Program-made: the position numbers and the translations under genes | Assembly: GCF_000003605.2 (NCBI RefSeq) | Contig: NW_003130130.1 | Span: 1-64,000 of the forward strand | Direction: 5' to 3' | DNA length: 64,000 nt | DNA from: Saccoglossus kowalevskii | Taxonomy: Eukaryota; Hemichordata; Enteropneusta; Harrimaniidae | The notes under the pieces: generated by a model | Told to the model about the DNA's origin: nothing | Seen by the model: the letters and a program-made list of their open reading frames with translations, nothing else | Databases searched by the model: none | Shown here: piece by piece, positions 1 through 64,000 of the stretch | Position numbering within the stretch: position 1 is the first letter of the stretch | Layout: every line of letters starts with the position of its first letter

Positions 1-2710
1 TTGATATGTCATTCTATGCACCCCAGTCTGCTCTGGGTACACTGGTTCACATTCATTGTATACACCCTAGTCTTCTCTGGATACACCCCTGTCTGCTCTG
101 GATACACTGGTTCACTTGTTATTGTATACACCCCAGTCTGCTCTAGATACACTGGTTTACTTGTTATTGTATACACCCCAGTCTTCTCTGGACACACTGG
201 TTCACTTGTTATTGTATACACCCGAGTCAGCTCTGGGTACACTGGCTCACATGTCATTGTATACACCCAAGTCTGCTCTGGATACACTGGTTGATATGTC
301 ATTCTATGCACCCCAGTCTGCTCTGGGTACACTGGTTCACATGTCATTGTATACACCCCCAGTCTGCTCTGGGTACACTGGTTCACTTGTTATTGTATAC
401 ACCCCAGTCTGCATGGATACACTGGTTGGCATGTCATTCTATTCATCCCAGTCTGCTCTGGATACACTGGTTCACTTGTTATTGTATACACCCCAGTCTG
501 CTCTGGATACACTGATTCACTTGTTATTCTATACATCCCAGTCTGCTCTGGGTACACTGGTTGACATGTCATTCTATGCATCCCAGTCTGCTCTGGGTAC
601 ACTGGCTCACATGTCATTGTACACACCCCAGTCTGCTCTGAGGACACTGGTTCACTTGTTATTGTATATACACAAGTCTGCTGTGGATACACTGGTTCAC
701 TTGTTATTGTATACACCCCAGTCTGCTCTGGGTACACTGGTTCACTTGTTATTGTATACACCCCAGTCTGCTCTGGATACACTGGTTCACATGTTATTGT
801 ACACACCCCTGTCTGCTCTGGACACACTGGTTCACTTGTTATTGTATACACCCCTGTCTGCTCTGGACACACTGGTTCACTTGTTATTGTATACACCCCA
901 GTCTGCTCTGGGTACACTGGCTCACAAGTTATTGTATACACCCAAGTCTGCTCTGGATACACTGGTTCACATGTTATTGTATACACCCAAGTCTGCTCTG
1001 GGTACACTGGTTCACTTGTAATTGTATACATCCCAGTCTGCTCTGGATACACTGGCTCACACGTCATTGTATACACCCCAATCTGCTCTGGTTCACTTGT
1101 CATTGTATACACCCCAGTCTGCTCTGGACACACTGGTTCACTTGTTATTGTATACACCACAGTCTGCTCTGGATACACTGGCTCACATGTCATTATATAC
1201 ACCCCAGTCTGCTCTGGGTACACTGGTTCACTTGTTATTGTATACACCCCAGTCTGCACTGGATGCACTGGTTGACATGTCATTCTATGCATCCCAGTCT
1301 GCTCTGGGTACACTGGTTCACATGTCATTGTATACACCCAAGTCTTCTCTGGATACACTGGCTCACACGTCATTGTATACACCCCAGTCTGCTCTGGACA
1401 CACTGGTTCACTTGTTATTGTATACACCCAGTCTGCTCTGGGTACACCGGTTCACTTGTTATTGTATACGCCCCAGTCTGCACTGGATACACTGGTTGAC
1501 ATGTCATTCTATGCATCCCAGTCTGCTCTGGATACACTGGTTCACATGTCATTGTATACACCCCAGTCTGCTCTGGGTACACTGGTTCACATGTTATTGT
1601 ATACACCCCAGTCTGCACTGGATACACTGGTTGACATGTCATTCTATGCATCCCAGTCTGCTCTGGATACACTGGCTCACACGTCATTGTATACACCCCA
1701 GTCTGCTCTGGATACACTGGTTCACATGTTATTGTATACACCCAAGTCTGCTCTGGGTACACTGGTTCACTTGTTATTGTGTACATCCCAGTCTGCTCCG
1801 GATACACTGGCTCACACGTCATTGTATACACCCCAATCTGCTCTGGTTCACTTGTCATTGTATACATCCCAGTCTGCTCTGGACACACTGGTTCACTTGT
1901 TATTGTATACACCCCAGTCTGCTCTGGATACACTGGCTCACATGTCACTGTATACACCCCAGTCTGCTCTGGGTACACTGGTTCACTTGTTATTGTATAC
2001 ACCCCAGTCTGCACTGGATACACTGGTTGACATGTCATTCTATGCATCCCAGTCTGCTCTGGATACACTGGTTCACTTGTTATTGTATATACCCAAGTCT
2101 GCTGTGGATACACTGGTTCACTTGTTATTGTATACACCCCAGTCTGCTCTGGGTACACTGGTTCACTTGTTATTGTATACACCCCAGTCTGCTCTGGATA
2201 CACTGGTTCACATGTTATTGTACACACCCCTGTCTGCTCTGGACACACTGGTTCACTTGTTATTGTATACACCCCTGTCTGCTCTGGACACACTGGTTCA
2301 CTTGTTATTGTATACACCCCAGTCTGCTCTGGGTACACTGGCTCACAAGTCATTGTATACACCCAAGTCTTCTCTGGATACACTGGCTCACATGTTATAG
2401 TGTACACATCAGTCTGCTCTGGATACACTGGTTCACATGTTATTGTATACACCAAAATCTGCTCTGGACACACTGGTTCACATGTCATTGTATACACCCA
2501 AGTCTTCTCTGGATACACTGGCTCACATGTTATAGTGTACACATCAGTCTGCTCTGGATACACTGGTTCACATGTTATTGTATACACCCCTGTCTGCTCT
2601 GGATACACTGGTTGACATAACATTGTATTCACCCAAGTCTGCTCTGGATACACTGGCTCACAAGTCATTGTATACTCCCGCGTTTGGTCTGGATACACTG
2701 GGTCACATGT
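1..2710. repeat. Module C mosaic, first copy
   Basis: About 60 units of the C type. Markers are CTGAGGACACTGG near 640, two 36-bp short units (1066-1101 and 1821-1856), two GTTATAGTGTACACATCAG units starting at 2394 and 2529 (135 bp = 3 units apart), GACATAACATTG near 2613 and CCCGCGTTTGG near 2678. The TGTACACACCCCTG unit occurs near 805 and 2220. A 24-bp deletion near base 80 joins two half units. Bases 1 to about 1260 are paralogous to 54,324-55,680. Boundaries are set by the last C marker and are good to about one unit. Confidence 0.8.
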
Positions 2711-3540
2711 CATTGTGTACACCCCTGTCTGCTCTGGACACACTGGTTCACATGTTATTGTATACATCCAAGTCTGCTCTGGGTACACTGGTTCACATGT
2801 TATTGTATACACCCAAGTCTGCTCTGGGTACACTGGTTCACATGTTATAGTGTGCACCCAAGCCTGCTCTGGATACACTGGCTCACATGTCATTGTATAC
2901 ACCAAAGTCTGCTATGGATACACTGGCTCACATGTCATTGTATACACCCGAGTCTGCTCTGGATACACTGGTCCACATGTCATTGTATACACCCAAGTCT
3001 GCTGTGGATACACTGGCTCACATGTCATTGTATACACCAAAGTCTGCTCTGGATACACTGGCTCACATGTCATTGTATACACCCGAGTCTGCTCTGGACA
3101 CACTGGTTCACATGTTATTGTATACATCCAAGTCTGCTCTGGGTACACTGGTTCACATGTTATTGTATACACCCAAGTCTGCTCTGGGTACACTGGTTCA
3201 CATGTTATAGTGTGCACCCAAGCCTGCTCTGGATACACTGGCTCACATGTCATTGTATACACCAAAGTCTGCTATGGATACACTGGCTCACATGTCATTG
3301 TATACACCCGAGTCTGCTCTGGATACACTGGTCCACATGTCATTGTATACACCCAAGTCTGCTGTGGATACACTGGCTCACATGTCATTGTATACACCAA
3401 AGTCTGCTCTGGATACACTGGCTCACATGTCATTGTATACACCCGAGTCTGCTCTGGATACACTGGTTGAAATGTCATTCTATGCACCCCAGTCTGCTGT
3501 GGATACACTGGCTCACATGTCATTGTATACACCCCAGTCT
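2711..3540. repeat. Module B, first copy, with internal 360-bp duplication
   Basis: The B signature is present twice: GTTATAGTGTGCACC near 2845 and again 360 bp later, each followed by CAAAGTCTGCTATGG, the GGTCCACATG unit and the CTGCTGTGG unit. The module ends with a GGTTGAAATG unit near 3468 and a TCTATGCACCCC unit before the first CTGGTTACAC unit of module A. Confidence 0.85.
2727..3458. repeat. Exact 360-bp (8-unit) tandem duplication
   Basis: Bases 2727-3098 match 3087-3458 without a mismatch at an offset of 360, compared line by line. The left limit is CCCCTG against CCCGAG; the right limit is GGACAC against GGATAC. Zero divergence over 372 bases that include several rare variants shows a very recent unequal exchange or slippage event of eight whole units. 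Confidence 0.93.
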
Positions 3541-6500
3541 GCTCTGGTTACACTGGTTCACTTGTTATTGTATACACCCCAGTCTGCACTGGATACACTG
3601 GTTCACTTGTTATTGTATACACCCCTGTCTGCTCTGGATACACTGGTTCACTTGTTATTGTATACACCCCAGTCTGCTCTGGATACACTGGTTCACTTGT
3701 TATTGTATACACCCCAGTCTGCTCTGGATACACTGGTTCACTTGTTATTGTATACACCCCAGTCTGCTCTGGGTACCCTGGTTCACTTGTTATTGTATAC
3801 ACCCCAGTCTGCTCTGGACACACTGGTTCACATGTTATTGTACACACCCCTGTCTGCTCTGGACACACTGGTTCACTTGCTATTGTATACACCCCAGTCT
3901 GTTCTGGGTACACTGGTTCACATGTCATTGTATACACCCAAGTCTTCTCTGGATACACTGGCTCACACGTCATTGTATACACCCCAGTCTGCTCTGGACA
4001 CACTGGTTCACTTGTTATTGTATACACCCCAGTCTGCTCTGGGTACAATGGTTCACTTGTTATTGTATACACCCCAGTCTGCACTGGATACACTGGTTGA
4101 CATGTCATTCCATGCATCCCAGTCTGCTCTGGATACACTGGTTCACTTGTTATTGTATACACCCCAGTCTGCTCTGGATACACTGGTTCACATGTCATTG
4201 TATACACCCCAGTCTGCTCTGGGTACACTGGTTCACTTGTTATTGTATACACCCAAGCCTGCTCTGGATACACTGGCTCACATCTCATTGTATACACCCG
4301 AGTCAGCTCTGGATACACTGGTTGAAATGTCATTGTATACACCCCAGTCTGCTCTGGATACACTGGTTCACATGTCATTGTATACACCCCAGTCTGCTCT
4401 GGTTACACTGGTTCACTTGTTATTGTATACACCCCAGTCTGCACTGGATACACTGGTTCACTTGTTATTGTATACACCCCAGTCTGCTCTTGGTACACTG
4501 GTTCACTTGTTATTGTATACACCCCAGTCTGCTCTGGATACACTGGTTCACTTGTTATTGTATACACCCAAGCCTGCTCTGGATACACTGGCTCACATCT
4601 CATTGTATACACCCGAGTCAGCTCTGGATACACTGGTTGAAATGTCATTCTATGCACCCCAGTCTGCTCTAGATACACTGGTCCACATGTTATTGTATAC
4701 ACCCCATTCTGCTCTGGATACACTGGTTCACATGTCATTGTATACACCCCAGTCTGCTCTGGTTACACTGGTTCACTTGTTATTGTATACACCCCAATCT
4801 GCACTGGAAACACTGGTTCACTTGTTATTGTATACACCCCAATCTGCTCTTGGAACACTGGTTCACTTGTTATTGTATACACCCCAGTCTGCTCTGGATA
4901 CACTGGGTCACTTGTTATTGTATACACCCCAGTCTGCTCTGGATACATTGGTTCACTTGTTATTGTATACACCCCATCTGCTCTGGATACACTGGTTCAC
5001 TTGTTATTGTATACACCCCAGTCTGCTCTGGACACACTGGCTCACATGTTATTGTACACACCCCTGTCTGCTCTGGACACACTGGTTCACATGTTATTGT
5101 ATACACCCCAGTCTGCTCTGAGTACACTGTTCACATGTCATTGTATACACCCCAAGTCTTCTCTGGATACACTGGCTCACACGTCATTGTATACACCCCA
5201 GCCTGCTCTGGACACACTGGTTCACTTGTTATTGTATACACCCCAGTCTGCTCTGGGTACACTGGTTCACTTGTTATTGTATACACCCCAGTCTGCAATG
5301 GATACACTGGTTGACATGTCATTCCATGCATCCCAGTCTGCTCTGGATACACTGGTTCACTTGTTATTGTATACACCCCAGTCTGCTCTTGGTACACTGG
5401 TTCACTTGTTATTGTATACACCCCAGTCTGCTCTGGATACACTGGTTCACTTGTTATTGTATACACCCCAGTCTGCTCTGGATACACTGGTTCACTTGTT
5501 ATTGTATACACCCCAGTCTGCTCTGGGTACACTGGTTCACTTGTTATTGTATACACCCCAGTCTGCTCTGGACACACTGGTTCACATGTTATTGTACACA
5601 CCCCTGTCTGCTCTGGACACACTGGTTCACTTGTTATTGTATACACCCCAGTCTGCTCTGGGTACACTGGTTCACATGTCATTGTATACACCCAAGTCTT
5701 CTCTGGATACACTGGCTCACACGTCATTGTATACACCCCAGCCTGCTCTGGACACACTGGTTCACTTGTTATTGTATACACCCCAGTCTGCTCTGGGTAC
5801 ACTGGTTCACTTGTTATTGTATACACCCCAGTCTGCACTGGATACACTGGTTGACATGTCATTCCATGCATCCCAGTCTGCTCTGGATACACTGGTTCAC
5901 TTGTTATTGTATACACCCCAGTCTGCTCTGGATACACTGGTTCACATGTCATTGTATACACCCCAGTCTGCTCTGGGTACACTGGTTCACTTGTTATTGT
6001 ATACACCCAAGCCTGCTCTGGATACACTGGCTCACATCTCATTGTATACACCCGAGTCAGCTCTTGATACACTGGTTGAAATGTCATTCTATGCACCCCA
6101 GTCTGCTCTAGATACACTGGTCCACATGTTATTGTATACACCCCAGTCTACTCTGGATACACTGGTTCACATGTCATTGTATACACCCCAGTCTGCTCTG
6201 GTTACACTGGTTCACTTGTTATTGTATACACCCCAGTCTGCACTGGATACACTGGTTCACTTGTTATTGTATACACCCCAGTCTGCTCTGGGTACACTGG
6301 TTCACTTGTTATTGTATACACCCCAGTCTGCACTGGATACACTGGTTGACATGTCATTCCATGCATCCCAGTCTGCTCTGGATACACTGGTTCACTTGTT
6401 ATTGTATACACCCCAGTCTGCTCTGGATACACTGGTTCACATGTCATTGTATACACCCCAGTCTGCTCTGGGTACACTGGTTCACTTGTTATTGTATACA

Positions 6501-7260
6501 CCCAAGCCTGCTCTGGATACACTGGCTCACATCTCATTGTATACACCCGAGTCAGCTCTGGATACACTGGTTGAAATGTCATTGTATACACCCCAGTCTG
6601 CTCTGGATACACTGGTTCACATGTCATTGTATACACCCCAGTCTGCTCTGGTTACACTGGTTCACTTGTTATTGTATACACCCCAGTCTGCACTGGATAC
6701 ACTGGTTCACTTGTTATTGTATACACCCCAGTCTGCTCTTGGTACACTGGTTCACTTGTTATTGTATACACCCCAGTCTGCTCTGGATACACTGGTTCAC
6801 TTGTTATTGTATACACCCCAGTCTGCTCTGGATACACTGGTTCACTTGTTATTGTATACACCCCAGTCTGCTCTGGGTACACTGGTTCACTTGTTATTGT
6901 ATACACCCCAGTCTGCTCTGGACACACTGGTTCACATGTTATTGTACACACCCCAGTCTGCTCTGGATACACTGGTTCACTTGTTATTGTATACACCCCA
7001 GTCTGCTCTGGGTACACTGGTTATTGTATACACCCCAGTCTGCTCTGGACACACTGGTTCACATGTTATTGTACACACCCCTGTCTGCTCTGGACACACT
7101 GGTTCACATGTTATTGTACACACCCCTGTCTGCTCTGGACACACTGGTTCACTTGTTATTGTATACACCCCAGTCTACTCTGGGTACACTGGTTCACATG
7201 TCATTGTTTACACCCAAGTCTTCACTGGATACACTGGCTCACATGTCATTGTATACACCT
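3541..7260. repeat. Module A tract with five starts
   Basis: CTGGTTACAC starts lie near 3545, 4400, 4760, 6200 and 6650. The first copy is 19 units (855 bp) and lacks the CTCTTGGTACAC unit. The second is cut to 8 units (360 bp), passing straight from an ordinary unit to the AAGCCTGC and CGAGTCAGC units. The third is long and contains two rounds of the middle part. Irregular spots are a one-base loss near 4978 (CCCATCTG), CACTGTTCACATG near 5128, an extra C near 5150 and an 8-bp loss near 7018 (CTGGTTATTG). Confidence 0.8.
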
Positions 7261-7890
7261 TCTGTCTGCTCTGGACACACTGGTTCACATGTTATTGTAT
7301 ACACCCAAGTCTGCTCTGGGTACACTGGTTCACATGTTATTGTATACACCCAAGTCTGCTCTGGGTACACTGGTTCACATGTTATAGTGTGCACCCAAGC
7401 CTGGTCTGGATACACTGGCTCACATGTCATTGTATACACCAAAGTCTGCTATGGATACACTGGCTCACATGTCATTGTATACACCCGAGTCTGCTCTGGA
7501 TACACTGGTCCACATGTCATTGTATACACCCAAGTCTGCTCTGGATGCACTGGCTCACATGTCATTGTATACACCAAAGTCTGCTCTGGATACACTGGCT
7601 CACATGTCATTGTATACACTGAGTCTGCTCTGGATACACTGGTTGAAATGTCATTCTATGCACCCCAGTCTGCTGTGGATACACTGGCTCACATGTCATT
7701 GTATACACCCAAGTCTGCTCTGGATACACTGGTTCATATGTTATTGTATACACCCCTGTCTGCTCTGGACACACTGTTTGACATGTCATTCTATACACCC
7801 CAGTATGCTCTGGGTACTCTGGTTCACATGTCATTGTATACACATCAGTCTGCTCTGGATACACTGGTTCACATGTCATTGTATACACCC
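7261..7890. repeat. Module B, second copy
   Basis: Two AAGTCTGCTCTGGG units lead to GTTATAGTGTGCACC near 7381 with the AAGCCTGGTCTGG variant, then CAAAGTCTGCTATGG, GGTCCACATG, GGTTGAAATG, GGTTCATATG, CTGTTTGACATG and the rare CAGTATGCTCTGG near 7801. The AAGCCTGGTCTGG variant recurs near 8474 and 31,977, and CAGTATGCTCTGG near 32,391 and 38,301, linking these B copies to one lineage. An odd CACCTTCTGTCTGC junction lies near 7257. Confidence 0.8.
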
Positions 7891-8460
7891 CAGTCTGCTC
7901 TGGTTACACTGGTTCACTTGTTATTGTATACACCCCAGTCTGCACTGGATACACTGGTTCACTTGTTATTGTATACACCCCTGGCTGCTCTGGATACACT
8001 GGTTCACTTGTTATTGTATACACCCCAGTCTGCTCTGGATACACTGGTTCACTTGTTATTGTATACACCCCAGTCTGCTCTGGATACACTGGTTCACTTG
8101 TTATTGTATACACCCCAGTCTGCTCTGGGTACACTGGTTCACTTGTTATTGTATACACCCCAGTCTGCTCTGGACACACTGGTTCACATGTTATTGTACA
8201 CACCCCTGTCTGCTCTGGACACACTGGTTCACTTGTTATTGTATACACCCCAGTCTGCTCTGGGTACACTGGTTCACATGTAATTGTTTACACCCAAGTC
8301 TTCTCTGGATACACTGGCTCACACGTCATTGTATACACCCCAGTCTGCTCTGGACACACTGGTTCACTTGTTATTGTATACACCCAAGTCTGCTCTGGGT
8401 ACACTGGTTCACATGTTATTGTATACACCCAAGTCTGCTCTGGGTACACTGGTTTCACAT
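7891..8460. repeat. Truncated module A
   Basis: This runs from CTGGTTACAC near 7900 through CTGCACTGG, a CCCCTGGCTGC unit near 7980 unlike other copies, three ordinary units, the TGTACACACCCCTG unit near 8200 and AAGTCTTCTCTGG near 8295. It then changes to the AAGTCTGCTCTGGG units that precede module B. The last half of module A is missing. A single extra T in CTGGTTTCACATG near 8452 marks the junction. Confidence 0.75.
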
Positions 8461-8790
8461 GTTATAGTGTGCACCCAAGCCTGGTCTGGATACACTGGCT
8501 CACATGTCATTGTATACACCAAAGTCTGCTATGGATACACTGGCTCACATGTCATTGTATACACCCGAGTCTGCTCTGGATACACTGGTCCACATGTCAT
8601 TGTATACACCCAAGTCTGCTCTGGATACACTGGCTCACATGTCATTGTATACACCAAAGTCTGCTCTGGATACACTGGCTCACATGTCATTGTATACACC
8701 CGAGTCTGCTCTGGATACACTGGTTGAAATGTCATTCTATGCACCCCAGTCTGCTATGGATACACTGGCTCACATGTCATTGTATACACC
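8461..8790. repeat. Short module B
   Basis: GTTATAGTGTGCACC with AAGCCTGGTCTGG starts at 8461 and is followed by CAAAGTCTGCTATGG, GGTCCACATG, a second CAAAGTCTGC unit, GGTTGAAATG near 8721 and a second CTGCTATGG unit near 8751. The GGTTCATATG and CTGTTTGACATG units of complete B copies are absent. Confidence 0.78.
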
Positions 8791-11700
8791 CCAGTCTGCT
8801 CTGGGTACTCTGGTTCACATGTCATTGTATACACATCAGTCTGCTCTGGATACACTGGTTCACATGTCATTGTATACACCCCAGTCTGCACTGGATACAC
8901 TGGTTCACTTGTTATTGTATACACCCCAGTCTGCTCTTGGTACACTGGTTCACTTGTTATTGTATACACCCCTGTCTGCTCTGGATACACTGGTTCACTT
9001 GTTATTGTATACACCCCAGTCTGCTCTGGACACACTGGTTCACATGTTATTGTACACACCCCTGTCTGCTCTGGACACACTGGTTCACTTGTTATTGTAT
9101 ACACCCCAGTCTGCTCTGGGTACACTGGTTCACTTGTTATTGTATACACCCCAGTCTGCTCTGGACACACTGGTTCACATGTTATTGTACACACCCCTGT
9201 CTGCTCTGGACACACTGGTTCACTTGTTATTGTATACACCCCAGTCTGTTCTGGGTACACTGGTTCACATGTCATTGTATACACCCAAGTCTTCTCTGGA
9301 TACACTGGCTCACACGTCTTTGTATACACCCCAGTCTGCTCTGGACACACTGGTTCACTTGTTATTGTATACACCCCAGTCTGCTCTGGGTACACTGGTT
9401 CACTTGTTATTGTATACACCCCAGTCTGCACTGGATACACTGGTTGACATGTCATTCCATGCATCCCAGTCTGCTCTGGATACACTGGTTCACTTGTTAT
9501 TGTATACACCCCAGTCTGCTCTGGATACACTGGTTCACATGTCATTGTATACACCCCAGTCTGCTCTGGGTACACTGGTTCACTTGTTATTGTATACACC
9601 CAAGCCTGCTCTGGATACACTGGCTCACATCTCATTGTATACACCCGAGTCAGCTCTGGATACACTGGTTGAAATGTCATTCTATGCACCCCAGTCTGCT
9701 CTAGATACACTGGTCCACATGTTATTGTATACACCCCAGTCTGCTCTGGATACACTGGTTCACATGTCACTGTATACACCCCGGTCTGCTCTGGTTACAC
9801 TGGTTCACTTGTTATTGTATACACCCCAGTCTGCACTGGATACACTGGTTCACTTGTTATTGTATACACCCCAGTCTGCTCTTGGTACACTGGTTCACTT
9901 GTTATTGTATACACCCCAGTCTGCTCTGGATACACTGGTTCACTTGTTATTGTATACACCCCAGTCTGCTCTGGATACATTGGTTCACTTGTTATTGTAT
10001 ACACCCCAGTCTGCTCTGGGTACACTGGTTCACTTGTTATTGTATACACCCCAGTCTGCTCTGGACACACTGGTTCACATGTTATTGTACACACCCCTGT
10101 CTGCTCTGGACACACTGGTTCACTTGTTATTGTATACACCCCAGTCTCCTCTGGGTACACTGGTTCACATGTCATTGTATACACCCAAGTCTTCTCTGGA
10201 TACACTGGCTCACACGTCATTGTATACACCCCAGCCTGCTCTGGACACACTGGTTCACTTGTTATTGTATACACCCCAGTCTGTTCTGGGTACACTGGTT
10301 CACATGTCATTGTATACACCCAAGTCTTCTCTGGATACACTGGCTCACACGTCATTGTATACACCCCAGTCTGCTCTGGACACACTGGTTCACTTGTTAT
10401 TGTATACACCCCAGTCTGCTCTGGGTACACTGGTTCACTTGTTATTGTATACACCCCAGTCTGCACTGGATACACTGGTTGACATGTCATTCCATGCATC
10501 CCAGTCTGCTCTGGATACACTGGTTCACTTGTTATTGTATACACCCCAGTCTGCTCTGGATACACTGGTTCACTTGTTATTGTATACACCCAAGCCTGCT
10601 CTGGATACACTGGCTCACATCTCATTGTATACACCCGAGTCAGCTCTGGATACACTGGTTGAAATGTCATTCTATGCACCCCAGTCTGCTCTAGATACAC
10701 TGGTCCACATGTTATTGTATACACCCCAGTCTGCTCTGGATACACTGGTTCACATGTCACTGTATACACCCCAGTCTGCTCTGGTTACACTGGTTCACTT
10801 GTTATTGTATACACCCCAGTCTGCACTGGATACACTGGTTCACTTGTTATTGTATACACCCCAGTCTGCTCTTGGTACACTGGTTCACTTGTTATTGTAT
10901 ACACCCCAGTCTGCTCTGGATACACTGGTTCACTTGTTATTGTATACACCCCAGTCTGCTCTGGATACATTGGTTCACTTGTTATTGTATACACCCCAGT
11001 CTGCTCTGGGTACACTGGTTCACTTGTTATTGTATACACCCCAGTCTGCTCTGGACACACTGGTTCACATGTTATTGTACACACCCCTGTCTGCTCTGGA
11101 CACACTGGTTCACTTGTTATTGTATACACCCCAGTCTCCTCTGGGTACACTGGTTCACATGTCATTGTATACACCCAAGTCTTCTCTGGATACACTGGCT
11201 CACACGTCATTGTATACACCCCAGCCTGCTCTGGACACACTGGTTCACTTGTTATTGTATACACCCCAGTCTGCTCTGGGTACACTGGTTCACTTGTTAT
11301 TGTATACACCCCAGTCTGCACTGGATACACTGGTTGACATGTCATTCCATGCATCCCAGTCTGCTCTGGATACACTGGTTCACTTGTTATTGTATACACC
11401 CCAGTCTGCTCTTGGTACACTGGTTCACTTGTTATTGTATACACCCCAGTCTGCTCTGGATACACTGGTTCACTTGTTATTGTATACACCCCAGTCTGCT
11501 CTGGATACACTGGTTCACTTGTTATTGTATACACCCCAGTCTGCTCTGGGTACACTGGTTCACTTGTTATTGTATACACCCCAGTCTGCTCTGGACACAC
11601 TGGTTCACATGTTATTGTACACACCCCTGTCTGCTCTGGACACACTGGTTCACTTGTTATTGTATACACCCCAGTCTGCTCTGGGTACACTGGTTCACAT

Positions 11701-12500
11701 GTCATTGTATACACCCAAGTCTTCTCTGGATACACTGGCTCACACGTCATTGTATACACCCCAGCCTGCTCTGGACACACTGGTTCACTTGTTATTGTAT
11801 ACACCCCAGTCTGCTCTGGGTACACTGGTTCACTTGTTATTGTATACACCCCAGTCTGCACTGGATACACTGGTTGACATGTCATTCCATGCATCCCAGT
11901 CTGCTCTGGATACACTGGTTCACTTGTTATTGTATACACCCCAGTCTGCTCTGGGTACACTGGTTCACTTGTTATTGTATACACCCAAGCCTGCTCTGGA
12001 TACACTGGCTCACATCTCATTGTATACACCCAAGTCAGCTCTGGATACACTGGTTGAAATGTCATTCTATGCACCCCAGTCTGCTCTAGATACACTGGTC
12101 CACATGTTATTGTATACACCCCAGTCTGCTCTGGATACACTGGTTCACATGTCATTGTATACACCCCAGTCTGCTCTGGTTACACTGGTTCACTTGTTAT
12201 TGTATACACCCCAGTCTGCACTGGATACACTGGTTCACTTGTTATTGTATACACCCCAGTCTGCTCTTGGTACACTGTTTTCACTTGTTATTGTATACAC
12301 CCCAGTCTGCTCTGGATACACTGGTTCACTTGTTATTGTATACACCCCAGTCTGCTCTGGGTACACTGGTTCACTTGTTATTGTATACACCCCAGTCTGC
12401 TCTGGACGCACTGGTTCACATGTTATTGTACACACCCCTGTCTGCTCTGGACACACTGGTTCACTTGTTATTGTATACACCCCAGTCTGCTCTGGGTACA
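8791..12500. repeat. Module A tract with 990-bp periodicity
   Basis: CTGGTTACAC units lie near 9791, 10,781 and 12,176, giving steps of 990 bp (22 units) and 1,395 bp (31 units). The 990-bp copy is the 20-unit archetype with extra units of the CTGTTCTGGG and AAGTCTTCTCTGG type. The longest forward open frame in the window (8504-12,643) overlies this tract. An extra T near 12,280 (CACTGTTTTCACTTG) marks the right part. Confidence 0.82.
9571..11273. repeat. Near-identical 713-bp copies at 990-bp spacing
   Basis: Bases 9571-10,283 match 10,561-11,273 with one mismatch (position 9783, CCGGTCTGC against CCAGTCTGC). Both carry the rare variants CTGGATACATTGG, CCAGTCTCCTCTGGG and CATGTCACTGTATAC, so they are direct copies of each other and not merely members of the same module. 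Confidence 0.92.
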
Positions 12501-14880
12501 CTGGTTCACATGTCATTGTATACACCCAAGTCTTCTCTGGATACACTGGCTCACACGTCATTGTATACACCCCAGTCTGCTCTGGATACACTGGTTCACT
12601 TGTTATTGTATACACCCCAGTCTGCACTGGATACACTGGTTGACATGTCATTCTATGCATCCCAGTCTGCTCTGGATACACTGGTTCACTTGTTATTGTA
12701 TACACCCCAGTCTGCTCTGGATACACTGGTTCACATGTTATTGTATACACCCAAGTCTGCTCTGGGTACACTGGTTCACTTGTTATTGTATACATCCCAG
12801 TCTGCTCTGGATACACTGGCTCACACGTCATTGTATACACCCCAGTCTGCTCTGGATACACTGGTTCACATGTTATTGTATACACCCAAGTCTGCTCTGG
12901 GTACACTGGTTCACTTGTTATTGTATACATCCCAGTCTGCTCTGGATACACTGGCTCACACGTCATTGTATACACCCCAATCTGCTCTGGTTCACTTGTC
13001 ATTGTATACACCCCAGTCTGCTCTGGACACACTGGTTCACTTGTTATTGTATACACCCCAGTCTGCTCTGGATACACTGGCTCACATGTCACCGTATACA
13101 CCCCAGTCTGCTCTGGGTACACTGGTTCACTTGTTATTGTATACACCCCAGTCTGCACTGGATACACTGGTTGACATGTCATTCTATGCATCCCAGTCTG
13201 CTCTGGATACACTGGTTCACTTGCTATTGTACACCCCAGTCTGCTCTGGATACACTGGTTCACTTGTTATTGTATACATCCCAGTCTGCTCTGGGTACAC
13301 TGGTTGACATGTCATTCTATGCATCCCAGTCTGCTCTGGGTACACTGGTTCACTTGTTATTGTATACACCCCAGTCTGCACTGGATACACTGGTTCACTT
13401 GTTATTGTATATACCCAAGTCTGCTGTGGATACACTGGTTCACTTGTTATTGTATACACCCCAGTCTGCTCTGGGTACACTGGTTCACTTGTTATTGTAT
13501 ACACCCCAGTCTGCTCTGGATACACTGGTTCACATGTTATTGTACACACCCCTGTCTGCTCTGGACACACTGGTTCACTTGTTATTGTATACACCCCTGT
13601 CTGCTCTGGACACACTGGTTCACTTGTTATTGTATACACCCCAGTCTGCTCTGGGTACACTGGCTCACAAGTCATTGTATACACCCAAGTCTGCTCTGGG
13701 TACACTGGTTCACATGTCATTGTATACACCCAAGTCTTCTCTGGATACACTGGCTCACATGTTATAGTGTACACATCAGTCTGCTCTGGATACACTGGTT
13801 CACATATTATTGTATACACCCCAGTCTGCTCTGGATACACTGGTTCACATGTTATTGTACACACCCCTGTCTGCTCTGGACACACTGGTTCACTTGTTAT
13901 TGTATACACCCCTGTCTGCTCTGGACACACTGGTTCACTTGTTATTGTATACACCCCAGTCTGCTCTGGGTACACTGGCTCACAAGTCATTGTATACACC
14001 CAAGTCTGCTCTGGGTATACTGGTTCACATGTCATTGTATACACCCCAGTCTGCTCTGGACACACTGGTTCACTTGTTAGTGTATACACCCCAGTCTGCA
14101 CTGGATACACTGGTTGACATGTCATTCTATGCATCCCAGTCTGCTCTGGATACACTGGTTCACTTGTTATTGTATACACCCCAGTCTGCTCTTTATACAC
14201 TGGTTCACATGTTATTGTATACACCCAAGTCTGCTCTGGGTACACTGGTTCACTTGTTATTGTATACATCCCAGTCTGCTCTGGATACACTGGCTCACAC
14301 GTCATTGTATACACCCCAGTCTGCTCTGGATACACTGGTTCACATGTTATTGTATACACCCAAGTCTGCTCTGGGTACACTGGTTCACTTGTTATTGTAT
14401 ACATCCCAGTCTGCTCCGGATACACTGGCTCACACGTCATTGTATACACCCCAATCTGCTCTGGTTCACTTGTCATTGTAAACACCCCAGTCTGCTCTGG
14501 ACACACTGGTTCACTTGTTATTGTATACACCCCAGTCTGCTCTGGATACACTGGCTCACATGTCACCGTATACACCCCAGTCTGCTCTGGGTACACTGGT
14601 TCACTTGTTATTGTATACACCCCAGTCTGCACTGGATACACTGGTTGACATGTCATTCTATGCATCCCAGTCTGTTCTGGATACACTGGTTCACTTGTTA
14701 TTGTACACCCCAGTCTGCTCTGGATACACTGGTTCACTTGTTATTGTATACATCCCAGTCTGCTCTGGGTACACTGGTTGACATGTCATTCTATGCATCC
14801 CAGTCTGCTCTGGGTACACTGGTTCACTTGTTATTGTATACACCCCAATCTGCACTGGATACACTGGTTGACATGTCATT
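12501..14880. repeat. Module C mosaic, second copy
   Basis: C-type units with two 36-bp short units (12,965-13,000 and 14,439-14,474), AAGTCTGCTGTGG near 13,417, GGCTCACAAGTC near 13,669 and 13,978, and one GTTATAGTGTACACATCAG unit near 13,760. The GACATAACATTG and CCCGCGTTTGG end units are absent. A two-base loss in TTGTACACCCC near 13,227 and 14,703 is shared with copies near 22,018, 40,443, 44,495, 46,928 and 61,107. Confidence 0.78.
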
Positions 14881-16390
14881 CTATGCATCCCAATCTGCTC
14901 TGGGTACTCTGGGTTCACATGTCATTGTATACACATCATCTGCTCTGGATACACTGGTTTTACTTGTTATTGTATACACCCCAGTCTGCTCTGGGTACAC
15001 TGGTTCACTTGTTATTGTATACACCCCAGTCTGCTCTGGACACACTGGTTCACATGTTATTGTACACACCCCTGTCTGCTCTGGACACACTGGTTCACTT
15101 GTTATTGTATACACCCCAGTCTGCTCTGGGTACACTGGTTCACATGTCATTGTATACACCCAAGTCTTCTCTGGATACACTGGCTCACACGTCATTGTAT
15201 ACACCCCAGCCTGCTCTGGACACACTGGTTCACTTGTTATTGTATACACCCCAGTCTGCTCTGGGTACACTGGTTCACTTGTTATTGTATACACCCCAGT
15301 CTGCACTGGATACACTGGTTGACATGTCATTCCATGCATCCCAGTCTGCTCTGGATACACTGGTTCACTTGTTATTGTATACACCCCAGTCTGCTCTGGA
15401 TACACTGGTTCACATGTCATTGTATACACCCCAGTCTGCTCTGGGTACACTGGTTCACTTGTTATTGTATACACCCAAGCCTGCTCTGGATACACTGGCT
15501 CACATCTCATTGTATACACCCGTGTCAGCTCTGGATACACTGGTTGAAATGTCATTCTATGCACCCCAGTCTGCTCTAGATACACTGGTCCACATGTTAT
15601 TGTATACACCCCAGTCTACTCTGGATACACTGGTTCACATGTCATTGTATACACCCCAGTCTGCTCTGGTTACACTGGTTCACTTGTTATTGTATACACC
15701 CCAGTCTGCACTGGATACACTGGTTCACTTGTTATTGTATACACCCCAGTCTGCTCTTGGTACTCTGGTTCACTTGTTATTGTATACACCCCAGTCTGCT
15801 CTGGATACACTGGTTCACTTGTTATTGTATACACCCCAGTCTGCTCTGGGTACACTGGTTCACTTGTTATTGTATACACCCCAGTCTACTCTGGATACAC
15901 TGGTCCACATGTCATTGTATACACCCCAGTCTGCTCTGGTTACACTGGTTCACTTGTTATTGTATACACCCCAGTCTGCACTGGATACACTGGTTCACTT
16001 GTTATTGTATACACCCCAGTCTGCTCTTGGTACACTGGTTCACTTGTTATTGTATACACCCCAGTCTGCTCTGGATACACTGGTTCACTTGTTATTGTAT
16101 ACACCCCAGTCTGCTCTGGGTACACTGGTTCACTTGTTATTGTATACACCCCAGTCTGCTCTGGACACACTGGTCACATGTTATTGTACACACCCCTGTC
16201 TGCTCTGGACACACTGGTTCACTTGTTATTGTATACACCCCAGTCTGCTCTGGGTACACTGGTTCACATGTCATTGTATACACCCAAGTCTTCTCTGGAT
16301 ACACTGGCTCACACGTCATTGTATACACCCCAGTCTGCTCTGGACACACTGGTTCACATGTTATTGTATACACCCAAGTCTGCTCTGGGT
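14881..16390. repeat. Module A copies after an irregular junction
   Basis: An irregular stretch at 14,901-14,965 carries CTGGGTTCACATG, an ACATCATCTGC unit and GGTTTTACTTG. Regular A units follow, with CTGGTTACAC near 15,668 and 15,938. These two starts are only 270 bp (6 units) apart, so the first copy is truncated. Near 16,173 CTGGTCACATG has lost two bases. Confidence 0.77.
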
Positions 16391-16690
16391 ACACTGGTTC
16401 ACATGTTATAGTGTGCACCCAAGCCTGCTCTGGATACACTGGCTCACATGTCATTGTATACACCAAAGTCTGCTATGGATACACTGGCTCACATGTCATT
16501 GTATACACCCGAGTCTGCTCTGGATACACTGGTCCACATGTCATTGTATACACCCAAGTCTGCTGTGGATACACTGGCTCACATGTCATTCTATACACCC
16601 CAGTCTGCTCTGGATACACTGGCTCACATGTTATTGTATACACATCAGTCTGCTCTTGATACACTGGTTCACATGTCATTGTATACACCC
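16391..16690. repeat. Short module B
   Basis: GTTATAGTGTGCACC near 16,405 is followed by CAAAGTCTGCTATGG, GGTCCACATG and the CTGCTGTGG unit. It then jumps to an ACATCAGTCTGC unit near 16,643, skipping the middle of module B. Confidence 0.75.
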
Positions 16691-17480
16691 CAGTCTGCTC
16701 TGGTTACACTGGTTCACTTGTTATTGTATACACCCCAGTCTGCACTGGATACACTGGTTCACTTGTTATTGTATACACCCCAGTCTGCTCTTGGTACACT
16801 GGTTCACTTGTTATTGTATACACCCCTGTCTGCTCTGGATACACTGGTTCACTTGTTATTGTATACACCCCAGTCTGCTCTGGATACACTGGTTCACTTG
16901 TTATTGTATACACCCCAGTCTGCTCTGGGTCCACTGGTTCACTTGTTATTGTATACACCCCAGTCTGCTCTGGACACACTGGTTCACATGTTATTGTACA
17001 CACCCCTGTCTGCTCTGGACACACTGGTTCACTTGTTATTGTATACACCCCAGTCTGTTCTGGGTACACTGGTTCGCATGTCATTGTATGCACCCAAATC
17101 GTCTCTGGATACACTGGCTCACACGTCATTGTATACACCCCAGTCTGCTCTGGACACACTGGTTCACTTGTTATTGTATACACCCCAGTCTGCACTGGAT
17201 ACACTGGTTGACATGTCATGCCATGCATCCCAGTCTGCTCTGGATACACTGGTTCACTTGTTATTGTATACACCCCAGTCTGCTCTGGATACACTGGTTC
17301 ACATGTCATTGTATACACCCCAGTCTGCTCTGGGTACACTGGTTCACTTGTTATTGTATACACCCCAGTCTGCTCTGGATACACTGGTTCACATGTTATT
17401 GTACACACCCCTGTCTGCTCTGGACACACTGGTTCACATGTTATTGTATACACCCCTGTCTGCTCTGGATACACTGGTTG
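16691..17480. repeat. Module A copy with private substitutions
   Basis: It starts with CTGGTTACAC at 16,700. Private or near-private variants are GGGTCCACTGG at 16,927, GGTTCGCATG near 17,073, GTATGCACCC near 17,087, AAATCGTCTCTGG near 17,096 and CATGCCATGCATCCC near 17,217. Several recur in the copy at 20,461-21,290, which is one unit longer. Confidence 0.82.
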
Positions 17481-18170
17481 ACATAACATTGTATTCACCC
17501 AAGTCTGCTCTGGATACACTGGCTCACAAGTCATTGTATACTCCCGCGTTTGGTCTGGATACACTGGCTCACATGTCATTGTATACACCCCTGTCTGCTC
17601 TGGACACACTGGTTCACATGTTATTGTATACACCCAAGTCTGCTCTGGGTACACTCGTTCACATGTTATTGTATACACCCAAGTCTGCTCTGGGTACACT
17701 GGTTCACATGTTATAGTGTGCACCCAAGCCTGCTCTGGATACACTGGCTCACATGTCATTGTATACACCAAAGTCTGCTATGGATACACTGGCTCACATG
17801 TCATTGTATACACCCGAGTCTGCTCTAGATACACTGGTCCACATGTCATTGTATACACCCAAGTCTGCTCTGGATACACTGGCTCACATGTCATTGTATA
17901 CACCCGAGTCTGCTCTGGATACACTGGCTCACATGTCATTGTATACACCCGAGTCTGCTCTGGATACACTGGTTGAAATGTCATTCTCTGCACCCCAGTC
18001 TGCTGTGGATACACTGGCTCACATGTCATTGTATACACCAAAGTCTGCTCTGGATACACTGGTTCATATGTTATTGTATACACCCCTGTCTGCTCTGGAC
18101 ACACTGTTTGACATGTCATTCTATGCACCCCAGTCTGCTCTGGGTACTCTGGTTCACATGTCATTGTATA
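17481..18170. repeat. C-end units followed by module B
   Basis: GACATAACATTG near 17,480 and CCCGCGTTTGG near 17,543 form the C end. The B sequence follows from GTTATAGTGTGCACC near 17,710 through CAAAGTCTGCTATGG, GGTCCACATG, two CCCGAGTCTG units, GGTTGAAATG near 17,970, GGTTCATATG and CTGTTTGACATG near 18,105. This preserves the usual C to B order. Confidence 0.8.
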
Positions 18171-20110
18171 CACGTCAGTCTGCTCTGGATACACTGGTTT
18201 ACTTGTTATTGTATACACCCCAGTCTGCTCTGGATGCACTGGCTCACACGTCATTGTATACACCCCAATCTGCTCTGGTTCACTTGTCATTGTATACACC
18301 CCAGTCTGCTCTGGACACACTGGTTCACTTGTTATTGTATACACCGCAGTCTGCTCTGGATACACTGGCTCACATGTCACTGTATACACCCCAGTCTGCT
18401 CTGAGGACACTGGTTCACTTGTTATTGTATACACCCCAGTCTGCTCTGGATACACTGGTTCACATGTTATTGTACACACCCCTGCCTGCTCTGGACACAC
18501 TGGTTCACTTGTTATTGTATTCACCCCTGTCTGCTCTGGACACACTGGTTCACTTGTTATTGTATACACCCCAGTCTGCTCTGGGTACACTGGCTCACAA
18601 GTCATTGTATACACCCAAGTCTGCTCTGGGTACACTGGTTCACATGTCATTGTATACACCCAAGACTTCTCTGGATACACTGGCTCACATGTTATAGTGT
18701 ACACATCAGGCTGCTCTGGATACACTGGTTCACATGTTATTGTATTCACCAAAGTCTGCTCTGGACACACTGGTTCACATGTCATTGTATACACCCAAGT
18801 CTTCTCTGGATACACTGGTTCACATGTTATTGTACACACCCCTGTCTGCTCTGGACTCACTGGTTCACATGTTATTGTATACACCCCTGTCTGCTCTGGA
18901 TACACTGGTTGACATAACATTGTATTCACCCAAGTCTGCTCTGGATACACTGGCTCACAAGTCATTGTATACTCCCGCGTTTGGTCTGGATACACTGGCT
19001 CACATGTCATTGTATACACCCATGTCTGCTCTGGACACACTGGTTCACATGTTATTGTATACACCCAAGTCTGCTCTGGGTACACTGGTTCACATGTTAT
19101 TGTATACACTCAAGTCTGCTCTGGGTACACTGGTTCACATGTTATAGTGTGCACCCAAGCCTGCTCTGGATACACTGGCTCACATTTCATTGTATACACC
19201 AAAGTCTGCTATGGATACACTGGCTCACATGTCATTGTATACACCCGAGTCTGCTCTGGATACACTGGTTGACATGTCATTCTATGCATCCCAGTCTGCT
19301 CTGGATACACTGGTTCACTTGTTATTGTATACCCCCCAGTCTGCTCTGGATACACTGGTTCACTTGTTATTGTATACATCCCAGTCTGCTCTGGGTACAC
19401 TGGTTGACATGTCATTCTATGCATCCCAGTCTGCTCTGGGTACAGTGGCTCACATGTCATTGTACACACCCCAGTCTGCTCTGAGGACACTGGTTCACTT
19501 GTTATTGTATATACCCAAGTCTGCTGTGGATACACTGGTTCACTTGTTATTGTATACACCCCAGTCTGCTCTGGGTACACTGGCTCACAAGTCATTGTAT
19601 ACACCCAAGTCTGCTCTGGGTACACTGGTTCACATGTCATTGTATACACCCAAGTCTTCTCTGGATACACTGGCTCACATGTTATAGTGTACACATCAGG
19701 CTGCTCTGGATACACTGATTCACATGTTATTGTATTCACCCCTGTCTGCTCTGGACACACTGGTTCACTTGTTATTGTATACACCCCAGTCTGCTCTGGG
19801 TACACTGGCTCACAAGTCATTGTATACACCCAAGTCTGCTCTGGGTACACTGGTTCACATGTCATTGTATACACCCAAGTCTTCTCTGGATACACTGGCT
19901 CACATGTTATAGTGTACACATCAGGCTGCTCTGGATACACTGGTTCACATGTTATTGTATTCACCCCTGTCTGCTCTGGACACACTGGTTCACATGTTAT
20001 TGTATACACCCCTGTCTGCTCTGGATACACTGGTTGACATAACATTGTATTCACCCAAGTCTGCTCTGGATACACTGGCTCACAAGTCATTGTATACTCC
20101 CGCGTTTGGT
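18171..20110. repeat. Module C tract with an embedded short B
   Basis: Markers are the 36-bp short unit 18,253-18,288, CTGAGGACACTGG near 18,400 and 19,481, GTGTACACATCAG units near 18,690, 19,688 and 19,913, GACATAACATTG near 18,910 and 20,035, and CCCGCGTTTGG near 18,973 and 20,099. A short B signature (GTTATAGTGTGCACC at 19,141, then CTGCTATGG) is embedded. The unit group starting at 19,681 repeats at 19,906 (225 bp, 5 units). Confidence 0.78.
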
Positions 20111-20460
20111 CTGGATACACTGGCTCACATGTCATTGTATACACCCCTGTCTGTTCTGGACACACTGGTTCACTTGTCATTGTATACACCCAAGTCTGCT
20201 GTGGATACACTGGTTCACATGTTATTGTATACACCCAAGTCTGCTCTGGGTACAGCGGTTCACATGTTATTGTATACACCAAAGTCGGCTCTGGATACAC
20301 TGGTTCATATGTTATTGTATACACCCCTGTCTGCTCTGGACACACTGTTTGACATGTCATTCTATGCACCCCAGTCTGCTCTGGGTACTCTGGTTCACAT
20401 GTCATTGTATACACATCAGTCTGCTCTGGATACACTGGTTCACATGTCATTGTATACACC
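20111..20460. repeat. Terminal part of module B
   Basis: The units GTACAGCGG near 20,246, AAGTCGGCTCTGG near 20,282, GGTTCATATG, CTGTTTGACATG near 20,345, GGGTACTCTGG and ACATCAGTCTGC appear in the usual order of the end of module B, without the GTGTGCACC start. Module A follows. Confidence 0.75.
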
Positions 20461-21290
20461 CCAGTCTGCTCTGGTTACACTGGTTCACTTGTTATTGTAT
20501 ACACCCCAGTCTGCACTGGATACACTGGTTCACTTGTTATTGTATACACCCCAGTCTGCTCTTGGTACACTGGTTCACTTGTTATTGTATACACCCCTGT
20601 CTGCTCTGGATACACTGGTTCACTTGTTATTGTATACACCCCAGTCTGCTCTGGATACACTGGTTCACTTGTTATTGTATACACCCCAGTCTGCTCTGGG
20701 TCCACTGGTTCACTTGTTATTGTATACACCCCAGTCTGCTCTGGACACACTGGTTCACATGTTATTGTACACACCCCTGTCTGCTCTGGACACACTGGTT
20801 CACTTGTTATTGTATACACCCCAGTCTGTTCTGGGTACACTGGTTCACATGTCATTGTATACACCCAAATCTTCTCTGGATACACTGGCTCACACGTCAT
20901 TGTATACACCCCAGTCTGCTCTGGACACACTGGTTCACTTGTTATTGTATACACCCCAGTCTGCTCTGGGTACACTGGTTCACTTGTTATTGTATACACC
21001 CCAGTCTGCACTGGATACACTGGTTGACATGTCATGCCATGCATCCCAGTCTGCTCTGGATACACTGGTTCACTTGTTATTGTATACACCCCAGTCTGCT
21101 CTGGATACACTGGTTCACATGTCATTGTATACACCCCAGTCTGCTCTGGGTACACTGGTTCACTTGTTATTGTATACACCCCAGTCTGCTCTGGATACAC
21201 TGGTTCACATGTTATTGTACACACCCCTGTCTGCTCTGGACACACTGGTTCACATGTTATTGTATACACCCCTGTCTGCTCTGGATACAC
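20461..21290. repeat. Module A copy, paralogue of 16,691-17,480
   Basis: CTGGTTACAC is at 20,471. It shares GGGTCCACTGG (20,698), AAATCTTCTCTGG, CATGCCATGCATCCC (21,034) and, just downstream, CACTCGTTCACATG (near 21,468) with the copy 3.8 kb upstream. It has one extra unit near 20,960, which changes the offset from 3,771 to 3,816. Confidence 0.85.
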
Positions 21291-21700
21291 TGGTTGACAT
21301 AACATTGTATTCACCCAAGTCTGCTCTGGATACACTGGCTCACAAGTCATTGTATACTCCCGCATTTGGTCTGGATACACTGGCTCACATGTCATTGTAT
21401 ACACCCCTGTCTGCTCTGGACACACTGGTTCACATGTTATTGTATACACCCAAGTCTGCTCTGGGTACACTCGTTCACATGTTATTGTATACACCCAAGT
21501 CTGCTCTGGGTACACTTGTTCACATGTTATAGTGTGCACCCAAGCCTGCTCTGGATACACTGGCTCACATGTCATTGTATACACCAAAGTCTGCTATGGA
21601 TACACTGGCTCACATGTCATTGTATACACGCGAGTCTGCTCTGGATACACTTGTCCACATGTCATTGTATACACCCAAGTCTGCTCTGGGTACACTGGTT
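21291..21700. repeat. C-end units and short module B
   Basis: GACATAACATTG near 21,297 is followed by CCCGCATTTGG at 21,359, a CpG-to-CpA version of the usual CCCGCGTTTGG. Then come CACTCGTTCACATG, GTTATAGTGTGCACC near 21,526, CAAAGTCTGCTATGG and an ACGCGAGTCTGC unit near 21,628 that recurs near 60,720. Confidence 0.8.
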
Positions 21701-22380
21701 CACTTGTTATTGTATACATCCCAGTCTGCTCCGGATACACTGGCTCACACGTCATTGTATACACCCCAATCTGCTCTGGTTCACTTGTCATTGTATACAC
21801 CCCAGTCTGCTCTGGACACACTGGTTCACTTGTTATTGTATACACCCCAGTCTGCTCTGGATACACTGGCTCACATGTCACCGTATACACCCCAGTCTGC
21901 TCTGGGTACACTGGTTCACTTGTTATTGTATACACCCCCAGTCTGCACTGGATACACTGGTTGACATGTCATTCTATGCATCCCAGTCTGCTCTGAATAC
22001 ACTGGTTCACTTGTTATTGTACACCCCAGTCTGCTCTGGATACACTGGTTCACTTGTTATTGTATACATCCCAGTCTGCTCTGGGTACACTGGTTGACAT
22101 GTCATTCTATGCATCCCAGTCTGCTCTGGGTACACTGGCTCACATGTCATTGTACACACCCCAGTCTGCTCTGAGGACACTGGTTCACTTGTTATTGTAT
22201 ATACGCCAGTCTGCTCTGGGTACACTGGTTCACTTGTTATTGTATACACCCCAGTCTGCTCTGGATACACTGGTTCACATGTTATTGTACACACCCCTGT
22301 CTGCTCTGGACACACTGGTTCACTTGTTATTGTATACACCCCTGTCTGCTCTGGACACACTGGTTCACTTGTTATTGTAT
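21701..22380. repeat. Short module C
   Basis: A TCCGGATAC unit near 21,731, the 36-bp short unit 21,754-21,789, CATGTCACCGTATAC near 21,877, the two-base-loss unit near 22,018, CTGAGGACACTGG near 22,170 and a TATATACGCCAG unit near 22,200. The C end is missing and module A-type units follow. Confidence 0.78.
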
Positions 22381-24290
22381 ACACCCCAGTCTGCACTGGA
22401 TACACTGGTTCACTTGTTATTGTATACACCCCAGTCTGCTCTTGGTACACTGGTTCACTTGTTATTGTATACACCCCAGTCTGCTCTGGATACACTGGTT
22501 CACTTGTTATTGTATACACCCCAGTCTGCTCTGGGTACACTGGTTCACTTGTTATTGTATACACCCCAGTCTGCTCTGGACACACTGGTTCACATGTTAT
22601 TGTACACACCCCTGTCTGCTCTGGACACACTGGTTCACTTGTTATTGTATACACCCCAGTCTGCTCTGGGTACACTGGTTCACATGTCATTGTATACACC
22701 CAAGTCTTCTCTGGATACACTGGCTCACACGTCATTGTATACACCCCAGTCTGCTCTGGACACACTGGTTCACATGTTATTGTATACACCCAAGTCTGCT
22801 CTGGGTACACTGGTTCACATGTTATAGTGTGCACCCAAGCCTGCTCTGGATTCACTGGCTCACATGTCATTGTATACACCAAAGTCTGCTATGGATACAC
22901 TGGCTCACATGTCATTGTATACACCCGAGTCTGCTCTGGATACACTGGTCCACATGTCATTGTATACACCCAAGTCTGCTGTGGATACACTGGCTCACAT
23001 GTCATTGTATACACCAAAGTCTGCTCTGGATACACTGGCTCACATGTCATTGTATACACCCGAGTCTGCTCTGGATACACTGGTTGAAATGTCATTCTAT
23101 GCACCCCAGTCTGCTGTGGATACACTGGCTCACATGTCATCGTATACACCCAAGTCTGCTCTGGGTACAGCGGTTCACATGTTATTGTATACACCAAAGT
23201 CGGCTCTGGATACACTGGTTCATATGTTATTGTATACACCCCTGTCTGCTCTGGACACACTGTTTGACATGTCATTCTATGCACCCCAGTCTGCTCTGGG
23301 TACTCTGGTTCACATGTCATTGTATACACATCAGTCTGCTCTGGATACACTGGTTCACATGTCATTGTATACACCCCAGTCTGCTCTGGTTACACTGGTT
23401 CACTTGTTATTGTATACACCCCAGTCTGCACTGGATACACTGGTTCACTTGTTATTGTATACACCCCAGTCTGCTCTTGGTACACTGGTTCACTTGTTAT
23501 TGTATACACCCCTGTCTGCTCTGGACACACTGGTTCACTTGTTATTGTATACACCCCAGTCTGCTCTGGGTACACTGGTTCACATGTCATTGTATACACC
23601 CAAGTCTTCTCTGGATACACTGGCTCACACGTCATTGTATACACCCCAGTCTGCTCTGGACACACTGGTTCACATGTTATTGTATACACCCAAGTCTGCT
23701 CTGGGTACACTGGATCACATGTTATAGTGTGCACCCAAGCCTGCTCTGGATACACTGGCTCACATGTCATTGTATACACCAAAGTCTGCTATGGATACAC
23801 TGGCTCACATGTCATTGTATACACCCGAGTCTGCTCTGGATACACTGGTCCACATGTCATTGTATACACCCAAGTCTGCTGTGGATACACTGGCTCACAT
23901 GTCATTGTATACACCAAAGTCTGCTCTGGATACACTGGCTCACATGTCATTGTATACACCCGAGTCTGCTCTGGATACACTGGTTGAAATGTCATTCTAT
24001 GCACCCCAGTCTGCTGTGGATACACTGGCTCACATGTCATCGTATACACCCAAGTCTGCTCTGGGTACAGCGGTTCACATGTTATTGTATACACCAAAGT
24101 CGGCTCTGGATACACTGGTTCATATGTTATTGTATACACCCCTGTCTGCTCTGGACACACTGTTTGACATGTCATTCTATGCACCCCAGTCTGCTCTGGG
24201 TACTCTGGTTCACATGTCATTGTATACACATCAGTCTGCTCTGGATACACTGGTTCACATGTCATTGTATACACCCCCAGTCTGCTCTGG
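22381..24290. repeat. Tandem pair of 900-bp A/B composites
   Basis: Partial A (CTCTTGGTACAC, TGTACACACCCCTG, AAGTCTTCTCTGG) and complete B form a 20-unit composite. GTTATAGTGTGCACC units lie 900 bp apart near 22,822 and 23,722. Both copies carry CATGTCATCGTATAC, GTACAGCGG and AAGTCGGCTCTGG. Confidence 0.85.
22606..24277. repeat. Near-identical 772-bp copies at 900-bp spacing
   Basis: Bases 22,606-23,377 match 23,506-24,277 with two mismatches: 22,814 (GGTTCAC against GGATCAC) and 22,852 (GGATTCACT against GGATACACT). The match ends at an extra C at 24,278. Part of the same segment (22,853-23,525) is also identical to 59,254-59,926. Confidence 0.92.
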
Positions 24291-25080
24291 TTACACTGGT
24301 TCACTTGTTTATTGTATACACCCCAGTCTGCACTGGATACACTGGTTCACTTGTTATTGTATACACCCCAGTCTGCTCTTGGTACACTGGTTCACTTGTT
24401 ATTGTATACACCCCTGTCTGCTCTGGATACACTGGTTCACTTGTTATTGTATACACCCCAGTCTGCTCTGGATACACTGGTTCACTTGTTATTGTATACA
24501 CCCCAGTCTGCTCTGGGTACACTGGTTCACTTGTTATTGTATACACCCCAGTCTGCTCTGGACACACTGGTAAACATGTTATTGTACACAAGCCTGTCTG
24601 TTCTGGACACATTGGTTCACTCGTTATTGTATACACCCCAGTCTGTTCTGGGTACACTGGTTCACATGTCATTGTATACACCCAAGTCTTCTCTGGATAC
24701 ACTGGCTCACACGTCATTGTATACACCCCAGTCTGCTCTGGACACACTGGTTCACTTGTTATTGTATACACCCCAGTCTGCTCTGGGTACACTGGTTCAC
24801 TTGTTATTGTATACACCCCAGTCTGCACTGGATACACTGGTTGACATGTCATTCCATGCATCCCAGTCTGCTCTGGATACACTGGTTCACTTGTTATTGT
24901 ATACACCCCAGTCTGCTCTGGATACACTGGTTCACATGTCATTGTATACACCCCAGTCTGCTCTGGGTACACTGGTTCACTTGTTATTGTATACACCCCA
25001 GTCTGCTCTGGATACACTGGCTCACTTGTTATTGTAAACACCCCAGTCTGCTCTGGATACACTGGTTCACTTGTTATTGT
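24291..25080. repeat. Module A copy with a local substitution cluster
   Basis: Module A order from CTGGTTACAC near 24,290. A single-base gain in TTGTTTATTG lies near 24,306. A dense group of changes lies at 24,570-24,625: GGTAAACATG, ACACAAGCCTG, CTGTTCTGGACACATTGG and CACTCGTTATTG. The rest of the copy is regular. Confidence 0.78.
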
Positions 25081-25430
25081 ATACACCCCAGTCTGCTCTG
25101 GGTACACCCCAGTCTGCTCTGGATACACTGGCTCACATGTCATTGTATACACCCCAGTCTGCTCTGGGTTCACTTGTTATTGTATACACCCCAGTCTGCA
25201 CTGGATACACTGGTTGACATGTCATTCCATGCATCCCAGACTGCTCTGGATACACTGGTTCACTTGTCATTGTATACACCCCCAGTCTGCTCTGGATACA
25301 CTAGTTGACATGTCATTCCATGCATCCCAGTCTGCTCTAGATACACTGGTTCACATGTTATTGTATACACCCCAGTCTGCTCTGGATACACTGGTTCACA
25401 TGTCATTGTATACACCCCAGTCTGCTCTGG
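25081..25430. repeat. Junction block J, copy 1
   Basis: Block J holds a 24-bp deletion that joins CTGGGTACAC directly to CCCAGTCTGC (near 25,101), then an 8-bp deletion giving CTCTGGGTTCACTTG (near 25,162), and the CCCAGACTGC variant near 25,236. The same trio occurs near 43,021, 44,960 and 47,395. This copy lacks the TGCATCCAAGTCTGC unit found in the other three and has an extra C near 25,280. Confidence 0.87.
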
Positions 25431-26330
25431 TTACACTGGTTCTCTTGTTATTGTATACACCCCAGTCTGCACTGGATACACTGGTTCACTTGTTATTGTA
25501 TACACCCCAGTCTGCTCTTGGTACACTGGTTCACTTGTTATTGTATACACCCCAGTCTGCTCTGGATACACTGGTTCACTTGTTATTGTATACACCCCAG
25601 TCTGCTCTGGATACACTGGTTCACTTGTTATTGTATACACCCCAGTCTGCTCTGGGTACACTGGTTCACTTGTTATTGTATACACCCCAGTCTGCTCTGG
25701 ACACACTGGTTCACATGTTATTGTACACACCCCTGTCTGCTCTGGACACACTGGTTCACTTGTTATTGTATACACCCCAGTCTGCTCTGGGTACACTGGT
25801 TCACATGTCATTGTATACACCCAAGTCTTCTCTGGATACACTGGCTCACACGTCATTGTATACACCCCAGCTTGCTCTGGACACACTGGTTCACTTGTTA
25901 TTGTATACACCCCAGTCTGCTCTGGGTACACTGGTTCACTTGTTATTGTATACACCCCAGTCTGCACTGGATACACTGGTTGACATGTCATTCCATGCAT
26001 CCCAGTCTGCTCTGGATACACTGGTTCACTTGTTATTGTATACACCCCAGTCTGCTCTGGATACACTGGTTCACATGTCATTGTATACACCCCAGTCTGC
26101 TCTGGGTACACTGGTTCACTTGTTATTGTATACACCCAAGCCTGCTCTGGATACACTGGCTCACATCTCATTGTATACACCCGAGTCAGCTCTGGATACA
26201 CTGGTTGAAATGTCATTCTATGCACCCCAGTCTGCTCTAGATACACTGGTCCACATGTTATTGTATACACCCCAGTCTACTCTGGATACACTGGTTCACA
26301 TGTCATTGTATACACCCCAGTCTGCTCTGG
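25431..26330. repeat. Module A archetype, 20 units, 900 bp
   Basis: This is the cleanest full A module. In order the units carry CTGGTTACAC, CTGCACTGG, CTCTTGGTACAC, two ordinary, GGGTAC, GGACAC with CACATG, TGTACACACCCCTG, GGGTAC, AAGTCTTCTCTGG with CACACG, CAGCTTGCTCTGG, GGGTAC, CTGCACTGG with TTGACATG, CCATGCATCCC, ordinary with CACATG, GGGTAC, AAGCCTGC with CACATCTC, CGAGTCAGC with TTGAAATG, CTCTAGATAC with GTCCACATG, and CAGTCTACTCTGG. The next CTGGTTACAC falls exactly 900 bp later. Confidence 0.88.
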
Positions 26331-26960
26331 TTACACTGGTTCACTTGTTATTGTATACACCCCAGTCTGCACTGGATACACTGGTTCACTTGTTATTGTA
26401 TACACCCCAGTCTGCTCTTGGTACACTGGTTCACTTGTTATTGTATACACCCCAGTCTGCTCTGGATACACTGGTTTACTTGTTATTGTATACACCCCAG
26501 TCTGCTCTGGGTACACTGGTTCACTTGTTATTGTATACACCCCAGTCTGCTCTGGACACACTGGTTCACATGTTATTGTACACACCCCTGTCTGCTCTGT
26601 ACACACTGGTTCACTTGTTATTGTATACACCCCAGTCTGCTCTGGGTACACTGGTTCACATGTCATTGTATACACCCAAGTCTTCTCTGGATACACTGGC
26701 TCACACGTCATTGTATACACCCCAGTCTGCTCTGGACACACTGGTTCACTTGTTATTGTATACACCCCAGTCTGCACTGGATACACTGGTTGACATGTCA
26801 TTCTATGCATCCCAGTCTGCTCTGGATACACTGGTTCACTTGTTATTGTATACACCCCAGTCTGCTCTGGATACACTGGTTCACATGTTATTGTACACAC
26901 CCCTGTCTGCTCTGGACACACTGGTTCACATGTTATTGTATACACCCCTGTCTGCTCTGG
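26331..26960. repeat. Truncated module A
   Basis: It begins as a second copy of the 25,431 module, with a GGTTTACTTG variant near 26,474 and CTCTGTACACACTGG near 26,596. After the CTGCACTGG and TCTATGCATCCC units it switches to TGTACACACCCCTG and the C-end units. Confidence 0.8.
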
Positions 26961-27470
26961 ATACACTGGTTGACATAACATTGTATTCACCCAAGTCTGC
27001 TCTCGATACACTGGCTCACAAGTCATTGTATACTCCCGCGTTTGGTCTGGATACACTGGGTCACATGTCATTGAATACACCCCTGTCTGCTCTGGACACA
27101 CTGGTTTCACATGTTATTGTATACACCCAAGTCTGCTCTGGGTACACTGGTTCACATGTTATTGTATACACCCAAATCTGCTCTGGGTACACTGGTTCAC
27201 ATGTTATAATGTGCACCCAAACCTGCTCTAAATACACTGGCTCACAATGTCATTGTATACACCCATAGTCTGCTCTGGATACACTGGCTCACATGTCATT
27301 GTATACACCAAAAGTCTGCTCTGGATACACTGGCTCACATGTCATTCTATGCACCCCAGTCTGCTGTGGATACACTGGCTCACATGTCATTGTATACACC
27401 CAAGTCTGCTCTGGGTACAGCGGTTGACATGTTATTGTATACACCAAAGTCTGCTCTGGATACACTGGTT
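26961..27470. repeat. C-end and degenerate module B
   Basis: GACATAACATTG near 26,972 and CCCGCGTTTGG near 27,033 lead into a damaged B copy. Unusual points between 27,062 and 27,320 are CATTGAATACACC, CTGGTTTCACATG, CCCAAATCTGC, GTTATAATGTGCACC, AAACCTGCTCTAAATAC, CTCACAATGTC, CCCATAGTCTGC and CCAAAAGTCTGC. Several are single-base gains, so the 45-bp phase shifts repeatedly. Confidence 0.8.
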
Positions 27471-29480
27471 CATATGTTATTGTATACACCCCTGTCTGCT
27501 CTGGACACACTGGTTCACATGTTATTGTACACACCCCTGTCTGCTCTGGACACACTGGTTCACTTGTTATTGTATACACCCCAGTCTGCTCTGGGTACAC
27601 TGGTTCACTTGTTATTGTATACACCCCAGTCTGCACTGGATACACTGGTTGACATGTCATTCCATGCATCCCAGTCTGCTCTGGATACACTGGTTCACTT
27701 GTTATTGTATACACCCCAGTCTGCTCTGGATACACTGGTTCACATGTCATTGTATACACCCCAGTCTGCTCTGGGTACACTGGTTCACTTGTTATTGTGA
27801 CACCCAAGCCTGCTCTGGATACACTGGTTCACATGTTATTGTATGCACCCAAGTCTGCTCTGGGTACACTGGTTCACTTGTTATTGTATACATCCCAGTC
27901 TGCTCTGGATACACTGGCTCACACGTCATTGTATACACCCCAGTCTGCTCTGGATACACTGGTTCACATGTTATTGTATACACCCAAGTCTGCTCTGGGT
28001 ACACTGGTTCACTTGTTATTGTATACATCCCAGTCTGCTCTGGATACACTGGCTCACACGTCATTGTATACACCCCAATCTGCTCTGGTTCACTTGTCAT
28101 TGTATACACCCAAGTCTGCTCTGGACACACTGGTTCACTTGTTATTGTATACACCCCAGTCTGCTCTGGATACACTGGCTCACATGTCACTGTATACACC
28201 CCAGTCTGCTCTGGGTACACTGGTTCACTTGTTATTGTATACACCCCAGTCTGCACTGGATACACTGGTTGACATGTCATTCTATGCATCCCAGTCTGCT
28301 CTGGATACACTGGTTCACTTGTTATTGTATATACCCAAGTCTGCTGTGGATACACTGGTTCACTTGTTATTGTATACACCCCGGTCTGCTCTGGGTACAC
28401 TGGTTCACTTGTTATTGTATACACCCCAGTCTGCTCTGGATACACTGGTTCACATGTTATTGTACACACCCCTGTCTGCTCTGGACACACTGGTTCACTT
28501 GTTATTGTATACACCCCTGTCTGCTCTGGACACACTGGTTCACTTGTTATTGTATACACCCCAGTCTGCTCTGGATACACTGGCTCACACGTCATTGTAT
28601 ACACCCCAGTCTGCTCTGGACACACTGGTTCACTTGTTATTGTATACACCTCAGTCTGCTCTGGGTACAATGGTTCACTTGTTATTGTATACACCCCAGT
28701 CTGCACTGGATACACTGGTTGACATGTCATTCCATGCATCCCAATCTGCTCTGGATACACTGGTTCACTTGTTATTGTATACACCCCAGTCTGCTCTGGA
28801 TACTCTGGTTCACATGTCATTGTATACACCCCCAGTTTTGCTCTGGGTACACTGGTTCACTTGTTATTGTATACACCCAAACCTGCTCTGGATACACTGG
28901 CTCACATCTCATTGTATACACCCGAGTCAGCTCTTGATACACTGGTTGAAATGTCATTCTATGCACCCCCAGTCTGCTCTAGATACACTGGTCCACATGT
29001 TATTGTATACACCCCAGTCTACTCTGGATACACTGGTTCACATGTCATTGTATACACCCCAGTCTGCTCTGGTTACACTGGTTCACTTGTTATTGTATAC
29101 ACCCCAGTCTGCACTGGATACACTGGTTCACTTGTTATTGTATACACCCCAGTCTGCTCTGGGTACACTGGTTCACTTGTTATTGTATACACCCCAGTCT
29201 GCACTGGATACACTGGTTGACATGTCATTCCATGCATCCCAGTCTGCTCTGGATACACTGGTTCACTTGTTATTGTATACACCCCAGTCTGCTCTGGATA
29301 CACTGGTTCACATGTCATTGTATACACCCCAGTCTGCTCTGGGTACACTGGTTCACTTGTTATTGTATACACCCAAGCCTGCTCTGGATACACTGGCTCA
29401 CATCTCATTGTATACACCCGAGTCAGCTCTTGATACACTGGTTGAAATGTCATTCTATGCACCCCAGTCTGCTCTAGATA
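27471..29480. repeat. Mixed A, C and A units
   Basis: Part of module A to about 27,800 ends in a GTTATTGTGACACCC unit (two bases lost), also present near 31,567. C-type units follow with the 36-bp unit 28,063-28,098 and AAGTCTGCTGTGG near 28,340. A-type units resume near 28,560, with GGGTACAATGG near 28,666. Around 28,828-28,975 there are extra bases (CCCCCAGTTTTGCTC, GCACCCCCAG). CTGGTTACAC is near 29,069. Confidence 0.72.
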
Positions 29481-31380
29481 CACTGGTTCACTTGTTATTG
29501 TATACATCCCAGTCTGCTCTGGGTACACTGGTTGACATGTCATTCTATGCATCCCAGTCTGCTCTGGGTACACTGGCTCACATGTCATTGTACACACCCC
29601 AGTCTGCTCTGAGGACACTGGTTCACTTGTTATTGTATATACGCCAGTCTGCTCTGGGTACACTGGTTCACTTGTTATTGTATACACCCCAGTCTGCTCT
29701 GGATACACTGGTTCACTTGTTATTGTATACACCCCAGTCTGCTCTGGATACACTGGTTCACTTGTTATTGTATACACCCCAGTCTGCTCTGGATACACTG
29801 GTTCACTTGTTATTGTATACACCCCAGTCTGCTCTGGGTACACTGGTTCACTTGTTATTGTATACACCCCCAGTCTGCTCTGGACACACTGGTTCACATG
29901 TTATTGTACACACCCCTGTCTGCTCTGGACACACTGGTTCACTTGCTATTGTATACACCCCAGTCTGTTCTGGGTACACTGGTTCACATGTCATTGTATA
30001 CACCCAAGTCTTCTCTGGATACACTGGCTCACACGTCATTGTATACACCCCAGTCTGCTCTGGACACACTGGTTCACTTGTTATTGTATACACCCCAGTC
30101 TGCTCTGGGTACAATGGTTCACTTGTTATTGTATACACCCCAGTCTGCACTGGATACACTGGTTGACATGTCATTCCATGCATCCCAGTCTGCTCTGGAT
30201 ACACTGGTTCACTTGTTATTGTATACACCCCAGTCTGCTCTGGATACACTGGTTCACATGTCATTGTATACACCCCAGTCTGCTCTGGGTACACTGGTTC
30301 ACTTGTTATTGTATACACCCAAGCCTGCTCTGGATACACTGGCTCACATCTCATTGTATACACCCGAGTCAGCTCTGGATACACTGGTTGAAATGTCATT
30401 GTATACACCCCAGTCTGCTCTGGATACACTGGTTCACATGTCATTGTATACACCCCAGTCTGCTCTGGTTACACTGGTTCACTTGTTATTGTATACACCC
30501 CAGTCTGCACTGGATACACTGGTTCACTTGTTATTGTATACACCCCAGTCTGCTCTTGGTACACTGGTTCACTTGTTATTGTATACACCCCAGTCTGCTC
30601 TGGATACACTGGTTCACTTGTTATTGTATACACCCCAGTCTGCTCTGGATACACTGGTTCACTTGTTATTGTATACACCCCAGTCTGCTCTGGGTACACT
30701 GGTTCACTTGTTATTGTATACACCCCAGTCTGCTCTGGACACACTGGTTCACATGTTATTGTACACACCCCTGTCTGCTCTGGACACACTGGTTCACTTG
30801 TTATTGTATACACCCCAGTCTGCTCTGGGTACACTGGTTCACATGTCATTGTATACACCCAAGTCTTCTCTGGATACACTGGCTCACACGTCATTGTATA
30901 CACCCCAGTCTGCTCTGGACACACTGGTTCACTTGTTATTGTATACACCCCAGTCTGCTCTGGGTACACTGGTTCACTTGTTATTGTATACACCCCAGTC
31001 TGCACTGGATACACTGGTTGACATGTCATTCTATGCATCCCAGTCTGCTCTGGATACACTGGTTCACATGTCATTGTATACACCCCAGTCTGCTCTGGGC
31101 ACACTGGTTCACTTGTTATTGTATATACCCAAGTCTGCTGTGGATACACTGGTTCACTTGTTATTGTATACACCCCAGTCTGTTCTGGGTACACTGGTTC
31201 ACTTGTTATTGTATACACCCCAGTCTGCTCTGGATACACTGGTTCACATGTTATTGTACACACCCCTGTCTGCTCTGGACACACTGGTTCACTTGTTATT
31301 GTATACACCCCTGTCTGCTCTGGACACACTGGTTCACTTGTTATTGTATACACCCCAGTCTGCTCTGGGTACACTGGTTC
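29481..31380. repeat. C fragment, module A, C fragment
   Basis: CTGAGGACACTGG near 29,611 and TATATACGCCAG near 29,637 mark a C fragment. Module A units follow with an extra C near 29,870, CTGTTCTGGG near 29,967, GGGTACAATGG near 30,110 and CTGGTTACAC near 30,469. C-type units (AAGTCTGCTGTGG near 31,135) return after 31,020. Confidence 0.73.
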
Positions 31381-31960
31381 ACTTGTTATTGTATACACCC
31401 CCAGTCTGCACTGGATACACTGGTTGACATGTCATTCCATGCATCCCAGTCTGCTCTGGATACACTGGTTCACTTGTTATTGTATACACCCCAGTCTGCT
31501 CTGGATACACTGGTTCACATGTCATTGTATACACCCCAGTCTGCTCTGGGTACACTGGTTCACTTGTTATTGTGACACCCAAGCCTGCTCTGGGTACACT
31601 GGTTATTTTATACACCCCAGTCTGCTCTGGACACACTGGTTCACATGTTATTGTTCACACCCCTGTCTGCTCTGGACACACTGGTTCACATGTTATTGTA
31701 CACACCCCTGTCTGCTCTGGACACACTGGTTCACTTGTTATTGTATACACCCCAGTCTGCTCTGGGTACACTGGTTCACATGTCATTGTTTACACCCAAG
31801 TCTTCACTGGATACACTGGCTCACACGTCATTGTATACACCCCAGTCTGCTCTGGACACACTGGTTCACTTGTTATTGTATACACCCAAGTCTGCTCTGG
31901 GTACACTGGTTCACATGTTATTGTATACACCCAAGTCTGCTCTGGGTACACTGGTTCACA
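31381..31960. repeat. Module A fragment with phase-shifting indels
   Basis: An extra C near 31,401, CCATGCATCCC near 31,438, the GTTATTGTGACACCC unit at 31,567 and CTGGTTATTTTATACACC near 31,600. Three GGACAC units follow (TGTTCACACCCCTG near 31,654, TGTACACACCCCTG near 31,700), then AAGTCTTCACTGG near 31,799, also seen near 7223. The last part parallels 7,020-7,390. Confidence 0.75.
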
Positions 31961-32480
31961 TTTTATAGTGTGCACCCAAGCCTGGTCTGGATACACTGGC
32001 TCACATGTCATTGTATACACCAAAGTCTGCTATGGATACACTGGCTCACATGTCATTGTATACACCCGAGTCTGCTCTGGGTACACTGGTCCACATGTCA
32101 TTGTATACACCCAAGTCTGCTCTGGATACACTGGCTCACATGTCATTGTATACACCAAAGTCTGCTCTGGATACACTGGCTCACATGTCATTGTATACAC
32201 CCGAGTCTGCTCTGGATACACTGGTTGAAATGTCATTCTATGCACCCCAGTCTGCTGTGGATACACTGGCTCACATGTCATTGTATACACCCAAGTCTGC
32301 TCTGGATACACTGGTTCATATGTTATTGTATACACCCCTGTCTGCTCTGGACACACTGTTTGACATGTCATTCTATGCACCCCAGTATGCTCTGGGTACT
32401 CTGGTTCACATGTCATTGTATACACATCAGTCTGCTCTGGATACACTGGTTCACATGTCATTGTATACACCCCAGTCTGC
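31961..32480. repeat. Module B copy related to 7,261-7,890
   Basis: TTTTATAGTGTGCACC near 31,961 with AAGCCTGGTCTGG, then CAAAGTCTGCTATGG, GGTCCACATG, GGTTGAAATG near 32,223, CTGCTGTGG, GGTTCATATG, CTGTTTGACATG, CAGTATGCTCTGG near 32,391 and ACATCAGTCTGC. AAGCCTGGTCTGG and CAGTATGCTCTGG tie it to the copy 24.6 kb upstream. Confidence 0.82.
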
Positions 32481-34240
32481 TCTGGTTACACTGGTTCACT
32501 TGTTATTGTATACACCCCAGTCTGCACTGGATACACTGGTTCACTTGTTATTGTATACACCCCTGTCTGCTCTGGATACACTGGTTCACTTGTTATTGTA
32601 TACACCCCAGTCTGCTCTGGATACACTGGTTCACTTGTTATTGTATACACCCCAGTCTGCTCTGGATACACTGGTTCACTTGTTATTGTATACACCCCAG
32701 TCTGCTCTGGGTACACTGGTTCACTTGTTATTGTATACACCCCAGTCTGCTCTGGACACACTGGTTCACATGTTATTGTACACACCCCTGTCTGCTCTGG
32801 ACACACTGGTTCACTTGCTATTGTATACACCCCAGTCTGTTCTGGGTACACTGGTTCACATGTCATTGTATACACCCAAGTCTTCTCTGGATACACTGGC
32901 TCACACGTCATTGTATACACCCCAGTCTGCTCTGGACACACTGGTTCACTTGTTATTGTATACACCTCAGTCTGCTCTGGGTACAATGGTTCACTTGTTA
33001 TTGTATACACCCCAGTCTGCACTGGATACACTGGTTGACATGTCATTCCATGCATCCCAGTCTGCTCTGGATACACTGGTTCACTTGTTATTGTATACAC
33101 CCCAGTCTGCTCTGGATACACTGGTTCACTTGTTATTGTATACACCCCAGTCTGCTCTGGGTACACTGGTTCACTTGTTATTGTATACACCCCAGTCTGC
33201 TCTGGACACACTGGTTCACATGTTATTGTACACACCCCTGTCTGCTCTGGACACACCCCTGTCTGCTCTGGACACACTGGTTCACTTGCTATTGTATACA
33301 CCCCAGTCTGTTCTGGGTACACTGGTTCACATGTCATTGTATACACCCAAGTCTTCTCTGGATACACTGGCTCACACGTCATTGTATACACCCCAGTCTG
33401 CTCTGGACACACTGGTTCACTTGTTATTGTATACACCCCAGTCTGCTCTGGGTACAATGGTTCACTTGTTATTGTATACACCCCAGTCTGCACTGGATAC
33501 ACTGGTTGACATGTCATTCCATGCATCCCAGTCTGCTCTGGATACACTGGTTCACTTGTTATTGTATACACCCCAGTCTGCTCTGGATACACTGGTTCAC
33601 ATGTCATTGTATACACCCCAGTCTGCTCTGGGTACACTGGTTCACTTGTTATTGTATACACCCAAGCCTGCTCTGGATACACTGGCTCACATCTCATTGT
33701 ATACACCCGAGTCAGCTCTGGATACACTGGTTGAAATGTCATTGTATACACCCCAGTCTGCTCTGGATACACTAGTTCACTTGTCATTGTATACACCCCA
33801 GTCTGCTCTGGTTACACTGGTTCACTTGTTATTGTATACACCCCAGTCTGCACTGGATACACTGGTTCACTTGTTATTGTATACACCCCAGTCTGCTCTT
33901 GGTACACTGGTTCACTTGTTATTGTATACACCCCAGTCTGCTCTGGATACACTGGTTCACTTGTTATTGTATACACCCCAGTCTGCTCTGGATACACTGG
34001 TTCACTTGTTATTGTATACACCCCAGTCTGCTCTGGGTACACTGGTTCACTTGTTATTGTATACACCCCAGTCTGCTCTGGACACACTGGTTCACATGTT
34101 ATTGTACACACCCCTGTCTGCTCTGGACACACTGGTTCACTTGTTATTGTATACACCCCAGTCTGCTCTGGGTACACTGGTTCACATGTCATTGTATACA
34201 CCCAAGTCTTCTCTGGATACACTGGCTCACACGTCATTGT
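32481..34240. repeat. Module A tract with a half-unit deletion
   Basis: CTGGTTACAC units near 32,485 and 33,812. CTGTTCTGGG and GGGTACAATGG variants occur twice each. Near 33,241-33,265 one 24-bp deletion joins GGACACAC to CCCTGTCTGC, so two CTGTCTGCTCTGG boxes lie 21 bp apart. The CTAGTTCACTTG unit near 33,773 is unusual. Confidence 0.8.
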
Positions 34241-35150
34241 ATACACCCGAGTCTGCTCTGGATACACTGGTCCACATGTCATTGTATACACCCAAGTCTG
34301 CTCTGGATACACTGGCTCACATGTCATTGTATACACCAAAGTCTGCTCTGGATACACTGGCTCACATGTCATTGTATACACCCGAGTCTGCTCTGGATAC
34401 ACTGGTTGAAATGTCATTCTATGCACCCCAGTCTGCTGTGGATACACTGGCTCACATGTCATTGTATACACCCAAGTCTGCTCTGGGTACAGCGGTTGAC
34501 ATGTTATTGTATACACCAAAGTCTGCTCTGGATACACTGGTTCATATGTTATTGTATACACCCCTGTCTGCTCTGGACACACTGGTTCACATGTTATTGT
34601 ACACACCCCTGTCTGCTCTGGACACACTGGTTCACTTGTTATTGTATACACCCCAGTCTGCTCTGGGTACACTGGTTCACTTGTTATTGTATACACCCCA
34701 GTCTGCACTGGATACACTGGTTGACATGTCATTCCATGCATCCCAGTCTGCTCTGGATACACTGGTTCACTTGTTATTGTATACACCCCAGTCTGCTCTG
34801 GATACACTGGTTCACATGTCATTGTATACACCCCAGTCTGCTCTGGGTACACTGGTTCACTTGTTATTGTATACACCCCAGTCTGCTCTGGATACACTGG
34901 TTCACATGTCATTGTATACACCCAAGTCAGCTCTGGATACACTGGTTCAAATGTCATTGTATACACCCCAGTCTGCTCTAGATACACTGGTCCACATGTC
35001 ATTGTATACACCCAAGTCTGCTCTGGATACACTGGTTCACATGTCATTGTATACACCCCAGTCTGCTCTGGACACACTGGTTCACTTGTTATTGTATACA
35101 CCCCAGTCTGCTCTGGGTACACTGGTTCACTTGTTATTGTATACACCCCA
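34241..35150. repeat. Module B part then module A part
   Basis: This enters module B at the CCCGAGTCTGC unit with GGTCCACATG, skipping the GTGTGCACC start, and continues through GGTTGAAATG near 34,402, CTGCTGTGG, GTACAGCGGTTGACATG near 34,488 and GGTTCATATG. A units with CCATGCATCCC near 34,734 follow. A run of units at 34,900-35,045 alternates CCCAAG and CCCCAG with CACATGTC. The same entry from AAGTCTTCTCTGG into CCCGAGTCTGC recurs at 63,480. Confidence 0.75.
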
Positions 35151-36000
35151 GTCTGCACTGGATACACTGGTTGACATGTCATTCTATGCATCCCAGTCTG
35201 CTCTGGATACACTGGTTCACATGTCATTGTATACACCCCAGTCTGCTCTGGGCACACTGGTTCACTTGTTATTGTATATACCCAAGTCTGCTGTGGATAC
35301 ACTGGTTCACTTGTTATTGTATACACCCCAGTCTGCTCTGGGTACACTGGTTCACTTGTTATTGTATACACCCCAGTCTGCTCTGGATACACTGGTTCAC
35401 ATGTTATTGTACACACCCCTGTCTGCTCTGGACACACTGGTTCACTTGTTATTGTATACACCCCTGTCTGCTCTGGACACACTGGTTCACTTGTTATTGT
35501 ATACACCCCAGTCTGCTCTGGGTACACTGGCTCACAAGTCATTGTATACACCCAAGTCTGCTCTGGGTACACTGGTTCACATGTCATTGTATACACCCAA
35601 GTCTTCTCTGGATACACTGGCTCACATGTTATAGTGTACACATCAGTCTGCTCTGGATACACTGGTTCACATGTTATTGTATACACCAAAGTCTGCTCTG
35701 GACACACTGGTTCACATGTCATTGTATACACCCAAGTCTTCTCTGGATACACTGGCTCACATGTTATAGTGTACACATCAGTCTGCTCTGGATACACTGG
35801 TTCACATGTTATTGTACACACCCCTGTCTGCTCTGGACACACTGGTTCACATGTTATTGTATACACCACTGTCTGCTCTGGATACACTGGTTGACATAAC
35901 ATTGTATTCACCCAAGTCTGCTCTGGATACACTGGCTAACAAGTCATTGTATACTCCCGCGTTTGGTCTGGATACACTGGCTCACATGTCATTGTATACA
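35151..36000. repeat. Module C with complete C end
   Basis: C order from TCTATGCATCCC near 35,184 through AAGTCTGCTGTGG near 35,282, GGCTCACAAGTC near 35,530, AAGTCTTCTCTGG, GTTATAGTGTACACATCAG near 35,627 and 35,762, TGTACACACCCCTG, GACATAACATTG near 35,893 and CCCGCGTTTGG near 35,957. The CTAACAAGTC variant near 35,936 is private. Confidence 0.82.
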
Positions 36001-36760
36001 CCCCTGTCTGCTCTGGACACACTGGTTCACATGTTATTGTATACACCCAAGTCTGCTCTGGGTACACTGGTTCACATGTTATTGTATACACCCAAGTCTG
36101 CTCTGGGTACACTGGTTCACATGTTATAGTGTGCACCCAAGCCTTGTCTGGATACACTGGCTCACATGTCATTGTATACACAAAAGTCTGCTATGGATAC
36201 ACTGGCTCACATGTCATTGTATACACCCGAGTCTGCTCTGGATACACTGGTCCACATGTCATTGTATACACCCAAGTCTGCTCTGGATACACTGGCTCAC
36301 ATGTCATTGTATACACCAAAGTCTGCTCTGGATACACTGGCTCACATGTCATTGTATACTCCCGCGTTTGGTCTGGATACACTGGGTTGAAATGTCATTG
36401 TATACACCCCTGTCTGTTCTGGACACACTGGTTCACTTGTTATTGTATACACCCAAGTCTGCTCTGGGTACACTGGTTCACATGTTATTGTATACACCCA
36501 AGTCTGCTCTGGGTACACTGGTTCACATGTTATAGTGTGCACCCAAGCCTGCTCTGGATACACTGGCTCACATGTCATTGTATACACCAAAGTCTGCTAT
36601 GGATACACTGGCTCACATGTCATTGTATACACCCGAGTCTGCTCTGGATACACTGGTCCACATGTCATTGTATACACCCAAGTCTGCTGTGAATACACTG
36701 GCTCACATGTCATTGTATACACCAAAGTCTGCTCTGGATACACTGGTTCACTTGTCATTG
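36001..36760. repeat. Two module B starts separated by a lone CCCGCGTTTGG unit
   Basis: A first B start (GTTATAGTGTGCACC near 36,123 with AAGCCTTGTCTGG and CACAAAAGTCTGC) proceeds to CAAAGTCTGCTCTGG, then meets CCCGCGTTTGG at 36,361 and a CTGGGTTGAAATG junction near 36,383. A second B start follows near 36,529. CTGTGAATACAC near 36,687 is private. Confidence 0.78.
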
Positions 36761-37720
36761 TATACACCCCAGTCTGCTCTGGATACACTGGTTCACTTGT
36801 TATTGTATACACCCCAGTCTGCTCTGGATACACTGGTTCACTTGTTATTGTATACATCCCAGTCTGCTCTGGGTACACTGGTTGACATGTCATTCTATGC
36901 ATCCCAGTCTGCTCTGGGTACACTGGCTCACATGTCATTGTACACACCCCAGTCTGCTCTGAGGACACTGGTTCACTTGTTATTGTATATACCCAAGTCT
37001 GCTGTGGATACACTGGTTCACTTGTTATTGTATACACCCCAGTCTGCTCTGGGTACACTGGTTCACTTGTTATTGTATACACCCAAGTCTGCTCTGGATA
37101 CACTGGTTCACATGTTATTGTACACACCCCTGTCTGCTCTGGACACACTGGTTCACTTGTTATTGTATACACCCCTGTCTGCTCTGGACACACTGGTTCA
37201 CTTGTTATTGTATACACCCCAGTCTGCTCTGGGTACACTGGCTCACAAGTCATTGTATACACCCAAGTCTGCTCTGGGTACACTGGTTCACATGTCATTG
37301 TATACACCCAAGTCTTCTCTGAATACACTGGCTCACATGTTATAGTGTACACATCAGTCTGCTCTGGATACACTGGTTCACATGTTATTGTATACACCAA
37401 AATCTGCTCTGGACAAACTGGTTCACATGTCATTGTATACACCCAAGTCTTCTCTGGATACACTGGCTCACATGTTATAGTGTACACATCAGTCTGCTCT
37501 GGATACACTGGTTCACATGTTATTGTACACACCCCTGTCTGCTCTGGACACACTGGTTCACATGTTATTGTATACACCCCTGTCTGCTCTGGATACACTG
37601 GTTGACATAACATTGTATTCACCCAAGTCTGCTCTGGATACACTGGCTCACAAGTCATTGTATACTCCCGCATTTGGTCTGGATACACTGGCTCACATAG
37701 TCATTGTATACACCCCTGTC
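36761..37720. repeat. Module C with complete C end
   Basis: CTGAGGACACTGG near 36,958, AAGTCTGCTGTGG near 37,004, GGCTCACAAGTC near 37,240, GTTATAGTGTACACATCAG near 37,339 and 37,474, TGTACACACCCCTG near 37,520, GACATAACATTG near 37,604 and CCCGCATTTGG near 37,668. CTCACATAGTCATTG near 37,691 carries two extra bases. Confidence 0.82.
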
Positions 37721-38390
37721 TGCTCTGGACACACTGGTTCACATGTTATTGTATACACCCAAATCTGCTCTGGGTACACTGGTTCACATGTTATTGTATA
37801 CACCCAAGTCTGCTCTGGGTACACTGGTTCACATGTTATAATGTGCACCCAAGCCTTGTCTGGATACACTGGCTCACATGTCATTGTATACACAAAAGTC
37901 TGCTATGGATACACTGGCTCACATGTCATTGTATACACCCGAATCTGCTCTGGATACACTGGTCCACATGTCATTGTATACACCCAAGTCTGCTCTGGAT
38001 ACACTGGCTCACATGTCATTGTATACACCAAAGTCTGCTCTGGATACACTGGCTCACATGTCATTGTATACACCCGAGTCTGCTCTGGATACACTGGTTG
38101 AAATGTCATTCTATGCACCCCAGTCTGCTGTGGATACACTGGCTCACATGTCATTGTATACACCCAAGTCTGCTCTTGGTACAGCGGTTCACATGTTATT
38201 GTATACACCAAAGTCTGCTCTGGATACACTGGTTCATATGTTATTGTATACACCCCTGTCTGCTCTGGACACACTGTTTGACATGTCATTCTATGCACCC
38301 CAGTATGCTCTGGGTACTCTGGTTCACATGTCATTGTATACACATCAGTCTGCTCTGGATACACTGGTTCACATGTCATTGTATACACCC
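37721..38390. repeat. Full module B
   Basis: GTTATAATGTGCACC near 37,834 with AAGCCTTGTCTGG, CACAAAAGTCTGC, CTGCTATGG, CCCGAATCTGC, GGTCCACATG, CAAAGTCTGC, GGTTGAAATG near 38,096, CTGCTGTGG, CTCTTGGTACAGCGG near 38,173, GGTTCATATG, CTGTTTGACATG, CAGTATGCTC near 38,301 and ACATCAGTCTGC. AAGCCTTGTCTGG and CACAAAAG are shared with the B start near 36,123. Confidence 0.82.
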
Positions 38391-39830
38391 CAGTCTGTTC
38401 TGGTTACACTGGTTCACTTGTTATTGTATACACCCCAGTCTGCACTGGATACACTGGTTCACTTGTTATTGTATACACCCCAGTCTGCTCTGGATACACT
38501 GGTTCACTTGTTATTGTATACACCCCAGTCTGCTCTGGATACACTGGTTCACTTGTTATTGTATACACCCCAGTCTGCTCTGGGTACACTGGTTCACTTG
38601 TTATTGTATACACCCCAGTCTGCTCTGGATACACTGGTTCACTTGTTATTGTATACACCCCAGTCTGCTCTGGGTACACTGGTTCACTTGTTATTGTATA
38701 CACCCCAGTCTGCTCTGGGTACACTGGTTCACTTGTTATTGTATACACCCCCAGTCTGCTCTGGACACACTGGTTCACATGTTATTGTACACACCCCTGT
38801 CTGCTCTGGACACACTGGTTCACTTGTTATTGTATACACCCCAGTCTGCTCTGGGTACACTGGTTCACATGTCATTGTATACACCCAAGTCTTCTCTGGA
38901 TACACTGGCTCACACGTCATTGTATACACCCCAGTCTGCTCTGGACACACTGGTTCACTTGTTATTGTATACACCCCAGTCTGCTCTGGGTACACTGGTT
39001 CACTTGTTATTGTATACACCCCAGTCTGCACTGGATACACTGGTTGACATGTCATTCCATGCATCCCAGTCTGCTCTGGATACACTGGTTCACTTGTTAT
39101 TGTATACACCCCAGTCTGCTCTGGATACACTGGTTCACATGTCATTGTATACACCCCAGTCTGCTCTGGGTACACTGGTTCACTTGTTATTGTATACACC
39201 CAAGCCTGCTCTGGATACACTGGCTCACATCTCATTGTATACACCCAAGTCAGCTCTGGATACACTGGTTGAAATGTCATTCTATGCACCCCAGTCTGCT
39301 CTAGATACACTGGTCCACATGTTATTGTATACACCCCAGTCTGCTCTGGATACACTGGTTCACATGTCATTGTATACACCCCAGTCTGCTCTGGTTACAC
39401 TGGTTCACTTGTTATTGTATACACCCCAGTCTGCACTGGATACACTGGTTCACTTGTTATTGTATACACCCCAGTCTGCTCTTGGTACACTGGTTCACTT
39501 GTTATTGTATACACCCCAGTCTGCTCTGGATACACTGGTTCACTTGTTATTGTATACACCCCAGTCTGCTCTGGGTACACTGATTCACTTGTTATTGTAT
39601 ACACCCCAGTCTGCTCTGGACGCACTGGTTCACTTGTTATTGTACACACCCCTGTCTGCTCTGGACACACTGGTTCACTTGTTATTGTATACACCCCAGT
39701 CTGCTCTGGGTACACTGGTTCACATGTCATTGTATACACCCAAGTCTTCTCTGGATACACTGGCTCACACGTCATTGTATACACCCCAGTCTGCTCTGGA
39801 CACACTGGTTCACTTGTCATTGTATACACC
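38391..39830. repeat. Module A, two starts 991 bp apart
   Basis: CTGGTTACAC lies at 38,400 and 39,391; the interval is 22 units plus one extra C near 38,750. Variants include CTGATTCACTTG near 39,580 and GGACGCACTGG near 39,618; the latter is shared with 12,405. Confidence 0.8.
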
Positions 39831-41040
39831 CCAGTCTGCACTGGATACACTGGTTGACATGTCATTCTATGCATCCCAGTCTGCTCTGGATACACTGGTT
39901 CACTTGTTATTGTACACACCCCAGTCTGCTCTGGATACACTGGTTCACATGTTATTGTATACACCCAAGTCTGCTCTGGGTACACTGGTTCACTTGTTAT
40001 TGTCTACATCCCAGTCTGCTCTGGATACACTGGCTCACACGTCATTGTATACACCCCAGTCTGCTCTGGATACACTGGTTCACATGTTATTGTATACACC
40101 CAAGTCTGCTCTGGGTACACTGGTTCACTTGTTATTGTATACATCCCAGTCTGCTCCGGATACACTGGCTCACACGTCATTGTATACACCCCAATCTGCT
40201 CTGGTTCACTTGTCATTGTATACACCCCAGTCTGCTCTGGACACACTGGTTCACTTGTTATTGTATACACCCCAGTCTGCTCTGGATACACTGGCTCACA
40301 TGTCACCGTATACACCCCAGTCTGCTCTGGGTACACTGGTTCACTTGTTATTGTATACACCCCAGTCTGCACTGGATACACTGGTTGACATGTCATTCTA
40401 TGCATCACAGTCTGCTCTGGATACACTGGTTCACTTGTTATTGTACACCCCAGTCTGCTCTGGATACACTGGTTCACTTGTTATTGTATACATCCCAGTC
40501 TGCTCTGGGTACACTGGTTGACATGTCATTCTATGCATCCCAGTCTGCTCTGGGTACTCTGGCTCACATGTCATTGTACACACCACAGTCTGCTCTGAGG
40601 ACACTGGTTCACTTGTTATTGTATATACCCCAGTCTGCTCTGGGTACACTGGTTCACTTGTTATTGTATACATCCCAGTCTGCTCTGGATACACTGGTTC
40701 ACATGTTATTGTACACACCCTTGTCTGCTCTGGACACACTGGTTCACTTGTTATTGTATACACCCCTGTCTGCTCTGGACACACTGGTTCACTTGTTATT
40801 GTATACACCCCAGTCTGCTCTGGGTACACTGGCTCACAAGTCATTGTATACACCCTGTCTGCTCTGGGTACACTGGTTCACATGTCATTGTATACACCCA
40901 AGTCTTCTCTGGATACACTGGCTCACATGTTATAGTGTACACATCAGTCTGCTCTGGATACACTGGTTCACATGTTATTGTATACACCAAAGTCTGCTCT
41001 GGACACACTGGTTCACATGTCATTGTATACACCCGAGTCA
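39831..41040. repeat. Module C copy
   Basis: 36-bp short unit 40,179-40,214, CATGTCACCGTATAC near 40,303, CATCACAGTCTGC near 40,404, the two-base-loss unit near 40,443, ACCACAGTCTGCTCTGAGGACAC near 40,582, GGCTCACAAGTC, an ACCCTGTCTGC junction near 40,853 and GTTATAGTGTACACATCAG near 40,928. The GACATAACATTG end is absent. Confidence 0.78.
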
Positions 41041-43020
41041 GCTCTCGATACACTGTTTGAAATGTCATTCTATGCACCCCAGTCTGCTCTAGATACACTG
41101 GTCCACATGTTATTGTATACACCCCAGTCTGCTCTGGATACACTGGTTCACATGTCATTGTATACACCCAAGTCTGCTCTGGTTACACTGGTTCACTTGT
41201 TATTGTATACACCCCAGTCTGCACTGGATACACTGGTTCACTTGTTATTGTATACACCCCAGTCTGCTCTTGGTACACTGGTTCACTTGTTATTGTATAC
41301 ACCCCAGTCTGCTCTGGATACACTGGTTCACTTGTTATTGTATACACCCCAGTCTGCTCTGGGTACACTGGTTCACTTGTTATTGTATACACCCCAGTCT
41401 GCTCTGGACACACTGGTTCACATGTTATTGTACACACCCCTGTCTGCTCTGGACACACTGGTTCACTTGTTATTGTATACACCCCAGTCTGCTCTGGGTA
41501 CACTGGTTCACATGTCATTGTATACACCCAAGTCTTCTCTGGATACACTGGCTCACACGTCATTGTATACACCCCAGTCTGCTCTGGACACACTGGTTCA
41601 CATGTTATTGTATACACCCAAGTCTGCTCTGGGTACACTGGCTCACATGTTATAGTGTGCACCCAAGCCTGCTCTGGATACACTGGCTCACATGTCATTG
41701 TATACACCAAAGTCTGCTATGGATACACTGGCTCACATGTCATTGTACACACCCGAGTCTGCTCTGGACACACTGGTCCACTTGTTATTGTATACACCCC
41801 TGTCTGCTCTGGACACACTGGCTCACATGTTATTGTATACACCAAAGTCTGCTCTGGATACACTGGCTCACATGTCATTGTATACACCCAAGTCTGCTCT
41901 GGATACACTGGTTGAAATGTCATTCTATGCACCCCAGTCTGCTGTGGATACACTGGCTCACATGTCATCGTATACACCCAAGTCTGCTCTGGGTACAGCG
42001 GTTCACATGTTATTGTATACACCAAAGTCGGCTCTGGATACACTGGTTCATATGTTATTGTATACACCCCTGTCTGCTCTGGACACACTGTTTGACATGT
42101 CATTCTATGCACCCCAGTCTGCTCTGGGTACTCTGGTTCACATGTCATTGTATACACATCAGTCTGCTCTGGATACACTGGTTCACATGTCATTGTATAC
42201 ACCCCAGTCTGCTCTGGTTACACTGGTTCACTTGTTATTGTATACACCCCAGTCTGCACTGGATACACTGGTTCACTTGTTATTGTATACACCCCAGTCT
42301 GCTCTTGGTACACTGGTTCACTTGTTATTGTATACACCCCTGTCTGCTCTGGATACACTGGTTCACTTGTTATTGTATACACCCCAGTCTGCTCTGGATA
42401 CACTGGTTCACTTGTTATTGTATACACCCCAGTCTGCTTTGGGTACACTGGTTCACTTGTTATTGTATACACCCCAGTCTGCTCTGGACACACTGGTTCA
42501 CATGTTATTGTACACACCCCTGTCTGCTCTGGACACATTGGTTCACTTGTTATTGTATACACCCCAGTCTGTTCTGGGTACACTGGTTCACATGTCATTG
42601 TATACACCCAAGTCTTCTCTGGATACACTGGCTCACACGTCATTGTATACACCCCAGTTTGCTCTGGACACACTGGTTCACTTGTTATTGTATACACCCC
42701 AGTCTGCTCTGGGTACACTGGTTCACTTGTTATTGTATACACCCCAGTCTGCACTGGATACACTGGTTGACATGTCATTCCATGCATCCCAGTCTGCTCT
42801 GGATACACTGGTTCACTTGTTATTGTATACACCCCAGTCTGCTCTGGATACACTGGTTCACATGTCATTGTATACACCCCAGTCTGCTCTGGGTACACTG
42901 GTTCACTTGTTATTGTATACACCCCAGTCTGCTCTGGATACACTGGCTCACTTGTTATTGTAAACACCCCAGTCTGCTCTGGATACACTGGTTCACTTGT
43001 TATTGTATACACCCCAGTCT
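41041..43020. repeat. Module A, module B, module A
   Basis: A units with CTGGTTACAC near 41,179, then B from GTTATAGTGTGCACC near 41,648 with CATGTCATCGTATAC near 41,962, GTACAGCGG and AAGTCGGCTCTGG near 42,021. CTGGTTACAC follows near 42,214. The B copy shares the CATCG and CGGCTC variants with 22,861-24,120 and 59,262-59,610, but carries its own insertion of GGACAC units near 41,765-41,820. Confidence 0.8.
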
Positions 43021-43400
43021 GCTCTGGGTACACCCCAGTCTGCTCTGGATACACTGGCTCACATGTCATTGTATACACCCCAGTCTGCTCTGGGTTCACT
43101 TGTTATTGTATACATCCCAGTCTGCACTGGATACACTGGTTGACATGTCATTCTATGCATCCAAGTCTGCTCTGGATACACTGGTTGACATGTCATTCCA
43201 TGCATCCCAGACTGCTCTGGATACACTGGTTCACTTGTCATTGTATACACCCCAGTCTGCTCTGGATACACTGGTTGACATGTCATTCCATGCATCCCAG
43301 TCTGCTCTAGATTCACTGGTCCACATGTTATTGTATACACCCCAGTCTGCTCTGGATACACTGGTTCACATGTCATTGTATACACCCCAGTCTGCTCTGG
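43021..43400. repeat. Junction block J, copy 2
   Basis: 24-bp deletion near 43,027, 8-bp deletion near 43,088, TGCATCCAAGTCTGC near 43,156, CCCAGACTGC near 43,206 and a CTCTAGATTCACTGGTCC unit near 43,305. Module A resumes at CTGGTTACAC near 43,397. Confidence 0.87.
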
Positions 43401-44940
43401 TTACACTGGTTCTCTTGTTATTGTATACACCCCAGTCTGCACTGGATACACTGGTTCACTTGTTATTGTATACACCCCAGTCTGCTCTTGGTACACTGGT
43501 TCACTTGTTATTGTATACACCCCAGTCTGCTCTGGATACACTGGTTCACTTGTTATTGTATACACCCCAGTCTGCTCTGGGTACACTGGTTCACTTGTTA
43601 TTGTATACACCCCAGTCTGCTCTGGACACACTGGTTCACATGTTATTGTACACACCCCAGTCTGCTCTGGACACACTGGTTCACTTGTTATTGTATACAC
43701 CCCAGTCTGCTCTGGGTACACTGGTTCACATGTCATTGTATACACCCAAGTCTTCTCTGGATACACTGGCTCACACGTCATTGTATACACCCCAGCCTGC
43801 TCTGGACACACTGGTTCACTTGTTATTGTATACTCCCCAGTCTGCTCTGGGTACACTGGTTCACTTGTTATTGTATACACCCCAGTCTGCACTGGATACA
43901 CTGGTTGACATGTCATTCCATGCATCCCAGTCTGCTCTGGATACACTGGTTCACTTGTTATTGTATACACCCCAGTCTGCTCTGGATACACTGGTTCACA
44001 TGTCATTGTATACACCCCAGTCTGCTCTGGGTACACTGGTTCAGTTGTTATTGTATACACCCAAGCCTGCTCTGGATACACTGGCTCACATCTCATTGTA
44101 TACACCCGAGTCTGCTCTGGATACACTGGTTCACATGTTATTGTATACACCCAAGTCTGCTCTGGGTACACTGGTTCACTTGTTATTGTATACATCCCAG
44201 TCTGCTCCGGATACACTGGCTCACACGTCATTGTATACACCCCAATCTGCTCTGGTTCACTTGTCATTGTATACACCCCAGTCTGCTCTGGACACACTGG
44301 TTCGCTTGTTATTGTATACACCCCAGTCTGCTCTGGATACACTGGCTCACATGTCACCGTATACACCCCAGTCTGCTCTGGGTACACTGGTTCACTTGTT
44401 ATTGTATACACCCCAGTCTGCACTGGATACACTGGTTGACATGTCATTCTATGCATCCCAGTCTGCTCTGGATACACTGGTTCACTTGTTATTGTACACC
44501 CCAGTCTGCTCTGGATACACTGGTTCACTTGTTATTGTATACATCCCAGTCTGCTCTGGGTACACTGGTTGACATGTCATTCTATGCATCCCAGTCTGCT
44601 CTGGGTACACTGGCTCACATGTCATTGTACACACCCCAGTCTGCTCTGAGGACACTGGTTCACTTGTTATTGTATATACGCCAGTCTGCTCTGGGTACAC
44701 TGGTTCACTTGTTATTGTATACACCCCAGTCTGCTCTGGATACACTGGTTCACATGTTATTGTACACACCCCTGTCTGCTCTGGACACACTGGTTCACTT
44801 GTTATTGTATACACCCCTGTCTGCTCTGGACACACTGATTCACTTGTTATTGTATACACCCCAGTCTGCACTGGATACACTGGTTCACTTGTTATTGTAT
44901 ACACCCCAGTCTGCTCTTGGTACACTGGTTCACTTGTTAT
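43401..44940. repeat. Module A then module C
   Basis: Module A with GGTTCTCTTG near 43,409, shared with 25,438 and 47,780, and a TATACTCCCCAG variant near 43,828. It switches to C-type units near 44,115 with the 36-bp unit 44,230-44,265, CATGTCACCGTATAC, the two-base-loss unit near 44,495, CTGAGGACACTGG near 44,643 and TATATACGCCAG near 44,674. Confidence 0.78.
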
Positions 44941-45330
44941 TGTATACACCCCAGTCTGCTCTGGGTACACCCCAGTCTGCTCTGGATACACTGGCTCACA
45001 TGTCATTGTATACACCCCAGTCTGCTCTGGGTTCACTTGTTATTGTATACACCCCAGTCTGCACTGGATACACTGGTTGACATGTCATTCTATGCATCCA
45101 AGTCTGCTCTGGATACACTGGTTGACATGTCATTCCATGCATCCCAGACTGCTCTGGATACACTGGTTCACTTGTCATTGTATACACCCCAGTCTGCTCT
45201 GGATACACTGGTTGACATGTCATTCCATGCATCCCAGTCTGCTCTAGATACACTGGTCCACATGTTATTGTATACACCCCAGTCTGCTCTGGATACACTG
45301 GTTCACATGTCATTGTATACACCCCAGTTT
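44941..45330. repeat. Junction block J, copy 3
   Basis: 24-bp deletion near 44,963, 8-bp deletion near 45,026, TGCATCCAAGTCTGC near 45,095 and CCCAGACTGC near 45,142. The block sits directly after CTCTTGGTACAC, as in copy 4. Confidence 0.87.
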
Positions 45331-46340
45331 GCTCTGGTTACACTGGTTCACTTGTTATTGTTGTATACACCCCAGTCTGCACTGGATACACTGGTTCACT
45401 TGTTATTGTATACACCCCAGTCTGCTCTTGGTACACTGGTTCACTTGTTATTGTATACACCCCAGTCTGCTCTGGATACACTGGTTCACTTGTTATTGTA
45501 TACACCCCAGTCTGCTCTGGATACACTGGTTCACTTGTTATTGTATACACCCCAGTCTGCTCTGGGTACACTGGTTCACTTGTTATTGTATACACCCCAG
45601 TCTGCTCTGGACACACTGGTTCACATGTTATTGTACACACCCCTGTCTGCTCTGGACACACTGGTTCACTTGTTATTGTATACACCCCAGTCTGCTCTGG
45701 GTACACTGGTTCACATGTCATTGTATACACCCAATTCTTCTCTGGATACACTGGCTCACACGTCATTGTATACACCCCAGCCTGCTCTGGACACACTGGT
45801 TCACTTGTTATTGTATACACCCCAGTCTGCTCTGGGTACACTGGTTCACTTGTTATTGTATACACCCCAGTCTGCACTGGATACACTGGTTGACATGTCA
45901 TTCCATGCATCCCAGTCTGCTCTGGATACACTGGTTCACTTGTTATTGTATACACCCCAGTCTGCTCTGGATACACTGGTTCACATGTCATTGTATACAC
46001 CCCAGTCTGCTCTGGGTACACTGGTTCACTTGTTATTGTATACACCCAAGCCTGCTCTGGATACACTGGCTCATGTCATTCTATGCACCCCAGTCTGCTC
46101 TAGATACACTGGTCCACATGTCATTGTATACACCCCAGTCTGCTCTGGTTACACTGGTTCACTTGTTATTGTATACACCCCAATCTGCACTGGATACACT
46201 GGTTCACTTTGTTATTGTATACACCCCAATCTGCTCTTGGTACACTGGTTCACATGTTTATTGTATACACCCAAATCTGCTCTGGGTACACTGGTTCACA
46301 TGTTATACTGTGCACCCAAGCCTGCTCTGGATACACTGAT
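45331..46340. repeat. Module A ending in a degenerate patch
   Basis: Starts with CCAGTTTGCTCTGGTTACAC near 45,325 and a three-base gain (TTATTGTTGTATAC) near 45,355. It is regular to about 46,060. The last 280 bp are disturbed: GGCTCATGTCATTC near 46,068 (about one unit lost), CACTTTGTTATTG, CACATGTTTATTG, GTTATACTGTGCACC near 46,303 (a lone trace of module B) and CACTGATGACATG near 46,335. Confidence 0.8.
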
Positions 46341-47370
46341 GACATGTCATTGTATACACCCCAGTCTGCTCTGGATACACTGGTTCACTTGTTATTGTAT
46401 ACACCCCAGTCTGCTCTGGATACACTGGTTCACATGTTATTGTATACACCCAAGTCTGCTCTGGGTACACTGGTTCACTTGTTATTGTATACATCCCAGT
46501 CTGCTCTGGATACACTGGCTCACACGTCATTGTATACACCCCAGTCTGCTCTGGATACACTGGTTCACATGTTATTGTATACACCCAAGTCTGCTCTGGG
46601 TACACTGGTTCACTTGTTATTGTATACATCCCAGTCTGCTCCGGATACACTGGCTCACACGTCATTGTATACACCCCAATCTGCTCTGGTTCACTTGTCA
46701 TTGTATACACCCCAGTCTGCTCTGGACACACTGGTTCACTTGTTATTGTATACACCCCAGTCTGCTCTGGATACACTGGCTCACATGTCACCGTATACAC
46801 CCCAGACTGCTCTGGGTACACTGGTTCACTTGTTATTGTATACACCCCAGTCTGCACTGGATACACTGGTTGACATGTCATTCTATGCATCCCAGTCTGC
46901 TCTGGATACACTGGTTCACTTGTTATTGTACACCCCAGTCTGCTCTGGATACACTGGTTCACTTGTTATTGTATACATCCCAGTCTGCTCTGGGTACACT
47001 GGTTGACATGTCATTCTATGCATCCCAGTCTGCTCTGGGTACACTGGCTCACATGTCATTGTACACACCCCAGTCTGCTCTGAGGACACTGGTTCACTTG
47101 TTATTGTATATACGCCAGTCTGCTCTGGGTACACTGGTTCACTTGTTATTGTATACACCCCAGTCTGCTCTGGATACACTGGTTCACATGTTATTGTACA
47201 CACCCCTGTCTGCTCTGGACACACTGGTTCACTTGTTATTGTATACACCCCTGTCTGCTCTGGACACACTGGTTCACTTGTTATTGTATACACCCCAGTC
47301 TGCACTGGATACACTGGTTCACTTGTTATTGTATACACCCCAGTCTGCTCTTGGTACACTGGTTCACTTG
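46341..47370. repeat. Module C copy
   Basis: 36-bp unit 46,664-46,699, CATGTCACCGTATAC near 46,787, CCCAGACTGC near 46,802, the two-base-loss unit near 46,928, CTGAGGACACTGG near 47,080 and TATATACGCCAG near 47,110. The order is the same as at 44,120-44,930, and both lead into block J, so C plus J forms a composite present twice (about 2.4 kb apart). Confidence 0.8.
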
Positions 47371-47770
47371 TTATTGTATACACCCCAGTCTGCTCTGGGT
47401 ACACCCCAGTCTGCTCTGGATACACTGGCTCACATGTCATTGTATACACCCCAGTCTGCTCTGGGTTCACTTGTTATTGTATACACCCCAGTCTGCACTG
47501 GATACACTGGTTAACATGTCATTCTATGCATCCAAGTCTGCTCTGGATACACTGGTTGACATGTCATTCCATGCATCCCAGACTGCTCTGGATACACTGG
47601 TTCACTTGTCATTGTATACACCCCAGTCTGCTCTGGATACACTGGTTGACATGTCATTCCATGCATCTCAGTCTGCTCTAGATACACTGGTCCACATGTT
47701 ATTGTATACACCCCAGTCTGCTCTGGATACACTGGTTCACATGTCATTGTATACACCCCAGTCTGCTCTG
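47371..47770. repeat. Junction block J, copy 4
   Basis: 24-bp deletion near 47,397, 8-bp deletion near 47,460, a private GGTTAACATGTC near 47,510, TGCATCCAAGTCTGC near 47,527 and CCCAGACTGC near 47,577. Confidence 0.87.
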
Positions 47771-49200
47771 GTTACACTGGTTCTCTTGTTATTGTATACA
47801 CCCCAGTCTGCACTGGATACACTGGTTCACTTGTTATTGTATACACCCCAGTCTGCTCTTGGTACACTGGTTCACTTGTTATTGTATACACCCCAGTCTG
47901 CTCTGGATACACTGGTTCACTTGTTATTGTATACACCCCAGTCTGCTCTGGATACACTGGTTCACTTGTTATTGTATACACCCCAGTCTGCTCTGGGTAC
48001 ACTGGTTCACTTGTTATTGTATACACCCCAGTCTGCTCTGGACACACTGGTTCACATGTTATTGTACACACCCCTGTCTGCTCTGGACACACTGGTTCAC
48101 TTGTTATTGTATACACCCCAGTCTGCTCTGGGTACACTGGTTCACATGTCATTGTATACACCCAAGTCTTCTCTGGATACACTGGCTCACACGTCATTGT
48201 ATACACCCCAGCCTGCTCTGGACACACTGGTTCACTTGTTATTGTATACACCCCAGTCTGCTCTGGATACACTGGTTCACTTGTTATTGTATACACCCCA
48301 GTCTGCACTGGATACACTGGTTCACTTGTTATTGTATACACCCCAGTCTGCTCTGGGTACACTGGTTCACTTGTTATTGTATACACCCCAGTCTGCACTG
48401 GATACACTGGTTGACATGTCATTCCATGCATCCCAGTCTGCTCTGGATACACTGGTTCACTTGTTATTGTATACACCCCAGTCTGCTCTGGATACACTGG
48501 TTCACATGTCATTGTATACACCCCAGTCTGCTCTGGGTACACTGGTTCACTTGTTATTGTATACACCCAAGCCTGCTCTGGATACACTGGCTCACATCTC
48601 ATTGTATACACCCGAGTCAGCTCTGGATACACTGGTTGAAATGTCATTCTATGCACCCCAGTCTGCTCTAGATACACTGGTCCACATGTTATTGTATACA
48701 CCCCAGTCTACTCTGGATACACTGGTTCACATGTCATTGTATACACCCCAGTCTGCTCTGGTTACACTGGTTCACTTGTTATTGTATACACCCCAGTCTG
48801 CACTGGATACACTGGTTCACTTGTTATTGCATACACCCCAGTCTGCTCTTGGTACACTGGTTCACTTGTTATTGTATACACCCCAGTCTGCTCTGGATAC
48901 ACTGGTTTACTTGTTATTGTATACACCCCAGTCTGCTCTGGGTACACTGGTTCACTTGTTATTGTATACACCCCAGTCTGCTCTGGACACACTGGTTCAC
49001 ATGTTATTGTACACACCCCTGTCTGCTCTGGACACACTGGTTCACTTGTTATTGTATACACCCCAGTCTGCTCTGGGTACACTGGTTCACATGTCATTGT
49101 ATACACCCAAGTCTTCTCTGGATACACTGGCTCACACGTCATTGTATACACCCCAGTCTGCTCTGGACACACTGGTTCACTTGTTATTGTATACACCCCA
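47771..49200. repeat. Module A, two starts 990 bp apart
   Basis: CTGGTTACAC falls at 47,769 and 48,759. The first copy has 22 units, including an extra CTGCACTGG unit near 48,303. The second is truncated after CTGCACTGG and TTTATGCATCCC near 49,233. GGTTTACTTG near 48,904 matches the copy near 26,474. Confidence 0.82.
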
Positions 49201-50570
49201 GTCTGCACTGGATACACTGGTTGACATGTCATTTTATGCATCCCAGTCTGCTCTGGATACACTGGTTCACTTGTTATTGTATACACCCCAGTCTGCTCTG
49301 GATACACTGGTTCACATGTTATTGTATACACCCAAGTCTGCTCTGGGTACACTGGTTCACTTGTTATTGTATACATCCCAGTCTGCTCTGGATACACTGG
49401 CTCACACGTCATTGTATACACCCCAGTCTGCTCTGGATACACTGGTTCACATGTTATTGTATACACCCAAGTCTGCTCTGGGTACACTGGTTCACTTGTT
49501 ATTGTATACATCCCAGTCTGCTCCGGATACACTGGCTCACACGTCATTGTATACACCCCAATCTGCTCTGGTTCACTTGTCATTGTATACACCCCAGTCT
49601 GCTCTGGACACACTGGTTCACTTGTTATTGTATACACCCCAGTCTGCTCTGGATACACTGGCTCACATGTCACTGTATACACCCCAGTCTGCTCTGGGTA
49701 CACCGATTCACTTGTTATTGTATACACCCCAGTCTGCACTGGATACACTGGTTGACATGTCATTCTATGCATCCCAGTCTGCTCTGGGTAGACTGGCTCA
49801 CATGTCATTGTACACACCCCAGTCTGCTCTGAGGACACTGGTTCACTTGTTATTGTATATACCCAAGTCTGCTGTGGATACACTGGTTCACTTGTTATTG
49901 TATCCACCCCAGTCTGCTCTGGGTACACTGGTTCACTTGTTATTGTATACACCCCAGTCTGCTCTGGATACACTGGTTCACATGTTATTGTACACACCCC
50001 TGTCTGCTCTGGACACACTGGTTCACTTGTTATTGTATACACCTCTGTCTGCTCTGGACACACTGGTTCACTTGTTATTGTATACACCCCAGTCTGCTCT
50101 GGGTACACTGGCTCACAAGTCATTGTATACACCCAAGTCTGCTCTGGGTACACTGGTTCACATGTCATTGTATACACCCAAGTCTTCTCTGGATACACTG
50201 GCTCACATGTTATAGTGTACACATCAGTCTGCTCTGGATACACTGGTTCACATGTTATTGTATACACCAAAGTCTGCTCTGGACACACTGGTTCACATGT
50301 CATTGTATACACCCAAGTCTTCTCTGGATACACTGGCTCACATGTTATAGTGTACACATCAGTCTGCTCTGGATACACTGGTTCACATGTTATTGTACAC
50401 ACCCCTGTCTGCTCTGGACACACTGGTTCACATGTTATTGTATACACCCCTGTCTGCTCTGGATACACTGGTTGACATAACATTGTATTCACCCAAGTCT
50501 GCTCTGGATACACTGGCTCACAAGTCATTGTATACTCCCGCGTTTGGTCTGGATACACTGGCTCACATGT
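49201..50570. repeat. Module C with complete C end
   Basis: 36-bp unit 49,546-49,581, GTACACCGATTC near 49,697, GGGTAGACTGG near 49,788, CTGAGGACACTGG near 49,828, AAGTCTGCTGTGG, GGCTCACAAGTC, GTTATAGTGTACACATCAG near 50,209 and 50,344, GACATAACATTG near 50,474 and CCCGCGTTTGG near 50,538. Confidence 0.82.
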
Positions 50571-50960
50571 CATTGTATACACCCCTGTCTGCTCTGGACA
50601 CACTGGTTCACATGTTATTGTATACACCCAAGTCTGCTCTGGGTACACTGGTTCACATGTTATTGTATACACCCAAGTCTGCTCTGGGTACACTGGTTCA
50701 CATGTTATAGTGAGCACCCAAGCCTGCTCTGGATACACTGGCTCACATGTCATTGTATACACCAAAGTCTGCTATGGATACACTGGCTCACATGTCATTG
50801 TATACACCCGAGTCTGCTCTGGATACACTGGTCCACATGTCATTGTATACACCCAAGTCTGCTCTGGATACACTGGCTCACATGTCATTGTATACACCAA
50901 AGTCTGCTCTGGATACACTGGTTCATATGTTATTGTATACACCCCTGTCTGCTCTGGATA
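50571..50960. repeat. Short module B
   Basis: GTTATAGTGAGCACC near 50,704 (private GAGC), CAAAGTCTGCTATGG, GGTCCACATG, CAAAGTCTGC and GGTTCATATG near 50,924, then CCCCTGTCTGC. Confidence 0.78.
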
Positions 50961-51249
50961 CACTGGTTTACTTGTTATTCTCTACACCCCAGTCTGCTCT
51001 GGATACACTGGCTCACACGTCATTGTATACACCCCAATCTGCTCTGGATCACTTGTCATTGAATACACCCCATTCTGCTCTGGACACACTGGATCACTTG
51101 TTATTGCATATACCCAATTCTGCTGTGGATACACTGGTTCACTTGTTATTGTATACACTCCATTCTGCTCTGGGTACACTGGATCACAAGTCATTGTATA
51201 CACCCAAGTCTGCTCTGGCTACACTGGATCACATGTCACTGTATACACT
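50961..51249. repeat. Locally diverged module C units
   Basis: Six to seven units carry an unusual density of substitutions, several repeated from unit to unit: GGATCAC instead of GGTTCAC four times (51,037, 51,091, 51,180, 51,229) and ATTCTGC instead of GTCTGC three times (near 51,071, 51,117, 51,161). Others are GTTATTCTCTACACC, CATTGAATACACC, TTGCATATACCC, CTCTGGCTACAC and TATACACTCAAG. The order still follows module C, including a 36-bp unit at 51,022-51,057. Confidence 0.85.
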
Positions 51250-51696
51250 CAAGTCTTCTCTGGATACACTGGCTCACATGTTATAGTGTACACATCAGGC
51301 TGCTCTGGATACACTGATTCACATGTTATTGTATTCACCCCTGTCTGCTCTGGACACACTGGTTCACTTGTTATTGTATACACCCCAGTCTGCTCTGGGT
51401 ACACTGGCTCACAAGTCATTGTATACACCCAAGTCTGCTCTGGGTACACTGGTTCACATGTCATTGTATACACCCAAGTCTTCTCTGGATACACTGGCTC
51501 ACATGTTATAGTGTACACATCAGGCTGCTCTGGATACACTGGTTCACATGTTATTGTATTCACCCCTGTCTGCTCTGGACACACTGGTTCACATGTTATT
51601 GTATACACCCCTGTCTGCTCTGGATACACTGGTTGACATAACATTGTATTCACCCAAGTCTGCTCTGGATACACTGGCTCACAAGTCATTGTATAC
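51250..51696. repeat. Perfect 447-bp copy of 19,651-20,097
   Basis: Identity is unbroken at an offset of 31,599, including the rare CACTGATTCACATG, ACACATCAGGCTGC (twice, 225 bp apart) and TGTATTCACCCCTG. On the right the copies part inside the unit after GGCTCACAAGTC: 20,098 continues to CCCGCGTTTGG, whereas 51,697 continues to CAAAGTCTGCTATGG. Confidence 0.92.
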
Positions 51697-52320
51697 ACCA
51701 AAGTCTGCTATGGATACACTGGCTCACATGTCATTGTATACACCCGAGTCTGCTCTGGATACACTGGTTGAAATGTCATTCTATGCACCCCAGTCTGCTC
51801 TGGGTACACTGGTTCACATGTTATTGTATACACCCAAGTCTGCTCTGGATACACTGGTTCACATGTTATAGTGTGCACCCAAGCCTGCTCTGGATACACT
51901 GGCTCACATGTCATTGTATACACCAAAGTCTGCTATGGATACACTGGCTCACATGTCATTGTATACACCCGAGTCTGCTCTGGATACACTGGTCCACATG
52001 TCATTGTATACACCAAAGTCTGCTCTGGATACACTGGCTCACATGTCATTGTATACACCCGAGTCTGCTCTGGATACACTGGTTGAAATGTCATTCTATG
52101 CACCCCAGTCTGCTGTGGATACACTGGCTCACATGTCATTGTATACACCCAAGTCTGCTCTGGGTACAGCGGTTCACATGTTATTGTATACACCAAAGTT
52201 TGCTCTGGATACACTGGTTCATATGTTATTGTATACACCCCTGTCTGCTCTGGACACACTGTTTGACATGTCATTCTATGCACCCCAGTCTGCTCTGGCT
52301 ACTCTGGTTCACATGTCATT
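51697..52320. repeat. Module B, two starts
   Basis: A first run enters at CAAAGTCTGCTATGG and ends at GGTTGAAATG near 51,769. After three units, GTTATAGTGTGCACC near 51,864 opens a second run through CTGCTATGG, GGTCCACATG, GGTTGAAATG near 52,081, GTACAGCGG near 52,164, AAAGTTTGCTCTGG near 52,196, GGTTCATATG and CTGTTTGACATG. Confidence 0.78.
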
Positions 52321-53500
52321 GTATACACATCAGTCTGCTCTGGATACACTGGTTTACTTGTTATTGTATACACCCCAGTCTGCTCTGGATACACTGGTTC
52401 ACACGTCATTGTATACACCCCAATCTGCTCTGGTTCACTTGTCATTGTATACACCCCAGTCTGCTCTGGACACACTGGTTCAATTGTTATTGTATACACC
52501 GCAGTCTGCTCTGGATACACTGGCTCACATGTCACTGTATACACCCCAGTCTGCTCTGGGTACACTGGTTCACTTGTTATTGTATACACCCCAGTCTGCA
52601 CTGGATACACTGGTTGACATGTCATGCTATGCATCCCAGTCTGCTCTGGATACACTGGTTCACTTGTTATTATATACACCCCAGTCTGCTCTGGATACAC
52701 TGGTTCACTTGTTATTGTATACATCCCAGTCTGCTCTGGGTACACTGGTTGACATGTCATTCTATGCATCCCAGTCTGCTCTGGGTACACTGGCTCACAT
52801 GTCATTGTACACACCCCAGTCTGCTCTGACGACACTGGTTCACTTGTTATTGTATATACCCAAGTCTGCTGTGGATACACTGGTTCACTTGTTATTGTAT
52901 ACACCCCAGTCTGCTCTGGGTACACTGGTTCACTTGTTATTGTATACACCCCAGTCTGCTCTGGATACACTGGGTCACATGTTATTGTACACACCCCTGT
53001 CTGCTCTGGACACACTGGTTCACTTGTTATTGTATACACTCCAGTCTGCTCTGGGTACACTGGCTCACAAGTCATTGTATACACCCAAGTCTGCTCTGGG
53101 TACACTGGTTCACATGTCATTGTATACACCCAAGTCTTCTCTGGATACACTGGCTCACATGTTATAGTGTACACATCAGGCTGCTCTGGATACACTGGTT
53201 CACATGTTATTGTATTCACCAAAGTCTGCTCTGGACACACTGGTTCACATGTCATTGTATACACCCAAGTCTTCTCTGGATACACTGGCTCACATGTTAT
53301 AGTGTACACATCAGTCTGCTCTGGATACACTGGTTCACATGTTATTGTACACACCCCTGTCTGCTCTGGACACACTGGTTCACATGTTATTGTATACACC
53401 CCTGTCTGCTCTGGATACACTGGTTGACATAACATTGTATTCACCCAAGTCTGCTCTGGATACACTGGCTCACAAGTCATTGTATACTCCCGCGTTTGGT
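52321..53500. repeat. Module C with complete C end
   Basis: 36-bp unit 52,408-52,443, ACCGCAGTCTGC near 52,498, CATGCTATGCATCCC near 52,623, CTGACGACACTGG near 52,826 (elsewhere GAGGACAC), AAGTCTGCTGTGG, GGCTCACAAGTC, ACACATCAGGCTGC near 53,170, AAGTCTTCTCTGG, GTTATAGTGTACACATCAG near 53,295, GACATAACATTG near 53,425 and CCCGCGTTTGG near 53,489. Confidence 0.8.
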
Positions 53501-54323
53501 CTGGATACACTGGCTCACATGTCATTGTATACACCCCTGTCTGCTCTGGACACACTGGTTCACATGTTATTGTATACACCCAAGTCTGCTCTGGGTACAC
53601 TGGTTCACATGTTATTGTATACACCCCAGTCTGCTCTGAGGACACTGGTTCACTTGTTATTGTATATACCCAAGTCTGCTGTGGATACACTGGTTCACTT
53701 GTTATTGTATACACCCGAGTCTGCTCTGGATACACTGGTCCACATGTCATTGTATACACCCAAGTCTGCTCTGGATACACTGGCTCACATGTCATTGTAT
53801 ACACCAAAGTCTGCTCTGGATACACTGGCTCACATGTCATTGTATACACCCGAGTCTGCTCTGGATACACTGGTTGAAATGTCATTCTATGCACCCCAGT
53901 CTGCTGTGGATACACTGGCTCACATGTCATTGTATACACCCAAGTCTGCTCTGGGTACAGCGGTTCACATGTTATTGTATACACCAAAGTCTGCTCTGGA
54001 TACACTGGTTCCTATGTTATTGTATACACCCCTGTCTGCTCTGGACACACTGGTTCACATGTCATTCTATGCACCCCAGTCTGCTTTGGGTACTCTGGTT
54101 CACATGTCATTGTATACACATCAGTCTGCTCTGGATACACTGGTTTACTTGTTATTGTATACACCCCAGTCTGCTCTGGATACACTGGTTCACATGTTAT
54201 TGTATACACCCCTGTCTGCTCTGGATACACTGGTTCACATGTCATTGTATACACCCGAGTCAGCTCTGGGTACACTGGTTCACATGTCATTGTATACACC
54301 CAAGTCTGCTCTGGATACACTGG
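53501..54323. repeat. C fragment then module B
   Basis: After the C end, one CTGAGGACACTGG unit near 53,635 and one AAGTCTGCTGTGG unit are inserted where a B start is expected. Module B then enters at CCCGAGTCTGC with GGTCCACATG, passing GGTTGAAATG near 53,872, GTACAGCGG, GGTTCCTATG near 54,008, CTGCTTTGGGTAC near 54,082 and ACATCAGTCTGC. Confidence 0.75.
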
Positions 54324-55680
54324 TTGATATGTCATTCTATGCACCCCAGTCTGCTCTGGGTACACTGGTTCACATTCATTGTATACACCCTAGTCTTCTC
54401 TGGATACACCCCTGTCTGCTCTGGACACACTGGTTGACATGTCATTCTATGGACCCCAGTCTGCTCTGGATACACTGGTTCACTTGTTATTGTATACACC
54501 CCAGTCTGCTCTAGATACACTGGTTTACTTGTTATTGTATACACCCCAGTCTTCTCTGGACACACTGGTTCACTTGTTATTGTATACACCCGAGTCAGCT
54601 CTGGGTACACTGGCTCACATGTCATTGTATACACCCAAGTCTGCTCTGGATACACTGGTTGATATGTCATTCTATGCACCCCAGTCTGCTCTGGGTACAC
54701 TGGTTCACATGTCATTGTATACACCCCAGTCTGCTCTGGGTACACTGGTTCACTTGTTATTGTATACACCCCAGTCTGCATGGATACACTGGTTGGCATG
54801 TCATTCTATTCATCCCAGTCTGCTCTGGATACACTGGTTCACTTGTTATTGTATACACCCCAGTCTGCTCTGGATACACTGATTCACTTGTTATTCTATA
54901 CATCCCAGTCTGCTCTGGGTACACTGGTTGACATGTCATTCTATGCATCCCAGTCTGCTCTGGGTACACTGGCTCACATGTCATTGTACACACCCCAGTC
55001 TGCTCTGAGGACACTGGTTCACTTGTTATTGTATATACCCAAGTCTGCTGTGGATACACTGGTTCACTTGTTATTGTATACACCCCAGTCTGCTCTGGGT
55101 ACACTGGTTCACTTGTTATTGTATACACCCCAGACTGCTCTGGATACACTGGTTCACATGTTATTGTACACACCCCTGTCTGCTCTGGACACACTGGTTC
55201 ACTTGTTATTGTATACACCCCTGTCTGCTCTGGACACACTGGTTCACTTGTTATTGTATACACCCCAGTCTGCTCTGGGTACACTGGCTCACAAGTCATT
55301 GTATACACCCAAGTCTGCTCTGGGTACACTGGTTCACATGTCATTGTATACACCCAAGTCTTCTCTGGATACACTGGCTCACATGTTATAGTGTACACAT
55401 CAGTCTGCTCTGGATACACTGGTTTACTTGTTATTGTATACACCCCAGTCTGCTCTTGATACACTGGCTCACACGTCATTGTATACACCCCAATCTGCTC
55501 TGGTTCACTTGTCATTGTATACACCCCAGTCTGCTCTGGACACACTGGTTCACTTGTTATTTGTATACACCACAGTCTGCTCTGGATACACTGGCTCACA
55601 TGTCACTGTATACACCCCAGTCTGCTCTGGGTACACTGGTTCACTTGTTATTGTATACACCCCAGTCTGCACTGGATACA
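54324..55680. repeat. Paralogue of the window start
   Basis: It shares with bases 1-1260 the rare units GGTTGATATG (twice), CACATTCATTG, CCCTAGTCTTCTCTGG followed by a 24-bp deletion, CTCTAGATACACTGGTTTAC, CAGTCTGCATGG, TCTATTCATCCC and ACCACAGTCTGC. The offset is 54,323 at first, 54,368 after one extra unit here, and 54,413 by ACCACAGTCTGC. The middle part differs, because this copy has the AAGTCTTCTCTGG and GTTATAGTGTACACATCAG units near 55,340-55,400. Confidence 0.87.
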
Positions 55681-56762
55681 CTGGTTGATATGTCATTCTA
55701 TGCATCCCAGTCTGCTCTGGATACACTGGTTCACTTGTTATTGTATACACCTCAGTCTGCTCTGGATACACTGGTTCACTTGTTATTGTATACATCCCAG
55801 TCTGCTCTGGGTACACTGGTTGACATGTCATTCTATGCATCCCAGTCTGCTCTGGGTACACTGGTTCACATGTCATTGTATACACATCAGTCTGCTCTGG
55901 ATACACTGGTTTACTTGTTATTGTATACACCCCAGTCTGCTCTGGATACACTGGCTCACACGTCATTGTATACACCCCAATCTGCTCTGGTTCACTTGTC
56001 ATTGTATACACCCCAGTCTGCTCTGGACACACTGGTTCACTTGTTATTGTATACACCGCAGTCTGCTCTGGATACACTGGCTCACATGTCACTGTATACA
56101 CCCCAGTCTGCTCTGGGTACACTGGTTCACTTGTTATTGTATACACCCCAGTCTGCACTGGATACACTGGTTGACATGTCATTCTATGCATCCCAGTCTG
56201 CTCTGGATACACTGGTTCACTTGTTATTGTATACACCCCAGTCTGCTCTGGATACACTGGTTCACTTGTTATTGTATACATCCCAGTCTGCTCTGGGTAC
56301 ACTGGTTGACATGTCATTCTATGCATCCCAGTCTGCTCTGGGTACACTGGCTCACATGTCATTGTACACACCCCAGTCTGCTCTGAGGACAATGGTTCAC
56401 TTGTTATTGTATATACCCAATTCTGCTGTGGATACACTGGTTCACTTGTTATTGTATACACCCCAGTCTGCTCTGGGTACACTGGTTCACTTGTTATTGT
56501 ATACACCCCAGTCTGCTCTGGATACACTGGTTCACATGTTATTGTACACACCCCTGTCTGCTCTGGACACACTGGTTCACTTGTTATTGTATACACCCCT
56601 GTCTGCTCTGGACACACTGGTTCACTTGTTATTGTATACACCCCAGTCTGCTCTGGGTACACTGGCTCACAAGTCATTGTATACACCCAAGTCTGCTCTG
56701 GGTACACTGGTTCACATGTCATTGTATACACCCAAGTCTTCTCTGGATACACTGGCTCACAT
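55681..56762. repeat. Module C, enlarged copy
   Basis: From the GTGTACACATCAG unit near 55,388 to the next near 56,766 is 1,378 bp: 29 units of 45, two short units of 36 (55,478-55,513 and 55,965-56,000) and one extra T near 55,561. It is an expanded relative of the 981-bp repeat downstream. CCCAATTCTGCTGTGG near 56,407 and GAGGACAATGG near 56,388 are private. Confidence 0.8.
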
Positions 56763-57743
56763 GTTATAGTGCACACATCAGTCTGCTCTGGATACACTGG
56801 TTCACATATTATTGTATACACCAAAGTCTGCTCTGGACACACTGGTTCACATGTCATTGTATACACCCAAGTCTTCTCTGGATACACTGGCTCACATGTT
56901 ATAGTGTACACATCAGTCTGCTCTGGATACACTGGTTCACATGTTATTGTATACACCCAAGTCTGCTCTGGGTACACTGGTTCACTTGTTATTGTATACA
57001 TCCCAGTCTGCTCTGGATACACTGGCTCACACGTCATTGTATACACCCCAATCTGCTCTGGTTCACTTGTCATTGTATACACCCCAGTCTGCTCTGGACA
57101 CACTGGTTCACTTGTTATTGTATACACCCCAGTCTGCACTGGATACACTGGTTGACATGTCATTCTATGCATCCCAGTCTGCTCTGGATACACTGGTTCA
57201 CTTGTTATTGTATACACCCCAGTCTGCTCTGGATACACTGGTTCAGTTGTTATTGTATACATCCCAGTCTGCTCTGGGTACACTGGTTGACATGTCATTC
57301 TATGCATCCCAGTCTGCTCTGGGTACACTGGCTCACATGTCATTGTACACACCCCAGTCTGCTCTGAGGACACTGGTTCACTTGTTATTGTATATACCCA
57401 AGTCTGCTGTGGATACACTGGTTCACTTGTTATTGTATACACCCCAGTCTGCTCTGGGTACACTGGTTCACTTGTTATTGTATACACCCCAGTCTGCTCT
57501 GGATACACTGGTTCACATGTTATTGTACACACCCCTGTCTGCTCTGGACACACTGGTTCACTTGTTATTGTATACACCCCTGTCTGCTCTGGACACACTG
57601 GTTCACTTGTTATTGTATACACCCCAGTCTGCTCTGGGTACACTGGCTCACAAGTCATTGTATACACCCAAGTCTGCTCTGGGTACACTGGTTCACATGT
57701 TATTGTATACACCCAAGTCTTCTCTGGATACACTGGCTCACAT
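56763..57743. repeat. 981-bp higher-order repeat, copy 1
   Basis: Starts at GTTATAGTGCACACATCAG. It has 22 units: 21 of 45 bp and one of 36 bp (57,036-57,071). At least five substitutions separate it from copy 2 (near 56,772, 56,897, 57,246, 57,493 and 57,702), so identity is about 99.5%. Confidence 0.92.
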
Positions 57744-58724
57744 GTTATAGTGTACACATCAGTCTGCTCTGGATACACTGGTTCACATATTATTGTATAC
57801 ACCAAAGTCTGCTCTGGACACACTGGTTCACATGTCATTGTATACACCCAAGTCTTCTCTGGATACACTGGCTCACTTGTTATAGTGTACACATCAGTCT
57901 GCTCTGGATACACTGGTTCACATGTTATTGTATACACCCAAGTCTGCTCTGGGTACACTGGTTCACTTGTTATTGTATACATCCCAGTCTGCTCTGGATA
58001 CACTGGCTCACACGTCATTGTATACACCCCAATCTGCTCTGGTTCACTTGTCATTGTATACACCCCAGTCTGCTCTGGACACACTGGTTCACTTGTTATT
58101 GTATACACCCCAGTCTGCACTGGATACACTGGTTGACATGTCATTCTATGCATCCCAGTCTGCTCTGGATACACTGGTTCACTTGTTATTGTATACACCC
58201 CAGTCTGCTCTGGATACACTGGTTCACTTGTTATTGTATACATCCCAGTCTGCTCTGGGTACACTGGTTGACATGTCATTCTATGCATCCCAGTCTGCTC
58301 TGGGTACACTGGCTCACATGTCATTGTACACACCCCAGTCTGCTCTGAGGACACTGGTTCACTTGTTATTGTATATACCCAAGTCTGCTGTGGATACACT
58401 GGTTCACTTGTTATTGTATACACCCCAGTCTGCTCTGGGTACACTGGTTCACTTGTTATTGTATACACCCCAGACTGCTCTGGATACACTGGTTCACATG
58501 TTATTGTACACACCCCTGTCTGCTCTGGACACACTGGTTCACTTGTTATTGTATACACCCCTGTCTGCTCTGGACACACTGGTTCACTTGTTATTGTATA
58601 CACCCCAGTCTGCTCTGGGTACACTGGCTCACAAGTCATTGTATACACCCAAGTCTGCTCTGGGTACACTGGTTCACATGTCATTGTATACACCCAAGTC
58701 TTCTCTGGATACACTGGCTCACAT
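57744..58724. repeat. 981-bp higher-order repeat, copy 2
   Basis: Starts at GTTATAGTGTACACATCAG exactly 981 bp after copy 1, with its short unit at 58,017-58,052. Private points include GGCTCACTTGTTATAG near 57,870 and CCCAGACTGC near 58,470; the latter is also in the copy near 55,133. Confidence 0.92.
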
Positions 58725-59100
58725 GTTATAGTGTACACATCAGTCTGCTCTGGATACACTGGTTCACATGTTATTGTATACACCAAAGTCTGCTCTGGAC
58801 ACACTGGTTCACATGTCATTGTATACACCCAAGTCTTCTCTGGATACACTGGCTCACATGTTATAGTGTACACATCAGTCTGCTCTGGATACACTGGTTC
58901 ACATGTTATTGTACACACCCCTGTCTGCTCTGGACACACTGGTTCACATGTTATTGTATACACCCCAGTCTGCTCTGGATACACTGGTTGACATAACATT
59001 GTATTCACCCAAGTCTGCTCTCGATACACTGGCTCACAAGTCATTGTATACTCCCGCGTTTGGTCTGGATACACTGGGTCACATGTCATTGTATACACCC
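58725..59100. repeat. Partial third 981-bp repeat and C end
   Basis: The first 180 bp repeat the start of the 981-bp copies. Then TGTACACACCCCTG near 58,909, GACATAACATTG near 58,990, CTCTCGATAC near 59,018 and CCCGCGTTTGG near 59,043 form the C end. CTCTCGATAC is shared with 27,001. Confidence 0.85.
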
Positions 59101-60340
59101 CTGTCTGCTCTGGACACACTGGTTCAACATAGTTATTGTATACACCCAAGTCTGCTCTGGGTACACTGGTTCACATGTTATTGTATACACCCAAGTCTGC
59201 TCTGGGTACACTGGTTCACATGTTATAGTGTGCACCCAAGCCTGCTCTAGATACACTGGCTCACATGTCATTGTATACACCAAAGTCTGCTATGGATACA
59301 CTGGCTCACATGTCATTGTATACACCCGAGTCTGCTCTGGATACACTGGTCCACATGTCATTGTATACACCCAAGTCTGCTGTGGATACACTGGCTCACA
59401 TGTCATTGTATACACCAAAGTCTGCTCTGGATACACTGGCTCACATGTCATTGTATACACCCGAGTCTGCTCTGGATACACTGGTTGAAATGTCATTCTA
59501 TGCACCCCAGTCTGCTGTGGATACACTGGCTCACATGTCATCGTATACACCCAAGTCTGCTCTGGGTACAGCGGTTCACATGTTATTGTATACACCAAAG
59601 TCGGCTCTGGATACACTGGTTCATATGTTATTGTATACACCCCTGTCTGCTCTGGACACACTGTTTGACATGTCATTCTATGCACCCCAGTCTGCTCTGG
59701 GTACTCTGGTTCACATGTCATTGTATACACATCAGTCTGCTCTGGATACACTGGTTCACATGTCATTGTATACACCCCAGTCTGCTCTGGTTACACTGGT
59801 TCACTTGTTATTGTATACACCCCAGTCTGCACTGGATACACTGGTTCACTTGTTATTGTATACACCCCAGTCTGCTCTTGGTACACTGGTTCACTTGTTA
59901 TTGTATACACCCCTGTCTGCTCTGGATACACTGGTTCACTTGTTATTGTATACACCCCAGTCTGCTCTGGATACACTGGTTCACTTGTTATTGTATACAC
60001 CCCAGTCTGCTCTGGTTACACTGGTTCACTTGTTATTGTATACACCCCAGTCTGCACTGGATACACTGGTTCACTTGTTATTGTATACACCCCAGTCTGC
60101 TCTTGGTACACTGGTTCACTTGTTATTGTATACACCCCTGTCTGCTCTGGACACACTGGTTCACTTGTTATTGTATACACCCCAGTCTGCTCTGGGTACA
60201 CTGGTTCACATGTCATTGTATACACCCAAGTCTTCTCTGGATACACTGGCTCACACGTCATTGTATACACCCCTGTCTGCTCTGGACACACTGGTTCACA
60301 TGTTATTGTATACACCCAAGTCTGCTCTGGGTACACTGGA
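59101..60340. repeat. Module B then module A with a 5-unit duplication
   Basis: A disturbed junction near 59,124 (GGTTCAACATAGTTATTG) leads to GTTATAGTGTGCACC near 59,222 and a complete B with CATGTCATCGTATAC, GTACAGCGG and AAGTCGGCTCTGG. Module A follows at 59,787. CTGGTTACAC, CTGCACTGG and CTCTTGGTACAC then repeat 225 bp later at 60,012. Bases 59,254-59,926 are identical to 22,853-23,525. Confidence 0.87.
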
Positions 60341-61400
60341 TCACATGTTATAGTGTGCACCCAAGCCTGCTCTGGATACACTGGCTCACATGTCATTGTA
60401 TACACCAAAGTCTGCTATGGATACACTGGCTCACATGTCATTGTATACACCCGAGTCTGCTCTGGATACACTGGTCCACATGTCATTGTATACACCCAAG
60501 TCTGCTGTGGATACACTGGCTCACATGTCATTGTATACACCAAAGTCTGCTCTGGATACACTGGCTCACATGTTATTGTATACACCCAAGTCTGCTCTGG
60601 GTACACTGGTTCACATGTTATAGTGTGCACCCAAGCCTGCTCTGGATACACTGGCTCACATGTCATTGTATACACCAAAGTCTGCTATGGATACACTGGC
60701 TCACATGTCATTGTATACACGCGAGTCTGCTCTGGATACACTGGTCCACATGTCATTGTATACACCCAAGTCTGCTCTGGGTACACTGGTTCACTTGTTA
60801 TTGTATACATCCCAGTCTGCTCCGGATACACTGGCTCACACGTCATTGTATACACCCCAATCTGCTCTGGTTCACTTGTCATTGTATACACCCCAGTCTG
60901 CTCTGGACACACTGGTTCACTTGTTATTGTATACACCCCAGTCTGCTCTGGATACACTGGCTCACATGTCACCGTATACACCCCAGTCTGCTCTGGGTAC
61001 ACTGGTTCACTTGTTATTGTATACACCCCAGTCTGCACTGGATACACTGGTTGACATGTCATTCTATGCATCCCAGTCTGCTCTGAATACACTGGTTCAC
61101 TTGTTATTGTACACCCCAGTCTGCTCTGGATACACTGGTTCACTTGTTATTGTATACATCCCAGTCTGCTCTGGGTACACTGGTTGACATGTCATTCTAT
61201 GCATCCCAGTCTGCTCTGGGTACACTGGCTCACATGTCATTGTACACACCCCAGTCTGCTCTGAGGACACTGGTTCACTTGTTATTGTATATACGCCAGT
61301 CTGCTCTGGGTACACTGGTTCACTTGTTATTGTATACACCCCAGTCTGCTCTGGATACACTGGTTCACATGTTATTGTACACACCCCAGTCTGCTCTGGA
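60341..61400. repeat. Two module B starts then module C
   Basis: CTGGATCACATGTTATAG near 60,336 (shared with 23,710) opens a B run, and a second GTTATAGTGTGCACC follows near 60,617. The second run has ACGCGAGTCTGC near 60,719 and passes into C units with the 36-bp unit 60,845-60,880, CATGTCACCGTATAC, the two-base-loss unit near 61,107, CTGAGGACACTGG near 61,260 and TATATACGCCAG near 61,290. The order matches 21,526-22,250. Confidence 0.82.
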
Positions 61401-63480
61401 CGACACTGGTTCACTTGTTATTGTATACACCCCAATTTGCTCTGGACACACTGGTTCACATGTTATTGTACACACCCCTGTCTGCTCTGGACACACTGGT
61501 TCACTTGTTATTGTATACACCCCAGTCTGCTCTGGGTACACTGGTTCACATGTCATTGTATACACCCAAGTCTTCTCTGGATACACTGGCTCACACGTCA
61601 TTGTATACACTCCAGTCTGCTCTGGACACACTGGTTCACTTGTTAGTGTATACACCCCAGTCTGCTCTGGGTACACTGGTTCACTTGTTATTGTATACAC
61701 CCCAGTCTGCACTGGATACACTGGTTGACATGTCATTCCATGCATCCCAGTCTGCTCTGGATACACTGGTTCACTTGTTATTGTATACACCCCAGTCTGC
61801 TCTGGATACACTGGTTCACATGTCATTGTATACACCCCAGTCTGCTCTGGGTACACTGGTTCACTTGTTATTGTATACACCCAAGCCTGCTCTGGATACA
61901 CTGGCTCACATCTCATTGTATACACCCGAGTCAGCTCTGGATACACTGGTTTAAATGTCATTCTATGCACCCCAGTCTGCTCTAGATACACTGGTCCACA
62001 TGTTATTGTATACACCCCAGTCTGCTCTGGATACACTGGTTCACATGTCATTGTATACACCCCAGTCTGCTCTGGTTACACTGGTTCACTTGTTATTGTA
62101 TACACCCCAGTCTGCACTGGATACACTGGTTCACTTGTTATTGTATACACCCCAGTCTGCTCTTGGTACACTGGTTCACTTGTTATTGTATACACCCCAG
62201 TCTGCTCTGGATACACTGGTTCACTTGTTATTGTATACACCCCAGTCTGCTCTGGATACACTGGTTCACTTGTTATTGTATACACCCCAGTCTGCTCTGG
62301 GTACACTGGTTCACTTGTTATTGTATACACCCCAGTCTGCTCTGGATAAACTGGTTCACTTGTTATTGTATACACCCCAGTCTGCTCTGGATACACAGAG
62401 TATCACTTGTTATTGTATACACCCCAGTCTGCTCTGGGTACACTGGTTCACTTGTTATTGTATACACCCCAGTCTGCTCTGGACACACTGGTTCACATGT
62501 TATTGTACACACCCCTGTCTGCTCTGGACACACTGGTTCACTTGCTATTGTATACACCCCAGTCTGTTCTGGGTACACTGGTTCACATGTCATTGTATAC
62601 ACCCAAGTCTTCTCTGGATACACTGGCTCACACGTCATTGTATACACCCCCAGTCTGCTCTGGACACACTGGTTCACTTGTTATTGTATACACCTCAGTC
62701 TGCTCTGGGTACAATGGTTCACTTGTTATTGTATACACCCCAGTCTGCACTGGATACACTGGTTCACATGTCATTCCATGCATCCCAGTCTGCTCTGGAT
62801 ACACTGGTTCACTTGTTATTGTATACACCCCAGTCTGCTCTGGATACACTGGTTCACATGTCATTGTATACACCCCAGTCTGCTCTGGGTACACTGGTTC
62901 ACTTGTTATTGTATACACCCAAGCCTGCTCCGGATACACTGGCTCACATCTCATTGTATACACCCGAGTCAGCTCTGGATACACTGGTTGAAATGTCATT
63001 GTATACACCCCAGTCTGCTCTGGATACACTGGTTCACATGTCATTGTATACACCCCAGTCTGCTCTGGTTACACTGGTTCACTTGTTATTGTATACACCC
63101 CAGTCTGCACTGGATACACTGGTTCACTTGTTATTGTATACACCCCAGTCTGCTCTTGGTACACTGGTTCACTTGTTATTGTATACACCCCAGTCTGCTC
63201 TGGATACACTGGTTCACTTGTTATTGTATACACCCCAGTCTGCTCTGGATACACTGGTTCACTTGTTATTGTATACACCCCAGTCTGCTCTGGGTACACT
63301 GGTTCACTTGTTATTGTATACACCCCAGTCTGCTCTGGACACACTGGTTCACATGTTATTGTACACACCCCTGTCTGCTCTGGACACACTGGTTCACTTG
63401 TTATTGTATACACCCCAGTCTGCTCTGGGTACACTGGTTCACATGTCATTGTATACACCCAAGTCTTCTCTGGATACACT
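61401..63480. repeat. Module A tract, two starts about 990 bp apart
   Basis: An irregular join near 61,398 (CTGGACGACACTGG) opens the tract. CTGGTTACAC lies near 62,072 and 63,065 (22 units plus three extra bases). Irregularities are CTGGATAAACTGG near 62,343, a two-base gain in CACAGAGTATCACTTG near 62,393, an extra C near 62,650, CACCTCAGTCTGC near 62,690 and GGGTACAATGG near 62,708. Confidence 0.8.
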
Positions 63481-64000
63481 GGCTCACACGTCATTGTATA
63501 CACCCGAGTCTGCTCTGGATACACTGGTCCACATGTCATTGTATACACCCAAGTCTGCTCTGGATACACTGGCTCACATGTCATTGTATACACCAAAGTC
63601 TGCTCTGGATACACTGGCTCACATGTCATTGTATACACCCGAGTCTGCTCTGGATACACTGGTTGAAATGTCATTCTATGCACCCCAGTCTGCTGTGGAT
63701 ACACTGGCTCACATGTCATTGTATACACCCAAGTCTGCTCTGGGTACAGCGGTTCACATGTTATTGTATACACCAAAGTCTGCTCTGGATACACTGGTTC
63801 ATATGTTATTGTATACACCCCTGTCTGCTCTGGACACACTGGTTCACATGTTATTGTACACACCCCTGTCTGCTCTGGACACACTGGTTCACTTGTTATT
63901 GTATACACCCCAGTCTGCTCTGGGTACACTGGTTCACATGTCATTGTATACACCCAAGTCTTCTCTGGATACACTGGCTCACACGTCATTGTATACACTC
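63481..64000. repeat. Module B part and start of an A part, cut by the window end
   Basis: From AAGTCTTCTCTGG with CACACG it enters module B at CCCGAGTCTGC with GGTCCACATG near 63,530, as at 34,241. It then runs through GGTTGAAATG near 63,662, CTGCTGTGG, GTACAGCGG near 63,748, GGTTCATATG, TGTACACACCCCTG near 63,860 and AAGTCTTCTCTGG. The array is still running at base 64,000. Confidence 0.8.

Follow-up and report, generated by a model that had tools for sequence, protein, structure and literature searches.

A 45-bp satellite array organized as a mosaic of higher-order repeats

We analyzed a 64,000-nucleotide stretch of DNA, referred to here as the window (1..64000, plus strand), and found that it is a single unbroken head-to-tail array of a 45-bp satellite unit that runs past both ends. 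The array is a mosaic of higher-order repeats (HORs); it is real, it is mostly as a preceding sequence-only reading had described it, and it is ordinary in kind. The window is probably a non-coding satellite in which an older run of three unit modules, in the order B, C, and A, has grown and has been reshuffled by duplications and deletions of blocks that mostly kept the 45-bp register. The array is compact, and its layers of unit, module, block, and recombined block can be read directly from the letters.

The extent of the array (1..64000, plus strand) was established from a TRF row covering 81–63998, from a decomposition into units, and from an examination of the contig. The consensus of the 45-bp unit is ATACACCCCAGTCTGCTCTGGATACACTGGTTCACATGTTATTGT, with an A+T content of 55.6%. 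Wrap-around alignment gave 1,431 units (the last unit is cut at the window end, and the first 15 bases are excluded), of which 1,340 were exactly 45 bp long and 355 were distinct. The mean identity of the units to the consensus was 92% in the window, and no gradient was observed when the identity was determined by tenths of the window. The window and its reverse complement had no 30-mer in common, which indicates that all of the units have the same orientation. The source contig is 74,030 bp long in an assembly of 572,110,611 bases and 4,830 contigs, and the window is its bases 1–64,000. The remaining 10,030 bp contained 226 units with 91.5% identity to the consensus; 180 of these belong to types found in the window, and the whole 74,030-bp contig is therefore array. 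The last 6 units at the contig end (outside the window; piece 1–130) fitted the consensus at only 77% and carried several one-base insertions, which perhaps reflects poor sequence at the contig end. The observed/expected ratio of CpG was 0.06 in the window, a value that says little about the host because the consensus itself is without CpG.

The window belongs to tandem satellite or minisatellite DNA, since a single non-coding unit follows itself head to tail over its whole length. No RNA families or tRNAs were found in the window, nor were CENP-B-like, telomeric, or CTCF-like motifs; the lack of a match to a CENP-B-like box is not decisive for a functional centromere satellite. One 180-base piece folded as single-stranded DNA was weaker than its shuffles (z +1.7), with 196 of the 200 shuffles folding at least as well.

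The order of the unit types along the window was not random. Exact runs of at least 4 units numbered 429 versus 0–1 in 20 shuffles; when the minimum was raised to 6 units, there were 155, which covered 49% of the units. When the next unit type was predicted from the previous two across the window halves, 60% and 63% of the predictions were correct, compared with a mean of 9.5% and a maximum of 11.5% in 200 shuffles. The proposal that unit variants recur in a fixed order is thus borne out by the exact runs, and unit clusters scattered at random, which the sequence-only reading had named as the opposing case, are contradicted by the predictions. Among the lags up to 1,200 bp, those richest in repeated 100-mers were 981 bp (802), 900 bp (637), and 990 bp (538), which are the three block sizes that had been named beforehand. 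Merging of the units by union-find was dropped, with 482 to 926 of the 1,431 units falling in one class. The fixed unit order and the copies of long runs, which are far more alike than neighboring units, place the window among the HOR arrays. It is not a regular alpha-satellite-like HOR array with one period in tandem because several short lags (981, 900, and 990 bp) and 178 non-canonical junctions were observed.

To describe this order, we used templates of three modules. They were suggested by an alignment of the places where the most frequent 10-unit windows occur, were sketched by eye, and were then refined via a jump-penalized Viterbi parse. Modules A and C comprise 20 units each and module B 27 positions, including one 36-bp unit, giving 67 positions and approximately 3 kb. 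The parse placed 1,402 of the 1,431 units (653 in A, 437 in B, and 312 in C) and left 29 over; it required 255 breaks versus 1,292–1,297 in 3 shuffles, and 82% of the neighbors stood in template order. The mean divergence between units at the same module position was 1.9–2.3%, whereas arbitrary units differed by 12.9%. Because the templates were drawn from these same data, two extra checks were made. Profiles from one half of the window applied to the other half gave 131 breaks in 715 and 130 in 714 (641–648 and 607–617 in the shuffles, respectively), a check that re-estimated the profiles only, with the template layout still taken from the whole window. In the part of the contig that lies beyond the window (10,030 bp), which was not used for the templates, 43 breaks in 225 were observed versus 193–205 in 20 shuffles.

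Uninterrupted full-length segments were rare in the window, with one for A, none for B, and two for C, in agreement with the truncated copies that had been proposed. The sole uninterrupted module A in the parse (20 units, 900 bp) lies at 25455..26354 on the plus strand, as do all of the features located below, and is directly followed by A1–3. A complete copy of module C (20 units) was parsed at 37527..38427. A 990-bp form of A, parsed at 9819..10808, consists of A1–10, A8–13, and A15–20 (22 units) and is followed by another A start; 9,819–10,268 and 10,809–11,258 are an exact 10-unit match. In regards to kinship among the modules, A10–A14 resembled B7–B12, the five unit pairs adding up to a distance of 3 (P 0.009, the strongest result among three comparisons); this likeness is perhaps a trace of common origin (for example, in the A copy at 25455–26354). 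No kinship beyond chance was observed between A and C (P 0.12) or between B and C (P 0.42), and no pair of modules exceeded its null in an ungapped 8-unit comparison.

We examined how the modules follow each other. In the window, 47 segments reached one of the two final positions of a module and had a following segment; 39 of these 47 continued at position 1 or 2 of a module. The 39 joins were A→A (22), C→A (10), and B→C (7), with no other kinds, and the corresponding means under shuffled segment order were 4.1, 2.7, and 0.4. The other 8 joins were C→A5, C→B5 (twice), C→A14, C→unassigned, A→A10, and B→B4 (twice), the two B→B4 joins being those of the 981-bp tandem described below. Outside the window, five module ends were found: three A→A, one B→C, and one C19→B5. 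The longest canonical run in the Viterbi parse (58103..60039; 43 units) comprises B10–27, C1–20, and A1–5, so that B→C→A is present in one piece, and a second such run (36852..38562; 38 units) comprises B13–27, C1–20, and A1–3. When all module changes between segments of at least 4 units were counted, no directional excess was observed (cyclic 32 versus 30, P 0.43). The sequence-only reading had given the usual order as C, then B, then A; this order stands at the intact boundaries if its C and B are the B and C of this report, but it is less supported as a rule over all changes (32 versus 30). That reading named no diagnostic variants, and we infer the match between its letters and ours.

The boundaries of the modules were chosen after the strings had been seen, and a template-free graph of repeated 4-grams was therefore needed. 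In the graph of 4-grams seen at least 4 times, a 22-unit path ran from the B tail into the C head, the C tail led to the first unit of A, and A formed a 19-unit cycle; the components were B10–27 with C1–15, A1–20 with C13–20, and B1–9. At a threshold of 3, nearly everything fell in one component. The order in the array is thus directed, from B through C to A, and A can repeat. Because the B tail runs into the C head without templates, the cut into three modules, the B/C boundary included, is partly a naming choice. The graph did not confirm three as a natural number of modules, and the three discrete modules that had been proposed are among the less supported parts of the earlier reading.

Unit-level local alignment was used to locate the duplicated blocks, as the matches of a base-level blastn self-comparison ran together along the array. 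The alignment gave 303 self-matches, which overlap and are not mutually independent, of which 113 spanned at least 20 units and 38 at least 30 units. Blocks of at least 12 units were 98.0–99.4% identical (10th–90th percentile), and 91% of the units lay inside blocks of at least 15 units versus none in one shuffled control. The layered organization and the block-scale duplication that had been proposed are both well supported by these matches and by the low divergence within module positions. The highest-scoring self-match (23369..26174; 62 units) was 98.7% identical to 41,297–44,099. The 981-bp block occurs twice in tandem at 56951..58912, as seen in the parse and at a lag of 981; each copy consists of B4–7 and B10–27 (22 units, one of which is 36 bp), and 56,096–57,931 matched 57,077–58,912 at 99.3%. 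The 900-bp block at 22784..23683, located from the parse and an 11-unit exact match at a lag of 900, consists of C7–20, A1–2, and A7–10 and is followed by a second C7–20. Block matches were also enriched at a lag of approximately 36.4 kb (z 4.8 versus at most 4.5 among 60 null replicates), which weakly suggests a further, third layer.

Of the 178 non-canonical junctions, 153 lay between two 45-bp units (86%, with a background of 89%), which indicates that the 45-bp register is usually kept. Moreover, 37 of the 114 junction types recurred, at 101 of the 178 sites, which indicates that the rearranged blocks themselves were copied. The junctions between modules showed no special unit-level homology (P 0.12), whereas the junctions taken together do show it. 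An out-of-register run of 22-, 44-, and 37-bp units lies at 25081..25183 and is repeated at 43,007–43,109, 44,944–45,046, and 47,378–47,480, that is, in at least four places. The 36-bp units, 17 of 19 of which are identical, are without nine bases between two CTGG copies, and this loss fits slippage at a short direct repeat.

Unequal exchange kept in register explains the register, the block duplication, and the truncation. The array would have arisen stepwise. The 45-bp unit would have diversified until arbitrary units stood approximately 13% apart; B→C→A, a longer stretch of such diverged units, would then have become what was copied, with A also able to repeat itself; many block duplications and deletions, mostly in the 45-bp register, would have cut and interleaved the modules; and some of the rearranged blocks would have been copied again. 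The process was probably unequal exchange after misalignment of sister chromatids or homologues, and exchanges of many kilobases, or some conversion-like copying over a distance, may have acted besides the small local events. Against this explanation, the best matches are scattered, the modules show no direction over all changes, and the between-module junctions are without special unit-level homology (P 0.12).

The scatter was determined from the best matches of 20-unit windows. Their median distance was 439 units, compared with 423 at random, and 12.2% of them lay within 50 units versus 4.6% expected; under the tie rule of the simulation, the corresponding values are 420 units and 12.7%. An alternative is that distant copying, by conversion or template switching over tens of kilobases, dominates and that tandem unequal exchange is minor. 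The near-random distribution of the distances and the 99.5% identity of the far-apart segments 25,081–26,894 and 47,378–49,325 speak for this alternative, but the local excess within 50 units and the presence of local tandem copies (981 bp) speak against it. A neutral simulation, exploratory with 20 settings and one run each, also bears on the question. Purely distant copying placed 0–3% of the best matches of 20-unit windows within 50 units in 10 of 10 settings, which again argues against a dominant role, and we consider this alternative unlikely. Simulated tandem blocks averaging 20–40 units placed 30–48% within 50 units, which is too many compared with 12.2%, and small tandem exchange alone therefore does not fit. 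Tandem blocks averaging 80–200 units placed 4–14% within 50 units but produced too few non-canonical junctions (5–10% of the steps versus 12.8% observed). Judged by these simulations, a combined process, with exchanges both large and small or with copying both local and distant, seems likelier than any one of them. A more specific form of the distant-copying alternative, in which homogenization proceeded chiefly by block copying over distances of 10–40 kb (conversion or template switching) and not by tandem unequal exchange, while a directed master order B→C→A of approximately 3 kb stayed legible, is unlikely; if it were true, near-identical blocks would stand almost as far apart as random places in the array.

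It could also be argued that mis-assembly of an array that is in fact more regular accounts in part for the shuffled appearance, given that the contig is array to both ends and that its last 6 units fit the consensus as poorly as would be expected at a badly supported contig end. The recurring junction types, however, carry unit variants of their own, every 800-mer of the window is unique, and the positions of repeated 600-mers amount to just 1.4%, which makes this explanation improbable. Because of the same rarity of long repeated words, each copy could be given a unique position by accurate long reads.

A length of 45 bp corresponds to 15 codons, and the array might be imagined to encode a repetitive protein whose evolution is reflected in the module order. 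Open reading frames of up to 1,379 residues are present, as the consensus is without a stop in the plus frames, and the occurrences of substitutions differ among the codon phases (1,838, 1,013, and 1,823). On the other hand, each phase has the same number of distinct substitution types (37), and stop-making types are as free as others, in a test of low power with 111 of the 135 possible types present. Stops numbered 72–110 per plus frame and 838–1,152 per minus frame, and units that shift the frame have been inherited, namely the 44-bp B11 and B12 (7 copies each) and the 22-, 44-, and 37-bp run (4 copies). With stops in every frame and inherited frame-shifting units, the window is not a coding tandem repeat with one conserved open frame, and a protein-coding origin of the module order is extremely improbable. 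The non-coding satellite reshuffled by block duplication and deletion remains our preferred reading.

To investigate the relatives of the array, the following were searched: phages (2-kb query), plasmids (900-base query), viral contigs (exact 28-mer), and prokaryote genomes (exact 22-mer). No relative was found in any of these, the exact patterns being such that diverged copies would be missed. A 90-base probe gave 64 matches in the host genome, all on the contig of the window, with 2 of the 6 first-look candidates scored; further copies may therefore lie elsewhere. Four pieces of the unit of 15 to 19 letters were not found in the open-licence PMC literature. The 45 bp in the relevant text of PMC4877019 is another 45 bp and was set aside.

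The nearest description found is that of the 61-bp VNTR of human Xp22.33, for which the text of PMC2588610 bearing on it gives an 18-kb array whose irregular HORs, 1.6 and 2.5 kb long, are arranged in a complex way. Compared by description only, the two share a short unit, an array of tens of kilobases, and irregular HORs, and they differ in unit length, host, and the 18-kb size. In alpha satellite, as described in part of PMC9859433, a 171-bp unit forms HORs repeated in tandem hundreds to thousands of times, and unequal crossover and gene conversion are named as the mutational processes of the HORs. The diverged units in fixed order inside a longer repeat are alike in that system and the present array, but the unit is 171 bp there and 45 bp here, with no single regular HOR period. 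In the TRASH analysis of Arabidopsis CEN178, an HOR is defined in the portion of PMC10199239 concerned as two blocks with matching units, located anywhere. This block-pair definition describes the present array well, although CEN178 is a centromeric 178-bp repeat. The subtelomeric minisatellites of a frog, with a 52-bp unit, are similar as short-unit arrays and different in unit length, again compared by description only; their expansion is ascribed to recombination by the authors in the section of PMC10794172 that treats them. The frog satellite PboSat12-91-v-Pep likewise has a 45-bp unit according to an excerpt of PMC12191414, with an A+T content of 64.4% versus 55.6% here, and the likeness is one of length, as the letters were not compared. 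There is no sign of a new system in the array, which could be used to test models of satellite copying and homogenization.

An origin of the 45-bp unit from 21 + 24 bp was tested and gave a P value of 0.11. Isolated 21-bp half units were observed at 60–80, 33230–33250, and 54383–54403, and the copies at 60 and 54,383 are identical. They end where ATACAC recurs within the 45-bp unit, and a deletion between two ATACAC copies would yield them.
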